Made by a program: the position numbers and the translations under genes. Shown here piece by piece: positions 1 through 64,000 of a stretch of DNA of 64,000 nt. Source of the stretch: Photobacterium leiognathi (GTDB taxonomy: Bacteria > Pseudomonadota > Gammaproteobacteria > Enterobacterales > Vibrionaceae); assembly GCF_030685535.1 (NCBI RefSeq), contig NZ_CP131601.1, positions 62,001 to 126,000 on the forward strand, given 5' to 3'. The notes below the pieces were generated by a model. The model ran no database searches. It was not told where the DNA came from and saw nothing but the letters and a program-made list of their open reading frames with translations. Positions within the stretch are counted from its first letter, which is position 1; each line of letters starts with the position of its first letter.

Positions 1-1296
1 ATCAGCTTTCGTTGCGCCCATCTTCATCGCTACACCAAAGCCTTGGATCATTTCGTCAACCGCGAAACCAATACCGTGTAGACCGACTACTTTCTCGTCA
101 TCGTAAGCACAGATCAGCTTCATCTTACATGGTTGACGGTGCGCAGTAACGGCTGTGTACATTGCTGTGAAGCCTGACTTGTACACTTTCACGTTTTCTT
201 CGCCGTATTGCTCAATCGCTTCCGCTTCAGTAAGGCCGATAGTACCAATTGGTGGGTGGCTAAATACCACTGTTGGAACTAACTTGTAGTCCATCTTCGC
301 ATCAGGTTTGTTGTTAAATAGACGCTCAGAAAGCTGGCGACCTGCTTTAACAGCAACAGGCGTTAGTTCGATACCACCTTCCATGATATCGCCTACACAG
401 TAGATACCAGGAACGTTAGTTTGTTGGTATTCATCAACTTTGATGAAACCACGGTTATTGGTTTCAACACCCGCAGCAGCTAGGTTGATGGCATCTGTGG
501 TTGGCTCACGACCGATAGCCCAGATCAGTACGTCAGTGTTGTGTGATTCACCGTTTTCAAAGTACAGCGTGATTGAGCCGTCTTTTTCTTTCACTACTTC
601 TTTTGGCACAGAGTGCGTATGTAGTGATGGACCTTCAGCAGCCATAACTTCAACTAGCGTATCTACAATCATTGGATCGAAGCTACGTAGTGGTGATTCT
701 TTACGTACGAACAGGTGAGTATCTGTACCTAGTGCATTTAATACACCTGCGATTTCAACTGCGATGTAACCTGCACCAATGATAGCGGCACGTTTTGGTT
801 GCTCTTTTAGTTCGAAGAAACCGTTAGAGTCGATACCGTAGTGTGCGCCTTGGATTGCAGGAATTGATGGACGACCACCAACAGCAATAAGAATGTGATC
901 AGCTGTGTAGTGTTCACCGTTTACTTCTACTGTTTTCTGGTCAACAAAATGGGCAAAACCGTTGATCACTTCAACTTTGTTATTGCCTAGTACGTTGTCG
1001 TAAGAAGTGTGGATACGGCTGATGTATGCTTCGCGGCTTTCAACCAGTTTGCTCCAGTCAAAACCTTTTACATCGACATTGAAGCCGTAATCTTTTGCGT
1101 AAAGGTGCATAGCTTCAGCGATTTGAGCGCCGTGCCACATTACTTTTTTAGGCACACAACCCACGTTTACACATGTACCGCCTAGTGCTTTTGCTTCGAT
1201 AAGCGCTACTTTAGCACCATACATTGCAGCACGGTTTGCCGATGCAATACCGCCGCTACCACCGCCGATACAGATGTAATCAAAATGCTTTGCCAT
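1..1296 (-). CDS. gor: Glutathione reductase, C-terminus cut by window edge
   Basis: NADPH- and FAD-dependent reductase that regenerates GSH from GSSG in the cytosol. The 432 codons visible begin [16 protein letters not shown], an FAD-binding Rossmann motif at residues 11-16. The redox-active pair C42/C47 sits in [13 protein letters not shown], as in E. coli Gor. An NADPH-binding GAGYIAVE motif follows near mid-protein and the dimerisation domain comes after it. The family is about 450 residues, so only roughly the last 20, including the catalytic His-Pro region, are missing. The ATG at 1296 has a good GGAG ribosome site upstream. It reads leftward, like rlmJ behind it, but about 200 bp and a hairpin separate them. 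Confidence 0.95.
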
Positions 1297-1450
1297 GACT
1301 TTACTCCGTTAATTCTTTTTGATGTTCAATACGAGCTATTGACCTAGTGTAATAAAGATTGGGGTGTCTGACGAGGATTTAAAATCGGAAAATACGATTG
1401 ATTTGCTATAAATTCATCGATAATTGGGATTGTGGCACGGATTATTTGAT

Positions 1451-1478
1451 ACAGGCGGAGGGCTCCGCCTGTATTTTT
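1451..1478. terminator. GC-rich hairpin between rlmJ and gor
   Basis: A perfect 10-bp inverted repeat (ACAGGCGGAG / CTCCGCCTGT) with a 2-nt centre lies directly after rlmJ. The T-rich tract (ATTTTTC) is on its plus-strand side, so in the rlmJ direction it is a strong stem with a poor U-tract. It is probably the rlmJ terminator, but its orientation is not ideal. Confidence 0.5.
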
Positions 1479-1492
1479 CTGGGGTGGGAGGC

Positions 1493-2332
1493 TTACTCAG
1501 GCACAATCCACTCAACGGTATGATGACCATGATTTGGTGCAATGGCTTGTTGTAACCAAGGTAGAATTTCACGCATTTGGCTTTCTAGCTTCCATGGTGG
1601 GTTGATCACAATCATGCCTGAAGCTGTCATGCCACGCTCTTCACTGTCAGGTTCTACACCTAATTCGATTTGCAGGATTTTACGGATCTCTAGATCTTTT
1701 AAACCTTGGATCATCTTATCGATGGTCTCGCGATAAACCACAGGGTACCAAATTGCATAGGTACCCGTTGCCCAACGCTGGTGGCTTTGCTTGATCGCTT
1801 TTACCACATCTTGGTATTCGTGCTTTAGTTCGTAAGGGGGATCGATAAGTACCACACCACGACGCTCTTTTGGCGGCAAGCTGGCTTTTAGGCGAGCAAA
1901 CGCATCTTCTTTATAGATCTTTACTTGGCGATCACCACGGAACTCTTGCAGTAGCAGTGGAAAATCACTTGGGTGTAGCTCAGTTAACACCATGCGGTCT
2001 TGGTCGCGTATTTGCGCTCGTGCCACTTTCGGTGAACCTGGGTAGTAACGTAACTCTTCACCGTCGTTTAGGGCTTTGATTGCCTCAATGTAGCTAGCAA
2101 TTTCTGCTGGCATATCATCACGAGACCAAATTCGGGCGATACCTTGCTTAAACTCACCGGTTTTTTCGCTGCGCTCATCTTGCAGATCGTAACGACCAAC
2201 ACCTGAGTGGGTATCGTGATAGACGAAAGGTTTATCTTTTTGCTTGAGTGCATCCAGAATTAAGCTTTGAACAATGTGTTTAACCACATCGGCATGGTTG
2301 CCTGCGTGGAAGCTGTGACGGTAACTCAGCAT
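1493..2332 (-). CDS. rlmJ: 23S rRNA (adenine-2030 N6)-methyltransferase
   Basis: SAM-dependent enzyme that methylates A2030 of 23S rRNA (formerly YhiR). The 279 residues match the family length. The start MLSYRHSFHAGNHADV is characteristic, and the catalytic DPPY motif of N6-adenine methyltransferases is at residues 164-167. It is divergent from prlC with a 216-bp intergenic region. Neighbourhood with prlC and gor is familiar from enteric bacteria. No anomaly was seen. Confidence 0.93.
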   Translation of the reverse strand: MLSYRHSFHAGNHADVVKHIVQSLILDALKQKDKPFVYHDTHSGVGRYDLQDERSEKTGEFKQGIARIWSRDDMPAEIASYIEAIKALNDGEELRYYPGSPKVARAQIRDQDRMVLTELHPSDFPLLLQEFRGDRQVKIYKEDAFARLKASLPPKERRGVVLIDPPYELKHEYQDVVKAIKQSHQRWATGTYAIWYPVVYRETIDKMIQGLKDLEIRKILQIELGVEPDSEERGMTASGMIVINPPWKLESQMREILPWLQQAIAPNHGHHTVEWIVPE

Positions 2333-2548
2333 GAAATCAGTCTCTATCAGTGTATAAAGGAAGGGTTATAGCGCCGTATTATCGTTAATTCTCAACTATT
2401 ATCCAACTATGGTGCGACGCTTTCGGTTTTTCATCGGATGTGAAATGCCGTATTGCTAATAATTTTCACTCCGTAAATAGCGCTAAGGATTGAAATTTAC
2501 CCGTGGTGGGCGCATGTTAAGAATAAGATAAAAATAAAGGAAACGCTT

Positions 2549-4591
2549 ATGTCCAACCCATTATTGACGATGACAGATTTGCCACCGTTTGCTCACATCA
2601 AGCCTGAGCACATTAAACCTGCGGTAGAAAAAGCCATTGCAGATTGCCGTGAAAACGTTGAATCCGTATTGATGGAAATGGCAGAGCCGACGTGGGAAAC
2701 CATTTGTGCGCCATTAGCTGAAACGGATGATCGCTTAAGTCGTATCTGGTCACCGGTTGGACACCTGAACGGGGTGAAAAACAGCCCTGAGCTGCGTGAA
2801 GCGTATGAAAGTTGCCTACCATTACTGTCTGATTACAGCACTTGGTTAGGTCAGCACAAAGGCTTATACGAAGCGTATAAAGCACTAAAAGCAAGCGATA
2901 AATTTGCTGAGCTTAGCAAAGCACAGCAAAAATCAATCAAAGATGCCTTAAAAGAATTTGAGCTATCAGGGATTGGTTTGCCAGCTCAAGAGCAAGCTCG
3001 CTACGGTGAGATCAGCAAGCGTTTATCTGAGCTATCTTCTAAATTCAGCAACAATGTACTTGATGCCACCATGGCGTGGAGCAAGGTGATCACAGATGTT
3101 GAGCAGCTAAGCGGCCTACCTGAATCAGTATTGCTCGCAGCGAAAGCTAACGCAGAAGCCAAAGGCGAAGAGGGCTATTTATTTACCCTAGATATGCCAT
3201 CTTACCTGCCTGTTATGACCTACTGTGATAACCGCGAGTTACGTGCTGAAATGTATGAAGCTTTCGGTACTCGTGCATCGGATCGTGGTCCTAATGCTGG
3301 TGAGTTCGATAACACCGAAGTGATTGCTGAGAAGTTAAAACTAAGCCATGAGCTTGCACGCATGCTTGGTTTTAATAGCTACAGTGAAAAATCACTGGCA
3401 ACAAAAATGGCGGAATCTACTGAGCAAGTACTTGGCTTTTTAAACGATTTAGCTGATCGCGCAAAACCTCAAGGTGAGCGTGAAGTGGCTGAGCTTCGTG
3501 ACTATGCTCGTAACGAGTTCGGTGTTGAAACATTAGAGCCGTGGGATTTTGCATACTACTCAGAGAAGTTAAAACAACACCGTTACAGCATTTCTGATGA
3601 AGAGCTTCGTCCATACTTCCCTGAGAAGAAAGTGGTAGCTGGTCTATTTGAAGTGCTTAAGCGCGTATTTGGTCTTGAGATTAAAGAGCGTGATGGTGTG
3701 GAAGTGTGGCATGAGTCGGTGAAATTTTACGATATCTTCGACAATAAAGGCACACTACGTGGCAGTTTCTATCTTGATCTCTACGCTCGTGAGCACAAGC
3801 GTGGCGGTGCATGGATGGATGAATGTGTGGTGCGTCGTACACGCATCGACGGTAGTCTACAAACGCCAGTCGCTTACCTAACCTGTAACTTTAACCGTCC
3901 AGTGGGTGATAAGCCTGCGTTATTTACTCATAACGAGGTAGTAACCTTATTCCACGAAACAGGTCACGGTATCCACCACATGTTAACGCAAGTGGACGTT
4001 GCAGCCGTTTCGGGTATCAACGGTGTGCCATGGGATGCGGTAGAGCTACCAAGCCAGTTCTTAGAAAATTGGTGTTGGGAAGAAGAAGCGCTAGCGTTTA
4101 TTTCTGGTCACTATGAGACAGGCGAGCCGCTACCAAAAGCAATGCTGGATAAGATGCTGGCGGCGAAGAACTTCCAATCAGCGATGTTTATTTTACGTCA
4201 GCTTGAGTTTGGTCTGTTCGATTTCACGCTATACACCGAATACGATCCAGAAGTGGGTGCACAGGTGTTAGATACCTTATTTAAAGTGAAATCACGTGTA
4301 TCAGTGGTTCCAAGCCCAGAATGGGGACGTTTCCCACACAGCTTTAGTCATATTTTTGCTGGTGGCTACAGCGCAGGCTATTACAGCTACTTGTGGGCGG
4401 AATTATTGTCTTCTGATGCGTTCTCACGCTTTGAAGAGGAAGGAATTTTCAATCCGCTAACAGGACAAGACTTCTTAACTTGTATCCTTGAGCAAGGTGG
4501 TAGTGAAGAGCCAATGGCGCTATTCAAACGCTTCCGTGGTCGAGAGCCTGAGCTAGATGCAATGCTGCGTCATAGCGGTATTACAGGTTAA
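2549..4591 (+). CDS. prlC: Oligopeptidase A (M3 zinc metallopeptidase)
   Basis: Cytosolic zinc oligopeptidase that degrades peptides, including signal-peptide fragments. It has 680 residues, the same as E. coli PrlC. The thermolysin-like zinc motif HETGHGIHH lies near residue 470, and the expected downstream glutamate region (ELPSQFLENW) follows. The ATG has an AAAGGAAA ribosome site. It is divergent from rlmJ. In E. coli the gene is heat-shock controlled, but I saw no clear sigma-32 promoter here. Confidence 0.95.
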   Translation: MSNPLLTMTDLPPFAHIKPEHIKPAVEKAIADCRENVESVLMEMAEPTWETICAPLAETDDRLSRIWSPVGHLNGVKNSPELREAYESCLPLLSDYSTWLGQHKGLYEAYKALKASDKFAELSKAQQKSIKDALKEFELSGIGLPAQEQARYGEISKRLSELSSKFSNNVLDATMAWSKVITDVEQLSGLPESVLLAAKANAEAKGEEGYLFTLDMPSYLPVMTYCDNRELRAEMYEAFGTRASDRGPNAGEFDNTEVIAEKLKLSHELARMLGFNSYSEKSLATKMAESTEQVLGFLNDLADRAKPQGEREVAELRDYARNEFGVETLEPWDFAYYSEKLKQHRYSISDEELRPYFPEKKVVAGLFEVLKRVFGLEIKERDGVEVWHESVKFYDIFDNKGTLRGSFYLDLYAREHKRGGAWMDECVVRRTRIDGSLQTPVAYLTCNFNRPVGDKPALFTHNEVVTLFHETGHGIHHMLTQVDVAAVSGINGVPWDAVELPSQFLENWCWEEEALAFISGHYETGEPLPKAMLDKMLAAKNFQSAMFILRQLEFGLFDFTLYTEYDPEVGAQVLDTLFKVKSRVSVVPSPEWGRFPHSFSHIFAGGYSAGYYSYLWAELLSSDAFSRFEEEGIFNPLTGQDFLTCILEQGGSEEPMALFKRFRGREPELDAMLRHSGITG

Positions 4592-4660
4592 TGTAATAAG
4601 TGCAGTGAGTGACTGAGGATGGTCACTTGCTGCATGCAATTAGTGTAGAGAGCAGTATTC

Positions 4661-5260
4661 ATGGATAGATACGGGGCGATAGCTCGCCAGTCAAAAGGAT
4701 TTAGCCTCATCGAATTGGTTATCGTGATTGTCATTTTAGGCATTCTCGCCGTCACTGCAGCCCCGCGATTTTTATCTATTTCATCAGATGCAACCAAAGC
4801 GTCGCTAAACGGCATAGCTGGTAGTGTGCGTACCGTGATTGATTTGGTGGAATACAAAGCCATTATGCAAGGCAAAGAGCATCAATATGGTGTGGAAGTC
4901 GATGTGGATGGTAATAAAATCTTTACCTACTTTGGAGCTCCTCGCGCTAAATGGACAGCAGGTAGTGATCATGATGGTTTGATGACGATTATGACGCAGG
5001 ATTTTAAGTACTTAGGTAACGCAAGTGGCTTTAGCAAAGATAAGGTTGAGACAACACCTTGTACTGATGCAGAGTTCTGTGTGATTGATCAAATTCGCCC
5101 TGGTAAGGTGTTTCCTGAGACTGATGGTTGGTCGCTGGCAATTATACCGCAAGGTAAAACCCTGCAAGATAAGTGCTTTGCATATTATTCTGCCAAAATG
5201 GATGAAGCCACTCAGCAAGTGCTATCTAAGAAAATTTCTACTCAAGAAGATGGTTGTTAA
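4661..5260 (+). CDS. Orphan MshA-like type IV pilin
   Basis: Prepilin-type protein of 199 residues. A short basic leader ends in SKG, followed by the class III signal FSLIELVIVIVILGILAV, where prepilin peptidase would cut between G and F. The hydrophobic helix is followed by APRFLSISSDATKASLNGIAGSV and KAIMQGKEH, which resembles the MshA major pilin. Four cysteines in the C-terminal half could form disulfides. No assembly genes are nearby, so it would depend on a machine encoded elsewhere. A relative lies at 29131-29871. The stop is 50 bp before IS copy 1, which has replaced its terminator. Confidence 0.75.
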   Translation: MDRYGAIARQSKGFSLIELVIVIVILGILAVTAAPRFLSISSDATKASLNGIAGSVRTVIDLVEYKAIMQGKEHQYGVEVDVDGNKIFTYFGAPRAKWTAGSDHDGLMTIMTQDFKYLGNASGFSKDKVETTPCTDAEFCVIDQIRPGKVFPETDGWSLAIIPQGKTLQDKCFAYYSAKMDEATQQVLSKKISTQEDGC

Positions 5261-5325
5261 CACTGATATTTTCTAACGCTAATTGAGATAAAGAAAAGGC
5301 TCCTAACGGCTGTCTCTTATACACA

Positions 5326-5356
5326 AATCCCTAAGCCAATGCTTGGGGATTTTTTT
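5326..5356 (+). terminator. Intrinsic terminator inside the IS left end (copy 1)
   Basis: Arms AATCCCTAAGC and GCTTGGGGATT form an 11-bp stem (one G-U pair) around a CAAT loop, followed by a T-run. It stands 16 bp inside the element, before the transposase gene. It would stop transcription entering from the left, which limits read-through expression of the transposase and ends the upstream pilin transcript. Confidence 0.8.
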
Positions 5357-5409
5357 GAACTAATTTTATGTTTCATGATCTGATCATCTAAGCAATGATA
5401 AGGATGATT

Positions 5410-6801
5410 ATGATGACCTATATAGAACCAACTCTTTGGGCTCAAAAACAATTCGGTCAAGCCGATCTTAATGACCCAAGACGCACTCAAAGACTCGTTG
5501 CTCTAGCTACCTCTCTGGCTGAACAACCTGGTATCCCTATCTCAAAACTCATCATCTCCCCAGCCGATATGGAAGGGGCTTATCGCTTTATTCGTAATGA
5601 CCAAATCAAAGCAGAAGATATTGCAGAAGCTGGATTCTATGTCACAGCACAAGAAGCTTTTGAACAACAAACACTGCTTGCATTGGAAGATACCACTTCT
5701 CTAAGTTACTCACATCACAGCATACAAGATACACTCGGGCATTCCAATCAAGGTAATCGACACCGAGCAATGTTCGTTCATTCAACGTTGCTTTTTGCTC
5801 CCGAAACTCACACTGTAGTTGGTTTAATCGAACAACAACGCTGGACCCGAGATATTGAAAAACGTGGTCAAAGACACCAGCATGCAACTCGACCATACAA
5901 AGAAAAAGAAAGTTATAAATGGGAACAAGCATCTCGCCATGTTGCAGAGCGACTAGGCGAGAAAATGTCAGAGGTTATTTCTGTATGTGATAGAGAAGCC
6001 GATTTATTCGAGTACCTCACTTACAAGCACGAGCAACAACAACGATTTATCGTTCGCTCAATGCAAAGTCGCTGTATCGAGGAGCATGATAATCGTCTTT
6101 ATGACTACGCTTCCAAGTTGTTATCAGCAGGAAGCAAAGAGCTAAAAATACCGCAAAAAGGCGGTCGTAAGTCCCGCACGGCTCATCTAGACATCAAATA
6201 TGCTCCCGTGACACTTAAGTCTCCCGCTAATAAAAAAGAGTTCGATAATATCTCTCTCTACTATGTTGGATGTATAGAGCAAGGTGAGAGTGACGACAAG
6301 CTCGCATGGCATTTACTGACATCAGAGCCTGTAACGAACAAAGAGGAAGCACTTAACATCGTCAGTTATTATGAGCGTCGTTGGCTGATAGAAGATTTTC
6401 ACAAGGTTTGGAAAAGTGAAGGCACGCAAGTTGAACAACTGAGAATGCAAAGTAAAGATAACTTAGAAAGGCTCAGTGTTATTTTGGCATTTATTGCTAC
6501 TCGTTTACTCCAGTTAAGATTTATGAACGAATCTAAAGAGTTATCTAGTAGCTGTTGTGAACGGGTGTTAAAAGGTAAAGCGTGGAAGCTTATGTGGTTA
6601 AAATTGGAGAAGAAAAAGCTGCCCAAAGAAGCACCAAATATATCGTGGGCTTACAAAAGTATTGCACGGTTAGGTGGTTGGAAAGATACCAAGCGGACGG
6701 GTCGCGCTTCTGTAAAGACATTATGGCAAGGATGGTTTAGGTTACAAACCATCCTTGAAGGATATGAACTAGCTAAGTCTCTTGAACACAATGACTTGTG
6801 A
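5410..6801 (+). CDS. IS4-family transposase, copy 1
   Basis: DDE transposase of the IS50 group. The ORF could open at 5395, but AAGGA at 5400-5404 best serves the ATG at 5410, giving 463 residues. Counted from 5395, the catalytic residues are D99 (LEDTTS), D199 (VCDREAD) and E333. The last lies in the IS4 signature Y-(2)-R-(3)-E-(6)-K, seen as YERRWLIEDFHKVWK. The stop codon lies inside the right terminal repeat. Two GATC sites at 5377-5385 lie just upstream of the start and another lies in the right end, so Dam control as in IS50 and IS10 is likely. No frameshift is present, so the protein should be active. Confidence 0.93.
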   Translation: MMTYIEPTLWAQKQFGQADLNDPRRTQRLVALATSLAEQPGIPISKLIISPADMEGAYRFIRNDQIKAEDIAEAGFYVTAQEAFEQQTLLALEDTTSLSYSHHSIQDTLGHSNQGNRHRAMFVHSTLLFAPETHTVVGLIEQQRWTRDIEKRGQRHQHATRPYKEKESYKWEQASRHVAERLGEKMSEVISVCDREADLFEYLTYKHEQQQRFIVRSMQSRCIEEHDNRLYDYASKLLSAGSKELKIPQKGGRKSRTAHLDIKYAPVTLKSPANKKEFDNISLYYVGCIEQGESDDKLAWHLLTSEPVTNKEEALNIVSYYERRWLIEDFHKVWKSEGTQVEQLRMQSKDNLERLSVILAFIATRLLQLRFMNESKELSSSCCERVLKGKAWKLMWLKLEKKKLPKEAPNISWAYKSIARLGGWKDTKRTGRASVKTLWQGWFRLQTILEGYELAKSLEHNDL

Positions 6802-6873
6802 TCAAGAGACAGACAGATGGTCGCCTTTTTTGATCGTATTTGATACTTAGTCTTGTGACGTTACCACCATTGG

Positions 6874-8343
6874 TCAACCCATGTCAGTTTGACGGGTCGC
6901 TTCTTGGTGCAGTTCACTGCGGGTCAGTGGGTTGTTGATCAACCATTTGGCGGGCAATAGCAGGGTAATTTTTTCCCCGTCGACTTGCAGGCTAAATGGT
7001 GCCAAACAACGAGTATCACGACGATGACAAACAATCACCGCAATACGTAATAGACGCAGTAAACGGGCTGCACTTTGTGCTGATAACGCATGTTGTTCAG
7101 GTAAGCTGGTGAGTGGTCCTGTGTAACGACGCAAGATCTCAGCCAGCAAGTTACGCTGTGCGCGGGTAAAGCCTGGTAAATCAAGGTGCTTGATCAGATA
7201 AGCCGCATGCTCTGCGCTTTTCTTAAACTCAATACTAGCGCCGATTTCGTGCAGTTTTACTGCCGCTTCCAAGATGTTTTGTGCTTGTGGTTCAAGTTGC
7301 CAATTCGGGCATTGGCTTAACATCGACATTGCCATGTCGTTGACAATATCGGCATGTTCGGTATCAATTTGGAAGCGTTGTTGGACACTCTCAATGGTAC
7401 GGGTACAGACATCATGATGGCGCATTTGATCCATCATTTCATACACCATACCTTCACGCAGTGCGCCACAAGCTAAGGTCATAGATTCGATTTTTAATGA
7501 CTCAAATAGTGCGATTAAAATCGACAAACCACTTGGGAATACCAAGGCACGTTCAAGGGTGAGACCTTCAATATCAAGATCTTCTAGACGTTCATACTGC
7601 ATGGCTTGACGTTGTAAACGCTTTAGCTTTTGCAGGGTGATAATTTCATCCATCCCTTGTGCAAGCATGATTTCTTGTAGCGCTTGAACGGTACCACTGG
7701 CACCTACACAGCTTTCCCAGCCCAGCGCAGTGTAACGGTCGATGATAGGTTCAATGGCTTCTTTTGCACCATTGATCGCTGCATCGAAGTTTGCGGAGGT
7801 CAAGCTGCGATCTTTAAAGTAGCGCTCAAGCCAAGTGACACAGCCAATTTTAAGGCTAGTGAGGGCACTTGAATCAAACCCTTCACCGATGATCACTTCG
7901 GTACTGGCGCCACCAATATCGACCACTAAGCGTTTATCGCTACCACCAGAGGTATGCGCCACACCTTGATAGATAATGCGGGCTTCTTCTTCACCCGGAA
8001 TAATGTTGACCGGATAACCAAGGATCATTTTCGCCTTGGAAAGAAATTCTTCTGCGTTCACCGCTGTGCGTAGCGCAGCTGTACCGACGATACGGATATG
8101 ATCTGCTTTGATATCTTGTAAGCGTTCGGCAAATAGCGCTAAGCAGTCTAGACCGCGCTGCATCGCTTCTTCACTGAGTACGTTCTGGCTGTTAAGACCA
8201 GCAGCTAAACGCACTTTACGTTTAATTTTAGCTAACGTCTGAACACTGCCATTCACTTCGCGCACGATCCACATGTGGAAACTGTTTGAGCCTAAATCGA
8301 TAGCGGCATAAAGCGGTGATACTGAATTTCTTTCCATAGACAT
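6874..8343 (-). CDS. gppA: Ppx/GppA phosphatase (pppGpp 5'-phosphohydrolase)
   Basis: Converts pppGpp to ppGpp and may also cleave polyphosphate. It has 489 residues. The ASKHA nucleotide-binding fold starts [14 protein letters not shown], followed by [12 protein letters not shown] and [12 protein letters not shown]; a C-terminal HD-type domain has HEIG. Sequence and length fit GppA better than Ppx. It starts 15 bp after the rhlB stop, so the two form an operon. The ATG at 8337 is an alternative start. IS copy 1 lies beyond its 3' end. Confidence 0.9.
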
Positions 8344-8358
8344 ACTTACTTCTAATTA

Positions 8359-9669
8359 TTATGCAGGCTTATTGTTTTGGGGACGACGGCGATTATTACG
8401 CGAACGTTGTTGTCCCTGACCTTGGCCTTGGCGTTGAGTATTACGGCGACTACCTTGGCGCGGATTACGCTGTAAGCGGATCGGTGCTGGTAGATCTTCT
8501 AGCAGTGCATCGGAATCATATTTTGATTGTGGGATACCGTGTTCGATGTAGGTTTCGATCGTCGGTAAGTTAATCGCGTATTCTTCACAAGCAAAGCTGA
8601 TAGAGTGACCGCTTGCGCCTGCACGACCAGTACGACCAATGCGGTGTACGTAATCTTCTGCATCGTCTGGCAGATCGTAGTTAAACACATGCGTTACTGC
8701 AGGAATATGTAAACCACGGGCTGCAACGTCAGTCGCCACTAAGATATCAATATCACCTTTTGTGAATTGATCAAGGATACGCTCACGTTTTTTCTGTGGT
8801 ACATCGCCAGTCAAAAGACCAACACGGTGACCGTCAGCAGCTAGGTGACCCCAAACATCTTCACAGCGGTGCTTAGTGTTAGCGAAGATAATTGCACGCT
8901 CTGGACATTCTTCTTCGATTAACGTTTGTAGCAAACGCATTTTCTCTTGATTTGAAGGGTAGAACAGCTCTTCTTGAATGCGGTGACCTGTTTTTTGCTC
9001 AGGCTCAACAATCACGCTTTCAGGGCTATTCATGTGCTCAAACGCAAGCTCTTTCACTCGGTATGATAGGGTTGCCGAGAACAATAGGCTTAAACGCTCA
9101 GTTGGTGCTGGCATACGGCGGAACAAGAAGCGGATATCTTTAATAAAGCCAAGATCGAACATGCGATCCGCTTCATCAAGTACAACAACTTGAATGCTAT
9201 TTAGCTCAATAACACGCTGCTTGTAGAAATCAATAATACGGCCACACGTACCGATCAAGATATCTACGCCTTCATCAAGAATCGCTTTTTGCTTCTCGTA
9301 AGGTTCACCGCCGTAAGCAAGACCAGCCTTAAGGCCTGTGCTCGCAATCAGAGAAGATGCGTCGTTATAAATTTGGATCGCCAATTCACGCGTTGGGGCC
9401 ATGATAATGGCACGCGGTTGATTGGTTTTGCGATGCGCAGGCGCTGCAGTCTCCAGTAAGTGGTTAAAAGTAGCGGTTAGGAAGGCAATGGTTTTACCCG
9501 TACCTGTTTGAGCCTGTCCCGCAATGTCGTGGTCAGAGAGCATAACTGGCAATGCCAAGGCTTGGATCGGGGTGCAATTATGGAACCCTTTATCTTCCAA
9601 TCCTTTTAAAACTAGAGGGTTTAACCCTAGCTCGGCAAATTTCTGCTCTGTGATGTGAGTCGTCTTCAT
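8359..9669 (-). CDS. rhlB: ATP-dependent RNA helicase RhlB
   Basis: DEAD-box helicase; in enteric bacteria it works with RNase E in the degradosome. It has 436 residues. Motifs in order are the Q-motif region (GFHNCTPIQ), Walker [29 protein letters not shown] and [10 protein letters not shown]. The C-terminal tail is rich in Arg, Gln and Asn (about 35 residues) and suits RNA binding. It is divergent from trxA, and gppA follows at 15 bp. Confidence 0.95.
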
Positions 9670-9782
9670 TGCTATAGAATATCAGCTTAGGGTTGCAATA
9701 CGAAACGTATTCCATTCAAATAGGAGATCGATTTGCTGGTCAAAATAAGATCGGCTAACAAAATCAACTGTTGGAGTGGAAG

Positions 9783-10109
9783 ATGAGCGACAAGATTGTG
9801 CAGCTTACAGATGCGAGTTTTGACACTGATGTTATCAATGCTGCTGGCCCTGTATTAGTCGATTTTTGGGCTGAATGGTGTGGTCCATGTAAAATGATTG
9901 CCCCTATTCTTGACGAAATCGCTGATGAATACGAAGGCAAACTGACTATCGGTAAACTAAATATCGATCAGAATGCGGGTACACCACCAAAATTTGGTAT
10001 TCGTGGTATCCCGACATTACTACTGTTCAAAGACGGTGGTGTAGCGGCAACGAAAGTTGGTGCATTGTCGAAAACTCAGCTTAAAGAATTCCTAGACGCG
10101 AACCTTTAA
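9783..10109 (+). CDS. trxA: Thioredoxin 1
   Basis: Cytosolic dithiol reductase of 108 residues. The active site WCGPC has C33 and C36, and the cis-proline is in RGIPTLLLF. The ATG at 9783 is chosen over an upstream in-frame TTG at 9771 because [10 protein letters not shown] matches the family start and GGAG precedes it. It lies just upstream of rho, as in E. coli. Confidence 0.96.
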
Positions 10110-10119
10110 GTGCAATTAT

Positions 10120-10160
10120 TACAAACCATGGACAATTTCTAAGTTGTGCATGGTTTGTCT
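10120..10160 (+). promoter_or_regulatory. Long hairpin in the rho leader
   Basis: ACAAACCATG (10121-10130) pairs with CATGGTTTGT (about 10149-10158) around an 18-nt loop, in the 198 bp between trxA and rho. There is no T-run after the stem. In E. coli this leader contains the autogenous attenuation region of rho. A similar role here is inference. Confidence 0.4.
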
Positions 10161-10307
10161 AACGTCTATGCTAGACGGATAGAACGTTTAGTGTTACCTT
10201 AGCGCACAGAAATTACATTTTCGTTCATTTCTTGACCAGGCCCTATTGGTCATCCTTATCTCAACTAATATAGAACCCCGATTTTGACAGACAAGAAACC
10301 CACCACT

Positions 10308-11573
10308 ATGAACCTTACAGAACTGAAGAGCCAACCGATTTCTAAGTTGGTTGCACTTGGCGAAAGTTTAGGATTAGAAAACCTTGCCCGCTTGAGAAAG
10401 CAAGACATCATCTTCTCCATCCTCAAGCAACATGCGAAAAGTGGTGAGGATATTTTTGGCGATGGTGTTCTAGAAATTTTACAAGATGGCTTCGGCTTCC
10501 TACGTAGTGCAGATAGTTCTTACCTTGCTGGCCCAGATGATATTTACGTATCTCCAAGTCAAATCCGTCGTTTTAACCTTCGTACTGGCGATACTATTGC
10601 CGGAAAGATCCGTCCACCTAAAGACGGTGAACGTTACTTCGCACTACTGAAAGTTAACGAAGTAAACTACGACAAGCCAGACAACGCCCGCAACAAGATC
10701 CTATTTGAAAACCTTACACCGCTACACGCAAACTCTCGTATGCGTATGGAGCGTGGTAACGGCTCTACAGAAGACATCACCGCACGTGTTCTTGATTTAG
10801 CATCACCAATCGGTAAAGGCCAACGTGGTCTGATCGTTGCTCCGCCAAAAGCGGGTAAAACCATGCTACTTCAAAACATTGCGCAAAGTATTGCCCACAA
10901 CCACCCTGAGTGTGAGTTGATGGTATTGCTTATCGACGAACGTCCTGAAGAAGTAACAGAGATGCAGCGCCTAGTTAAAGGTGAAGTGATTGCATCAACG
11001 TTCGATGAGCCAGCATCTCGTCACGTACAAGTGGCAGAAATGGTAATTGAAAAAGCAAAACGTCTAGTTGAGCACAAGAAAGATGTGGTTATCCTACTTG
11101 ATTCAATTACTCGTCTAGCACGTGCATACAATACCGTTATTCCTTCATCTGGTAAGGTACTAACAGGTGGTGTTGATGCTAACGCGCTACACCGTCCTAA
11201 GCGTTTCTTCGGTGCTGCACGTAACGTAGAAGAAGGCGGTAGCTTAACTATCATCGCAACAGCGCTAGTAGATACTGGCTCTAAGATGGATGAAGTTATC
11301 TACGAAGAATTTAAAGGTACAGGTAACATGGAACTTCACCTTTCTCGCAAGATCGCTGAGAAACGTGTATTCCCTGCTATTGATATCAACCGCTCTGGTA
11401 CTCGTCGTGAAGAGCTATTGGCGAAAGCTGATGAGCTACAGAAGATGTGGATCCTACGTAAGATCGTTCACCCAATGAGCGAAACTGACAGCATGGAATT
11501 CTTAATTGATAAACTATCAATGACGAAGACTAACGATGAATTCTTTGATGCGATGCGTCGTCAGAAATCATAA
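10308..11573 (+). CDS. rho: Transcription termination factor Rho
   Basis: Hexameric RNA-dependent ATPase that ends transcription at Rho sites. It has 421 residues against 419 in E. coli. [14 protein letters not shown] begins the N-terminal RNA-binding part, the cold-shock-like fold includes [14 protein letters not shown], and Walker A (APPKAGKT) is near residue 178. [13 protein letters not shown] and [11 protein letters not shown] follow. The ATG at 10308 fits the family; an in-frame TTG at 10284 is a less likely start. Confidence 0.97.
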
Positions 11574-11601
11574 TACGCTGTACTGAGTCACAGATTTTGA
11601 A

Positions 11602-11627
11602 AACGTCGCCTACGGGCGGCGTTTTTT
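11602..11627 (+). terminator. Intrinsic terminator after rho
   Basis: CGTCGCC and GGCGGCG pair around a short loop and are followed by TTTTTT. Confidence 0.8.
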
Positions 11628-11699
11628 ATTGACAGAAATCACCTTGTACTGCGATGGTATGGGCAAGGAAGAAGAGTTTTACTTCGTTAGGGAGGCGTT

Positions 11700-12713
11700 A
11701 TGTTACGACATTGGTGTGCACTAGGCCTGCTGATAGCCTCGGCATTACAGCCTGTTTCTGCGACAGAAATTACCGAAGCGAAAATCCAGCATATTAAGCA
11801 AATGCCACAATTTGTCGCTCATATTGAAGCGCTCAAACCTTATTACGATCACAGTGATTTTCAGTCATTGGAAATTCTGCTTGATCAACTCCCGCCATTA
11901 ACTCAAGAAGTGGCTCGTAGCCAATTGATCAAATACGCCGATGAAGTCGGTAGTTTTAACACTGCTCGTATTGCGTGGCTGAAAATTCAAGCGAAGCGAC
12001 AATCACCGTTTACCATTACCGAGCAAGGTGATGGTTATACCGTTAACCGAATGGCTTTCTTTTATAGTAATCAAGCCAACGGATTGCTGCGTGAGTGGAA
12101 AAAAGACTTAGTGAGCCAGCGTGCTGTGATTAATTTAGAGCGTGGAAAACTGACGTTATCTGAATGGCTAAAAGGCGATTTAGAACAGCAACAGAAGCGC
12201 AGCCAAGTGATAGCACGTGCGATCCCGCAATTATCACCGCCCGCAATTAATGCGCTAGTTGAGCAGTTTCATTCTGATCCTCAGCTGATTTGGCTGCCAG
12301 ATAACAGCATCTTAGCCACCTTAGCTGCACACTCTAATGATGCGAAGTTATATGATGTGTTATGGCGTCGCCGTACTGATCAATACAGCTTGGCGGAATT
12401 AACCCGTTTATCTCAAATTACTGCTTCAGATTTTGTGGTAGACCAATTAATTGCAGCAACGGCGAATCCTTCTTTAAAAGAGCCTGCATACCGCGCCTTA
12501 ACCAGTTTTAAGCCATTGTCAGATACAGCCAAAACCTTTTTACAGAATCAGTTAGGTAATGAAATAGAACGTTTGTTGATCACGCCTCACTTGCTTAAGC
12601 AAGGCCATGGTCACTGGTTGCAACAACTCTTAACCGCTAGCAGTGATCCTGATTTAGTTGCTCATATTGAAGAGCTGTTATCGATGGACTCTGTGTCTAC
12701 AATTAAACCCTAA
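11700..12713 (+). CDS. Secreted protein of unknown function
   Basis: 337 residues that I do not recognise. The first 21 form a typical Sec signal peptide with likely cleavage after PVSA. The mature protein is mostly alpha-helical and Leu/Gln-rich, with repeated helix-turn-helix spacing that could be a HEAT-like or TPR-like solenoid; this is a guess from composition. It lies between rho and ubiD, with a good GGGAGG ribosome site. No catalytic motif or lipobox was seen. It is probably periplasmic. Confidence 0.7.
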   Translation: MLRHWCALGLLIASALQPVSATEITEAKIQHIKQMPQFVAHIEALKPYYDHSDFQSLEILLDQLPPLTQEVARSQLIKYADEVGSFNTARIAWLKIQAKRQSPFTITEQGDGYTVNRMAFFYSNQANGLLREWKKDLVSQRAVINLERGKLTLSEWLKGDLEQQQKRSQVIARAIPQLSPPAINALVEQFHSDPQLIWLPDNSILATLAAHSNDAKLYDVLWRRRTDQYSLAELTRLSQITASDFVVDQLIAATANPSLKEPAYRALTSFKPLSDTAKTFLQNQLGNEIERLLITPHLLKQGHGHWLQQLLTASSDPDLVAHIEELLSMDSVSTIKP

Positions 12714-12880
12714 CCCCTTTATTTACTAGGGTTATAGCCAGCTTAATTGAAACATCTTGTGGTTAAATTAGACCGCAGAACGGGTGTTTTAGCCTCTACA
12801 ACTGGTTATACTAGCGAAAATCATTCTCATCACTACGCTGTTATTTTCAGTTATGGCGTAGCTCAATCGTGGTATCAGAT

Positions 12881-14740
12881 ATGAAATTCAAGGATCTGCG
12901 AGACTTCATTGCGTATTTAGAGCAAAACGGGCAATTGAAGCGAATTAAACAAGCAGTCGATCCCGATCAAGAAATAACGGAAATTAGCGATCGCACTTTA
13001 CGTGCTGGTGGCCCTGCGCTTTTGTTTGAAAATCCTATTGGTTACAACATGCCTGTGCTTGCCAACTTGTTTGGTACGCCACAGCGTGTAGCGATGGGAA
13101 TGGGGCGCACAGAAGTTAAAGAGTTGCGCGAAGTTGGTAAATTATTAGCGTATTTAAAAGAGCCCGAGCCACCTCGTGGTTTTCGTGAAGCGTTAGATAA
13201 GATCCCCGCATTTAAGCAAGTGCTGAACATGCCCGTGAAACGCCTACGTAACGCACCATGCCAAGAAATTGTGTGGCAAGGTGATGAGGTTGATTTAGAT
13301 AAAATCCCAGTGATGAGCTGTTGGCCTGATGATGTGGCACCATTGCTAACATGGGGCTTAACTATTACTAAAGGCCCACATAAAAAGCGCCAAAACTTAG
13401 GGATTTATCGTCAGCAAAAAATCGCAAAAAATAAAATCATTATGCGCTGGTTAGCTCACCGTGGTGGTGCGTTAGATCTACGTGAATGGATGGAAACTCA
13501 TCCCGGTGAGAAGTTCCCAATTACAGTCGCTTTTGGTGCTGATCCTGCCACGATTTTAGGTGCAGTAACGCCAATTCCAGATACCTTATCTGAGTACGCA
13601 TTTGCAGGCTTACTGCGTGGGCGTCGTACTGAAGTGGTGAAAAGTTTAACCAATGATTTAGATGTGCCAGCAAGCGCTGAAATTGTCATGGAAGGCTATA
13701 TCGACCCTGAAGAATTTGCGGATGAAGGCCCGTATGGCGATCACACGGGTTACTATAACGAGAAAGAGCGTCATCACGTCTTTACTATCACGCATATCAC
13801 CATGCGTAACGATCCGATTTATCACAGTACTTACACCGGTCGTCCGCCCGATGAGCCTGCGGTATTAGGTGTGGCACTGAACGAAGTGTTTGTGCCGATT
13901 TTGCAAAAGCAATTTCCTGAGATAGTTGATTTCTACCTGCCACCTGAAGGTTGTTCATACCGCATGGCGGTGGTGACGATGAAGAAGCAATATCCGGGTC
14001 ATGCCAAACGTGTGATGATGGGCGTATGGTCTTTCTTGCGTCAGTTCATGTACACCAAGTATGTGATTGTGTGCGATGAAAGTGTCGATGCCCGTAATTG
14101 GGACAGTGTGGTGTCTGCGATGACAACTCACATGGAGCCTGTACGTGACACATTGTTCATTGATAACACCCCAATTGACTCATTAGATTTTGCTTCGCCT
14201 GTGGTTGGGCTTGGTTCTAAAATGGGCTTAGATGCAACGGTGAAATGGGATGCTGAGCTTGCTAGTACATCATCGACTGCAGCCAAATATGATGAGCAAT
14301 TTGATGTTGAAGCGGGCATTGCTGCTTTGCGTGACGCTTATCCTGAGATCATTGATATTGACTTACCGACGGCAAGTAAGCAGCAGATGGCGATTGTAAG
14401 TATTACCAATACCGAAGCGGATCAAGCACAGCGTGTGATGCAAGGTGTTTGGGACTTCATGGCGCAGTTTAGTGATGCAAAATTTGTCATCTTGTGTGAT
14501 CAAGACGTCAACGTGCGTGATTGGAACGATGTTATTTGGGCGATCACTACACGTATGGATCCTAGCCGTGATACGGTACAGCTAGCGCCAACATTAGACC
14601 AAAGTAGTAAGCTTGGACTAGATGCTACTAATAAATGGCCTGATGCTGTGGCACGTGAATGGGGCAACCCAATAGTTAAGAATCCGCAAGTTGTCGCAAG
14701 AATAGATGCGATTTGGGACCAACTTGGGATCGAGAAGTAA
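12881..14740 (+). CDS. ubiD: 4-hydroxy-3-polyprenylbenzoate decarboxylase, long form
   Basis: Prenylated-FMN decarboxylase of ubiquinone synthesis. Residues 1-457 follow E. coli UbiD closely ([38 protein letters not shown]). The protein has 619 residues against 497 in E. coli. The extra length is a second copy of the C-terminal domain: about residues 347-457 ([11 protein letters not shown] to GLDATVKWD) recur as 489-587 (EIIDIDLP to GLDATNKWP). Shared blocks are QRVM/KRVM-GVW and [17 protein letters not shown] versus [17 protein letters not shown]. The final stretch after repeat 2 matches the E. coli C-terminus. The ATG at 12881 is preferred to an in-frame GTG at 12869. Confidence 0.93.
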
Positions 14741-14816
14741 CGGTTTATCGCTATACTGAGCGGTAGAGTGAGTATTATTTATTGCTGCTTCAAATAGTCA
14801 GTAGTAAGAGAAAATT

Positions 14817-15080
14817 ATGTATCAAGTACGCCTGTTGCCAAACAACATCACCTTTACTGCGTCAACGCAGCAAACGGTATTACAAGCAGCGCTCGACGCA
14901 GGCATTACTTTTCCCAATCGCTGTCAGGTAGGGGCATGTGCTATGTGTATGTGCCGTAAAACATCCGGTGAAGTGAGTTATCAGTTAGAGCCAATGCTCA
15001 CTGAAAAAGAACAAGCGGAAGGATGGATTTTTACCTGCCAAGCGGTAGCGGAAAGTGACTTGGTGTTAACGTTAGACTAG
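14817..15080 (+). CDS. Small [2Fe-2S] ferredoxin next to Fre
   Basis: 87-residue plant-type ferredoxin domain. Cluster ligands are C36, C41, C44 and C74 (CQVGACAMC ... FTC). C46 is an additional cysteine. It ends 9 bp before fre on the same strand, so the two are surely co-transcribed. Together they resemble a ferredoxin-NAD(P)H reductase split into two polypeptides, the ferredoxin accepting electrons from the flavin reductase. The electron acceptor is unknown; the position after ubiD hints at ubiquinone or flavin chemistry. Confidence 0.85.
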   Translation: MYQVRLLPNNITFTASTQQTVLQAALDAGITFPNRCQVGACAMCMCRKTSGEVSYQLEPMLTEKEQAEGWIFTCQAVAESDLVLTLD

Positions 15081-15089
15081 AGGAAAACC

Positions 15090-15800
15090 ATGTCTATCCA
15101 GTGCGAAGTAAAGTCAGTACAACCCTTAGCCGCGAACACGTATCGCATTTTGTTAAAGCCTGAGCAGGCGATTGATTTCAAAGCGGGACAATACCTGCTT
15201 GCGGTAATGGGCGAGAAAGATAAACGTCCATTTTCAATTGCTAGTAGCCCATGCCGTGAAGGCGAGCTTGAGCTACATATTGGTGCGGCAGAGCAAAATG
15301 CGTATGCATTAGAAGTCGTAGAAGCGATGAAAGCGGCATTAGATTGCAATGAGCCTGTCGTGGTTGATGCAGCCCACGGTGAAGCATGGCTGCGCCATGA
15401 AAGTGAGCGTCCACTACTGATGATTGCAGGTGGTACTGGTTTTTCTTATATCCGTAGCATGCTCGATAACTGCATTAGCCGTGGTTTAACTCAGCCTATC
15501 TTCGTTTACTGGGGCGGTCGTGGTATCGATCAGCTATATGCCAATGAAGAGATGCAGGCGTTAGCGGCAAAACACGGCAACATCACCTATGTGCCAGTGG
15601 TTGAAAATGCCCCTGAAAATTGGTCAGGCAAAGTCGGTAACGTATTGGATGCGGTAGCAGAGGATTTTGTTTGCTTATCAGCGTACGACATCTATGTTTG
15701 TGGTCGTTTTGAAATGGCTGGTGCGGCGCGTGAACGTTTCTGCAATGAAAAAGGTGCGCACCGCGAACACATGTTTGCCGATGCCTTTGCTTTTATCTAA
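15090..15800 (+). CDS. fre: NAD(P)H-flavin reductase
   Basis: FNR-fold reductase that supplies reduced flavin. It has 236 residues. RPFSIAS (from residue 46) binds flavin, [12 protein letters not shown] (about 112) binds NAD(P)H, and the end FADAFAFI is typical of Fre/LuxG. It follows the ferredoxin gene after 9 bp. Its terminator, a perfect palindrome, has been split by IS copy 2. Confidence 0.93.
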
Positions 15801-15846
15801 GTAATAAAGATTCATTAAAAAGCCAGCGTTAACGCCTGTCTCTTGA

Positions 15847-17238
15847 TCACAAGTCATTGTGTTCAAGAGACTTAGCTAGTTCATATCCTTCAAGGATGGT
15901 TTGTAACCTAAACCATCCTTGCCATAATGTCTTTACAGAAGCGCGACCCGTCCGCTTGGTATCTTTCCAACCACCTAACCGTGCAATACTTTTGTAAGCC
16001 CACGATATATTTGGTGCTTCTTTGGGCAGCTTTTTCTTCTCCAATTTTAACCACATAAGCTTCCACGCTTTACCTTTTAACACCCGTTCACAACAGCTAC
16101 TAGATAACTCTTTAGATTCGTTCATAAATCTTAACTGGAGTAAACGAGTAGCAATAAATGCCAAAATAACACTGAGCCTTTCTAAGTTATCTTTACTTTG
16201 CATTCTCAGTTGTTCAACTTGCGTGCCTTCACTTTTCCAAACCTTGTGAAAATCTTCTATCAGCCAACGACGCTCATAATAACTGACGATGTTAAGTGCT
16301 TCCTCTTTGTTCGTTACAGGCTCTGATGTCAGTAAATGCCATGCGAGCTTGTCGTCACTCTCACCTTGCTCTATACATCCAACATAGTAGAGAGAGATAT
16401 TATCGAACTCTTTTTTATTGGCGGGAGACTTAAGTGTCACGGGAGCATATTTGATGTCTAGATGAGCCGTGCGGGACTTACGACCGCCTTTTTGCGGTAT
16501 TTTTAGCTCTTTGTTTCCTGCTGATAACAACTTGGAAGCGTAGTCATAAAGACGATTATCATGCTCCTCGATACAGCGACTTTGCATTGAGCGAACGATA
16601 AATCGTTGTTGTTGCTCGTGCTTGTAAGTGAGGTACTCGAATAAATCGGCTTCTCTATCACATACAGAAATAACCTCTGACATTTTCTCGCCTAGTCGCT
16701 CTGCAACATGGCGAGATGCTTGTTCCCATTTATAACTTTCTTTTTCTTTGTATGGTCGAGTTGCGTGCTGGTGTCTTTGACCACGTTTTTCAATATCTCG
16801 GGTCCAGCGTTGTTGTTCGATTAAACCAACTACAGTGTGAGTTTCGGGAGCAAAAAGCAATGTTGAATGAACGAACATTGCTCGGTGTCGATTACCTTGA
16901 TTGGAATGCCCGAGTGTATCTTGTATGCTGTGATGTGAGTAACTTAGAGAAGTGGTATCTTCCAATGCAAGCAGTGTTTGTTGCTCTAAAGCTTCTTGTG
17001 CTGTGACATAGAATCCAGCTTCTGCAATATCTTCTGCTTTGATTTGGTCATTACGAATAAAGCGATAAGCCCCTTCCATATCGGCTGGGGAGATGATGAG
17101 TTTTGAGATAGGGATACCAGGTTGTTCAGCCAGAGAGGTAGCTAGAGCAACGAGTCTTTGAGTGCGTCTTGGGTCATTAAGATCGGCTTGACCGAATTGT
17201 TTTTGAGCCCAAAGAGTTGGTTCTATATAGGTCATCAT
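15847..17238 (-). CDS. IS4-family transposase, copy 2
   Basis: Intact DDE transposase. Compared with copies 1 and 4 it has Leu instead of Phe at residue 90 and Asn instead of Ser at 247 (numbered from the longest ORF, 17253). The start at 17238 is chosen for its AAGGA site. The catalytic residues and the YREK signature are unchanged. Confidence 0.93.
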   Translation of the reverse strand: MMTYIEPTLWAQKQFGQADLNDPRRTQRLVALATSLAEQPGIPISKLIISPADMEGAYRFIRNDQIKAEDIAEAGFYVTAQEALEQQTLLALEDTTSLSYSHHSIQDTLGHSNQGNRHRAMFVHSTLLFAPETHTVVGLIEQQRWTRDIEKRGQRHQHATRPYKEKESYKWEQASRHVAERLGEKMSEVISVCDREADLFEYLTYKHEQQQRFIVRSMQSRCIEEHDNRLYDYASKLLSAGNKELKIPQKGGRKSRTAHLDIKYAPVTLKSPANKKEFDNISLYYVGCIEQGESDDKLAWHLLTSEPVTNKEEALNIVSYYERRWLIEDFHKVWKSEGTQVEQLRMQSKDNLERLSVILAFIATRLLQLRFMNESKELSSSCCERVLKGKAWKLMWLKLEKKKLPKEAPNISWAYKSIARLGGWKDTKRTGRASVKTLWQGWFRLQTILEGYELAKSLEHNDL

Positions 17239-17291
17239 AATCATCCTTATCATTGCTTAGATGATCAGATCATGAAACATAAAATTAGTTC

Positions 17292-17322
17292 AAAAAAATC
17301 CCCAAGCATTGGCTTAGGGATT
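17292..17322 (-). terminator. Intrinsic terminator inside the IS left end (copy 2)
   Basis: Same 11-bp stem and T-run as in copy 1. Here it faces transcripts arriving from the EamA transporter gene. Confidence 0.8.
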
Positions 17323-17375
17323 TGTGTATAAGAGACAGGCGTTAACGCTGGCTTTTTTGTCTCTGAAGTAGGGGA

Positions 17376-18245
17376 TTAAGCGGTAGCTTGTGCTTTGCGT
17401 TTAACCCAAGTTTCGTTGATCCACAGTGACAACATGATAATGATACCGCCGATAATTAAGCGCGGATAATCCACATCTCGATTCCAAATCACAATATTCA
17501 CAATCAATCCGGCAGGGACTAATGCGTTATTCATGATTGCCAGTGCGCCCGCATTGACTTGGGTCGCCCCTTTATTCCAAATGAAATAACCAACCCCTGA
17601 TGCAATGACTCCAAGATAAATCAACACACCCCATTGCACGTCTGTGGTCGGCAATTTTGCGGTATTACCAAATAATAGAAACATCGGTAGTGCGACACAA
17701 ATTGCGCCGATGTAGAACCAACCGAACACCGTATGCTGCGGTAGATCTGTGCTCTCTTGTTCCATAATACGTTTATAACCAACTTGTCCGATGGCAAAAC
17801 ACAGGTTAGCGCCTTGAACGATGAAAAAGCCAATGATGAAGTCTTGGTTAATGCCTTCAAACTTAATAACGGCGGCACCCAGTACGGCAATGGCTGCGGT
17901 TAATAAATACCAAGGTGAGAACTGCTTGTGCAGCGCATCATAAATCAAGGTGACGTAAATCGGCGTGAAAATGGTAAATAGCAGCACTTCAGGTACGGTG
18001 AGATACAAGAAAGATTGGTAATAAAAGCAGTACATAATGCCAAGTTGGAACGCGCCAATGACCATGAGTTTGAGCGCTAACTTGGGAAGGATGTGTTTAA
18101 AGCGCAGAAATGGCAAAAAGACGAGGACGGCAAGGCTGACACGGGTGAGAACGGAGAACCAAGGATCAACCTGACCTGCTAGGTAGACGCCAATTAAACT
18201 AAAAGAAAACGCCCACAACAGGGTGATAGCAGATAAATATCCCAT
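17376..18245 (-). CDS. EamA/DMT-family transporter
   Basis: Inner-membrane protein of 289 residues with about ten hydrophobic helices in two EamA repeats, the layout of the drug/metabolite transporter superfamily. It resembles the carboxylate/amino acid/amine branch. The substrate cannot be told from sequence. The 3' end faces IS copy 2. No partner gene is adjacent. Confidence 0.8.
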   Translation of the reverse strand: MGYLSAITLLWAFSFSLIGVYLAGQVDPWFSVLTRVSLAVLVFLPFLRFKHILPKLALKLMVIGAFQLGIMYCFYYQSFLYLTVPEVLLFTIFTPIYVTLIYDALHKQFSPWYLLTAAIAVLGAAVIKFEGINQDFIIGFFIVQGANLCFAIGQVGYKRIMEQESTDLPQHTVFGWFYIGAICVALPMFLLFGNTAKLPTTDVQWGVLIYLGVIASGVGYFIWNKGATQVNAGALAIMNNALVPAGLIVNIVIWNRDVDYPRLIIGGIIIMLSLWINETWVKRKAQATA

Positions 18246-18381
18246 TCGTTACAACATCCGTTCAATCAATTAAGGATGCTCAGTGTAACTAAAGATAATG
18301 TTATCGCCTACGGCAGTGACAGTGGAAAGTAACAGGTATGAGCAGCAGCCAAAGGATCTGGCTGCTGGATGACAAGTCGGA

Positions 18382-18804
18382 TTATTTTAGCGGTACCATC
18401 AGTAAGTCGACAGGTGTGCGGCTTAATAGCTGACGGGTAGAAGACAGGATTTTGCTCCAGAAATCTTGGTGGTGACCACAGATCACCAAGTCGATATCCA
18501 TGTTCTTAATGGCATTGCAAATTTCTTCACTCAGATCGCCACTGCCAACCAAAGTATGGGCAACAGGATAATGAGCTTCTTGCGCTAAACGATGAAGTTG
18601 CATTTGAGCATCACTTTCAGCACGCTCGTGCATTTCTGCTAAATTAATATCAATTAATCCAGTGTAGAGATCGGCATAATCAACATCGATATGGATCAGA
18701 GATAATTTCGCATCGAGCGCTTTAGCCAGTAGTGCTGCTTTGTGAACCAAAACTTCACTATCTTCTGATAAATCAATGGCGGCAAGGATATGTTTGTAGA
18801 CCAT
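18382..18804 (-). CDS. uspA: Universal stress protein A
   Basis: Small cytosolic stress protein of 140 residues. MVYKHILAAIDLSEDSE, SLIHIDVDYADLYTGLID and VICGHHQDFWSKILSS match E. coli UspA closely. The ATG at 18804 has GGAG upstream; the longer frame from 18825 lacks one. It is divergent from ftnA, with 254 bp between. UspA of this type lacks the classic ATP-binding G-2x-G-9x-G(S/T) signature. Confidence 0.93.
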   Translation of the reverse strand: MVYKHILAAIDLSEDSEVLVHKAALLAKALDAKLSLIHIDVDYADLYTGLIDINLAEMHERAESDAQMQLHRLAQEAHYPVAHTLVGSGDLSEEICNAIKNMDIDLVICGHHQDFWSKILSSTRQLLSRTPVDLLMVPLK

Positions 18805-19058
18805 TAGCTGACACTCCATCTTCATTTGTTTGATTCATAGTAGCACTGAGAATGGAGCAAAAATATCGGTTTGGTCGCATCTTGTTGCGTATTTTGCGGT
18901 AAATTATTTTTCACAAACAACAAAGCGTTTTTGTTGTTATTTTCGTATCTTATGAAAGTTAAAGACAATTATCTCAGTATTTTTTTTACGTTAGTTGCAT
19001 TCTAAACAATGCGCAGTGACAATGTCTTGATTACACTTAAACAAACAGGAGTAGTGCA

Positions 19059-19583
19059 ATGTTAGCCAAGGCTATGGTGGATAACCTAAACGAGCAAATC
19101 AATTTAGAATTTTTCTCTTCTAACCTGTACCTGCAAATGAGCGCATGGTGTGAAGATAAAGGTTTTGAAGGTGCTGCCGAGTTTCTACGCGCTCATGCCG
19201 TTGAAGAAATGGAGCATATGCAGCGTTTGTTTACTTACGTAAGTGAAACAGGTGCAATGCCAATTTTAGGGTCAATTGCAGCGCCTAAGCATGAATTTGC
19301 TTCGCTAGGTGACGTGTTCCGTGAAACATACGAGCATGAGCAGTTGATCACCAAGAAAATTAACGAGTTAGCGCATGTTGCATTTACTACGCAAGATTAC
19401 TCAACCTTTAACTTCTTGCAGTGGTATGTGGCAGAGCAACACGAAGAAGAAAAACTGTTTAAAGGCATTTTAGACAAAATTGAATTAGTCGGTGAAGACG
19501 GTAAAGCACTATTCTTTATTGATAAAGATTTAGCAGCAATGGCAAAAGCAGAGTCTACATCTGTTATGGATTCACAAGCCTAA
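19059..19583 (+). CDS. ftnA: Ferritin
   Basis: Non-haem iron-storage ferritin of 174 residues, forming a 24-mer shell. The four-helix bundle carries the ferroxidase residues in [24 protein letters not shown] and [11 protein letters not shown]. There is a strong ribosome site (CAGGAG). It lies between uspA and uspB, a grouping that links iron storage with general stress. No clear Fur box was identified. Confidence 0.95.
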
Positions 19584-19591
19584 TATTGATA

Positions 19592-19612
19592 GGGAGCCAA
19601 TTTGGCTCCCTT
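19592..19612 (+). terminator. Hairpin after ftnA
   Basis: GGGAGCCA pairs with TGGCTCCC around 3 nt, with only a weak T-tract (TTGT). It probably terminates ftnA, with some read-through to uspB 45 bp on. Confidence 0.55.
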
Positions 19613-19655
19613 GTCTCCCGGTGAGTGAATCATCAATTTTTGGGGAGAGAAAAAG

Positions 19656-19991
19656 ATGAGTAGTGATGCATTTCTTTTCGCGCTATTTTTAGTGGCGGTC
19701 GTTAATACTTCTCGTTATATCAGTACATTACGTACTTTGCTGGCGGTAATGAGAGAGTGCGATCCTTTGCTTTATCAGCAAGTTGATGGACGCGGTTTCT
19801 TTTCTTCTCAAGGTAATGTCAGCAAGCAAATCCGCTTATTTCACTATATTCGTAGTGAGCAATATAAAAAGCATCATGATCCGGTGTTCATGGCAAAGTG
19901 TATTAAAGTGCGCAAACTTTTCGTCCTTGCCAGTACCTTTGTGATTGCTTTCTTTATCTCGATTTTTGCGGTGGCTTTCCTCGGTTACTGA
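19656..19991 (+). CDS. uspB: Universal stress protein B
   Basis: 111 residues, the same length as E. coli UspB, with one membrane segment at each end. The core CDPLLYQQVDGRGFFSSQG and KQIRLFHYI is diagnostic. It is an inner-membrane protein; in E. coli it is RpoS-controlled and linked to ethanol tolerance, but its mechanism is unknown. Its position next to ftnA and uspA supports the assignment. Confidence 0.9.
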   Translation: MSSDAFLFALFLVAVVNTSRYISTLRTLLAVMRECDPLLYQQVDGRGFFSSQGNVSKQIRLFHYIRSEQYKKHHDPVFMAKCIKVRKLFVLASTFVIAFFISIFAVAFLGY

Positions 19992-20141
19992 TCTCTCTTC
20001 GACAGATACCTAAAAACCTACCTTTTAGGCTGGCTTTGCGCCGTGCCTGATGTTTAGTATGATCTCAATATAATATGATTGATAGGCTATATAGGTAGCC
20101 TATTTTTATGCATTGCGCTAACTATAGAGAAACAGAAAGGT

Positions 20142-21251
20142 ATGGAAAAATTCATGCATTGGTGGGCGTCTTTAGAAAAAGGCGCATCTGTCGATTGGAT
20201 GTATAACATTGGCTTATTGTTACTATTAAGCTCGGTGTTATGGGGTGGATGGATCCTATTATCACGTCGTTTATCTACAGTGGCAGAAAAGAGCCAGTTT
20301 ATTTGGGATGACGCGCTGATCAGTGCCATTCGTGCGCCAATCACCTTATGTATTTGGGTGTGGCCGGGCTTACTGTCACTGGGTATTTTGGTCGATAATT
20401 TAACCACGTATTCCAGCAGTTCATTATCAACAATCCGCCATTTATTGATCATCTGGACGATTGTTTGGACCCTGTTTCGCTTAATAGCCAATATGGAGCA
20501 CACCATATTGGAAAACCGTCCGCAGCGTGATGCGACCACGGTGAATGCGATTTCCAAGATATTACGTCTGATCGTAATGGTGTTTGGTGGCTTAATTGCC
20601 ATGCAAAACCTCGGCTTGAGCTTATCGGGTTTATTAACCTTTGGTGGTGTCGGTGGTTTAGTGGTCGGTATGGCAGCCAAAGATCTACTGGCTAATTTCT
20701 TCGGTGGCATGATGCTGTATTTTGATCGCCCGTTTAAAGTCGGTGATTGGATCCGAAGCCCAGATCGCCAAATAGAAGGCACGGTGGAGAAAATTGGTTT
20801 CCGTATGACCATTATCCGCACCTTTGATAAGCGTCCCTTGTATGTGCCGAACTCGGTATTTAGCTCAGTGGTGGTAGAAAACGCCTCTCGCATGCTCAAC
20901 CGCCGTATTAAGCAAAGTGTCGGTCTGCGTTACTGTGATGCAGCAGTGGTCGGTGATGTGGTGCGTGATATTAAAACCATGCTACAAAATCACCCTGATA
21001 TAGATACCCGTCAAACCTTGATTGTGAGCTTTGATACTTATGGTGCCTCGTCGCTTAATATCTTGGTGTATACCTTTACCAAAACGGTTGAGTGGATTAA
21101 ATACAAAGACGTGCAACAAGATGTGATGCTTAAAATTGTGGAGATTGTTCATTCACACGGTGCGGACTTTGCGTTCCCAACCACAACATTAGATATGCCT
21201 GCAGCGGCATCTACGGCATTGGCGTCGATTGAGCGGGTTCAGCAAGCGTAA
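20142..21251 (+). CDS. MscS-family mechanosensitive channel
   Basis: Inner-membrane channel of 369 residues. Four or so hydrophobic helices are followed by the pore-lining helix [26 protein letters not shown] and the beta domain [12 protein letters not shown]...[12 protein letters not shown]. It would release solutes on hypo-osmotic shock. The ATG at 20142 has AGAAAGG upstream and is preferred to a start at 20079. A terminator follows. Which E. coli paralogue it matches best is not clear. Confidence 0.88.
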
Positions 21252-21329
21252 TAGGTTTGCTATCAGGATAAATTATTACGGTTGGTATTACGCCATTAGG
21301 TAGGTAAAATAGCCGCCGCAAGAGAGAAA

Positions 21330-21356
21330 GGATGCTAGCGTTTAGCATCCTTTTTT
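21330..21356 (+). terminator. Intrinsic terminator after the MscS gene
   Basis: GGATGCTA pairs with TAGCATCC around a 5-nt loop and is followed by TTTTTT. Confidence 0.85.
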
Positions 21357-21395
21357 CGTTTTTCCTTGGTGTTTTTGAAAGGCAGAGAGTAATTC

Positions 21396-22583
21396 ATGGC
21401 AAATAAATACGATGTCGTCATTATTGGCGCTGGCGCAGCTGGGCTGATGTGTGCAGCAGAAGCTGGCAAGCGTGGTCGCTCTGTATTAGTGGTCGATCAC
21501 GGTAAGAAGCCAGGGCGTAAAATCCTGATCTCAGGTGGCGGTCGTTGTAACTTTACCAATATGGATGTGGCTGCGAACAACTATGTTTGCCGTAATCCGC
21601 ATTTTGTGAAATCTGCGCTATCTCAATACACCCAATGGGATTTTATTGGCATGGTATGCCAGCATGGGATTGATTATGAAGAGCGCGATCATGGTCAGCT
21701 ATTTTGCTTAGATTCCGCCAAAGATATTGTCCAAATGCTGTTGGCTGAATGCGATATGCCAAATATTGCTCAGCGTTACCAAGTTGATGTCCATAGCATT
21801 GCAAAGACCGAATCTGGATTTACTCTAGGGCTTAACACTGACACTGTCAGTTGTGAATCGCTGGTGGTAGCAACCGGTGGCTTATCAATGCCGAAGCTGG
21901 GCGCAACCCCGTTTGGTTATCAAATTGCTGAGCAGTTTGGCTTGAAAATGATCCCAACCACCGCAGGTCTTGTGCCGTTTACGTTGCATGTTGAAGATAA
22001 AGAAGCGCTCGCGGATCTATCTGGTATTGCCGTGCCAGCGGTGGTGGAAACCGAAGATGGTACGTCGTTTAAAGAAAATTTATTGTTTACCCACCGTGGT
22101 TTGTCAGGCCCTGTGATTTTACAGGTATCGTCATACTGGAAGCCGGGACAAAAGATCACTGCTGATTTACTGCCGCATTTAACCTTGGCAGATACACTCA
22201 ATGAGATGCGTGAAGCACATCCGAACCAAAGCTTGAAGAACTCGCTGTCTCGCTTACTGCCGAAGCGTTTAATTGAAGCGTTGATTGAGCGCGGTGATGT
22301 AGAAGATAAGCCGTTAAAGCAGCTTAATCATAAAGAGCTCGCGTTATTGAGTGAATACTTCCACCAATGGCAAATTGCTCCTAATGGTACAGAAGGCTAT
22401 CGCACTGCTGAGGTGACATTAGGTGGTGTTGATACTGATGAACTATCCTCAAAAACCATGGAAGCGAAGAAAGTGAAAGGTTTGTTCTTTGCTGGTGAAG
22501 TAATGGATGTGAGTGGCTGGCTTGGTGGCTATAATTTTCAATGGGCATGGAGCTCAGGTTATGTTGCTGGACAGTATGTTTAA
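21396..22583 (+). CDS. YhiN/HI0933-family flavoprotein
   Basis: FAD-dependent oxidoreductase of 395 residues. It has an N-terminal dinucleotide fold (VVIIGAGAAGLMCAAEAGKRG), the family marker KPGRKILISGGGRCNFTN, a central HI0933 insert domain and the C-terminal closing motif GLFFAGEVMDVSGWLGGYNFQWAWSSG. E. coli YhiN is the nearest known relative. The reaction is not established; some relatives act in bile-acid or RNA metabolism. It is monocistronic. Confidence 0.85.
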   Translation: MANKYDVVIIGAGAAGLMCAAEAGKRGRSVLVVDHGKKPGRKILISGGGRCNFTNMDVAANNYVCRNPHFVKSALSQYTQWDFIGMVCQHGIDYEERDHGQLFCLDSAKDIVQMLLAECDMPNIAQRYQVDVHSIAKTESGFTLGLNTDTVSCESLVVATGGLSMPKLGATPFGYQIAEQFGLKMIPTTAGLVPFTLHVEDKEALADLSGIAVPAVVETEDGTSFKENLLFTHRGLSGPVILQVSSYWKPGQKITADLLPHLTLADTLNEMREAHPNQSLKNSLSRLLPKRLIEALIERGDVEDKPLKQLNHKELALLSEYFHQWQIAPNGTEGYRTAEVTLGGVDTDELSSKTMEAKKVKGLFFAGEVMDVSGWLGGYNFQWAWSSGYVAGQYV

Positions 22584-22636
22584 TTGAGTCATTAAAAATT
22601 ATTTGTCATCAGATAAATTAATTTAAGCGATTAATA

Positions 22637-22682
22637 TTGATATCACCGTATTTAGATAAATTATTTAAATGGGTGATATCAA
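22637..22682. repeat. 11-bp inverted repeat upstream of the first csp gene
   Basis: TTGATATCACC (22637-22647) and GGTGATATCAA (22672-22682) are perfect inverted copies 24 bp apart, in the 358-bp AT-rich gap between the flavoprotein and csp. This could be an operator pair or an mRNA stem. Nothing else in the gap stands out except the csp leader element at 22837. Confidence 0.45.
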
Positions 22683-22836
22683 CGAGTTAACGTTATTATT
22701 AGAAATAATAAAAAATAAACCTTTACAATAATAAGTTCTAAGCCAATAATGGCGTCGCTCTGTTGTTCAGAGTTATTAATGAAACATCAAGTAAAAGTAA
22801 AACCTCAGAATTCCTTCGTTATTGTTGTCATCCTCA

Positions 22837-22852
22837 GTGTTTCCCTTAGCTT
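22837..22852 (+). promoter_or_regulatory. Leader element shared with the second csp gene
   Basis: GTGTTTCCCTTAGCTT lies 90 bp before the first csp start. A 15/16 match, GTGTTTCCCTTTGCTT, lies 78 bp before the second (23833-23848). Both genes also share AAGGGACACA at the ribosome site. Long regulatory 5' leaders are usual for cspA-type mRNAs. Confidence 0.5.
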
Positions 22853-22941
22853 CATCGTCACATTCAATAATTCAAGCTTTCAGCGCATCGTATTATTTAC
22901 GATAAACACAATGAATTTTAAATAAAATAAGGGACACAATT

Positions 22942-23157
22942 ATGTCACTATCTAAATCAACTGGTTCTGTTAAGTGGTTCAACGAAGAGAAAGGTTTTGG
23001 TTTTATTACTCAAGACAATGGCGGTGCTGACGTATTCGTTCACTTCCGTGCTATCGCTTCTGAAGGCTTTAAAACACTAGCTGAAGGTCAAAAGGTTTCT
23101 TTTGATGTTGAGCAAGGTCAAAAAGGCTTACAAGCTGCTAACGTTGTAGCTTTATAA
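22942..23157 (+). CDS. CspA-family cold-shock protein (first of two)
   Basis: 71-residue single-stranded nucleic-acid binding protein with one S1-like beta barrel. The RNP1 region is KGFGFIT and RNP2 is VFVHF. It would act as an RNA chaperone. It is near-identical to the gene at 23926; they differ mainly at the N-terminus. Its long AT-rich leader suggests post-transcriptional cold control. The strong ribosome site is AAGGGA. Confidence 0.95.
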
Positions 23158-23401
23158 GAATTTTAATTAGCGCAAGCAGTGAATAATGTTTGCGCTGATT
23201 TAAGTAAAAACAATCAGTTATACAGTATCATAGTAAATAATAACCACTTTCTATATCTGCTTTTTTGTATTTGTCGTTACGTTCCTATTTCCCGCGTTAC
23301 CCTATAATCAATCGATTTATTCTCACTCATCTGTCATGACTTGCGCCTTAAAAGATATCTTTTAATGGGTTTAAGTTAATCACAAAGCTAAGGATATGCT
23401 T

Positions 23402-23494
23402 ATGTCTCGATCTATTGGTCGTAAACGATTTTGGTTTCAACAAAGTCGCCATACAAATACATTTAATAACACTAAAAAAGAAGCAGTAAAATAA
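23402..23494 (+). CDS. Possible 30-residue basic peptide
   Basis: Short ORF beginning MSRSIGRKRFWFQQSRHTN with strong net positive charge and no membrane segment. AAGGAT lies 6 bp before the ATG. Its TAA overlaps the ATG of the next small ORF by one base (TAATG), which suggests translational coupling. It sits between two cold-shock genes, with 244 bp after the first. I recognise no family. Nucleic-acid binding would fit the composition but is only inference. Confidence 0.5.
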   Translation: MSRSIGRKRFWFQQSRHTNTFNNTKKEAVK

Positions 23495-23700
23495 TGAATG
23501 TTAATTTTAATTTAGTAAAAAACAATCACTCATGGAATTCTACTATTCACCAATTAAACAGTGATGTTTTAACCCGTCATGTGTTAATGAAAGGGGATGT
23601 CGATAACGTTGATATTTCATTTTCTTATTGTGAGAAGACCTGTAAAGGTAAAAAAAATTCAGATAATGCGATTATCGGTAATTTTTCTATCACTTTTTAA
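23494..23700 (+). CDS. 68-residue protein of unknown function
   Basis: Begins MNVNFNLVKNNHSWNSTIHQ and ends IIGNFSITF, with a CEKTC pair in the middle. It is polar and predicted beta-rich, with no signal peptide or membrane helix. It starts within the stop codon of the preceding 30-residue ORF. A large AT-rich hairpin follows directly. It may be a small cold-regulated protein, given the neighbours. No family recognised. Confidence 0.5.
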   Translation: MNVNFNLVKNNHSWNSTIHQLNSDVLTRHVLMKGDVDNVDISFSYCEKTCKGKKNSDNAIIGNFSITF

Positions 23701-23711
23701 TACTCTAAGGG

Positions 23712-23751
23712 TATTAAAATAATCGAATATAGTTATTCGTTTATTTTAATA
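23712..23751 (+). terminator. Large AT-rich hairpin after the small ORF pair
   Basis: Two 18-nt arms (23712-23729 and 23734-23751) are complementary at 17 of 18 positions around a 4-nt loop. No U-tract follows. It could be an mRNA 3' stabiliser, a temperature-sensitive structure or a weak terminator. Confidence 0.5.
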
Positions 23752-23925
23752 ATCTTACTCGCTGAAAATTGAAATTTGTCATCTTTTTCGTAGAAGAAAA
23801 CTGTTTATCGCTGCATTTATGTTGTTTTATCCGTGTTTCCCTTTGCTTTCTCGATAGTTCAAACATCGTTATTTCGGCCGTCGCGTGTTGCGACACCTCA
23901 ATGAAATAAACATAAGGGACACACT

Positions 23926-24138
23926 ATGTCTAATAAAACACTTGGTTTAGTAAAATGGTTTAACAAAGAGAAAGGTTTTGGTTTTCTAACTCAAAACAAT
24001 GGCGGCGCTGATGTCTTCGTTCACTTCCGTGCAATCGCTTCAGAGGGTTTTAAAACCTTAACTGAAGGTCAGAAGGTCTCATTTGATGTTGAGCAGGGCC
24101 AAAAAGGTCTGCAAGCAGCGAATGTTGTCTCGCTTTAA
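23926..24138 (+). CDS. CspA-family cold-shock protein (second of two)
   Basis: 70-residue cold-shock protein with RNP motifs KGFGFLT and VFVHF. The last about 50 residues match the gene at 22942 almost exactly, so the pair comes from a fairly recent duplication or has undergone gene conversion. It has its own leader with the shared GTGTTTCCCTT element and an AAGGGA ribosome site. A strong terminator follows. Confidence 0.95.
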
Positions 24139-24156
24139 TATCTTATAGATAAAAAG

Positions 24157-24184
24157 AATGCTGGCTAAGGCCAGCATTTTTTAT
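24157..24184 (+). terminator. Intrinsic terminator after the second csp gene
   Basis: AATGCTGGC pairs with GCCAGCATT around TAAG and is followed by TTTTT. The roughly 290 bp between this and the adiA terminator contain no gene or clear signal that I could see. Confidence 0.88.
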
Positions 24185-24472
24185 ATGTGTGCAATAACGA
24201 GCGTCTAATCAATATGAGGTTAAGTACTTGTTCAGTTTTAATTTTATACCTTATAAGTATTACCTTGTACGCGACAAAGACTACGTGACGTGTAGCAGGG
24301 ATATAAAGATAAAGCTGCAGGGAAGCGGCACAAATTGCTCCACTTGATTGCTCATACTCTCCATTCGTAGTTTATTCTCTCCTAAGCTTCCTATTTAAAA
24401 CATCCTTAACTGCTCCGCTGGTTTATTTGTCGAAAACAGCTCTCAATTGTTATTAGCATTAGTTATTGGGCG

Positions 24473-24507
24473 CATAAAAAAATCCCCACTCAGAGAGCGG
24501 GGATTTA
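24473..24507 (-). terminator. Intrinsic terminator after adiA
   Basis: On the minus strand, AAATCCCCGCTC pairs with AGTGGGGATTT across a short loop and runs into TTTTTTT. Confidence 0.88.
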
Positions 24508-24543
24508 GGGTAGTCACGTTATCGAATTACTCGATTCGGGTGC

Positions 24544-26832
24544 TTATTTTTTGATACATAGAACGTGGTATTTACCGTTCTCGATCTCTGCACCTTCTGT
24601 TTCGTGTTCGAAACCAGGGAATTCAGCATCCCAAGCTTCTAGTGCTTTCAAGTACTGGATTTGAGGACTTGTTTCGTCACCGAAGTTCTCACCACCCATT
24701 AGCATTGGGATGCCTGGTGGGTAAGGGATCACTGAGTGCGCTGCAACACGACCTTCTAGTTTATCCGATGGTACTAGCTCTACTTCGTTAGACACGATGT
24801 GCTGGTAAGCAGTACGTGGTTTCATGTCCATTTCTGGAAGAGTAGAGTAAGCTTTGTTTAGTACTTGGCTTGGGTTGTGACGTACTAGGTATTCAAACAT
24901 TTGGTTACCTAGATCTTTCAGACCAAGACCTTTGTAAACTTCTGGAGCAGATTCAACTAGCTCTGGAAGAATTGTTTCTAGTGATGCGTTTGCATCGTAG
25001 TGACGCTTGAATGACAACAGTGTGTTGATCAATGTGTCACGTTTACCTTTAGTAATACCCATTGAGAATAGGAACATTACTTGGAAGTCAGTAGTACGAG
25101 TAGGTACGATACCGAAACGGCTTAGGTATGCAGTAACTAGTGCTGCAGGTACACCTGTTTCTAGGAATTCGCCTTTGTCGTCAAGTCCTGGAGTTAGTAG
25201 GCTAACCTTGATTGGGTCAAGCATACACCAGTCGTTGTCGATCTCGTCAAAACCGTGCCATTTGTCGCCTGGGTTTAGTTTCCAGTTTTCTTGGATAGTC
25301 ATTAGCGCTTCAACAGAAGCATCTTCAAACTTCACTTTGTCACCGTTAGTTTCAGTAACAGTTTCTGCGTTCCAAGGCTTGAAGAACCAGTCGTTTTCGC
25401 TTGTGTAGTCGTTGAATAGCTGACGCATGTTTTGACGGAAGATGATCGCTTCGCGGTTTACTTCGTCAGTTAGTGTCTTACCACTCTCGCCCTTCATCAT
25501 GTTCGCCGCAATGTCGTTAGACGCACAGATTGCGTATAGAGGCGATGTAGATGTGTGCATCATGTATGCTTGGTTGAAGCGATCGAAGTCGATTGCATCT
25601 TCACCGTTACGTACGTGGATGTATGAAGCTTGAGATAGTGCGTTCAATAACTTGTGAGTTGAGTGAGTCGCAAATACTGTTGGGCCTTCGTGGTCTTTAG
25701 CATCGCCACGCATCGCAAAGTGACCCTTGTAGATAGGGTTGAAGCGAGCGTAACCGAACCATGCTTCGTCCATGTGAATACGGCTAGAGCTATCAGCTAG
25801 TAGCGATTCAGTCACTTCTGAGTGGTAACATAGACCGTCGTAAGTACAGTTAGTTACTACAGCGTAGCTTGCTTTTTTCTCATCAGCGTTGAATGGGATT
25901 TCAGCAGCATCAGCTTTCTTAGCAATGCCTTCTTTGCTCATTTGAGCTTGGCTGATTGGACCGATGATACCGTAGCAGTTACGGCTAGGAACCATGTAGA
26001 TTGGTCGTGCACCAGTTAGGATCAGACCTTGCTCGATTGATTTGTGACAGTTACGGTCAATGATCGCGATGTCGTCATCTTTCAAACATGCTTGCATGAT
26101 TGTACGGTTTGAACCTGAAGTACCAACGATACCTGAGTAAGATTGGTGTGCACCGAAGATCTTAGATGCTTCAACTTCTGAATCTTTGAATGCGCCGCTG
26201 TGGTCAAGTAGTGAACCTAGAGAAGCACGTTCGATACCCATATCTGTACGGAATAGGTTCTCACCGAAGAACTTGTAGAACTGGTTACCAGCAGGTGTCT
26301 TAGTGAAACCGATACCACCTTGGTGACCAGGTGCAGACCATGAGTACTCATGGATGTCGTTGTAGTGCATCATCGCTTTCATGAAAGGAGGTAGCACTTG
26401 TGAGCGGTAACGACGCATTGCTGCAACGATACGGCCTGCAACGAAGTCTGCAGTGTCTTCTAGTACTGAGTAACACTCATCAACACGTTCCATTAGCTGG
26501 CGGTTGTTTAGGATAGAAGTACGTGCGCGTTCTGCTAGTAGGAATACTGGCACCTCAGCTTGACGTGCTTGTAGTGCTGCTAACAGATCAACTTCTTCGT
26601 GAGAGTTAACAATTTGTTCTTCAGTTTTGTCTAGTGCAAGTACAAGGCTGTCGATTTGAGAAGCCATGATTACTGCACGCGCATCTTCGTAAGAAGTTGC
26701 TGTTACGATTTCGATAGTGCGGTCAGAAAGTTCTTTAATAAGAGACTTAGTCGCGCGGTCAGCGTAGCTGTTTGGAATAATGTTTTGGTGCTCGATAACG
26801 AGTGCACGCATTTTATTAGTACTATTGTTCAT
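24544..26832 (-). CDS. adiA: Biodegradative arginine decarboxylase (acid resistance)
   Basis: PLP enzyme that turns arginine into agmatine and consumes a proton. It follows E. coli AdiA closely: IHEYSWSAPGHQGGIGFTKTP, GTSGSNRTIMQACL, RNCHKSIEQGLILTGA and YPPGIPMLMGGENFGD. The PLP lysine is in STHKLLNAL, near residue 394. It has 762 residues from the ATG at 26832; the longer frame from 26883 has no family support. An N-terminal flavodoxin-like wing domain is present. It lies downstream of an antiporter gene in the same direction (217-bp gap) and ends at a strong terminator. No regulator of the adiY type is adjacent. Confidence 0.93.
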   Translation of the reverse strand: MNNSTNKMRALVIEHQNIIPNSYADRATKSLIKELSDRTIEIVTATSYEDARAVIMASQIDSLVLALDKTEEQIVNSHEEVDLLAALQARQAEVPVFLLAERARTSILNNRQLMERVDECYSVLEDTADFVAGRIVAAMRRYRSQVLPPFMKAMMHYNDIHEYSWSAPGHQGGIGFTKTPAGNQFYKFFGENLFRTDMGIERASLGSLLDHSGAFKDSEVEASKIFGAHQSYSGIVGTSGSNRTIMQACLKDDDIAIIDRNCHKSIEQGLILTGARPIYMVPSRNCYGIIGPISQAQMSKEGIAKKADAAEIPFNADEKKASYAVVTNCTYDGLCYHSEVTESLLADSSSRIHMDEAWFGYARFNPIYKGHFAMRGDAKDHEGPTVFATHSTHKLLNALSQASYIHVRNGEDAIDFDRFNQAYMMHTSTSPLYAICASNDIAANMMKGESGKTLTDEVNREAIIFRQNMRQLFNDYTSENDWFFKPWNAETVTETNGDKVKFEDASVEALMTIQENWKLNPGDKWHGFDEIDNDWCMLDPIKVSLLTPGLDDKGEFLETGVPAALVTAYLSRFGIVPTRTTDFQVMFLFSMGITKGKRDTLINTLLSFKRHYDANASLETILPELVESAPEVYKGLGLKDLGNQMFEYLVRHNPSQVLNKAYSTLPEMDMKPRTAYQHIVSNEVELVPSDKLEGRVAAHSVIPYPPGIPMLMGGENFGDETSPQIQYLKALEAWDAEFPGFEHETEGAEIENGKYHVLCIKK

Positions 26833-27049
26833 AATAACGCCTGAATAAAATGATTGGTTGGCAGGTACGAAAGTCCGCAACATAAAAATTATGTAGTGAT
26901 TAAACGTCGTGCCGAATATTTCAGGAGGGGAATAAATAATGTCGGTTATTAATTTTTAATTTTAATAAGAGACGTATTTTTATTTATTCCCGTATCCCTT
27001 TAGGTTGTTATTAATAAATTTCTTTAATATCGAATTTATTAAATCTTAA

Positions 27050-28375
27050 TTAGTTTGCTTTTACTTCTGGTTTAGTATCGCGTGCTGCGATGAAACCGTA
27101 GAAGATGTAACCGAATAGAGTCAAGATAGTGCCGCCGAATACTGCTGTTGCACCACAAGCGTATACACCGTAGATACTGTAGATAACTGCTAACGTACCC
27201 ACAACAGCGCCTAAGCGGTATTGTTTTGGTGTAACCATGTTTTTGCGTAGCATTACTTCCAGACCTGTCATAGATAGGATGTAAGGCACCATGTTGATAA
27301 ATACTGCTAGGTTTAGTAGCGCGTTGAACTGGTTAATCAAGTCTGGAGAAATTGTCATCATCGCTAGTGCAAGTTCAGCAACTAACATGATTAACATACC
27401 AGCGATTGGCGCACCTGCTTTGTTTGTTTTAGCGAAGATTTTAGGGAATAGACCTTCATCTGCCGCAGCTTTTGATACTTGAGCGTTGGTGAACTGCCAA
27501 CCTAGTAGCGAACCGATACATGCGATTACTGCTGCTAGTGTAACGATGTTACCTACTGTTGGGTTAAACATGTGGCTAAATACTAGGCCAAATGGTGCAG
27601 TAGATGCTGCTAGTTCTGCGTTAGGAATAATACCTTGGATAACACCAGTAGAGGCAATGTAGATAACCGCTGCGAAACCTGTACCGAATAGAACGGCTAG
27701 TGGTACGTTACGCTCTGGGTTTTCAACTGCATCAGAGTTAGCACCCGCAGATTCAATACCTAGGAATGCCCATAAAGTCAGTGCGATACCTGAAGATACA
27801 GAGTGCATTGTAGTGTCGTGATGTGGGTTCCATGCGCTCATGAAAGTTTGTGGATCGAACCACCACCAACCGATAACAGATAGACCTAGTACAGGTAGGA
27901 TGATACCCCAAACAGTGAATGCTGAGATTTGACCTGTGATCTTAGGACCACCGAAGTTAGCAACCATAGTTAGAATAAGTACAGCACACACACCGAAGAA
28001 AGTGTGCATTGGTGTATCTAACCAAGGCATGAATGGCTTGATGTAACCAACAGCTGATACGGCGATTGCTACACAACTAATTACAAGACATACATAGTAT
28101 GTGTAAGAAGAGATAAAGAAAGATGATTTGCCGTGAGCTTCTTCCGCGTAAGCTGACATGCCGCCAGAACGTTTACAGAAAGCACCACATTTAGCGAATG
28201 TGTAAGCAATACACATTGCACCTAATGCTGTAACTACCCAAGATAGCATTGAGATTGCACCAACTTGAGCCAAGCTCGCTGGTAGCATAATAATACCTGA
28301 ACCCATCATATTAACTGCTACAAGAACAGTTAATCCGACTAGACCCATTTTTTTAGTGCTAGTATCTGATGACAT
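27050..28375 (-). CDS. PotE-like amino acid/polyamine antiporter
   Basis: APC-superfamily inner-membrane antiporter of 441 residues with about 12 helices. The N-terminal MGSGIIMLPASLAQVG is the substrate-binding GSG motif. Overall it follows E. coli PotE (FAKCGAF, NFGGPKITGQIS, GSLLGWQFTNAQVSKAAADEGLFPKIF) more closely than AdiC. Since it precedes an arginine decarboxylase, it most likely exchanges external arginine for agmatine. AGGTGA precedes the ATG. The pairing of an AdiA enzyme with a PotE-type carrier is notable. Confidence 0.87.
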   Translation of the reverse strand: MSSDTSTKKMGLVGLTVLVAVNMMGSGIIMLPASLAQVGAISMLSWVVTALGAMCIAYTFAKCGAFCKRSGGMSAYAEEAHGKSSFFISSYTYYVCLVISCVAIAVSAVGYIKPFMPWLDTPMHTFFGVCAVLILTMVANFGGPKITGQISAFTVWGIILPVLGLSVIGWWWFDPQTFMSAWNPHHDTTMHSVSSGIALTLWAFLGIESAGANSDAVENPERNVPLAVLFGTGFAAVIYIASTGVIQGIIPNAELAASTAPFGLVFSHMFNPTVGNIVTLAAVIACIGSLLGWQFTNAQVSKAAADEGLFPKIFAKTNKAGAPIAGMLIMLVAELALAMMTISPDLINQFNALLNLAVFINMVPYILSMTGLEVMLRKNMVTPKQYRLGAVVGTLAVIYSIYGVYACGATAVFGGTILTLFGYIFYGFIAARDTKPEVKAN

Positions 28376-29124
28376 ATATTCACCTATGATTAAAAGATAA
28401 TAACAATTAATAAAAATTTAATTGTTATCGTGATATTCAATTAATGTGTTCAAAGGTGATTTCAATAATAACGTTAAACTTATTACTTATTATTTTCTAA
28501 TTGGGGGAAGTAATTAAAAAATAACTCATATATAAATCTTAATGAGTAAGAGTTATATATGAGGGCGAAATCATTTGCCCCTTGAACGAGGTGTATAATG
28601 CGACTGTTTTGTTGAAAAAAAAACGTTAAATTCGGAATGAAACGTTCCATTTTTAGTGCTAAAAATGGAAAACAGTATCGTTATTCGATCAGTCATTTTC
28701 GACAATAAGTCGACTGCATAACTCATTAGTGTTCTATGTATCACAAAAATAATTCACAATAACAATGACTTGTACATTGCATAGATCATTATTTATCACA
28801 CAAAAAATGCTTAAAAAGTGAATATGGAAAATATAGTTATGCATAATTAGTGCAGTTAAATGCCTTTTGTATGACATTTATTTTTTTCTTAATGGGGGTT
28901 AAGTTTTGCTTAAAAGCGAAAATAAGCTGTTTTTGAGCAAAAAATCGCTTTTATTTTGACCTATGTGGTTTGTACTTAAATAAGGTGTTCATTTTTCGTT
29001 AAGTTTAAATGGAATATGAATGGTTTTTTTAATCGTTTTTTGTAATAAAAATAAGCAAACATTTTAATATTTACCCCAAATTATAATATTATTCCTATAA
29101 AGTATACTTGTGTTTGGGTGGTAA
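28376..29124. other. AT-rich intergenic region with a 26-bp perfect palindrome
   Basis: This gap of about 750 bp separates the divergent adi operon and the second pilin gene. It holds TTCCATTTTTAG (28645-28656) and its exact inverse CTAAAAATGGAA (28659-28670) around TG. A TATAAT at 28594-28599 has no convincing -35 box. No credible ORF was seen. It probably contains the promoters and operators of both flanking genes; an sRNA is possible. Confidence 0.5.
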
Positions 29125-29130
29125 TTGAGT

Positions 29131-29871
29131 GTGAAAAACAAATTAGGCTTTACACTGATTGAACTCGTAGTAGTGATTGTTATTTTAGGTATTCTCGCGG
29201 TAGTCGCAGTGCCTAAATTTATGCAAATACAATCAGATGCGCGTAAAGCTGATTTACATCAACTGGCTGGTACATTGCAATCAACAGCAGCAACCGTAAA
29301 TGCTAAAGCCATGGTTGAAGGCAAAGAGACAGCACTCAATGGTACGGTTGATGGTATTTCAATTGCTAATGGCTACCCTACTGCAACTGAAAAGGGCATT
29401 GTGAGTGCGCTATCGTCACCAGAATCCTGGTATCGCTACCCTATAGATATGAAAAAGCTGGCGTTAGGCGATCATTTTTGGAGTGATTGGGCTGGCAGTA
29501 AATTACAACTGAATATGGGTATGATGGTCTTTTCGCTTAAAGATCTATCAGGGCTGACGCAAAAGCAGATCTTAGATAGCCACTGCTATGTCATATATAC
29601 GGATTTAGCCGCTGGTGCAGAAAAGTCAGCACCAGATAACGATTCTGCCGATAGTTATGATGATGCGAAGGGTGGATGGCGGCATAAGCTTTATCAATTA
29701 CATAAGCGAATTTGGCAGAAAGGGATTTGCCCTTATGTATTTAAGCTTATGAAGCTTGATGGCTACTTTACTATTTGTCATAGCGAAGATAACCATAAAG
29801 AAGCAGACACACCTGACAAAATGAATTTGATCAACGCGCCCACGATCACTGTGGTTGATGATAAGTGTTGA
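29131..29871 (+). CDS. Second orphan MshA-like type IV pilin
   Basis: About 246 residues. It begins MKNKLGFTLIELVVVIVILGILAVVAVPKF (from the GTG at 29131), a class III prepilin signal with cleavage after LG and E at mature position 5. HQLAGTLQSTAATVNAKAMVEGKE resembles MshA. A TTG at 29125 is the alternative start. It is larger than typical MshA and has an Asp/Lys-rich insert near residues 170-185. No assembly genes are nearby. It is related to the pilin at 4661 in the first 70 residues but not in the C-terminal half. Confidence 0.77.
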   Translation: MKNKLGFTLIELVVVIVILGILAVVAVPKFMQIQSDARKADLHQLAGTLQSTAATVNAKAMVEGKETALNGTVDGISIANGYPTATEKGIVSALSSPESWYRYPIDMKKLALGDHFWSDWAGSKLQLNMGMMVFSLKDLSGLTQKQILDSHCYVIYTDLAAGAEKSAPDNDSADSYDDAKGGWRHKLYQLHKRIWQKGICPYVFKLMKLDGYFTICHSEDNHKEADTPDKMNLINAPTITVVDDKC

Positions 29872-29884
29872 TATAAAGAGGCAA

Positions 29885-29913
29885 TAAAAAAGGCGCTATG
29901 TAGCGCCTTTTTC
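29885..29913. terminator. Bidirectional terminator between the pilin and slyB-like gene
   Basis: AAAAA-GGCGCTA-TG-TAGCGCC-TTTTT lies between convergent genes. It is the same type of site that the IS has hit elsewhere in the window, and here it is intact. Confidence 0.9.
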
Positions 29914-29925
29914 TATTTTTTCGCA

Positions 29926-30393
29926 TTATGCTGGGGTGACGCGGGACGTACCATCAGCGGAGATATTGATTTGTACACGCTCACTACGATGGAATAGCAC
30001 GTTAGGGTTAACCTGCTGAACAATAGAAACGGTACGACCACTATCTAGCTTAATGGTTAGGTTTACACCATTACGCTTAGTCACTTCATTACCTGCTTCG
30101 TTACCTAGGTAACCGCCTAATAGTGCACCGCCAATTGCCGCGATTTGCGAGCCAGTACCACCGCCTACACCTGAACCTAGGATGCCACCAATGGCACCGC
30201 CAGCAAGGGTACCAATACCGTTACCATTACCATTTAGTGTCACACCTTGAGTACGTAGCACTGTACCGTAATACACTTCTTGCATTTGGCGTGCATCGTT
30301 AACATTGTAAGCATTACCGTAAGGGTTGGCTGCACAGCCTGCTAGACCTAAAGTAGACAGGATCACTGTCAGAGCAAGGATCTTCGTTTTCAT
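29926..30393 (-). CDS. Outer-membrane lipoprotein with glycine zipper, SlyB-like
   Basis: 155 residues. The signal peptide ends in lipobox LAGC. The glycine-zipper segment GIGTLAGGAIGGILGSGVGG...GGALLGGYLGNEAGN spans about residues 60-105 and inserts in the membrane. The C-terminal beta part has SGRTVSIVQ. It fits the SlyB/Pcp family, which stabilises the outer membrane and responds to envelope stress in E. coli. Confidence 0.85.
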   Translation of the reverse strand: MKTKILALTVILSTLGLAGCAANPYGNAYNVNDARQMQEVYYGTVLRTQGVTLNGNGNGIGTLAGGAIGGILGSGVGGGTGSQIAAIGGALLGGYLGNEAGNEVTKRNGVNLTIKLDSGRTVSIVQQVNPNVLFHRSERVQINISADGTSRVTPA

Positions 30394-30513
30394 TTTATTT
30401 CTTCACTAAAAATACAGTGTTTAAATATTGAGTGTAATTTGAGCTTATTCGATAAGAAAAGAAAGCGCGAAAACTCATATTACAAAAACAATAAACGTAA
30501 GGTGCTGAATATA

Positions 30514-31098
30514 TTACCGCGTTTTTGAATGACCACTTTTATCAGCATGGAAAGTTGCAATAAATGCATCGAAATAGTGCTGTAATTGGGACGCTTCATC
30601 GGCTAATTGCAGTGCATCAAGCAAGCTTATCCCCACCTCACAAGTACAAAGATTACCGTCTTGTTGATTACGTCGTAGGGCGTAATTAGATGCTTGCTGC
30701 GGGGTTAATGCTAAGCGTGGTAGCGCACTGAGCCACGGGCTTTTTCGTACCATTTTCTTTGCTTCTTGCCATGTTGCATCAAGAATAATAAAGAGGGGAA
30801 TGGCGCCCTTTGACGTTGAAGCGAGTGACACACTTGGATGCTCATCATCGCTAGGGAAAACTAAATAAGCGTGATAACGGGGATCGCGCAGTTGCTCAAT
30901 TAACTGTGTTGGCGGCTCGGTGCGCTGCCATACATCTACACGGCAATGAGGCAAACTGTTCAGCATCAATTTGCCTGTGTTAGTGTCTTTATTAAGTTCA
31001 CGAGGATGGGTTAATAAAACAAAGTGAGCAGAGCATTGCAGTGCGGGCTCATACTCGCAAATACAGTTGTGTTGAAAGCCACAACGAGGGCATGACAT
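30514..31098 (-). CDS. tapT: tRNA-uridine aminocarboxypropyltransferase (DTW domain)
   Basis: Makes acp3U in the variable loop of tRNAs (formerly YfiP). It has 194 residues. The N-terminal zinc-like cluster is CPRCGFQHNCIC, the family core is LDATWQEAKKM (DxTW), and TCEVGISLLDAL lies near the C-terminus. The ATG at 31098 is chosen because TAGGAG lies 8 bp before it; the frame from 31125 lacks this. Confidence 0.87.
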   Translation of the reverse strand: MSCPRCGFQHNCICEYEPALQCSAHFVLLTHPRELNKDTNTGKLMLNSLPHCRVDVWQRTEPPTQLIEQLRDPRYHAYLVFPSDDEHPSVSLASTSKGAIPLFIILDATWQEAKKMVRKSPWLSALPRLALTPQQASNYALRRNQQDGNLCTCEVGISLLDALQLADEASQLQHYFDAFIATFHADKSGHSKTR

Positions 31099-31171
31099 GG
31101 GTATTTCTCCTAACCTCAAAGACATCCGAAGTGTGGCATAAACTTTACCGTTAAGTCACGGTTGTGAGACG

Positions 31172-31594
31172 TTAATCTTGCTTAGTTAGTACCAACCCGT
31201 TGGTGCCTAAATGGTATTTCTGACCATTAACGGTTTCTTCTGTTGCTGTCAGCTGTTGCTTGCTTGGATCAAAGGTATAAATACGCTCGCTATTCAATCC
31301 ATGGTGTGAGGTCATATTCACTTGCAGCTGGGTGTCACTGAGAGCTTGCCAGTTCCCGTTTTCTTTTAGACTTGGATCGCCATTGGTGTATTCATAAGTG
31401 GTGGTGGCAGTGTGATCCCCTTTGAGGCTCAAGTGAGTTGTTAAGCCCATTTCTGGCGCACTTTGATATTCACCCACCCAAGTACTATTACTCTCGTCGC
31501 CACCAAAACTCAGGCTGCTTGGTAACCAGCTAGCACAGCCTGTTAATGTGGTTGCAGCAAAAATAAGGGCGAGTGGTAACCGTGAAACTGTCAT
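31172..31594 (-). CDS. Small predicted lipoprotein
   Basis: 140 residues with a signal peptide and lipobox LTGC at about residue 20. The mature part is beta-rich with repeated Thr/Asn and the pattern WVGEYQSAPEMGLTTHLSLKGDHT, which resembles the small beta-barrel domain of NlpE-type lipoproteins. Family membership is uncertain. It is divergent from the EVE gene, with tapT downstream. Confidence 0.65.
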   Translation of the reverse strand: MTVSRLPLALIFAATTLTGCASWLPSSLSFGGDESNSTWVGEYQSAPEMGLTTHLSLKGDHTATTTYEYTNGDPSLKENGNWQALSDTQLQVNMTSHHGLNSERIYTFDPSKQQLTATEETVNGQKYHLGTNGLVLTKQD

Positions 31595-31654
31595 TTTATT
31601 CTCTCTATGGTAGGCTCAAATTCATGAGGAAGTTGGCAATCGTGGTATAACAAA

Positions 31655-32113
31655 ATGGCCTATTGGTTATTCAAAACAGAACCAGACACATTTTCTATAG
31701 ACACCCTAAAGCAGATGAAAGTTTCACCTTGGGAAGGGGTTCGAAACTATCAAGCCCGTAATATGTTACGTGATGAAGTAAAATTAGGGGATCAGATCTT
31801 CATTTATCACTCATCGTGTAAAGATGTTGGGGTGGTGGGTATTGCTACCGTTACCAAAGCATCGTATCCCGATCATTTTCAGTTTGATCCCGAAAGCCCG
31901 TATTTTGACCCGAAATCTGATCCTAACAACCCACGTTGGTTTATGGTCGATATCGAGTATCAACGCCATTTACGTTTAGTCAGTTTAAAGCGTATGAAAG
32001 CTAACCCCGCCTTAGCAGACATGCCATTAGTGAAAAAAGGCAGTCGCTTAAGTGTGATGCCTGTAACCGAGGCACAATGGCAGGAAATCCTGACCATGAC
32101 AGGGCAGTTCTAA
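31655..32113 (+). CDS. EVE-domain protein
   Basis: 152-residue stand-alone EVE domain (PUA-like fold): MAYWLFKTEPDTFSIDTL, WEGVRNYQARNMLRD, GDQIFIYHSS and RWFMVDIEY. EVE domains bind modified bases in DNA or RNA; related proteins act near restriction systems or in RNA modification. The function of this housekeeping version is unknown. Its downstream terminator has been split by IS copy 3. Confidence 0.87.
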   Translation: MAYWLFKTEPDTFSIDTLKQMKVSPWEGVRNYQARNMLRDEVKLGDQIFIYHSSCKDVGVVGIATVTKASYPDHFQFDPESPYFDPKSDPNNPRWFMVDIEYQRHLRLVSLKRMKANPALADMPLVKKGSRLSVMPVTEAQWQEILTMTGQF

Positions 32114-32176
32114 TACTCTAAAAGAGCTTAACAACTGAAATAAAAAAGGCTGCGCGAGGCCTGTCTCTTATACACA

Positions 32177-32207
32177 AATCCCTAAGCCAATGCTTGGGGA
32201 TTTTTTT
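32177..32207 (+). terminator. Intrinsic terminator inside the IS left end (copy 3)
   Basis: Same stem and T-run as in copy 1. It takes over termination of the EVE transcript. Confidence 0.8.
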
Positions 32208-32260
32208 GAACTAATTTTATGTTTCATGATCTGATCATCTAAGCAATGATAAGGATGATT

Positions 32261-33652
32261 ATGATGACCTATATAGAACCAACTCTTTGGGCTCAAAAAC
32301 AATTCGGTCAAGCCGATCTTAATGACCCAAGACGCACTCAAAGACTCGTTGCTCTAGCTACCTCTCTGGCTGAACAACCTGGTATCCCTATCTCAAAACT
32401 CATCATCTCCCCAGCCGATATGGAAGGGGCTTATCGCTTTATTCGTAATGACCAAATCAAAGCAGAAGATATTGCAGAAGCTGGATTCTATGTCACAGCA
32501 CAAGAAGCTTTAGAGCAACAAACACTGCTTGCATTGGAAGATACCACTTCTCTAAGTTACTCACATCACAGCATACAAGATACACTCGGGCATTCCAATC
32601 AAGGTAATCGACACCGAGCAATGTTCGTTCATTCAACATTGCTTTTTGCTCCCGAAACTCACACTGTAGTTGGTTTAATCGAACAACAACGCTGGACCCG
32701 AGATATTGAAAAACGTGGTCAAAGACACCAGCACGCAACTCGACCATACAAAGAAAAAGAAAGTTATAAATGGGAACAAGCATCTCGCCATGTTGCAGAG
32801 CGACTAGGCGAGAAAATGTCAGAGGTTATTTCTGTATGTGATAGAGAAGCCGATTTATTCGAGTACCTCACTTACAAGCACGAGCAACAACAACGATTTA
32901 TCGTTCGCTCAATGCAAAGTCGCTGTATCGAGGAGCATGATAATCGTCTTTATGACTACGCTTCCAAGTTGTTATCAGCAGGAAACAAAGAGCTAAAAAT
33001 ACCGCAAAAAGGCGGTCGTAAGTCCCGCACGGCTCATCTAGACATCAAATATGCTCCCGTGACACTTAAGTCTCCCGCCAATAAAAAAGAGTTCGATAAT
33101 ATCTCTCTCTACTATGTTGGATGTATAGAGCAAGGTGAGAGTGACGACAAGCTCGCATGGCATTTACTGACATCAGAGCCTGTAACGAACAAAGAGGAAG
33201 CACTTAACATCGTCAGTTATTATGAGCGTCGTTGGCTGATAGAAGATTTTCACAAGGTTTGGAAAAGTGAAGGCACGCAAGTTGAACAACTGAGAATGCA
33301 AAGTAAAGATAACTTAGAAAGGCTCAGTGTTATTTTGGCATTTATTGCTACTCGTTTACTCCAGTTAAGATTTATGAACGAATCTAAAGAGTTATCTAGT
33401 AGCTGTTGTGAACGGGTGTTAAAAGGTAAAGCGTGGAAGCTTATGTGGTTAAAATTGGAGAAGAAAAAGCTGCCCAAAGAAGCACCAAATATATCGTGGG
33501 CTTACAAAAGTATTGCACGGTTAGGTGGTTGGAAAGATACCAAGCGGACGGGTCGCGCTTCTGTAAAGACATTATGGCAAGGATGGTTTAGGTTACAAAC
33601 CATCCTTGAAGGATATGAACTAGCTAAGTCTCTTGAACACAATGACTTGTGA
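32261..33652 (+). CDS. IS4-family transposase, copy 3
   Basis: Intact, with the same protein as copy 2 (Leu90, Asn247). The DDE residues and YREK signature are present. The start is chosen at 32261 for the AAGGA site; the stop is inside the right terminal repeat. Confidence 0.93.
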   Translation: MMTYIEPTLWAQKQFGQADLNDPRRTQRLVALATSLAEQPGIPISKLIISPADMEGAYRFIRNDQIKAEDIAEAGFYVTAQEALEQQTLLALEDTTSLSYSHHSIQDTLGHSNQGNRHRAMFVHSTLLFAPETHTVVGLIEQQRWTRDIEKRGQRHQHATRPYKEKESYKWEQASRHVAERLGEKMSEVISVCDREADLFEYLTYKHEQQQRFIVRSMQSRCIEEHDNRLYDYASKLLSAGNKELKIPQKGGRKSRTAHLDIKYAPVTLKSPANKKEFDNISLYYVGCIEQGESDDKLAWHLLTSEPVTNKEEALNIVSYYERRWLIEDFHKVWKSEGTQVEQLRMQSKDNLERLSVILAFIATRLLQLRFMNESKELSSSCCERVLKGKAWKLMWLKLEKKKLPKEAPNISWAYKSIARLGGWKDTKRTGRASVKTLWQGWFRLQTILEGYELAKSLEHNDL

Positions 33653-33695
33653 TCAAGAGACAGGCGCGAGGCAGCCTTTTTTGATCGATTAGCGC

Positions 33696-34502
33696 TTATG
33701 CTTTTGCTAATAAATGCGCTTCAAGGTAGTGAGCAACCGCTTCATCAGCATTAGAGCCAATTACTTCGTTGTCTGGTAATGCTTGTTTTACTTTGTCGTG
33801 AGAAGTGCCCATAACCAGCCCTTTACCAGCCATCGAGAGCATCTCCGCATCATTCATACCATCACCAAAAGCAATGCAATCAGCCAAGGTTAAATGAAGA
33901 GCTTTAGCAACCGCTTGTAATGCATCACCTTTGGACACACCTGCATCCATTATTTCTAAACACCAAGGGGTTGAGAAGGCAATGTTCGCCTTATCACCAA
34001 AGCTTTCGTTAAACGCTTGTTCCCATTTTACGAGCTTGTCGTGATCCTGGTCATCACGGGTTAGGAAGACTTTTAACACGTTCTCTGTTGGTGGGTTTTC
34101 AACATCGTAAAGGTGGTAGCTAAAGCTATCGTGGAAATCACGCAGCGCTTCATTTTCATGGTTTAGCATCCAGCGATCACCTTGGTACATGTGAATGTGC
34201 AGATCGGGATCGTGTTTTGCCATCTCAACCACACTGCGGATCACCTCTGGGCTCAGTGTTTGTTGGAATACAAGGTTGCCATCAGCATCATGTACACAAG
34301 CACCATTTGAGGTGATCATGTAGGCTGGAATACCTAATTTTTCACGCATTTCAGCGACATCAATATGGTGTCGACCTGTGGCAAACACGAAATGTTTATC
34401 TTGTTGATGGAGGCGCTGAAGCACGTCTCGAGTGTAAGGTGCAATTTTGTGAGCAGGGGTAAGCAGGGTGCCATCTAGATCTGAAGCAACAATTTTAAAC
34501 AT
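33696..34502 (-). CDS. yigL: Pyridoxal phosphate/sugar phosphatase YigL (HAD, Cof type)
   Basis: Cytosolic HAD phosphatase of 268 residues. The nucleophile motif is DLDGTLL (D8, D10), FATGRHH and MITSNGACVHD mark the Cof-type cap, and GDGMNDAEML is motif IV. It matches E. coli YigL closely, and the neighbours pldB and rhtB confirm the identity by synteny. The end faces IS copy 3. Confidence 0.9.
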   Translation of the reverse strand: MFKIVASDLDGTLLTPAHKIAPYTRDVLQRLHQQDKHFVFATGRHHIDVAEMREKLGIPAYMITSNGACVHDADGNLVFQQTLSPEVIRSVVEMAKHDPDLHIHMYQGDRWMLNHENEALRDFHDSFSYHLYDVENPPTENVLKVFLTRDDQDHDKLVKWEQAFNESFGDKANIAFSTPWCLEIMDAGVSKGDALQAVAKALHLTLADCIAFGDGMNDAEMLSMAGKGLVMGTSHDKVKQALPDNEVIGSNADEAVAHYLEAHLLAKA

Positions 34503-34659
34503 GTGAACTCTCGATAGTAAAACAGGCGAAACGGGTATAGTGAATGCCAGAGGGAACTTTCATTCTAGATCAGCTTTATGACGAAAAAAGAGGCTAAAGT
34601 AGGATATTTAGACTTCCGCTTTTATCTTGCTTGATAAAAGCGGCAAGCTGTTTAAAAGG

Positions 34660-35733
34660 CTAGGCGAAATGGTGCAAGATAGCAGTTAATGCTTGGTGAC
34701 GTAGCGGATCGGATTCAAACAAGATCTCATGGCGTGAGCCTTGGATGATTTGAAAATCACATTGCCCTTGTCCTTGATTCGCCGCTTGGCTAAAGCGTAC
34801 TTGGCTAGCGTTATCAACGATCTTATCTTCACTGCCTTGCAGTAACAGCACAGGGATAGTGATATTGCTTGCTAGCTTAATGGCCTGACGTGCCGCTTTG
34901 ATACTTTCCCATACCCAGTGATTGCTCGCGCCACCGATACGTAATGCTGGCTTTTGATCATACAGCTCACGGAACCATTGATAGCGCACTTTACTGTGAG
35001 TGAGTAAGTTGCCATCAAACGGTTTGGCATAATAAGGTTTTTGACCAATGGCATATCGTGGTGTGCTAGAGAAACATTCGGTGATCCCAATTAATGCTTC
35101 AGCTAATGGTTTGAGATGAGGTTTAACATAAATGCCGTGCATGGGCGCACTAAGTACGGCGCGATCAAACAGTTGAGGGTAACGGGCGAGCAATAAACTG
35201 GTAATGGCGCCACCCATGGAGTGACCTAAAATGAAATGTTGCTTATACCCTTGGGGTTTTACGATGTTTTCTACGAACCAATTGAGATCGTCAACATAAT
35301 CATCAAACTGCTCGACATAGCCCATTTCTTTATCTTCAACTAAGCGATCTGAAACTCCTTGACCACGGTGATCGAGCGAGTAAATATGGTAGCCTTGCTG
35401 GATAAGATCATAAAACAGCTCTTGGTATTTCCAGTAGGTTTCTACTCGGCCATTGACCACCACAATCACTTTATCACTGTGTCCCGGCGTTAAACTTACC
35501 CAACCTAATTCACATTGCTTAACACCAGTAAAGCGTCCTTCGTGACGTTGTTGCCACATTTGATTGATATGGGTAGCCATGGTGCTGGGGAAGTGTTCTT
35601 CTTGTGAGAAGGTGGTGCAAGTTGAAGGTTGGCAAGTCATTAAAGCGTGTCCGGCATTATCTGTTTGGGCAAGCATCACAGTAAATGATGGCGTAGTGAT
35701 TGTGTTGAATGGGTAAGCATCGTTACTTTGCAC
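34660..35733 (-). CDS. pldB: Lysophospholipase L2
   Basis: Alpha/beta hydrolase of 357 residues that deacylates lysophospholipids at the inner membrane. The nucleophile elbow is GHSMGG with S172, DHRGQGVSD precedes it, and the catalytic His is probably in GSRHEIL near the end. It starts at GTG 35733 with AAGG upstream. It is followed by yigL and divergent from rhtB, as in enteric bacteria. Confidence 0.9.
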   Translation of the reverse strand: MQSNDAYPFNTITTPSFTVMLAQTDNAGHALMTCQPSTCTTFSQEEHFPSTMATHINQMWQQRHEGRFTGVKQCELGWVSLTPGHSDKVIVVVNGRVETYWKYQELFYDLIQQGYHIYSLDHRGQGVSDRLVEDKEMGYVEQFDDYVDDLNWFVENIVKPQGYKQHFILGHSMGGAITSLLLARYPQLFDRAVLSAPMHGIYVKPHLKPLAEALIGITECFSSTPRYAIGQKPYYAKPFDGNLLTHSKVRYQWFRELYDQKPALRIGGASNHWVWESIKAARQAIKLASNITIPVLLLQGSEDKIVDNASQVRFSQAANQGQGQCDFQIIQGSRHEILFESDPLRHQALTAILHHFA

Positions 35734-35843
35734 AGTATACCTTATTTATCCTTATCAGAATAAGTATTGCGATATTGCTTTACATACTCATATCAGGTTA
35801 TAAACGCAATTTATAAATGTCATAAATACTTCACAGAGATCAA

Positions 35844-36461
35844 ATGAGCATTGATGTTTGGTTGGCTTACTTGTTAGCCGCAATTGTGTTTAGTTTTGCC
35901 CCAGGCTCTGGCACCGTTAATTCGATCAGTAATGGGATGGTTTACGGCTGGCGTAAGTCATTAGCATCCATTATTGGCTTACAGCTTGGTATGGCTGTTC
36001 ATATTATTTTAGTCGGTATAGGGCTCGGTGCGATTGTTGCTGGCTCAGAATTGGCATTTACCGTTATCAAGTGGCTCGGTGCGGTATATTTAGTTTGGCT
36101 GGGTATTCAAAAGTGGCGTGAGAAATCAGCACTGTCATTAGCTGATCGCGACACCACGGTATCGGCTGCAACGTTATTTAAGCGAGCGATTTTTGTCAAT
36201 TTAACCAATCCTAAAACCATTGTGTTTTTGGTCGCGTTATTTCCTCAATTTATCAACCCATTAGCACCTCAATTACCCCAATTACTGATTTTAGGTATCA
36301 CGACATTAGTGGTAGATGGCTGTGTAATGTTATTTTACGTGCTGTTAGCATCGCGTTTTACCCGCTATATTCGTTCAACGACGGTAATGACACGTTTAAA
36401 TCGTTTATTTGGCTCCATGTTTATTGGGTGTGGTGCTTTATTGGCTTTAGCTCGGGCTTAA
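35844..36461 (+). CDS. rhtB: Homoserine/homoserine lactone exporter
   Basis: LysE/RhtB-family exporter of 205 residues and about six helices. The N-terminal AYLLAAIVFSFAPGSGTVNSISNG carries the family PGP-like loop; FVNLTNPKTIVFLVALFPQF is the other hallmark. It matches E. coli RhtB, and the pldB-yigL neighbours support this. Confidence 0.9.
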   Translation: MSIDVWLAYLLAAIVFSFAPGSGTVNSISNGMVYGWRKSLASIIGLQLGMAVHIILVGIGLGAIVAGSELAFTVIKWLGAVYLVWLGIQKWREKSALSLADRDTTVSAATLFKRAIFVNLTNPKTIVFLVALFPQFINPLAPQLPQLLILGITTLVVDGCVMLFYVLLASRFTRYIRSTTVMTRLNRLFGSMFIGCGALLALARA

Positions 36462-36484
36462 GTAATAACTAGAGGAAAGGGTTA

Positions 36485-37708
36485 ATGTATTCCTATGTTG
36501 CTTGTCAGCCTATTTTTAATCGTAAACAGCAGACGATTGGCTACGAACTATTATTTCGAGATGGTGAAAGCAATGCTTTCCCTAATATCGATGCTAATGA
36601 AGCGACATGCCGTTTAGTCATGGAAAACTACATGGCTATCGGGGATAACCGTTCCTACAAGGGACAGCGTAATTTCATTAACTTTCCTGATCATTGCTTG
36701 ATTGAATTAATGCCACTGTTACTACCCAAAGATAAGGTAGTGATTGAAATTCTTGAAAGCTGTAGCCCTAGCGATGAATTATTGCAGGCGGTAAAACATC
36801 TTCATCAAAAAGGCTATGTATTTGCCCTTGATGATTTTGATTGCTGCCCAGAGTGGCATCGATTCCTGCCTTATATTTCGGTAATTAAATTAGATTTACT
36901 GGCGCTGGGCGTTGAAGCGTCATGCCAATATGTGCTTGATAATCAGCATTTAAAAGCTAAATTCTTAGCTGAAAAAGTTGAGACTTATGAGGATTACACA
37001 AAAGCGCAAGCGGCAGGTTTCCACCTCTTCCAAGGCTATTTCTTTAGTAAACCTGAAGTGCTGAAAAGCCGTAAAGTGGCACCATCAGAGCTTACCACGG
37101 TGCAACTATTGCATGAAATTGCCCATGATCCGGTCGACTTTACTCGAATTGAAAACATCGTCAGCCGTGATGTGTCTTTATCGTATTTATTGCTGCGCTA
37201 CGTTAATACCGTCACGAAACGTCTTCGCACACCGATTAGCTCATTTCGCCAAGCCTTGGTGTATTTAGGTGAAGATAATTTACGGCTATTTATCGGGGTG
37301 GTGGCAACAGCACATGCGGCATTAGAGAAGCCCAAAGAGCTTTACTCGTTGTCATTATTACGCGCAAAGATGTGTGAATTAATGGTGACCAAAGGGGGCG
37401 TTGGATTACGCTCCGAGCAGGCGTTTTTAGCTGGCATGTTCTCACTGTTAGATGCACTGCTTGATAACTCGTTAGATAGCTTGCTTGATATGATCCAGCT
37501 ACAACCGGAGATTAAATCGGCACTGTTACAGCGCAATGGGCGTTTAGGTTTGCTACTGGATGTGGTTGATGCATTTTGTACAGCAGATTGGACGCGAGTG
37601 TCGATTTGCTGTCAGGTATTAGGTATCAAAGAAGAAGTGGTACACGAGAGCTACTTAGCAGCCGTCGAGTGGGCAGATAAGTGTACGGCGGTGAACTTAA
37701 AACGCTAA
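36485..37708 (+). CDS. EAL-HDOD c-di-GMP phosphodiesterase-like protein
   Basis: 407 residues: an EAL domain at about 1-200 and an HDOD domain at about 205-400. The EAL signature reads E21-L-L. The other catalytic positions appear present: N in FINFP, E in VIEILE, DD in ALDDFD, K in VIKLD, E in AEKVE and Q in LFQGYFFSKP. Cleavage of c-di-GMP is therefore possible. V. cholerae CdgJ has the same architecture and affects motility and biofilm. It follows rhtB by 23 bp with a strong AGAGGAAAGGG site. Confidence 0.87.
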   Translation: MYSYVACQPIFNRKQQTIGYELLFRDGESNAFPNIDANEATCRLVMENYMAIGDNRSYKGQRNFINFPDHCLIELMPLLLPKDKVVIEILESCSPSDELLQAVKHLHQKGYVFALDDFDCCPEWHRFLPYISVIKLDLLALGVEASCQYVLDNQHLKAKFLAEKVETYEDYTKAQAAGFHLFQGYFFSKPEVLKSRKVAPSELTTVQLLHEIAHDPVDFTRIENIVSRDVSLSYLLLRYVNTVTKRLRTPISSFRQALVYLGEDNLRLFIGVVATAHAALEKPKELYSLSLLRAKMCELMVTKGGVGLRSEQAFLAGMFSLLDALLDNSLDSLLDMIQLQPEIKSALLQRNGRLGLLLDVVDAFCTADWTRVSICCQVLGIKEEVVHESYLAAVEWADKCTAVNLKR

Positions 37709-37711
37709 AAA

Positions 37712-37738
37712 AATGGGGGCTATGTAGTCTCGCCCCCG
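37712..37738 (-). terminator. Intrinsic terminator in the dps direction
   Basis: GGGGGC and GCCCCC pair around an 11-nt loop; on the minus strand the stem is followed by ATTTTTTT. It may serve both dps and the convergent EAL-HDOD gene. Confidence 0.7.
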
Positions 37739-37857
37739 AATAGGAATCGTAATGTTATAAGTGTGAGTCAGAGGGCTCCGCACCGAGGCTACGATGCGAA
37801 AAGAGCTAGGTATGATCTGACTAAATTCATACCTGCTTTAGGATTTGTTATTGCAAC

Positions 37858-38334
37858 TTATTGACGGTAAGCGTTAAGCATCCATAGCAATTTTTCTTGC
37901 TCACGAATGTAATCACCCATCAATGCAGCGGTACCTTCATCGTTAGCATCACCCGCTTCTGCCAAAATTTGGCGCTCTAAGCGAAGTAAAATACTAAAGC
38001 CATTCACTAAGCCTTCAACACATTCAGTACCTTCTGTTGCATTGCGATGCTCTTTGATATCGCTTGCGGCTAGGTAACTGCTAAAGCTGTGATCTGGGGT
38101 GAAGCCTAAAGTTAAGATACGCTCTGCAAGTTCATCGATTTTTAGCTGAAGATCGGTGTAAATCTCTTCAAACTTCACATGAAGTTCAAAAAATTGTTGG
38201 CCTTTAATGTTCCAGTGGTAACCACGGGTATTCATGTAAAGCACTTGGTAATCAGCTAAGAGTTTATTGAGGTCTGCAGCCAAAGCTTGTGCTTTTTGGG
38301 TATCAAGACCAATTAAATTCATTTCGCTAGTCAT
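37858..38334 (-). CDS. dps: Dps-family DNA-binding ferritin
   Basis: 158-residue mini-ferritin that stores iron oxidised by peroxide and protects DNA. The ferroxidase signature is RGYHWNIKGQQFFELHVKFEEIYTDLQLKIDELAER, with the conserved His and Asp/Glu residues. The N-terminus is short and not lysine-rich, so DNA binding may be weak. The ATG at 38334 has GAGGAAAG upstream; the frame from 38352 has no such site. A strong OxyR-type site lies about 96 bp upstream. Confidence 0.92.
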   Translation of the reverse strand: MTSEMNLIGLDTQKAQALAADLNKLLADYQVLYMNTRGYHWNIKGQQFFELHVKFEEIYTDLQLKIDELAERILTLGFTPDHSFSSYLAASDIKEHRNATEGTECVEGLVNGFSILLRLERQILAEAGDANDEGTAALMGDYIREQEKLLWMLNAYRQ

Positions 38335-38429
38335 ACTGCTTTCCTCACTCATTCGATAAATCTGTTAGATAAAGGACGCTGCCTTTACGTTGATGGAGCC
38401 AGTATAGGTAATCTTTGGTGATAGGTATA

Positions 38430-38466
38430 ACTGTTAGGTTCTATTAAACCAATAGGTTTTAGCTAT
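38430..38466 (-). promoter_or_regulatory. Predicted OxyR-binding site upstream of dps
   Basis: Three of the four OxyR tetrads are exact and correctly spaced: CTAT (38441), 7 nt, ATAG (38452), 7 nt, CTAT (38463). The right half also matches the inner t and a of the consensus. The fourth tetrad is ACTG rather than ATAG. The position upstream of dps fits peroxide induction. Confidence 0.65.
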
Positions 38467-38532
38467 TTAATCGGTAGTGTTATTGGTCTGGTGCTATTGA
38501 TTGATATAAGCCGTTTGCTCAATTGCAGATAA

Positions 38533-38575
38533 GAAAAAGCCACCTGACAGGATTCGGCAATTGTCAGATGGCTTT
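38533..38575 (-). terminator. Intrinsic terminator after the patatin gene
   Basis: On the minus strand, AAAGCCATCTGACA pairs with TGTCAGGTGGCTTT (one G-U) and is followed by TTCTT. Confidence 0.8.
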
Positions 38576-38590
38576 AATAAGTCTTTATTA

Positions 38591-39475
38591 TTAGGCTGCG
38601 ATTAAATCGCCGTGGCAGTTATCGCCATAACAAGGTGTTACACCGCAAATACGGTTACCTGCGTCTTTACCCATCGCATAGCCATGCTCAAGTTTATCGA
38701 GATTACGAGTTAAACGACCCACTTGAAAATCGTTATTAGGGGCAATCACGGTGATCTTACAATCTTTCGGTGGGTGATTAATAAAATCAAGTGCGGCGTT
38801 ATAGCGTTGTGCACGCTTGATCACCGCATCAGCAAATGCAGGGTGATCATGGAACATGGATTTAATTAACCAAGACACCTTAGTTTCAGGTTTATGAAAG
38901 CCTAAAGGTTTTGATAGCACGACAGTAATATCACGGGCGCCGCGGCGGTAGGCTTCAATCACAGGGATCGAATCTGCGACACCGCCATCACTCATTGCTA
39001 CGCCATTAATAGTAGGGTTATGGCGATAAGCAATGGGTAAGGCGCAAGTGGCTTCCATCACTGGTGTCAGGTTATTGCGTGTCACTTCAATGTATTCCGC
39101 TTCGCCCGTTTCTAGATTTGTTGTAGTGGCAAATAAAGGAATTTGGCGTTGCTCGTACTTGTACAAGTTAAGCGGTAAATGGCGAGTGCTGGTGCGCCAT
39201 AGCCAATCAATGTCAGTCAGATGACCGCCGTGAGTAAAACGTGAGAAGTTAATAAACTCAGGATCACGGGAATACTCGGTAATGATTTTATGACTACGAC
39301 CGTAGTTACCACACAGGTAGCCAATTAAATTGGTTGCCCCTGCAGATACACCAATCGCAAAATCAAAGTCTAAGTAGTTATGATCGAGAAAGGCATCTAA
39401 TACACCACTAGCGAAAATACCGCGCATTGCACCGCCTTCAACAACCAGTGCTCGTGAATTTTCTGCTGTGCTCAT
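38591..39475 (-). CDS. Patatin-like phospholipase, YjjU type
   Basis: 294 residues. It has the oxyanion motif EGGAMRG (from residue 13), the nucleophile elbow GVSAG with S44 and the catalytic DGG with D163: the Ser-Asp dyad of patatin lipases. E. coli YjjU is the nearest relative I recognise. It probably deacylates phospholipids in the cytosol or at the inner membrane. Cysteines cluster at the C-terminus (CGVTPCYGDNC). A start at 39487 is also possible. Confidence 0.85.
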   Translation of the reverse strand: MSTAENSRALVVEGGAMRGIFASGVLDAFLDHNYLDFDFAIGVSAGATNLIGYLCGNYGRSHKIITEYSRDPEFINFSRFTHGGHLTDIDWLWRTSTRHLPLNLYKYEQRQIPLFATTTNLETGEAEYIEVTRNNLTPVMEATCALPIAYRHNPTINGVAMSDGGVADSIPVIEAYRRGARDITVVLSKPLGFHKPETKVSWLIKSMFHDHPAFADAVIKRAQRYNAALDFINHPPKDCKITVIAPNNDFQVGRLTRNLDKLEHGYAMGKDAGNRICGVTPCYGDNCHGDLIAA

Positions 39476-39576
39476 AAAACTACCCATAACTAGAATTAAG
39501 TGACCGATGTCACAAGAATAAAACTAGCTAGGCAACAGTTACAGTCGGTTTTTCTTATCAGTGTGATAGGAAAAAC

Positions 39577-40434
39577 TTAACCTTTTTCTGCTGGTGTTGC
39601 GGTCACGCTTTGACTCAGTACCTTAATACACTCAGAAAGGGCTGGGTTTAAGGTTTTACTGGCGGGATAGCACAGCCCTAAACGGCGGAACATGCGTGGT
39701 CCTTCTAGCGGTACCGTCACCAATTGATTGGCACTTTCTAGCACGCCAGTCGGGAGAAACGAAATGCCAAGCCCTGCTTGAACCAAGTGCATGACTTGGG
39801 TTTTATGCTCTGCCTTTGCCACTAAGTTTACTGATAGGCCATCACATGCCAGTAGTCCTATGGTTTGCTGGTGGGCTTCGCAAGGCGGGCACTCAATAAA
39901 ATCATGTTGGTGTAATTGCTCAGGGGTGACAGATGTTAAGCTCGCAAGTGGGTGATCGGGCAACATGCACAGCACATAGTCTTCATCCCATAGCGGCAAA
40001 AAGATCTCATCTTCAGCCTTGAACATATCGAGGGTTAAGCGCGCATCTGCTGGCTTGTCATGATCAACCAATTCGAGCGATAAGTTGGCAATGTTGTGGT
40101 GTAAGGTCGCAAACACTTTCGCCAGCTGGCTTTGGCTGAGATCGGGGAAGTTTGCCAAGGTCAGTGGTAATCGCTCAGTACGCTGTTGGAACAATTGCGG
40201 TAGGGTATTTACGTCATTGAGTAAACGGATCGCTAATGGATATAAGTAATGAGCTTCATCGGTAACATCGACCCCTTTTTTATGGCGCAAAAACAGGACG
40301 GTATTCAGCTCTTGCTCTAGCTGTTTGATACCGTTGGAAATCGACGGTTGAGACACAAAGCAGCGCTCAGCGGCAAGGGTAATATTTTTCTCTTCATAAA
40401 CCGCAATGAAAAAGCGTAGTAGTCGTAAATCCAT
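39577..40434 (-). CDS. LysR-family transcriptional regulator
   Basis: 285 residues. The N-terminal winged helix-turn-helix is typical (MDLRLLRFFIAVYEEKNITLAAERCFVSQPSISNGIKQLE), with the effector domain from about residue 90. It lies downstream of the abgT-type transporter on the same strand, but a strong terminator separates them. The target is unknown; regulation of the transporter is a reasonable guess. LTTRs usually sit divergent from their target, which is not the case here. Confidence 0.87.
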   Translation of the reverse strand: MDLRLLRFFIAVYEEKNITLAAERCFVSQPSISNGIKQLEQELNTVLFLRHKKGVDVTDEAHYLYPLAIRLLNDVNTLPQLFQQRTERLPLTLANFPDLSQSQLAKVFATLHHNIANLSLELVDHDKPADARLTLDMFKAEDEIFLPLWDEDYVLCMLPDHPLASLTSVTPEQLHQHDFIECPPCEAHQQTIGLLACDGLSVNLVAKAEHKTQVMHLVQAGLGISFLPTGVLESANQLVTVPLEGPRMFRRLGLCYPASKTLNPALSECIKVLSQSVTATPAEKG

Positions 40435-40503
40435 CGTAAGTAACCTTCTATGATGCTAAGTGAGCAGGTTATCACAGCAATAGGATTTAGCGGGAAATAG
40501 ACG

Positions 40504-40530
40504 TAAAAAAGCCGGACATCATGTCCGGCT
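40504..40530 (-). terminator. Intrinsic terminator after the AbgT gene
   Basis: GCCGGACA pairs with TGTCCGGC around 3 nt; on the minus strand TTTTTT follows. Confidence 0.92.
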
Positions 40531-40545
40531 AAATGGGAGAGGTGA

Positions 40546-42138
40546 TTAACCTGCGATGTTATAGTAAGTATTAGCGCCAGGACCTACTGGGATACCCAGT
40601 ACGAACACCCACACATAGAACATGATGCTCCAACCAATCACGAATACAATCGAGTATGGCAGCATGGTTGAGATCAACGTACCTAGACCTAGGTTCTTCT
40701 GGTAACGAGTGGCTACAGCTAGGATCATACCGAAGTAGCTCATCATTGGAGTAATGATATTGGTTACTGAGTCACCGATACGGTACGCCGCTTGGATCGT
40801 TTCAGGCGCGTAGCCTACCAGCATTAGCATTGGAATAAAGATAGGTGCAGTTACTGCCCACTGTGCTGATGCTGAACCAATCATAAGGTTGATAAAGCCA
40901 CACATTAAGATGAAGGCGAAGAACAGCGCTGGAGCAGTTAGACCAATCGATTGTAGGAAGTCTGCACCACCAACTGCGAATACTTGACCGAAGTTCGTCC
41001 ATTTAAAGAACGCCACGAATTGTGCTGCGAAGAACACCAGTACAATGTACATACCCATTGATGACATCGACACTGACATCGCGTTGATCACATCACGGTC
41101 GTTCTTCATCGTGCCAACGACTTTACCGTAAACAAAGCCTGGAATTGCGAAGAACACGAAGATAAATGCCACGATACCTTTAAGGAACGGAGAGCCTGCC
41201 ACTAAACCAGTTTGTGGGTTACGTAGAATACCGTCAGCAGGCACAATCGTCAGTGCTAGTAGTGCTGCAACAGCGAGGGCTGCAAGACCAGCCGCTTTCA
41301 AACCTTTCTTTTCAAGCGCAGTCAGTTTGCCCATTTTATCTTGGCTTAAATCATCACTGGCTTCAGAAGCGTCGTATTTGCCGAGTTTCGGCTCAACGAT
41401 TTTCTCAGTAACGAATGCACCCATGATGGTGATAGCAAAGGTTGAAGCAAACATGAAGTACCAGTTCACTTCTGGGCCAACAATGTAGTTAGGATCGATC
41501 ATTTGTGCTGCAGTTTGGGTAATACCCGATAGCAGTGGATCAACTGTACCTAGTAGTAAGTTAGCACTGTAACCACCTGATACACCAGCAAAAGCGGCAG
41601 CAAGACCTGCTAATGGGTGACGACCTAGCGAGTGGAATAGCATTGCTGCAAGTGGAATAAGTACTACGTAGCCAAGCTCAGAGGCAGTGTTAGAGATAAT
41701 ACCGGCAAATACCACAACCAGCGTTACCATGCGACGAGACGCGCCCATTACCAAACCACGCATCGCAGAAGATAATAGACCAGAATGTTCTGCAATCGCC
41801 ACACCTAGCATAGCAACCAGCACCGTACCTAGTGGTGCAAAGCCAGTGAAGTTTTTCACTAGGTTTGCCACGATAAGTTGTAGACCTTCAGCGTTAAGTA
41901 GGCTGACCACATGGATCATACCGTCCGCGGCACGACCTGCTGCACCTTCTGGGCGTGGATCGGTAACAGAAACGCCAAAGTAACAAGCAATGCCAGAAGC
42001 GACTAAGATCGCGATACAGAAAATAGCAAAGAGGGTAATTGGGTGCGGTAATAGGTTACCTAACCATTCCACAGTATCGAGAAAACGCGTAAAGAGCGTC
42101 TTTTTAGGTTGCTGTTGTTGTGAAGCCGATGAGTGCAT
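40546..42138 (-). CDS. AbgT-family transporter
   Basis: Inner-membrane transporter of 530 residues with about 12 helices. WLGNLLPHPITLFAIFC, GASRRMVTLVVVFAGIISNTASELGYVVLIPLAAMLF and GYAPETIQAAYRIGDSVTNIITPMM are typical of the p-aminobenzoyl-glutamate (AbgT) family. Members import p-aminobenzoyl-glutamate or export sulfonamides. No abgAB hydrolase is adjacent, so import for salvage is not supported here. The ATG at 42138 has GGAGGT 5 bp upstream. Confidence 0.87.
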   Translation of the reverse strand: MHSSASQQQQPKKTLFTRFLDTVEWLGNLLPHPITLFAIFCIAILVASGIACYFGVSVTDPRPEGAAGRAADGMIHVVSLLNAEGLQLIVANLVKNFTGFAPLGTVLVAMLGVAIAEHSGLLSSAMRGLVMGASRRMVTLVVVFAGIISNTASELGYVVLIPLAAMLFHSLGRHPLAGLAAAFAGVSGGYSANLLLGTVDPLLSGITQTAAQMIDPNYIVGPEVNWYFMFASTFAITIMGAFVTEKIVEPKLGKYDASEASDDLSQDKMGKLTALEKKGLKAAGLAALAVAALLALTIVPADGILRNPQTGLVAGSPFLKGIVAFIFVFFAIPGFVYGKVVGTMKNDRDVINAMSVSMSSMGMYIVLVFFAAQFVAFFKWTNFGQVFAVGGADFLQSIGLTAPALFFAFILMCGFINLMIGSASAQWAVTAPIFIPMLMLVGYAPETIQAAYRIGDSVTNIITPMMSYFGMILAVATRYQKNLGLGTLISTMLPYSIVFVIGWSIMFYVWVFVLGIPVGPGANTYYNIAG

Positions 42139-42505
42139 CACTACCTCCGTTATAGTTTTAATCCCATCAATGGGTACTGCTTTTGTAAGCAAGATGTTAT
42201 CTTGATGTTTAATGTGAAATCAATGTTAAATTGTGTCCAAATGTAAATGTATGCTTTATAACGCTTTAAAAATAACCAAATACAAAATTATTGATTAGTT
42301 GTTAAATCTTGATGGTAGGGATAATGAAAGTGACTGCTGATGTGATTAGATAAACCAATGATACAGAGAGCTATCCATAGCTTTTTTTGATGATAAACCT
42401 AAGAAATCGATATTTTTCACTTCTATCAATCCGACCTATAGTGGATACATCAACAACATGCAGGCCTGTTGAATATTTTTCGAATTACCAAAGTAGGAAA
42501 GTCTT
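42139..42505. other. Divergent promoter region, AbgT gene / SDR gene
   Basis: 367 bp of AT-rich sequence without a credible ORF. A short stem AGCTAT-CC-ATAGCT (42369-42382) is followed by TTTTTT on the plus strand. It may be a weak terminator or attenuator ahead of the SDR gene. Confidence 0.4.
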
Positions 42506-43228
42506 ATGTCTAAATCATTAGTTGTTATTACAGGTGCAAGTTCAGGTATTGGTGAAGCGACAGCGCGTCAACTGTCAGCTGAAGGCTACCCATTATTATT
42601 ACTTGCGCGTCGTGTAGAACGCATGGAAGCAATGAACTTACCTAACACCTTATGTCGCCAAGTAGACATCACTGATGTTGCAGCGGTAAAAGCAGCGATT
42701 GAAGAAGCAGAAGCGAAGTTTGGCCCTGTGGATTGTTTGATTAACAACGCAGGCATCATGCTACTTGGTTTAGCTGATGAGCAAGATCCAGCAGAATGGC
42801 AGAGCATGTTCAACGTTAACGTGATGGGTATGTTGAATGGTATTCATGCTGTGTTATCTGGTATGAAGTCACGTAAACACGGTACTGTAATTAACATCAG
42901 CTCAATTGCTGGTCGTAAGACATTCCCTAGCCATGCTGCATACTGTGGTACTAAATTTGCGGTGCATGCGATCACTGAAAACATTCGTGAAGAAGTGGCT
43001 GATGATAACGTTCGCTTTATTACTATCGCGCCGGGCGCAGTAGAAACTGAGCTACTTAGCCACACTACCAGCGATGAGATTAAAGCAGGTTACGAAGAGT
43101 GGAAAGAAGGCATGGGCGGTGTGATTGCACCTCAAGATATAGCGAATGCGATTAGCTACGCTTATAACCAGCCACAAAACTTATGTATCCGCGAAATCGT
43201 ATTGGCAGCAACTCGCCAACAACCATAA
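42506..43228 (+). CDS. Short-chain dehydrogenase/reductase
   Basis: Classical SDR of 240 residues. The coenzyme motif TGASSGIG is at 9-16, NNAG at 80-83, the catalytic Ser in NISSIAG, and Y146/K150 in YCGTK. The R35-R36 region after the second strand (LLARR) favours NADP(H). The substrate is unknown. AGGAAAG precedes the ATG. It is divergent from the AbgT transporter, and no functional link is evident. Confidence 0.9.
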   Translation: MSKSLVVITGASSGIGEATARQLSAEGYPLLLLARRVERMEAMNLPNTLCRQVDITDVAAVKAAIEEAEAKFGPVDCLINNAGIMLLGLADEQDPAEWQSMFNVNVMGMLNGIHAVLSGMKSRKHGTVINISSIAGRKTFPSHAAYCGTKFAVHAITENIREEVADDNVRFITIAPGAVETELLSHTTSDEIKAGYEEWKEGMGGVIAPQDIANAISYAYNQPQNLCIREIVLAATRQQP

Positions 43229-43320
43229 GTTTATTAACTGGGGTTAGCATGTCAGTGTGCTGTCAGTAATGTTAAAAGCACCACGCTTACTCAATACATG
43301 TTATTGATCCCCTGTTATAT

Positions 43321-43368
43321 TTAAAGAGGAGTTATTGATATCAATGATGTCGATAATTCCTCTTTTTT
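43321..43368 (+). terminator. Intrinsic terminator after the SDR gene
   Basis: AAAGAGGAGTTAT pairs with ATAATTCCTCTTT (one G-U) across an internal loop and is followed by TTTT. Confidence 0.75.
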
Positions 43369-43386
43369 GTATCAGAGGGAAAGGTG

Positions 43387-44392
43387 ATGAGAGAAAAGGT
43401 TTGGTATTTTGATCTGCTGCGGGTAGTTGCTGCCGTTGCAGTCGTGGTGATCCATGTTTTAGGTCCTTATCGGGAACAATTAGGACAAATACCTGATTGG
43501 GAGTGGATCACTGCGATCACCTTTAACAGTTTTAGCCGTTGGGCGGTGCAGGTATTTATTATGATCACTGGGGCCTTAATGCTCAGTGATGAGCGTCCTT
43601 TTGAAGGGCGTTACTATTTAAAACGTCGGGTTGGTAAAGTGCTGATCCCGTTTGTGGTGTGGTCAGTGTTTTATGCGTTCTTCTCTGCGTTTTCCGCTTC
43701 AGGCACCAACTTTGCGACCAGTTGGAAGCTCCTGACTGACATGCCTTTTCATGAAACCTATTATCACCTGGGTTTCTTCTATTATTTTATTCCGTTGTAC
43801 TTAATTGTGCCTTTCTACCAATGGGCAATTCAACGTATGGAGCCGGGGCAAGTCAAAGGTGTGGTCATGGTATGGTTGGTGATCACCGCTTCGTACTTAT
43901 TCCATATTGATGGGCTATGGAGCGAGACTTACTTGCTTTACAGTGGCTATTTGATCTTGGGTTATTGCTTGTATAAATATCACTGGCCGCCAATGGTATT
44001 GTTGATCCCATTAGCCATAGTTGCACTGTTGATCACTGATTATAGGGTTGTGAGCCATAGTTTAACGGCTGGCGAATATAAAATCGGGCGTTGGTTATCT
44101 TATAAGACAATCAATACTGCAATTGCTGCTGCTGGCGTGTTTGTTTTATGTCGTTATATTAGTGATAAATTGGGTGATACAAGCCGTGAAAGATTATCAG
44201 TTATTAGCCGTCATAGCTTGGGGATCTATTTGCTCCATCCGATCTTTTTATGCTACAGTGCGTAATTACGATTGGTACTTTGCAAATCCACTTATCGCCA
44301 TTCCTTTCTGGACGCTGGTGGCGGGTGGTTTAGCCTTTGCGACCAGTTGGCTATTAAGCCGCAGTACCAAAACAGCATGGTTGGTGCCATAA
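43387..44392 (+). pseudogene. Acyltransferase-3 family gene with a frameshift
   Basis: Multi-pass membrane O-acyltransferase resembling E. coli WecH, beginning MREKVWYFDLLRVVAAVAVVVIHVLG with the conserved histidine. The reading frame breaks in TTTTT at 44245-44249 after HSLGIYLLHPIF and stops at about 44263. Removing one T restores YATVRNYDWYFANPL and a natural end at 44392, adding about 45 residues with the last helix. The break is either a true mutation, a slippage-prone switch, or a sequencing error. The ORF up to the break is well conserved, so any loss is recent. GAGGGAAAGG precedes the ATG. The 3' side holds IS copy 4. Confidence 0.75.
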
Positions 44393-44430
44393 ATAGAAAA
44401 AGCCTGACACTGTCCTGTCTCTTATACACA

Positions 44431-44461
44431 AATCCCTAAGCCAATGCTTGGGGATTTTTTT
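44431..44461 (+). terminator. Intrinsic terminator inside the IS left end (copy 4)
   Basis: Same stem and T-run as in copy 1. It takes over termination of the acyltransferase transcript. Confidence 0.8.
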
Positions 44462-44514
44462 GAACTAATTTTATGTTTCATGATCTGATCATCTAAGCAA
44501 TGATAAGGATGATT

Positions 44515-45906
44515 ATGATGACCTATATAGAACCAACTCTTTGGGCTCAAAAACAATTCGGTCAAGCCGATCTTAATGACCCAAGACGCACTCAAAGACT
44601 CGTTGCTCTAGCTACCTCTCTGGCTGAACAACCTGGTATCCCTATCTCAAAACTCATCATCTCCCCAGCCGATATGGAAGGGGCTTATCGCTTTATTCGT
44701 AATGACCAAATCAAAGCAGAAGATATTGCAGAAGCTGGATTCTATGTCACAGCACAAGAAGCTTTTGAACAACAAACACTGCTTGCATTGGAAGATACCA
44801 CTTCTCTAAGTTACTCACATCACAGCATACAAGATACACTCGGGCATTCCAATCAAGGTAATCGACACCGAGCAATGTTCGTTCATTCAACGTTGCTTTT
44901 TGCTCCCGAAACTCACACTGTAGTTGGTTTAATCGAACAACAACGCTGGACCCGAGATATTGAAAAACGTGGTCAAAGACACCAGCATGCAACTCGACCA
45001 TACAAAGAAAAAGAAAGTTATAAATGGGAACAAGCATCTCGCCATGTTGCAGAGCGACTAGGCGAGAAAATGTCAGAGGTTATTTCTGTATGTGATAGAG
45101 AAGCCGATTTATTCGAGTACCTCACTTACAAGCACGAGCAACAACAACGATTTATCGTTCGCTCAATGCAAAGTCGCTGTATCGAGGAGCATGATAATCG
45201 TCTTTATGACTACGCTTCCAAGTTGTTATCAGCAGGAAGCAAAGAGCTAAAAATACCGCAAAAAGGCGGTCGTAAGTCCCGCACGGCTCATCTAGACATC
45301 AAATATGCTCCCGTGACACTTAAGTCTCCCGCTAATAAAAAAGAGTTCGATAATATCTCTCTCTACTATGTTGGATGTATAGAGCAAGGTGAGAGTGACG
45401 ACAAGCTCGCATGGCATTTACTGACATCAGAGCCTGTAACGAACAAAGAGGAAGCACTTAACATCGTCAGTTATTATGAGCGTCGTTGGCTGATAGAAGA
45501 TTTTCACAAGGTTTGGAAAAGTGAAGGCACGCAAGTTGAACAACTGAGAATGCAAAGTAAAGATAACTTAGAAAGGCTCAGTGTTATTTTGGCATTTATT
45601 GCTACTCGTTTACTCCAGTTAAGATTTATGAACGAATCTAAAGAGTTATCTAGTAGCTGTTGTGAACGGGTGTTAAAAGGTAAAGCGTGGAAGCTTATGT
45701 GGTTAAAATTGGAGAAGAAAAAGCTGCCCAAAGAAGCACCAAATATATCGTGGGCTTACAAAAGTATTGCACGGTTAGGTGGTTGGAAAGATACCAAGCG
45801 GACGGGTCGCGCTTCTGTAAAGACATTATGGCAAGGATGGTTTAGGTTACAAACCATCCTTGAAGGATATGAACTAGCTAAGTCTCTTGAACACAATGAC
45901 TTGTGA
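44515..45906 (+). CDS. IS4-family transposase, copy 4
   Basis: Intact, with the same protein as copy 1 (Phe90, Ser247). The DDE residues and YREK signature are present. The start is chosen at 44515 for the AAGGA site. Confidence 0.93.
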   Translation: MMTYIEPTLWAQKQFGQADLNDPRRTQRLVALATSLAEQPGIPISKLIISPADMEGAYRFIRNDQIKAEDIAEAGFYVTAQEAFEQQTLLALEDTTSLSYSHHSIQDTLGHSNQGNRHRAMFVHSTLLFAPETHTVVGLIEQQRWTRDIEKRGQRHQHATRPYKEKESYKWEQASRHVAERLGEKMSEVISVCDREADLFEYLTYKHEQQQRFIVRSMQSRCIEEHDNRLYDYASKLLSAGSKELKIPQKGGRKSRTAHLDIKYAPVTLKSPANKKEFDNISLYYVGCIEQGESDDKLAWHLLTSEPVTNKEEALNIVSYYERRWLIEDFHKVWKSEGTQVEQLRMQSKDNLERLSVILAFIATRLLQLRFMNESKELSSSCCERVLKGKAWKLMWLKLEKKKLPKEAPNISWAYKSIARLGGWKDTKRTGRASVKTLWQGWFRLQTILEGYELAKSLEHNDL

Positions 45907-45937
45907 TCAAGAGACAGGACACTGTCAGGCCTAATGA

Positions 45938-46270
45938 TTAATCACGCTTTAGCGCAAAATGCATGAACTGGTGACCACGATAAGTCATGGTACCTTTATC
46001 GCCCGGGTTTAGGGCGTGGTAATAATGGATACCCACCATAAATTCACGTTTAGGACCGCCAGCGATAGGCTCAACGTAAATCCAATATTCTTCATCTTCT
46101 TCACCTGGATGAGCGCCGATGACTTTGTTGCTTTGTTTATCAAGGATCATGACATCCAGTTTTCGCTCTGGCGCATCAAGCCCTAATGTATGGCGACGAT
46201 AGCTAAAAATGAAATAGCCAAATGAGAAGATAAATAGAATGCAAATTGCCACAATGATCCCTGTTGGCAT
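45938..46270 (-). CDS. yhhM: DUF2500 membrane-anchored protein (YhhM)
   Basis: 110 residues with one N-terminal membrane helix (GIIVAICILFIFSFGYFIF) and a small beta domain ending YYHALNPGDKGTMTYRGHQFMHF, the DUF2500 signature. E. coli yhhM has the same neighbours (yhhN, yhhL, rsmD, ftsY). Function unknown. It reads toward IS copy 4. Confidence 0.85.
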   Translation of the reverse strand: MPTGIIVAICILFIFSFGYFIFSYRRHTLGLDAPERKLDVMILDKQSNKVIGAHPGEEDEEYWIYVEPIAGGPKREFMVGIHYYHALNPGDKGTMTYRGHQFMHFALKRD

Positions 46271-46460
46271 AAGGCTTACTCCTTGAAAGATGAAAGACAG
46301 TCTTGCTGGTTATTATTCACAATCAGGGGGATATCACTAATCAATGGGTAGAAAAGCGTGATCTAACCGTAACAAAAATAAGATAACTTTACGTAAGCTA
46401 TCTTGCATATTGGCACTTTAGTTGTAAGGTAAATATGAGGCATCAACAAGGAGTGGGCTC

Positions 46461-46817
46461 ATGGTCGATATTGAGCAAGTAATTGATCGTTCAAGACGTA
46501 TTGAAGATTTATTACGTCACCATTATCACGCCAAAGGTTCTGATCTTCAGCAATTGATTGGCAGTTGTGAAGATCGTTTACCCCATGACGTGTTAGTGAA
46601 GCTAGAAAAGGTCGCTGAACTCAATAAACAATTTACATCGTCAGATGGTCGAGTTGATTCGAGTGATGAGTTCATTCAGCTGTGTAATTGGTGTGAAAAG
46701 GAGTTAGCACCGCGCAGTAGTCGTCTCGTGTGGGGCGTGGCAATTACATTACTGTGTGGTTTCACGTTAGCCGCAATATGGTTTTATACCGTGAATTGGC
46801 ATCATATTAAGCTCTAA
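46461..46817 (+). CDS. Hypothetical C-tail-anchored membrane protein
   Basis: 118 residues. Residues 1-90 are polar and helical (IEQVIDRSRRIEDLLRHHYH), and residues 91-112 form one membrane helix (WGVAITLLCGFTLAAIWFY) near the C-terminus. AAGGAG precedes the ATG, and a terminator follows at 46844. I recognise no family. Confidence 0.7.
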   Translation: MVDIEQVIDRSRRIEDLLRHHYHAKGSDLQQLIGSCEDRLPHDVLVKLEKVAELNKQFTSSDGRVDSSDEFIQLCNWCEKELAPRSSRLVWGVAITLLCGFTLAAIWFYTVNWHHIKL

Positions 46818-46843
46818 GTGCTAAATTACTCTATTTTTATCTA

Positions 46844-46876
46844 AGCCCGATGTAGCAATGCGTCGGGTTTTATTTT
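46844..46876 (+). terminator. Intrinsic terminator after the tail-anchored protein gene
   Basis: AAGCCCGATG pairs with CGTCGGGTTT (two G-U) and is followed by a T-rich tract. Confidence 0.75.
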
Positions 46877-46935
46877 GCGCTAAAACAGAGATATTGATGT
46901 TATTTGGTGCAATTTAGGCTGGGGTGTGAAGCAGA

Positions 46936-46970
46936 TAAAAAAATGGCGCCAGAAGGCGCTATTTTTTCGA
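46936..46970. terminator. Bidirectional terminator beside the 26-residue gene
   Basis: AAAAAATGGCGCC and GGCGCTATTTTTT pair around AGAA. T-runs lie on both sides, so it can end the small minus-strand gene. Confidence 0.85.
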
Positions 46971-46984
46971 GTTGGGAAAATCTT

Positions 46985-47065
46985 TTAGTAGAGAATCGGT
47001 AGTGTCATTAGGCCAACAACTACAGCAATCATCATAAGTCCTTGTTTTTGAGAAGAAGTGAACAT
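46985..47065 (-). CDS. Predicted 26-residue single-helix membrane peptide
   Basis: ORF starting MFTSSQKQG, followed by the hydrophobic stretch LMMIAVVVGLMTLPILY to the C-terminus, enough for one membrane helix. AAAAGGATGACAAT gives a good ribosome site 7 bp before the ATG. On the minus strand TTGCCT and TATTCT at 18-bp spacing could form a promoter about 60 bp upstream, and a terminator stands 15 bp after the stop. The gene therefore has a complete transcription-unit layout although it is far below usual annotation cut-offs. Function unknown. Confidence 0.6.
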   Translation of the reverse strand: MFTSSQKQGLMMIAVVVGLMTLPILY

Positions 47066-47817
47066 ATTGTCATCCTTTTTTTTGTTAACGTTTTATCTTG
47101 ACAAAAAGAATAACATTTTTTTTACCAATTAGGCAACATCAAGCCTTGAAAATAAAGATAAAAACATTTTTCTATCAAGATAAAAGCCTCGAATAGCCAA
47201 ATAAACAGTGTTTTTCTTATTTTTTCATAATGTAATATTTTGTTGATTTTATATTTTACTTATTTAACCTTTTGTTTTTATTGGTGTTGTGTTGTTGTTT
47301 TTAGTTTGGGTTGATTTTGTTTTTCATTTTATTGGTAAAACTAAGCTTATTGGTCTTATGGTATGAATATATCGCTTTATCAATAATAACCTTGTTGTTC
47401 ATTTCTCTTTTTATAACGAAATTCAATCAAACCCTTTCTCTATATTCTTCTTTTATCTAGAAAAAGCAGGTTTTTAGATAAAACTTTTCATTCCATGGGC
47501 GAATACTTTCTTGTTTGTTCTTTGAAGATAGTAATTAGTTTTCTATAACGTATTGTTTATTAATTGATATTTGTGGCTTTGGTTATGTGAAGAGAGAGGC
47601 GGGTAAGTTCATGCTTTGTTCGTATCTTTATTAAAATAGAAGAAAATAATGCTCTAAGAATGGGAAACGTTTGCTTTGCATTGTTTTGCTGTTCTCTATG
47701 TCAGTTTTTTTAGGCTTTGTGATCTCAGAGTAAAGAATTTCCGATTATTGAGATAACAAAGGCTATGATATTTAGTCACTGTTACAAGAGCTATTAGAAG
47801 GGATGTAATCGGCACTT
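47066..47817. other. 750-bp AT-rich gap without a recognisable gene
   Basis: Very AT-rich DNA between the 26-residue gene (-) and yhhN (+). No ORF with a ribosome site, tRNA or clear hairpin-plus-T-run was found. It contains the promoters of both flanking genes and is longer than needed for that. Confidence 0.5.
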
Positions 47818-48438
47818 ATGTGGTTATGTATTATTTTGTTGGCTGTGCTTCATATCATGGCAGCATATCTCGGACCTCGCTGGTTGTTCTACGTCAGTAA
47901 GCCATTAACGGTTATTTTGATGGTGGTAGCTTGCTTATGGAGCGGGGTCCCAAGCTTCTATTATTGGGCGATCATCGTTGGGCTATGTCTATCGGTATTG
48001 GGGGATATTTATCTGATGTTGCCGCAAGATCGGTTTATTGCGGGTTTAATCAGTTTTTTCCTCGCGCACGTTGTTTATAGCGTTGCTTTTGTGAGCCAAT
48101 GGCAGGGGCATGTCGGCTGGTGGCTACTCGCGCTCTGCATCGCAGTGGGTGTCGTGGTATTTTTATTATTGTTGCCTTACTTGGGTAAGTTACAAATTCC
48201 TGTCGCGTTATATATGGGTGTGATTATACTGATGGCATATACAGCCGGGCAATTTTGGTTGTTATCTCACAGCCAAGCGGCACTGTTAGCTATGGTAGGC
48301 GCCGTGTTGTTTGTCTTATCTGATCTAACATTAGCGATTAATCGATTTAAACAGGAATTTACCGCTTCAACGGCGATAATTATGTCGACATACTTTATTG
48401 CTCAAGGGCTGTTTGTGGGATCAGTGCTTGCGCTGTAG
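47818..48438 (+). CDS. yhhN: YhhN-family protein (lysoplasmalogenase-like)
   Basis: 206 residues with about eight membrane helices. KPLTVILMVVACLW and GLCLSVLGDIYLMLP...FLAHVVYSVAF are typical of the YhhN/TMEM86 family, whose animal members hydrolyse lysoplasmalogens; bacterial substrates are unsettled. The synteny with yhhM, yhhL, rsmD and ftsY matches E. coli. Confidence 0.87.
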   Translation: MWLCIILLAVLHIMAAYLGPRWLFYVSKPLTVILMVVACLWSGVPSFYYWAIIVGLCLSVLGDIYLMLPQDRFIAGLISFFLAHVVYSVAFVSQWQGHVGWWLLALCIAVGVVVFLLLLPYLGKLQIPVALYMGVIILMAYTAGQFWLLSHSQAALLAMVGAVLFVLSDLTLAINRFKQEFTASTAIIMSTYFIAQGLFVGSVLAL

Positions 48439-48463
48439 CGAAAGTGTCATTTGAGGAGTACTT

Positions 48464-48781
48464 ATGTCTGAGCAATGGCAATGTATATATAGCGCAAGTA
48501 ATAGCCTTGAGGCGCACAGTGTTAAAGGGTTATTAGAAAGCGAAGGGGTCAAAACGCGCTTAACAGGAGAGGCCTTAGGCGCTGCAATTGGTGAGCTGCC
48601 TGCAAATGTGGTCGAAGTGAAGGTGTGGGTTTCACCGTGGCAATGGCAGCGAGCACAAGTGATTGTGAGTGATTACAAACGTAATGATTATCACGATTGG
48701 TGTTGTAGTCAGTGTGGTGAAGTGAATCAGGGGCAGTTTGAATTGTGTTGGAATTGCCAATGTGATCGCGACCAGCATTAA
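48464..48781 (+). CDS. DUF2007 protein with C-terminal zinc ribbon
   Basis: 105 residues. The DUF2007 fold is at about 6-72 (CIYSASNSLEAHSVKGLLESEGV, VKVWVSPWQWQRAQVIV). A four-cysteine zinc ribbon follows: CSQCG...CWNCQ. It starts 25 bp after yhhN and is probably co-transcribed. Function unknown; such proteins are described as putative signal transducers. Confidence 0.85.
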   Translation: MSEQWQCIYSASNSLEAHSVKGLLESEGVKTRLTGEALGAAIGELPANVVEVKVWVSPWQWQRAQVIVSDYKRNDYHDWCCSQCGEVNQGQFELCWNCQCDRDQH

Positions 48782-48798
48782 CGTTCAGTTACAAGACA

Positions 48799-48834
48799 AT
48801 AAAAAAGCGAACTTGTGAGTTCGCTTTTTTGTTT
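48799..48834. terminator. Bidirectional terminator between DUF2007 and yhhL
   Basis: AAAAAAGCGAACT-TGTG-AGTTCGCTTTTTT lies between convergent genes. It is another intact site of the type hit by the IS. Confidence 0.92.
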
Positions 48835-48843
48835 TATTCTATG

Positions 48844-49110
48844 TCACATCATGTGCTTACGACGGATATCGAGTAGGGCAAAGATACCAAAGATAAGTAT
48901 CGACCACTTCTCCCAACCGGACATATTAATTTTATCGCCAAATGCGCCGATAAAAATAAGCATTTGTAGACCGTGCATCATAAACAAGAACGCGGTCATG
49001 ATATATAACGCCATGGCTGCCACGCCAGGGAATGGGTGAACAATATTTATCAATAGCACCAGCCAAACAAAAGCAATGACCAGCTTAGCGATAAGTATTA
49101 ATGCCTTCAT
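48844..49110 (-). CDS. yhhL: DUF1145 membrane protein (YhhL)
   Basis: 88 residues and three or so membrane helices. It overlaps the rsmD stop by ATGA, so it is translationally coupled, as yhhL-rsmD is in E. coli. Function unknown. Confidence 0.82.
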   Translation of the reverse strand: MKALILIAKLVIAFVWLVLLINIVHPFPGVAAMALYIMTAFLFMMHGLQMLIFIGAFGDKINMSGWEKWSILIFGIFALLDIRRKHMM

Positions 49111-49712
49111 GGTTCCTCTCTAGCAAATAAGCGATAGCAAACCTGTCCTGCTGTTTTTTCACGGTGCAGGTGCCAATGGCTTGGCGTTGTCAGGTTGCCT
49201 AATTCCTTTTCGGCTTCAATATAAATCATTGCATGGGGAGCAAGCCAGCCGTTGTTTTCCAATGCTGTGATCACGTCTTGAATAAGATCTTTTCTAAAAG
49301 GAGGATCAATAAAGATTAAATCATGTGCACTGCCTGGTTGTGACAGAAATGCTAAGCTGTCACCATTAACCACTGTCGCATTTGTTGCACCAACGGTTTT
49401 TAAATTTTGCTCCAATTGATTGGCAGCTTTTTTGTCGAGTTCAAGCATCGTGACGCTTTCTGCACCACGAGAAAGAGCTTCAAAACTTAAACCGCCGCTA
49501 CCAGCGAACAGATCAAGGCATTTAGATTGATAAATGTCTTGCGCTAACCAGTTGAAAAGTGTTTCTTTTACACGGTCTGTGGTCGGACGTAGTCCTTCGA
49601 CATCATGAACGGGTAATTTGCGTCCACGCCATTGTCCGCTAATGATGCGAACGAACCCGCCAGGACGATTATTTTGTGGTTTGCGAGTTGTTTGTTGTCT
49701 ACGCTGCGTCAT
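49107..49712 (-). CDS. rsmD: 16S rRNA (guanine-966 N2)-methyltransferase
   Basis: SAM-dependent enzyme that methylates G966 of 16S rRNA. It has 201 residues from the ATG at 49712. RIISGQWRGRKLPV, RPTTDRVKETLFNWL, the SAM loop DLFAGSGGLSFEALSRGA and the catalytic IDPPFR are all present. The frame continues upstream to 49766, but the extra residues are not family-like. It is divergent from ftsY, as in E. coli. Confidence 0.93.
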   Translation of the reverse strand: MTQRRQQTTRKPQNNRPGGFVRIISGQWRGRKLPVHDVEGLRPTTDRVKETLFNWLAQDIYQSKCLDLFAGSGGLSFEALSRGAESVTMLELDKKAANQLEQNLKTVGATNATVVNGDSLAFLSQPGSAHDLIFIDPPFRKDLIQDVITALENNGWLAPHAMIYIEAEKELGNLTTPSHWHLHREKTAGQVCYRLFAREEP

Positions 49713-49796
49713 AGATTTTTTTGACCGTTGAGAAAATGATAGTATACACCTGTTTTTAGGCTGCAAATTGTACCAATCAAGCGCTAGGATTCGCCA

Positions 49797-51173
49797 ATGG
49801 CAGAAAAAAAGAAACGCGGATTATTTTCATGGCTCGGATTTGGCTCTGAAGATAACGATGCTCAAAAGGAACAAACTACTGAACAATCAGTAGTCGATGG
49901 GGCTACAGAAAGCCCTGAATCAACACATTCCTCTGACGAGGCAACAGCGAAAGTTGAGCATAATGAAGATGTTCAAACTGACGACTTAGCTGCAACAGAG
50001 CAAGAGAAGATTGCTAAGACCGATGATGTCGAATTGGCAGAGACGTTGCAAGTAAATGACGCTGAAAAAACACACGTTGTTGAAGAAACGGTAACGGAAG
50101 CGCCAGAAGTCTCATCAGAGCTTGAGCCATCAGCACCAAGTAAAGATGCAAAAGAAGACGAGGCAGAGTTAACTGCGCCAACAGAGGTTGAAAGTGAAGC
50201 AGCCCCTGAAGACGTAGAAGCCAAGCCTGTTGAGCAAGAAAAACCAAAATCGGAAGGGTTCTTTGCCCGCTTAATGCGTGGTTTAAAGAAAACCAAGACC
50301 AATTTTGGTGCAGGTTTCTTCGGTCTATTTAGTGGCAAGAAAATCGATGATGAACTGTTTGAAGAGCTGGAAGAGCAGCTATTGATTGCAGATGTCGGCA
50401 TGGATACCACGCTGAAAATTATCGAAAATCTGACCGATAAAGCATCTCGAAAGGAACTTAAAGACGGCGAAGCCCTCTATGGTTTACTAAAAGATGAATT
50501 GGCAGACATGCTAAGTAAAGTAGAGCAACCTTTGGTTGTTGATACTAGCAAGAAGCCGTATGTCATCTTAATGGTAGGCGTTAATGGTGTCGGTAAAACT
50601 ACCACTATCGGTAAGCTAGCGAAGCAATTCCAATCTGAAGGTAAATCCGTCATGTTGGCAGCAGGTGATACATTCCGTGCGGCGGCTGTTGAACAGTTGC
50701 AAGTATGGGGTGAGCGTAACCACGTTCCTGTTGTAGCGCAACATACTGGTGCTGATAGTGCTTCAGTGATCTTCGATGCTATTGAATCGGCAAAAGCGAA
50801 GAACATTGATGTAGTTATTGCCGATACCGCAGGTCGCTTGCAAAACAAAGGCAACCTAATGGAAGAGCTACGTAAGATTGTTCGCGTAATGAAGAAGGTG
50901 GATATCGATGCCCCTCATGAAATTATGCTAACCGTTGATGCGGGCACCTACCAAAATGCGATCAGCCAAGCTAAGTTGTTCAGTGATGTGGCTCCGGTAT
51001 CGGGGATCACGATCACCAAATTGGACGGCACAGCAAAAGGTGGCGTAATTTTCGCTATTGCAGATCAGTTTAATATTCCTATTCGTTACATCGGTATCGG
51101 AGAGGGCATTGATGATCTCCGTCCATTTGCAGCAGATGAGTTTATTGAAGCGTTATTTAGCGATGAGGAATAA
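49797..51173 (+). CDS. ftsY: Signal recognition particle receptor FtsY
   Basis: GTPase that docks ribosome-SRP complexes at the membrane. It has 458 residues: an acidic, Glu/Ala/Thr-rich A domain (about 1-150), then the helical N domain and the GTPase G domain. G1 is GVNGVGKTTTIGKLA (about 256), then DTFRAAAVEQL, DTAGR and TKLDGTAKGG. The basic start MAEKKKRGLFSWLGFG is a lipid-binding helix. It is the first gene of ftsY-ftsE-ftsX. Confidence 0.96.
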   Translation: MAEKKKRGLFSWLGFGSEDNDAQKEQTTEQSVVDGATESPESTHSSDEATAKVEHNEDVQTDDLAATEQEKIAKTDDVELAETLQVNDAEKTHVVEETVTEAPEVSSELEPSAPSKDAKEDEAELTAPTEVESEAAPEDVEAKPVEQEKPKSEGFFARLMRGLKKTKTNFGAGFFGLFSGKKIDDELFEELEEQLLIADVGMDTTLKIIENLTDKASRKELKDGEALYGLLKDELADMLSKVEQPLVVDTSKKPYVILMVGVNGVGKTTTIGKLAKQFQSEGKSVMLAAGDTFRAAAVEQLQVWGERNHVPVVAQHTGADSASVIFDAIESAKAKNIDVVIADTAGRLQNKGNLMEELRKIVRVMKKVDIDAPHEIMLTVDAGTYQNAISQAKLFSDVAPVSGITITKLDGTAKGGVIFAIADQFNIPIRYIGIGEGIDDLRPFAADEFIEALFSDEE

Positions 51174-51176
51174 AGC

Positions 51177-51845
51177 GTGATTCGATTTCAGCAGGTAAGT
51201 AAAGCTTATCGTGGCGGTAGGCAAGCCCTACAGAAAGTAGATTTCCATCTACGTCCAGCAGACATGGCTTTTTTAACCGATCACTCAGGTGCCGGTAAAA
51301 GTACCCTGCTGAAATTAATTTGTGCTTTAGAACGCCCAAGTGATGGTCAGATCTGGTTTAACGGTCATGACATCACGCGTTTACCCAATAAGCAGATCCC
51401 ATTTCTGCGCCGAAATATCGGCATCATTTTCCAAGATCACAAGCTACTGATGGATCGCAGTGTGTACGACAACGTTGCATTGCCATTACGTGTTGAGCAA
51501 GTGCCGGAAAATGACATCAAGCGTCGTGTTTGTGCGGCGCTTGATAAAGTCGGATTGTTGGATAAAGCCAAGTGTTTGCCAATCCAACTTTCCGGTGGTG
51601 AGCAACAGCGTGTGGGTATCGCCCGCGCTGTTGTGAACAAACCTATGTTACTGCTTGCCGATGAGCCAACCTATAACTTAGACCCAGATCTATCACAGCA
51701 AGTGTTGCGCTTGTTTGAAGAATTTAACCGTGTTGGGGTAACCGTATTAATGGCAACCCACGATACGTCATTATTAGCGAGCCGAGATTATCGTCGCTTT
51801 GATCTACAAAAAGGAAACCTAAGGGAGTTGAGTCATGGCGCGTAA
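51177..51845 (+). CDS. ftsE: Cell-division ABC-type ATPase FtsE, with unusual motif residues
   Basis: Partner of FtsX; together they activate septal peptidoglycan hydrolases. It has 222 residues from GTG, 3 bp after fts[15 protein letters not shown] is the ABC signature. Walker A reads DHSGAGKST, so the usual first Gly is Asp. The motif after Walker B reads DEPTYNLD where FtsE usually has DEPTGNLD. The lysine and serine that hold ATP are unchanged, so activity may persist. The stop overlaps ftsX by 11 bp. Confidence 0.94.
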
Positions 51846-52767
51846 ATCGACTAGTTTCTTTGCGATTCATCGCCAGCAAGGTGGGGCTGCGCTAAAAGAT
51901 ATGTTCCGTCGCCCATTAGGTAACTTTTTAACCCTAGCGGTATTGGCCTTTGCTCTTACGCTACCGTGTACCTTCTACCTAATGGCAAAGAACATCACTG
52001 TAGTGGCTGATTCTTGGCAAAACCCAAGCCAAATCACCGTATATCTGAATAACAAAGTCAGTGATAGTGACGGTGAAGCCTTTGCTGACAGCATTAAAAA
52101 GTGGCCTGAGACGGAAAGTGTTCGATACATTTCAGCGGCGCAAGGATTAGAAGAGTTTCGTTCTCATGGTGGTTTTGAAAAAGCACTGAGCCTGTTTGAC
52201 GCTAAAGATAATCCACTTCCAGCGGTGATCATTGTTAAACCCGCTCCTGATTGGCAGAGCGATGTACAAGCCCGCGCACTTGCTGACAAGCTAGGCAAAG
52301 AGCCACTGGTGAATGAAGTGCGTTTAGATAGCGATTGGCTACAACGTTTAGCGGCGATTCAAGATCTAGCGATTACGCTGGCAATGCTAATGTCTGGCTT
52401 GATGCTATTTGCGGTATTTTTGATTGTGGGTAATACCCTGCGCCTACAAGTACTAAGTCATAAAGATGAAATCCAAGTGATGAAGATGGTGGGTGCAACA
52501 GACAGTTACATCCTACGTCCTTATCTTTATGTCGGTGTTTGGTATGGCTTAATTGCCGCTGTGATTGCGTGGATCTTAACGGCAGTGGTGACATTGCTGC
52601 TTGATGAAGCGGTAGCGAAGCTTGCCAACCTCTATGGCAGCAATTTTAGAATGATCGGATTGGGCTGGGATGAAAGCTTAATAATGGTTATGCTAGCAGC
52701 GTTTTTAGGCTTACTAGCAGCAAGATTGTCTGCTGGACGTCACCTAAAGGAGATCGAACCGGTGTAA
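51835..52767 (+). CDS. ftsX: Cell-division protein FtsX
   Basis: Inner-membrane partner of FtsE, 310 residues. It has a cytoplasmic N-terminus, four membrane helices and one large periplasmic domain (about 50-165) that engages the EnvC-type activator. LRLQVLSHKDEIQVMKMVGATDSYI is the cytoplasmic coupling region. Confidence 0.95.
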   Translation: MARKSTSFFAIHRQQGGAALKDMFRRPLGNFLTLAVLAFALTLPCTFYLMAKNITVVADSWQNPSQITVYLNNKVSDSDGEAFADSIKKWPETESVRYISAAQGLEEFRSHGGFEKALSLFDAKDNPLPAVIIVKPAPDWQSDVQARALADKLGKEPLVNEVRLDSDWLQRLAAIQDLAITLAMLMSGLMLFAVFLIVGNTLRLQVLSHKDEIQVMKMVGATDSYILRPYLYVGVWYGLIAAVIAWILTAVVTLLLDEAVAKLANLYGSNFRMIGLGWDESLIMVMLAAFLGLLAARLSAGRHLKEIEPV

Positions 52768-52954
52768 ATTGTCGTTTATATCAGTTTCGATACAGCTTTA
52801 TTGATTAATGATGCCTGTAATTCATATTCATTTGTGCTTCGGCTTGCAATTGGACTATGTTTACAGGCATTATTGCAGGTTCACGTAACGTAAGTTGGCG
52901 TTTATTTATCGTTACGATAGAACAAAAATAGTACAAAACACGCGAGGTCTTTGA

Positions 52955-53815
52955 ATGTCAAAAGAGATGTCTGCAATGGCTCTGGTATCAACGGACAGTT
53001 TGGATAGTTATATTCAGACCGTAAACCGTTATCCAATGCTCACGCCAGAACGTGAGAAAGAGTTAGCTGAACGTCTGCATTACGATGATGATATTAACGC
53101 TGCGAAAGCATTGGTAATGTCGCATCTGCGCTTCGTTGTGCATATTGCTCGAGGTTATTCTGGTTACGGCCTGCCGATTGCTGATCTTATTCAAGAAGGC
53201 AATATTGGTTTAATGAAAGCGGTGAAACGTTTTAATCCTGAAGTTGGGGTTCGCTTGGTTTCATTTGCAGTGCATTGGATCAAAGCGGAAATTCACGAAT
53301 ACGTACTACGTAACTGGCGTATTGTGAAAGTAGCGACCACCAAAGCCCAGCGTAAATTATTCTTCAACCTACGTAAGTCGAAAAAACGTTTAGGTTGGTT
53401 CAACAACGAAGAAGTTAACATGGTTGCCGAGCAACTAGGTGTTGAGCCTGAAGAAGTACGAGAAATGGAATCGCGCTTAGCGGCGCAAGATCCGACCTTT
53501 GAAATGCAGAACGATGATGACGATCGTGATGCAGCACCAATGGCACCAGCATATTTCCTAGAAGATAAAAGCTCTGATGTGGCACTGACCTACGAAGAGA
53601 ATAACTGGGAAAACCATGCTAATAATCGTTTATCACAAGCATTAGCCAGCCTTGATGAGCGTAGCCAACACATTGTTCGTTCACGCTGGTTAGACGATGA
53701 TAAGTCAACCTTACAGGATTTAGCGGATAACTATGGCGTGTCTGCTGAGCGTATTCGTCAGCTAGAAAAAAATGCGATGAAAAAGCTAAAAGATGCCGTG
53801 GGCGATTTTTATTGA
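52955..53815 (+). CDS. rpoH: Heat-shock sigma factor (sigma-32)
   Basis: Alternative sigma factor for the heat-shock regulon, 286 residues. Region 2 includes [40 protein letters not shown]. The RpoH box [13 protein letters not shown] (about 132-144) confirms that this is sigma-32. Region 4 ends [20 protein letters not shown]. It follows ftsX after 187 bp with its own promoter region. Translation is usually thermo-controlled by 5' mRNA folding, which was not evaluated here. Confidence 0.96.
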
Positions 53816-53841
53816 TCCATGATCGCAATTTAGCAATGAGA

Positions 53842-53870
53842 AAAGCCGACCTGAGTGTCGGTTTTTTTGT
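53842..53870 (+). terminator. Intrinsic terminator after rpoH
   Basis: AAAAGCCGAC and GTCGGTTTTTTT pair around CTGAGT and run into a T-tract. Confidence 0.87.
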
Positions 53871-54371
53871 GCCTGAAGATCCTGCAAATCGGTGAGTAAC
53901 TTAGGATAGTGAGAAGCGAGTAATAACAGCTCGCTAGTATATTGAAAAGAATGAGATAACCGTCACTATTGTGAGTATCTCTGTGTATTAAAGAATATCT
54001 TATCCACAGTTTATGATCGGATCCGATCTACATATAGTGGATCCTTTTTTAACAAAACACATTATCAACGCAATTCACAGACTTTTCCACAGATGATTAC
54101 TTTGTGTTCATGTTGTGGGTAAGATCGACGGCAAGCCCTTGTCTTCGCTTGAAAGTTGTTTTGTTACTCGCTTCGGAAAATGTGGATAAACCGTAATTTT
54201 CTGATGGAATATATTCATCATAAGCTGAGGTATAATGGCTCGGTTGGCGCGAAAGCGTGATTCAAGCGTCAGGATCGTGTTAAAAGGATCCTGTGTTTAC
54301 CTCTGTCGATCTGATAATAAAAACAGTAAGGATCGATAGAGAGATAATCTAAAGTCAGTCAAAGGAAATTC
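53871..54371. promoter_or_regulatory. Cluster of DnaA boxes and GATC sites between rpoH and glpE
   Basis: Two perfect DnaA boxes occur: TTATCCACA at 54000-54008 and its inverse TGTGGATAA at 54181-54189. TTTTCCACA at 54083-54091 also fits TTWTNCACA. Near-matches with one mismatch are TGTGTATTA (53982) and TGTGGGTAA (54114). Ten GATC sites fall between 53878 and 54334, four of them within 54015-54043, including the 14-bp palindrome GATCGGATCCGATC. A TATAAT lies at 54231. The gene context is not that of oriC. A DnaA-titrating or DnaA-reactivating locus, or DnaA control of glpE, are the main options. Confidence 0.6.
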
Positions 54372-54698
54372 ATGGAACAGTTTCAGCACATTTCAGTAGA
54401 ACAAGCTTACGAATTACTGCAGCAGGCAGACAGCCAAGCGGTGTTAGTTGATATTCGTGATCCCCAGTCGTTCGCGTTAGCGCATCCCGAGCAAGCTTTT
54501 CATTTAACCAATGACACTATGGTGAGCTGGATGGATGAGGTGGAGTTTGAACAACCCGTGATCGTGATGTGTTATCACGGTATTAGTAGCCAAGGTGCGG
54601 CGCAATATTTGATCAATCAAGGCTATGAGAATGTTTATAGCTTAGATGGTGGTTTTGAAGCATGGCGTCGTGCGGCATTGCCGATGATCCAAGCATAA
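54372..54698 (+). CDS. glpE: Thiosulfate sulfurtransferase GlpE (rhodanese)
   Basis: Single-domain rhodanese of 108 residues. The catalytic Cys67 is in [10 protein letters not shown], closely matching E. coli GlpE. It transfers sulfur from thiosulfate to cyanide or thioredoxin in vitro. glpG follows at 80 bp, as in the E. coli glpEGR operon; no glpR is present here. Confidence 0.92.
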
Positions 54699-54778
54699 AC
54701 TGCTTTATGATGGTATCTCACGTGAGATAATGATAGATCTTGGTTTAGACATTTTTTCTGACAGATAAGGTCATCATT

Positions 54779-55621
54779 ATGTATCGCTTAGCGGGATTCT
54801 ATAACCCTCGACAAGCCCAAGCTTTTATCGACTATATGGCCTATCGGGGGATTGAGATCTCCATGGCGCCAGAGCCAGAGGGTAAATTTGCATTATGGCT
54901 GGCAGATGAGCAGTATCTGGTGGAAGCCGAAGCTGAGCTGAATGCTTTTTTGCAAGATCCTACCAATAAAAAGTACCAAGCAGCATCATGGCAGGTTGCG
55001 GAAAGCCGCACTGCCAAATTCCATTACAATAACCCCAGTTTGATCAACATGGTCAAAGCCCAAGCGGGGCCTTTTACCTTACTGGTCATGGTCGCTTCGC
55101 TAGTGATTTATGGTCTATGGTTGTTAGGGTTTGAAAGCACCTTATTTGCATGGCTTCATTTTCCCTTTATGAATGGCGATCAATGGGAGCTATGGCGTTA
55201 CTTCTCCCATGCGCTTCTGCATTTCTCGCCAATTCATGTCATTTTTAACTGCCTATGGTGGTGGTTGCTAGGTGGACAAATTGAGCGCCACAGTGGCTCA
55301 GCTAAACTGGTGCAGATTTTCTTATTATCCTCACTGGTCTCTGGCTTTGGTCAGTTCTGGCTCGACGGTCCTAACTTTGGTGGTTTGTCCGGTGTCGTGT
55401 ATGCATTAATGGGTTACATCTGGTGGATGGGCTGGTTAGCACCACAACGAGGCTTGGTGATCGCACGCTCTTATGTGATCTTCATGTTGGTATGGTTGGT
55501 GATTGGTTTTGCTGAACCGATGGGAACATCCATTGCGAATATGGCGCACCTATTTGGCTTATTGACAGGTTGTGTGATTGCGTTTTTTGACGCAAAAATT
55601 AATCCGCCACGGCAGGCTTAA
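54779..55621 (+). CDS. glpG: Rhomboid protease GlpG
   Basis: Intramembrane serine protease of 280 residues. A cytosolic N-terminal domain (about 1-75) is followed by six helices. The catalytic dyad is S204 (GGLSGVVYALMGY) and H257 (NMAHLFG). HALLHFSPIHVIFNCLWWWLLG is the conserved H...HxxxN region. It removes or cuts membrane proteins with unstable helices. Confidence 0.94.
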   Translation: MYRLAGFYNPRQAQAFIDYMAYRGIEISMAPEPEGKFALWLADEQYLVEAEAELNAFLQDPTNKKYQAASWQVAESRTAKFHYNNPSLINMVKAQAGPFTLLVMVASLVIYGLWLLGFESTLFAWLHFPFMNGDQWELWRYFSHALLHFSPIHVIFNCLWWWLLGGQIERHSGSAKLVQIFLLSSLVSGFGQFWLDGPNFGGLSGVVYALMGYIWWMGWLAPQRGLVIARSYVIFMLVWLVIGFAEPMGTSIANMAHLFGLLTGCVIAFFDAKINPPRQA

Positions 55622-55679
55622 TACTAGAAATATCGTTAAAGCGGCAATGTTCGCTTTAACGATATCACCCAAAGTGATG

Positions 55680-56099
55680 TTACTGATAAAGGAACTTGGT
55701 AAAGAGTAGCTCAGCAACAGGCTGGTGACGGGTTTCTGCCAGTAGTAGTCGATTGACTTGATCTTGGCAAGCTCTACGAATTTCTTCACGACCTGCGAGC
55801 GATTTAATTTTCGCTTCTGGCTGCTTACTCACAATTTCAATGATAGCGTCACGGATCAGTGGGGTGTGGTATTCAATTTCCGTTAAGTGCTTTTGATCTC
55901 TGATCATCAGATCGATTTGCAAGCGGATATAACCGAGTCGTTTACCTTGAGTCACATAGTTGGTAGTGATATCAGGCTCTAAGGTGTAGTAGGTGATCTG
56001 AGGTTGATTGGCGACGTCTTCACTGGAGGATGCCACCGCAATGGGGCTTTGAAGCAAGCCGATAAGCGTTAGTGCTGTCGCAAAAGCAGATAATTTCAT
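55680..56099 (-). CDS. FliL-family protein outside a flagellar cluster
   Basis: About 139 residues. An N-terminal signal or anchor (MKLSAFATALTLIGLLQSPIAVA) is followed by a FliL-like domain: YYTLEPDITTNYV, YIRLQIDLMIRD and HTPLIRDAIIEIVSKQ. FliL proteins associate with the flagellar stator. This copy is not with flagellar genes and lacks a clear uncleaved transmembrane linker, so it may be a periplasmic paralogue. The start is uncertain; the frame opens at 56153 (GTG). Confidence 0.75.
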   Translation of the reverse strand: MKLSAFATALTLIGLLQSPIAVASSSEDVANQPQITYYTLEPDITTNYVTQGKRLGYIRLQIDLMIRDQKHLTEIEYHTPLIRDAIIEIVSKQPEAKIKSLAGREEIRRACQDQVNRLLLAETRHQPVAELLFTKFLYQ

Positions 56100-56270
56100 C
56101 ATTATACTTATGTTGTCCACGTTGTTTGTGAGAAACAGGTGTAATCTTTTCACAGTAACGATATTCGTACTGGTTACAGCTTGCTACAATAGCAGATCAT
56201 TATGTTAATAAATTAACCGCATTCAACCAAGTGTTATCGATCACGAGTTCGTTGATTAAGTAGTGAGAAC

Positions 56271-56804
56271 ATGTCGGAATTCAAGCAGTTATATAGTCCG
56301 TTACTTGAAGGTGCTGTATGGTATCCCGCCGTTGAATGGGCATTAGAAGGAAGCTCAGTCGGGCATTGGTTATTAGAGTCTGACTCTTTATCTCGCCGTT
56401 TGGCTGCCCACTGCCGTGTTTTCTCGGTCACAGTTTTAGAGCAAAAAATAGTGAACAATGGTGAGTTGTCACTATCTGAGCGAGCACTGCTTGGCATGAG
56501 TGATTGCCTTGAGCGTACGGTTATGTTGCAAGGCGATCAACAATCTTGGGTTTATGCGCGCACGTTAATTCCAACCTCGATTTTATGTGGTGAGGAAAGC
56601 GATCTCGCAGAGCTTGGCACCAATCCCCTTGGATATCGTGTTTTTAATGGTTCGAATGCACGTCGTGATGCATTGGAAATCGCAAAATTAGGTATGCCCG
56701 AGCGACCGATTTGGGCGCGTCGTTCACGATTATGGATCAATGAAAAACCCCTGCTGGTGGCGGAATTGTTTTTAGATGGCTCACCAGTTTATGCAAGGAA
56801 ATAA
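56271..56804 (+). CDS. ubiC: Chorismate pyruvate-lyase
   Basis: First committed step of ubiquinone synthesis: chorismate to 4-hydroxybenzoate plus pyruvate. It has 177 residues. VYARTLIP carries the conserved active-site arginine, and WARRSRLWINEKPLLVAELFL is the C-terminal signature. ubiA starts 3 bp after the stop, so they form the usual ubiCA operon. Confidence 0.92.
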   Translation: MSEFKQLYSPLLEGAVWYPAVEWALEGSSVGHWLLESDSLSRRLAAHCRVFSVTVLEQKIVNNGELSLSERALLGMSDCLERTVMLQGDQQSWVYARTLIPTSILCGEESDLAELGTNPLGYRVFNGSNARRDALEIAKLGMPERPIWARRSRLWINEKPLLVAELFLDGSPVYARK

Positions 56805-56807
56805 CCC

Positions 56808-57668
56808 ATGTTAGAAATGACCAAGGCCAGAGCGTTTTGGCAATTAGCACGTTTTGACCGCCCAATCGGCAGTCTTTTATTGTTATGGTCAACCTTATGG
56901 GCACTGTTTTTAGCCGCAGATGGGATGCCAAATATCAATGTCTTAGTGGTGTTTGTGCTCGGTGTGATTTTTATGCGTGCAGCAGGGTGTGTGATCAACG
57001 ATTTTGCTGATCGTAATTTTGATGGTCATGTCAAACGTACTAAGCATCGCCCAATGCCATCGGGAAAGGTATCGGAGCGTGAAGCATTAGGGCTGTTTTT
57101 CTTATTAGTACTGGTCTCGTTTTTGCTGGTACTAACAATGAATAAATTAACCATCATGTTGTCTGTGGTGGGGCTGTTATTAGCATCGAGCTATCCGTTT
57201 ATGAAGCGCTATACTCACTTACCGCAGTTGGTATTAGGTGTGGCATTTGGTTGGTCAATTCCAATGGCCTATGCAGCACAAGCGGGCAATTTATCGGTCA
57301 GTGCATGGTTGTTGTTTGCGGCAAATATTTTGTGGACGATTGCTTACGACACTCAATATGCGATGGTAGATCGTGATGATGATTTGAAAGTTGGTATTAA
57401 ATCAACGGCGATTTTATTTGGTCGCTTCGATAAATTAATCATTGGTGTACTGCAACTGACAACGCTCGGGTTATTGATTGCCGTTGGTATGGTGTTACAG
57501 TTAGGGCAAGTTTTCTACTGGTGCTTATTATTAGCATCATGCTTATTTGTTTATCAGCAAATGTTGCTCAAAGAACGCCAACGAGAAAGCTGTTTCCGTG
57601 CCTTTTTGAATAACAACTACTTTGGCATGATTGTCTGCTTAGGTATTGTATTAAGTGTTTGCTTATAA
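56808..57668 (+). CDS. ubiA: 4-hydroxybenzoate octaprenyltransferase
   Basis: Membrane prenyltransferase of 286 residues that adds the polyprenyl tail. The two Mg-binding motifs are NDFADRNFD (64-72) and [12 protein letters not shown], spread over about nine helices. It acts right after UbiC and upstream of UbiD, also encoded in this window at 12881. Confidence 0.95.
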
Positions 57669-57685
57669 AACTGAAAATGAGCAAT

Positions 57686-57716
57686 AAAAAAAGCGCCTTC
57701 AAGGCGCTTTTTTTGT
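57686..57716. terminator. Bidirectional terminator between ubiA and plsB
   Basis: AAAAAAAGCGCCTT-CA-AGGCGCTTTTTTT lies between convergent genes. It is a further intact site of the type hit by the IS. Confidence 0.92.
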
Positions 57717-57735
57717 ATCAGAACACTAGGGAGAA

Positions 57736-60195
57736 TTACGCTTGTGTCTCTGCTGTTAGTTCTTCTTTTTTATCATCATCAGGCTGCATCACCGCTTGAA
57801 TGGTGAGACTCACTTCTGGTGATACTAGCGATGTAAGAAGATTTGCCAAATTCTCAACCGGGCGAGTGACTGCGTGGCATTCACTGTTTAAGTAACCTTC
57901 GCTACGTAATGTTTTCACTAAGCTACTGAATACACCTTTGTCGAAGAACTCAGGGGCATTTATACCGTGTAGACGGCTTAGACGCTGTGCTAATACTTGG
58001 CTGTGTTGCTCTAAGTCATCTTTCGCCATTTCAGGCTCAGCACGCAGTAGCGTTAAAGTGATCGCGTAGCGTTGCAGGGTTTCTGAAATCGTACGTGCAA
58101 GTAGCTGTAGTGAGCGAATACGTGCGCTATTGATTGAAATATTAATGCCGTCATTAAGTAGTAGACGCTGACGTACTAGCTCATCAATGATCTTATCAAT
58201 CTCAGTATTCAGTTGCTCTTCATCAAAGCGTAAGAATAACTCTGCTTTCAAGAATGGGTAGAGTAACTCTACTTGCTCATGGATCTCATCGTTCGTCAGG
58301 CTTTCTTGCTGTACCACGATGTGGGCAATCAATGATGGCAACGCAAACAAGTGAATGATGTTATTGCGGTAGTAGGTCATCAGAATCGATTGCTGGCGAT
58401 CAAGCGAGATAATATCGCCTAACGTATCACGCTCTACCACGAATTTATCCATCGCAATGGCGTGATCAATCATCTGCTCAGCACTTTCTTTTGGTGTCGT
58501 ACATTCGCTTGAGTATGGGGTATTACGCAGCAGCTCAAGGTAGCATTCGATCTGCTGCTCTAGTACTTCACGACTCAATGCACGTTGGCGAGATGAGAGC
58601 AGCGCAAGGGCACACAGTGTCATGGCGTTAGTGGCTGCCGCATCGTTAATATGCGTCATCATTTTAACGGCTAGGTCATTAACCACAGGGTTTAACCATG
58701 TCGGCTTTTGTGGCTCGATAGGGTTAATCTCTTTGTGCCACTCTGGTACGTTATCGTTGAGGTATTGGTTAAGTGGAATTGGCTCACCAAAGTTCACGTA
58801 ACCTTCGCCTAAATTGCGTAATTTACGTAAAGTTCGCAGCACTTGTCCGGCATTTTCTTTTTCTTTGCGCTTACCTTGTAGCTCTTTAGCATAGGTACCC
58901 ACTTCCATCACATGCTCGTAACCAATGTACACAGGCACAAGCGTAACAGGACGGTTAAGACCGCGCAGCATCGCTTGAATGGTCATTGAAAGCATACCGG
59001 TTTTGGCAGGAAGCAGACGACCCGTACGAGAACGACCACCTTCACTGAAGTACTCAACGGAATAACCTTTGGTAAATAGCTCAGATAAGTATTCACGAAA
59101 TACCGTTGAGTACAGGCGATCGCCACGGAAGCTACGACGAATAAAGAACGCACCACCACGGCGGAAAATCGGACCTGCTGGGAAGAAGTTTAAGTTAATA
59201 CCAGCGGCAATGTGCGGTGGTACTAAACCTTCGTTGTATAGCACGTAAGAAAGCAATAAGTAGTCCATGTGACTACGGTGACAAGGCACATACACAATCT
59301 CATGACCATCTTGTGCTAAACGACGCACGCGTTGTGCCCCTTTGATGTTTAAGCCTTGGTAGAGTTTATTCCATAGCCAGCCAAGGAAACGTTCACCGTT
59401 TTTGATCAATGGGTATGAGAAATCCGCAGCAATTTCTTCCATCATACCAATGGCTTCTTTGCGTACTTTCTCGACTGGCACTTGGCGGCTGATCGCTTCT
59501 TCTTGTACGACTTTATCGATCGCTTTTGATTCAAGTAGGCGCTTGAACAGCTGTTGGCGATCAGGTAAACGAGGACCTGATGCCGCAATCTGCTGGCGAG
59601 AGAAATGGATCTTAGCCACACGTGCTAATTTCTGCGCGATAGCATCATCAGTACCGTGATGATCGGCCATGTAACGTAGTGATACAGGCGTGCTTAAACG
59701 AACTAAACAGTCACGACCATGGCTGAGAATTGCCCAGAACTTTGCCGGGCCATTAAGTGGACGTAATGCGGGTTTGCGCTTGGATTCTTTACCAGGTGCA
59801 CGTCCCCATAATATAGAAGCAGGAATAAGCTGAACATTTAATTCAGGATCTTGTTTGTGTTGCTCAAGTAACTCAGTAAAGAGTTCGATTGACTCTTGAG
59901 GCAGCGCACTCGTTGAGCCAAAAACACTTGGACCTTCAGCAACAAAGACAAAACGTGGAAAGCTTTGACCGTTAATTTCTAGCTTAGATAGCGGATCAGG
60001 CAAGCCTAGTGCCTTAGCGCTATTGCGTAGCGTTAACAAGTCGGTGTTTGAACAGTACGGTAAGATGTAGACGATAGGTCGTTCTAAATCTAACTCCAAA
60101 TCCGCCACGGGATCGGAGGGAATAGTTGCGGGTTTAACCAGTATCGAAAGCGGCAACTTTAATAACTGTTGATAAAATTTCTGCCAACGTGACAT
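57736..60195 (-). CDS. plsB: Glycerol-3-phosphate acyltransferase
   Basis: Inner-membrane enzyme that starts phospholipid synthesis by acylating position 1 of glycerol-3-phosphate. It has 819 residues from [15 protein letters not shown] at 60195. The HX4D catalytic motif is in [10 protein letters not shown] (about 305-310), followed by [10 protein letters not shown] and [13 protein letters not shown]. The plsB-lexA divergent arrangement is close to that of enteric bacteria. Confidence 0.95.
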
Positions 60196-60547
60196 ATTTA
60201 TAACGAGCCTCAGAATCTTAATGCGCCGCAAGGATAGCAGAAAATGATTGATTTCATGCTGCTAAAATACGGCAGATAACATTTAAATTATCATTATTTA
60301 TGGTCTTTTATGGTCTATTTTTTGCCAATTCTCGGCGCAAAAAATAATCTGGCACGACCAGTGAGTAAAATCTAATTGATTATGCTCGAATTATTATTTT
60401 TTGCGATAGTGTTGGGATAATTTAGTTATGCAAAGTTAAATAGCTTTGAATAACTGATCAAATTGGTGTTTTCGTAAACAATTGCCTTTTAATGTGGCGT
60501 AACACTGGATATACTCACAGTGAACTGTATAAAAAGACAGGTGACTC
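60196..60547. other. Divergent promoter region plsB / lexA
   Basis: 352 bp without a gene. It contains the direct repeat TTATGGTC-TTTTATGGTC (about 60299-60315), an inverted repeat ATTTTTTGC / GCAAAAAAT (60317-60325, 60337-60345) and the two LexA boxes. Confidence 0.6.
60505..60540 (+). promoter_or_regulatory. Tandem LexA (SOS) boxes upstream of lexA
   Basis: CTGTATAAAAAGACAG (60525-60540) fits CTGT-N8-ACAG exactly. CTGGATATACTCACAG (60505-60520) differs at one position. They are 4 bp apart, as in the doubly controlled E. coli lexA promoter. This predicts autoregulation. Confidence 0.88.
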
Positions 60548-61168
60548 ATGAAGCCGTTGACATTACGCCAACAACAAGTCTTTGATTTGATCAAAGCGAA
60601 GATAGATGAAACTGGTATGCCACCAACACGTGCGGAAATTGCACGTGAATTAGGTTTTCGCTCAGCGAATGCGGCAGAAGAACATTTAAAAGCGTTAGCA
60701 CGTAAAGAAGTATTGGAAATCATTCCGGGGGCTTCACGTGGTATTCGCCTATTGGTAACAGAGGAAGAGCCAGAAGAGCAAGGGCTACCATTGATTGGTC
60801 GTGTTGCTGCTGGTGAACCGATTTTAGCGCAAGAGCATGTTGAAGCGCATTACGAAGTCGATCCTATGTTATTTAAACCTCGTGCTGACTTTTTACTGCG
60901 TGTAAATGGCATGAGTATGAAGAATATCGGTATTATGGATGGCGATTTATTGGCTGTGCATAAAACCCAAGATGTGCATAACGGTCAAGTTGTGGTTGCT
61001 CGTGTTGACGACGACGTGACAGTTAAGCGTCTTGATAAAAAAGGCTCTAAAGTCTTGCTCCATGCGGAAAACGAAGAGTTTTCACCGATTGAAGTTGATT
61101 TAGAACACCAAAGCTTAACCATTGAAGGTATTGCCGTTGGCGTGATCCGCAACGCCGATTGGATGTGA
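60548..61168 (+). CDS. lexA: SOS repressor LexA
   Basis: 206 residues. The N-terminal winged helix includes [26 protein letters not shown]. The self-cleavage site A88-G89 is in GRVAAGEP, with catalytic S123 (NGMSMKNIG) and K160 (VTVKRL). It represses DNA-damage genes until RecA filaments trigger cleavage. Its own boxes lie directly upstream. Confidence 0.97.
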
Positions 61169-61198
61169 TGGTTTAAGAACGACGGATTGAGTGAAATA

Positions 61199-61228
61199 GA
61201 AAAGCGTGGCGAAAGCTGCGCTTTTTTA
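61199..61228 (+). terminator. Intrinsic terminator after lexA
   Basis: AAAAGCGTGGC pairs with GCTGCGCTTTT around a GAAA tetraloop (with G-U pairs) and is followed by T-rich DNA. It lies inside the long frame that continues upstream of the next gene, so that gene must start later. Confidence 0.85.
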
Positions 61229-61309
61229 TTATCTAAAAACCGCGAAGGTAATTTTGCAAATCTAACTGATAACTATTATCATCTATTTAACCGTGAGGAG
61301 AGGATGATA

Positions 61310-62107
61310 ATGACGAAAGTAGATCGCTATGTAATTCCTTCAGATTTGCTTCAGCCACTTTGGTATCGCAGTCGTGAAAGTCTTGCTGATGATGGATTAA
61401 TTTATGATCCAGTCGCGGCGGCGGCTTGTCGTCAGTGTTATCTCGTGCCCGATTGCGTCAATCAAGATGTTCCTCAGCGCCAATTATTACATGCGACACT
61501 GACTCTACAATGTGATCATCAGGTCAGGGATTTTCTCACTCGTCATCCTCAAGGGTTAATCGTCAATGTTGGCGCAGGACTCGATACCCGATTTTACCGC
61601 CTTGATAACGGACGTTGCCGTTGGTTTGAGTTAGATACCGATGAAAACCTATTGTGGCGAGAAAAGCTATTTCATCGCAGCGATCGCTACACGTTAAAAA
61701 CCGGTTCAGTATTAGAGCTGGACTGGTTGAAGCGACTGCCTAAAATGACGCATACCTCAATGATGTTATTGTGCGATCAAGCATTATTAAGCTGTGATTC
61801 ACAACAATTAGCGACATTTTTGCAAAAGATAGGCTGTAGTTTTAGCAATATCGAGATCTGTGTGGTTGTGGCTGGTGATCTCTGTCATAGCCCACTTGCA
61901 AAAAAAATGGGGTGCAGTAAATATCAACATGGCTACCGTTATCCTGCTCAGCAAGTGTTAAATTGGTTACCTTGGGCTGAATTAGTTCACTGCTACAGCC
62001 CATTAGATCGTGCTTGCCCACGGTGGCGAGCTTGGCAACGTTGGATCGCAAAGATGCCGAGTATGAAATATCGCTTAACTCCAGTGTTGGTCCATTTGAA
62101 ATTATAA
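61310..62107 (+). CDS. LCMT/PPM1-like SAM-dependent methyltransferase
   Basis: 265 residues. The SAM loop VNVGAGLDTRFYRLD (about 86-99) and the following FELDTDE are typical of the leucine carboxyl methyltransferase-type family. The substrate is unknown. GAGGAGAGG at 61294-61302 best serves the ATG at 61310; 61304 is also possible, while frames opening at 61187 cross the lexA terminator. Many Cys and His residues occur. Confidence 0.77.
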   Translation: MTKVDRYVIPSDLLQPLWYRSRESLADDGLIYDPVAAAACRQCYLVPDCVNQDVPQRQLLHATLTLQCDHQVRDFLTRHPQGLIVNVGAGLDTRFYRLDNGRCRWFELDTDENLLWREKLFHRSDRYTLKTGSVLELDWLKRLPKMTHTSMMLLCDQALLSCDSQQLATFLQKIGCSFSNIEICVVVAGDLCHSPLAKKMGCSKYQHGYRYPAQQVLNWLPWAELVHCYSPLDRACPRWRAWQRWIAKMPSMKYRLTPVLVHLKL

Positions 62108-62454
62108 AAATTTCAAAAAACGATTGCTATTTCCTTTTGTTATCCATTTATAAGCTAACTCATTAATATTAGTAATGCGAATATTGATGGGGTTGTTTGT
62201 TTCTATATTTCAATATCTTATCTACTTTGTTGTTAGTTTCTTTCTGATTTTTATTCTTTGCGTTATTCATAAATCCTGCCTACGTTAAATATATCGAGAC
62301 ATTTTTATGTGTTGGTATGTGCTATTTAAAAATGCTTCAAATTATAAAAGCAAAGTCATTAGTGGTGATGATAAAAAATAAGATCTGTTGAAGCATCAGA
62401 GCCACATAGAAATCGTTCATTTTGTATATTTGAATGACAGGGGAGGTCAAGGTG
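62108..62454. other. Intergenic region upstream of the cox operon
   Basis: 347 bp, AT-rich, no gene seen. A 9-bp inverted repeat ATGCTTCAA (62332-62340) and TTGAAGCAT (62388-62396), 47 bp apart, may be an operator pair or a large stem before coxB. Confidence 0.45.
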
Positions 62455-63597
62455 ATGATTCGTTCATTGATCGCAGGAAGTGCGGGTGTATTTTTCTCAC
62501 TGCCAGTGATGGCAGAAACCTTGCAATTGAACATGACGCCAGGCGTGACTGCGGTAAGTCAGGATGTATATGGTCTTCATATGACCATTCTTTACATTTG
62601 TATCGCTATTGGTGTGGTGGTGTTCGGTGCGATGTTTTGGGCGATTTTCCATCATCGAAAATCCAAAGGGGCGAAACCAGCCTCGTTTCATGAAAGTACT
62701 AAAGTCGAAATTATCTGGACGGTGATCCCTTTTATCATTCTCATTGCGATGGCAGTACCTGCGACCAAGACCTTAATCGCAATGGAAGATACCTCTAAAT
62801 CTGATGTCACCATTTTGGTTACTGGCTCGCAATGGAAATGGCATTACAGCTATTTCGATCAAGATGTTGAATATTATTCCCACCTTGCGACTAGCGCCGA
62901 GCAGATCAGCAATCAGCGTCAAAAACGCGATAACTACTTACTTGAGGTGGATTATCCGTTAGTCCTTCCTGTTGGGCAAAAAGTTCGCTTTCTTATTACT
63001 TCACAAGACGTGATTCACTCATGGTGGGTTCCTGCATTCGCCGTGAAAAAAGATGCCAATCCCGGCTTTATTAATGAAGCATGGACACGGATAGATAAAC
63101 CCGGCATTTATCGTGGTCAATGTGCCGAGTTGTGCGGAAAAGATCATGGCTTTATGCCGATTGTGGTGATTGCCAAACCGCAAGCAGAATACGAGGAATG
63201 GCTACAACAAATCAAGATCACCCAGCGTAAGGCTAAGGAAGAAGAGCAGCGACTACTGGATATGGAAATGACCATGGATGAGCTAATGACCTTAGGAGAG
63301 AAAACCTATGTTGCCCGATGTGCAATGTGTCACCAAGCTAATGGTCAAGGTCTTCCTGGGGCATTTCCAGCGCTCGCCAGTGAAGGCGTCTCGGTCGATC
63401 CAAAGCGTAAACTTGAACATATCAGTGTGGTAGTGCACGGCAAAAATGGTACCGCAATGCAAGCGTTTGGACCTCAGCTAAGTTTGAAGGAGTTAGCTGC
63501 TGTTATCACTTACGAGCGTAACGCGTGGGGTAATGATACTGGTGAAGTGATTCAAGCTGCAGAAGTGCAAGCAATTAAAAATGGCCAGCAATTATAA
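62455..63597 (+). CDS. coxB: Cytochrome c oxidase subunit II with fused cytochrome c domain
   Basis: 380 residues. It has a signal peptide, two membrane helices (about 40-65 and 85-105), then the periplasmic CuA domain with H188 and CAELCGKDHGFM (C223, C227, H231, M234). A class I cytochrome c domain follows, with the haem motif CAMCH at 289-293. It passes electrons from cytochrome c to subunit I. The ATG at 62455 follows GGGGAGGTCAAGG; an upstream in-frame ATG at 62434 is less likely. coxA follows. Confidence 0.93.
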   Translation: MIRSLIAGSAGVFFSLPVMAETLQLNMTPGVTAVSQDVYGLHMTILYICIAIGVVVFGAMFWAIFHHRKSKGAKPASFHESTKVEIIWTVIPFIILIAMAVPATKTLIAMEDTSKSDVTILVTGSQWKWHYSYFDQDVEYYSHLATSAEQISNQRQKRDNYLLEVDYPLVLPVGQKVRFLITSQDVIHSWWVPAFAVKKDANPGFINEAWTRIDKPGIYRGQCAELCGKDHGFMPIVVIAKPQAEYEEWLQQIKITQRKAKEEEQRLLDMEMTMDELMTLGEKTYVARCAMCHQANGQGLPGAFPALASEGVSVDPKRKLEHISVVVHGKNGTAMQAFGPQLSLKELAAVITYERNAWGNDTGEVIQAAEVQAIKNGQQL

Positions 63598-63608
63598 GGA
63601 GTATGAGC

Positions 63609-64000
63609 ATGACGGATATGTCGCGACAAGAAGCCGAAGTAGCTGCTGGACACATAGATACGGAGCAGGATCATCATGAGCATCAACCTGCAAAGGGGTT
63701 AAAGCGCTGGCTGTTTACCACTAACCATAAAGACATTGGCACACTTTATCTATTGTTCAGTTTAACCATGTTCTTTGTTGGTGGCGCAATGGCGATGGTG
63801 ATCCGCGCGGAGTTATTCCAGCCTGGATTACAGCTCGTTGAGCCTAACTTCTTTAATCAAATGACAACTGTACATGGTTTGATCATGGTGTTTGGGGCGG
63901 TGATGCCAGCCTTTACTGGGCTTGCAAACTGGATGATCCCAATGATGATTGGGGCACCTGATATGGCACTGCCAAGGATGAATAACTGGAGTTTTTGGAT
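63609..64000 (+). CDS. coxA: Cytochrome c oxidase subunit I, cut by window edge
   Basis: Catalytic haem-copper subunit. 130 codons are visible. A His/Glu-rich cytoplasmic start is followed by KRWLFTTNHKDIGTLYLLFSLTMFFVGGAMAMVIRAELFQPG and MTTVHGLIMVFGAVMPAFTGLANWMIPMMIGAPDMALPR, which are hallmarks of aa3-type subunit I; the His in TVHGLIM is a haem a ligand. AAGGAG at 63596-63601 favours the ATG at 63609 over 63603. It belongs to the coxB operon. Confidence 0.95.
   Translation, partial: MTDMSRQEAEVAAGHIDTEQDHHEHQPAKGLKRWLFTTNHKDIGTLYLLFSLTMFFVGGAMAMVIRAELFQPGLQLVEPNFFNQMTTVHGLIMVFGAVMPAFTGLANWMIPMMIGAPDMALPRMNNWSFW

Follow-up and report, generated by a model that had tools for sequence, protein, structure and literature searches.

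An insertion sequence of the IS50 (Tn5) subgroup resembling ISVa18 lands on the axis of terminator hairpins, probably by reading an inverted pair of half-sites

We found that an ISVa18-like insertion sequence, present in about 31 near-full copies in the genome of Photobacterium leiognathi, inserts on the axis of terminator hairpins, and we consider it probable that the transposase reads its target base-specifically, as an inverted pair of half-sites, which would explain the landing in terminators. The evidence, drawn from genome sequences, concerns the location of the copies, the precision of their placement on the axis, the conservation of the half-sites, the equality of repeat length and half-site spacing, the enrichment of the motif, the recurrence of the pattern in other species, and one intragenic exception.

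Results

Copies of the element in the window

The window, a stretch of 64,000 nucleotides of the P. leiognathi genome, holds four near-identical copies of the element (Table 1). As stated in the initial annotation, all four are flanked by convergent open frames, and the duplicated targets of copies 2, 3, and 4 (GCGTTAACGC, 10 bp; GCGCGAGGC, 9 bp; and GACACTGTC, 9 bp) are each centered on a hairpin. The description of these hairpins as bidirectional terminators held for copies 2 and 3, which have an A-tract and a T-tract, but not for copy 4, whose hairpin is strictly no bidirectional terminator, since its right side has no T-run (AGGCCTAAT). The right flank of copy 1 had been said to fit the same rule, but no target repeat surrounds this copy. 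Instead, the flank carries the 9-bp repeat and terminator (AAAAAGGCG-ACAGATGGT-CGCCTTTTTT) of another copy, L008, located 14.5 kb away, as would be expected if copies had recombined or undergone gene conversion. In G022 (L241) and in seven other genomes that were read, the site orthologous to that of copy 2 holds no element and its terminator is intact; in G041 it is occupied by an element in the opposite orientation (one flank seen). The terminator-like hairpin at the left end of the element was missing from the output of a simple promoter/terminator scan.

Table 1. Features of the element and its four insertion sites in the window
Feature	Position	Strand	Details
IS copy 1	5310..6812	+	1503 bp; CTGTCTCTTATACACAA ... 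TTGTGATCAAGAGACAG; hybrid flanks; no target repeat
Transposase of IS copy 1	5395..6801	+	468 aa; IS4 family/Tn5 type; Pfam, NCBIfam, and PDB matches
Terminator-like hairpin and T-run, inner side of IS left end	5325..5356 (hairpin 5325-5352)	+	fold z -3.95
Near-perfect palindrome, IS right end (end sequence and inverted inner copy)	6777..6810		fold on both strands, z -4.6/-3.7
Convergent frames around copy 1	4661-5260/6874-8343	+/-	
IS copy 2	15836..17338	-	transposase 15847-17253 (-)
Split terminator of copy 2, left half	15817..15835		A-tract 15817-15821, GCCA 15822-15825, target repeat GCGTTAACGC 15826-15835
Split terminator of copy 2, right half	17339..17358		target repeat 17339-17348, TGGC, T-tract
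Convergent frames around copy 2	15090-15800/17376-18245	+/-	
IS copy 3	32161..33663	+	transposase 32246-33652 (+)
Split terminator of copy 3, left half	32142..32160		A-tract, GGCT 32148-32151, target repeat GCGCGAGGC 32152-32160
Split terminator of copy 3, right half	33664..33682		target repeat 33664-33672, AGCC, T-tract
Convergent frames around copy 3	31655-32113/33696-34502	+/-	
IS copy 4	44415..45917	+	transposase 44500-45906 (+)
Split hairpin of copy 4, left half	44397..44414		A-tract, GCCT 44402-44405, target repeat GACACTGTC 44406-44414
Split hairpin of copy 4, right half	45918..45930		target repeat 45918-45926, AGGC; then no T-tract
Convergent frames around copy 4	43384-44265/45938-46270	+/-	

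Family membership

The transposase carries the Pfam domains Tnp_DNA_bind, Dimer_Tnp_Tn5, and DDE_Tnp_1, matches NCBIfam NF033590 (E = 2e-164), and is homologous to the Tn5 transposase in the PDB (1muh/1mm8; E = 1e-82). Its LALED, CDREAD, and IED motifs align with the Tn5 motifs that hold the catalytic D, D, and E of that enzyme, and a stretch of about 9 residues (the RGQRHQHATRPY region) is absent from Tn5 in the alignment. In keeping with the IS4 family, the transposase is a single frame of 468 aa in which YYERRWLIEDFHKVWK agrees with the motif Y(2)R(3)E(6)K, and the repeat corresponds to about one helix turn (8 to 11 bp here, and 9 to 10 bp in 23 of 28 cases). The IS50 subgroup is described by ends of the form CW------Y---CA-A--W-, a length of 1350 to 1550 bp, and direct repeats of 8 to 9 bp (PMC2266710, Table 1). 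The element, at 1503 bp, agrees with the end signature at every listed position (CTGTCTCTTATACACAAATC), but not with the repeat length, which is 10 to 11 bp in 15 of the 28 repeats here and up to 14 bp in the relative G287; membership is based on the protein and the ends, and the repeat length would widen the subgroup. The protein is 89% identical to that of a copy annotated as "ISVa18 family". Within the IS4 family, the element falls in the IS50 (Tn5) subgroup and is ISVa18-like.

Insertion sites throughout the genome

A target repeat was kept in 28 of the approximately 31 copies, exactly so in 25, and a hairpin lay at the repeat center in 26 of the 28. The best symmetry axis within 10 bp on either side coincided with the repeat center in 22 of the 25 exact repeats, tied with it in 1, and was half a base off in 2, a match far beyond chance. 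Insertion on the hairpin axis, proposed on the basis of the window, is therefore the rule for this element genome-wide and for its close relatives in other genomes, and the copies do not lie mostly outside hairpins. Nor are the target centers scattered off the axis within the ISVa18-type clade, whereas the more distant ISEc13 was 1 nt off at three of seven sites and the elements of G031 (62% identity) were on the axis in 2 of 4 exact repeats. The axis counts cover exact repeats only (25 of 31 copies here, 38 of 42 in relatives of at least 83% identity, 8 of 10 in G173, and 8 of 9 in G287) and retain two artefacts, L002, where a base was lost from one repeat, and L190, with tandem copies; L103 is the same site as L002 with a 10-bp repeat and an imperfect stem. 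Insertions in G119, G143, and G313, and in the present genome and G022, may partly share descent, so that not all the counts are of independent events. The three copies without a repeat (L007, L020, and L023) have flanks that by eye resemble terminator halves.

The earlier rule of a 10-bp repeat at an even center and a 9-bp repeat at an odd one was not upheld: the duplication was 8 to 11 bp long in this genome, 8 to 12 bp in close relatives, and 9 to 14 bp in G287, and equaled the half-site spacing. The proposed sparing of genes was mostly borne out, with a single clearly interrupted gene seen among the approximately 31 copies. Restriction to convergent intergenic regions was not found, a crude open-frame call giving the orientations +- for 15 copies, ++ for 7, -- for 5, -+ for 1, and unclear for 3 (n = 31), with copy 4 scored ++ though convergent. 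Strict avoidance of open frames was not found either: L009 lies within a gene, and stop-free stretches of 103 to 220 codons, which we did not judge to be genes yet which may be, span the sites L002, L017, and L026.

Half-site motif and cut position

Strand transfer fell at a fixed spot of the half-site AAAGSCW|SC, of which each target holds two in inverted orientation; the bar denotes the join, one base (W) past GSC. In a cut-anchored logo of 136 half-sites from the clade of at least 83% identity, A was present at 93 to 99% at positions -7 to -5, G at 96% at -4, S at 98% at -3, C at 97% at -2, and C at 84% at +2. AAAGSC stood at a constant distance from the cut whatever the repeat length (19/22 half-sites at 8 bp, 22/26 at 9 bp, 51/60 at 10 bp, 14/14 at 11 bp, and 4/4 at 12 bp), and the nine positions outside the cut held 12.2 bits when anchored on the cut versus 9.5 when anchored on the center. 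Both stem feet carried GSC in 25 of the 28 targets, measured from the cut, versus 23 of 118 strict bidirectional terminators, measured from the A/T-tract, in a background of 800 kb of this genome (Fisher p = 6e-12). These observations, together with the intragenic copy L009, do not support the initial view that recognition is of a symmetric or hairpin target and not of bases.

We trained a half-site model exclusively on relatives in other genomes (72 half-sites). As a predictor of the copies here it greatly outperformed the strength of the hairpin: 3 places per 800 kb reached at least the median score of the copies, compared with 132 centers for the hairpin score. Among places showing the half-site pattern, the occupied ones more often had a spacing of at most 10 (17/18 versus 24/50; p = 5e-4) and more often carried GGC on both sides (11/18 versus 12/50; p = 0.008), while the hairpin criterion added nothing significant (17/18 versus 38/50; p = 0.16); one of the 50 unoccupied places (C3:539745) falls within a copy of the element. 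The strict pattern (W at -1 and AAA at -7 to -5) was not matched by 10 of the 28 targets here. Half-sites and hairpins are nearly inseparable in nature, a hairpin being present as well at 26 of 28 half-site pairs that scored high but were unoccupied, so clean separations are limited to L009 here and a few sites of relatives (L121, L127, and L222).

The copy at L009, 100% identical and with a 10-bp repeat, lies inside a 436-codon stop-free stretch (Sel1 repeat). Its target, AAAGGCT-AACTATTGGC-AGGCTTT, scored 14.6 in the half-site model, and no good hairpin was found at the center of the repeat. Sixteen exact-repeat sites were unpaired (<60%), with repeats of 9 bp in 12, 10 bp in 3, and 8 bp in 1, whereas the 81 paired sites spanned 8 to 14 bp. 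Five of the 16 are by eye half-a-base-off hairpins or artefacts (L002, L026, L108, L131, and L190), and the 11 left are all of 9 to 10 bp, which hints, in a comparison confounded with lineage, that a hairpin helps the acceptance of other spacings.

Relatives

Other half-site words were found in other lineages: ACCA| in G287, where 4 of 8 exact repeats were 13 to 14 bp long, CCC[CTG]| in G296, and a CCC-type word in ISEc13. The 15 Escherichia coli loci of ISEc13 yielded 10 with both ends and a repeat, which represent 7 distinct sites, and five without a repeat; at the 7 sites the hairpin was on the center at 3 sites, 1 nt off at 3, and weak at 1 (L253). The repeatless site L251/L265 is by eye unlike a terminator, and some ISEc13 copies are annotated within genes. 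Hairpin targeting does not extend to all relatives, as four exact repeats of G085 (43%) lacked the axis (the G085 and G296 figures cover part of their copies). Of single sites in G128 and G235 (50%), G141 (55%), and G130 (68%), one tied with the center and three were off; in G223 (56%), 4 of 5 copies lay in one repeated CCCC...GGGG-type sequence; and relatives in Rickettsia endosymbionts (29%) have different ends and, by eye, no hairpin targets. At L160 (V. pacinii), 5 bp separate the tract and the repeat, which in detail goes against both half-site and structure models. A single origin of the trait was not supported: the tree forces at least three label changes on well-supported branches, parsimony gave four, and shuffled labels came as low in 50 of 500 cases. 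We therefore make no claim on the timing of its rise.

Discussion

According to the reading that we favor, two inverted half-sites, 5'-AAAGSCW|SC-3', would be read and each transposon end joined at the bar; with the half-sites fixed and their spacing variable (about 8 to 12 bp), the duplication would be whatever lies between. Inverted AAAGSC pairs at such a spacing would be nearly confined to the stem foot of intrinsic terminators, which run from A-tract through stem, loop, and stem to T-tract; this would lead to landing on the axis of terminators and largely spare genes. The reading is presumably done by the transposase itself rather than by a host factor, and a basic loop of this protein that Tn5 lacks probably contributes to it. 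For the gene on its left, the terminator-like hairpin at the left end of the element may take over from the host terminator that insertion has split.

Alternatively, an extruded cruciform or hairpin could be recognized, the cut being set by the distance from the stem foot and base preference being secondary. This is consistent with the hairpin at the center of 26 of the 28 repeats, with a repeat length that tracks hairpin length over 8 to 14 bp, and with the 9 to 10 bp of the sites judged unpaired; moreover, the cruciform model published for IS1272 predicts that joining of the ends on the 5' side of the stem-loop would duplicate it (PMC5678879). We nevertheless consider it unlikely, as most equally strong hairpins are unused, the stem-foot sequence is sharply unlike that of ordinary terminators, and L009 has no good hairpin. 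In addition, the cut keeps a distance of 4 bp to the A-tract at sites where pairing could run on through the A/T tract, so the physical stem foot is not followed. A cruciform may have a helping role. A dimer might even bind the extruded or melted hairpin with one half-site per arm, the strand-transfer points being at a constant spatial distance while the duplication floats between 8 and 14 bp; we propose this only tentatively. Against the favored reading, a rigid dimer on B-DNA could hardly accommodate the 13- to 14-bp repeats of G287.

Tethering by the host, with RNA polymerase, a termination factor, or supercoiling between convergent genes bringing the transposase to terminators, is improbable: the setting is convergent for 4/4 window copies and at least 15/31 genome copies by the crude call, but 13/31 were scored otherwise (copy 4 wrongly), one copy lies within a gene, and neither the base-pair precision nor the lineage-specific half-site motif is explained. 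Terminators between convergent genes are indeed harmless places, but random insertion with survival of harmless events only can hardly account for the pattern, since selection can set neither the repeat center on the axis to the base nor AAAGSC at one cut distance, and copies that are 100% identical, and hence recent, show the same pattern.

Elements that target palindromes or terminators are already known. IS1272/TnSha1 (IS1182 family) is reported to insert into hairpins, several of them confirmed terminators, and to have entered one terminator repeatedly and in either orientation; it is also reported to show little if any preference for primary sequence, and to delete the stem-loop rather than duplicate its target (PMC4923244, PMC5678879). 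Here, in an element of another family, the sequence is read through a strong half-site motif, the hairpin core is duplicated in the repeats, and nothing is lost. The closest behavior is that of IS1630 of Mycoplasma fermentans, which belongs to a different family (IS30) and has longer repeats, the lengths given for four copies being 16, 23, 25, and 26 bp (PMC3317919). All Sinorhizobium meliloti 1021 copies of ISRm22 (IS4 family, IS4Sa subgroup) lie in REP elements, inserted at the axis of palindromy (PMC1525189); that element differs in its single repeated REP consensus, 6-bp repeats, and other subgroup (PMC2266710), whereas many different terminators and a variable repeat are seen here.

Tn5/IS50 shares with the present element a homologous transposase, a common end signature, and a similar size. 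The target consensus of Tn5 is weak, while that of the element is strong and all but confines it to terminators. The target consensus of IS231A, of the IS4 family, is symmetric, and we know of no link between IS231A and terminators. IS231A differs in belonging to another subgroup with repeats of 10 to 12 bp, and the repeats of the IS50 subgroup are 8 to 9 bp (PMC2266710), whereas those of the element and its relatives are 8 to 14 bp and set by the half-site spacing. Tn5 targets are said often to be palindromes in which GC pairs mark the ends of the repeat (PMC1525189). Among named elements, the present one groups with ISVa18 and ISEc13 (51%), the latter differing in its CCC-type half-site and less exact placement. 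In a literature search by name, ISVa18 was absent and ISEc13 occurred once each in papers on other subjects; a search of titles and abstract openings, with most subscription papers outside its scope, found no terminator targeting by an element of the IS50 subgroup. The suggestion of a distinct behavior stands, in that the targeting exceeds what is listed for this subgroup.

Tagmentation is built on Tn5, which is the best studied of the cut-and-paste transposases and is prized for inserting nearly anywhere. Natural relatives with defined half-site pairs and words that vary between lineages (AAAGSCW|, ACCA|, and CCC-type) make target choice by Tn5-type enzymes directly testable, and landing sites are apparently predictable from a short word at the foot of the hairpin arms. 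If hairpin extrusion or melting is involved as tentatively proposed, a Tn5-type enzyme would be capturing its target in a new way, using half-site words that have changed between lineages. Targeting of terminator hairpins explains how about 31 copies can be carried with only one clearly interrupted gene seen. Insertion may also alter transcription, as a terminator that often serves two genes is split and the hairpin of the element is placed on one side.

Copies and transposase of the element

The window holds four near-identical copies of the ISVa18-like element, all flanked by convergent open frames and each encoding a transposase of 468 aa. The transposase of copy 1, on which the domain search was run, has Tn5-type DNA-binding, DDE, and dimerization domains and matched NF033590 (E = 2e-164) and the PDB chains of Tn5 transposase (E = 1e-82). 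The ends, CTGTCTCTTATACACAA and TTGTGATCAAGAGACAG, match the end signature of the IS50 subgroup (PMC2266710); the ISVa18 family is the annotation of one copy with 89% protein identity to the window element. In all copies the right end forms a near-perfect palindrome, made of the end sequence and an inverted inner copy (arms of about 15 nt) and overlapping the end of the transposase gene. The strong hairpin inside the left end could terminate the transcripts of the left-hand gene once the host terminator is split.

Copies of the element in the window and features of its ends
Feature	Position	Strand	Length or score
IS copy 1	5310-6812	+	1503 bp
IS copy 2	15836-17338	-	1503 bp
IS copy 3	32161-33663	+	1503 bp
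IS copy 4	44415-45917	+	1503 bp
Left-end hairpin followed by Ts	15-46 bp inside left tip		fold z -3.95
Right-end palindrome, copy 1	6777-6810		

Insertion on the axis of terminator hairpins

The whole genome (4.75 Mb, three contigs) contains 31 near-full copies, 28 of which have a target repeat (exact in 25) of 8 (4 copies), 9 (9), 10 (14), or 11 bp (1). The repeat center carries a hairpin in 26 of these 28 targets, the others being L002, where A- and T-tracts enclose an imperfect stem, and the intragenic L009; both tracts are present in 21 targets by a strict test. When the best symmetry axis of the exact repeats was sought within 10 bp on each side of the repeat center, it coincided with the center in 22 of the 25 cases, with one tie and two cases half a base off, and pairing at the center averaged 7.6 of 9 pairs versus 1.2 to 3.2 at 16 neighboring offsets. 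Insertion on the hairpin axis, which the initial annotation had described in the window, is real, general, and strong.

Three copies, L007 (window copy 1), L020, and L023, have no target repeat, and by eye both flanks of each resemble terminator halves. On its right, L007 is flanked by the repeat and terminator belonging to another copy, L008 (G000:C3:52813-54315), 14.5 kb away, up to TTTTTTGAT. These hybrid flanks are most readily accounted for by gene conversion or recombination between copies, and they suggest that the conversion ran past the end of the IS.

The orthologs of the copy 2 site in G022 (L241) and at seven further loci (L243-L249) lack the element and are intact terminators; of the seven, four have a similar word and three a different terminator. 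At this terminator in G041 (L242) an element is inserted in reverse orientation; the contig includes only one flank, and the simplest reading is an independent insertion.

Probable recognition of half-sites

The same annotation had proposed that two-fold symmetry, and not base sequence, is recognized. If symmetry alone were sufficient, any terminator would serve as a target. However, GSC was present at both stem feet in 25 of the 28 targets but in only 23 of the 118 strict bidirectional terminators found in 800 kb of the same genome (40 stretches of 20 kb; Fisher P = 6e-12; GSC was counted from the cut in targets and from the tract in background terminators).

Aligned at the cut, the 136 half-sites of the clade with at least 83% identity read AAAGSCW followed, beyond the cut, by SC, with A at 93 to 99% at positions -7 to -5, G at 96% at -4, and C at 97% at -2. 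The distance from this word to the cut was constant across repeats of 8 to 12 bp (19/22, 22/26, 51/60, 14/14, and 4/4 half-sites), and the information was 12.2 bits when anchored at the cut versus 9.5 bits at the center; the repeat length therefore equals the distance from one half-site to the other. When a matrix was trained only on relatives in other genomes (72 half-sites), just 3 background places in 800 kb scored as high as the median of the genome's own copies or higher; by hairpin strength, 132 background centers in 800 kb reached their median. It is fairly probable that the target consists of base-specific half-sites with a floating spacing, a reading that replaces the symmetry-only mechanism.

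In natural sites the hairpin and the half-sites are nearly inseparable; 26 of 28 good but unoccupied half-site pairs are hairpins too. The strict pattern AAAGSCW-N8..12-WGSCTTT, absent from 10 of the 28 targets, has 52 unoccupied places in the genome, 50 of which were compared (one lies inside an element copy). Occupied places more often had a spacing of at most 10 bp (17/18 versus 24/50; P = 5e-4) and GGC on both sides (11/18 versus 12/50; P = 0.008), and the hairpin criterion failed to separate the two sets (17/18 versus 38/50; P = 0.16).

L009 (G000:C1:149891-151393), a 100% identical copy with a 10-bp repeat, is the only one of the 31 to lie clearly within coding sequence: the surrounding frame is free of stops for 436 codons and matches a Sel1 repeat in its right part. 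Its target, AAAGGCT-AACTATTGGC-AGGCTTT, carries the two half-sites but is poorly paired, and no hairpin was found at the repeat center; L009 is a recent copy interrupting a Sel1-repeat gene at a chance half-site pair. Other poorly paired targets occur in G031 (L121 and L127) and G287 (L222). The half-sites, we conclude, are read and are sufficient.

A hairpin center may still help the acceptance of unusual spacings: the repeats of 16 exact-repeat sites that scored as unpaired were nearly all of 9 to 10 bp (15 sites; the other, of 8 bp, has a hairpin half a base off), whereas those of 81 paired sites ranged from 8 to 14 bp, although this spread is confounded with lineage. A structure-led choice of target, with which the hairpins at the repeat centers agree and the abundance of strong background hairpins does not, is unlikely.

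Targets of related elements

The transposase had matches in 10 of 52 genomes of the genus (E ≤ 1e-3) and 33 of 329 of the family (E ≤ 1e-60), the window's genome included in both. For relatives of 83 to 94% identity (42 sites in G022, G119, G143, G313, G129, and six other genomes), repeats of 8 to 12 bp were seen, exact at 38 sites, with the axis on the repeat center in 36 and a tie in 2. One locus of G119 (L190, G119:C1:1472486-1476000) has two copies in direct tandem with a single 8-bp target repeat between them.

Exact repeats also lay on the axis in G173 (72% identity; 8/8), G045 (69%; 4/4), G296 (53%; 4/4), and G287 (61%; 6/8, plus one tie that includes the center). In G287 the repeats were of 9, 10, 13, and 14 bp, with ACCA mostly just outside the cuts; at L169, L221, and L223 the 13-bp repeat is in itself a hairpin (CCGCC...GGCGG) between ACCA and TGGT. 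The rule also holds at single sites in Pseudoalteromonas luteoviolacea (47%), a plasmid of a Vibrio cholerae water isolate (89%), and a Salinivibrio plasmid (56%). Counter to it, only 2 of 4 repeats were on the axis in G031 (62%) and none of 4 exact repeats in G085 (43%), and single sites in G130, G141, G128, and G235 gave one tie and three off-axis cases. In G223 (56%; L172 and L227-L229), four of five copies, with target repeats of 10 bp, occupy a single repeated sequence of the CCCCCTCTAACTCCCCC type; this target is of a different, repeat-directed kind.

For ISEc13 (51%), 15 Escherichia coli loci were sampled; 10 had both ends and a repeat, representing 7 distinct sites, at which the best hairpin was on the repeat center in 3, 1 nt off in 3, and weak in 1. 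The half-sites are of the CCC type, and the sites include the ybaY/MGMT, ggt/yhhY, and yehA/rcnB intergenic regions and two ibs loci. In the latter (L257 and L260), terminator-like hairpins of a type I toxin-antitoxin region were entered. Certain ISEc13 copies are listed as inside genes, and one site without a repeat (L251/L265) is not terminator-like by eye.

Tn5 and G085, a relative without insertion on the axis, both lack a transposase stretch of some 9 residues around RDIEKRGQRHQHATRPYKEK, which varies among lineages with different half-sites. Because G128 has the stretch too but no hairpin at the one site read, the stretch is only a candidate target-reading element, proposed from sequence comparison.

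Proposed mechanism of target choice

Direct repeats of the IS50 subgroup are given as 8 to 9 bp in Table 1 of PMC2266710, and a literature search, covering few subscription papers, found neither terminator targeting nor repeats of 8 to 14 bp described for this subgroup; on the literature searched, both therefore appear new for it. Probably, a dimer of the Tn5 type, with both transposon ends bound, encounters a target that carries two half-sites in inverted orientation. Each subunit would read one half-site through base contacts with GSC and the end of the A-tract and perform strand transfer one base beyond the C of GSC, with half-site spacings of 8 to 12 bp tolerated. The targets would then be terminators because inverted AAAGSC pairs at a tolerated spacing are mostly terminator-like hairpins in this genome.
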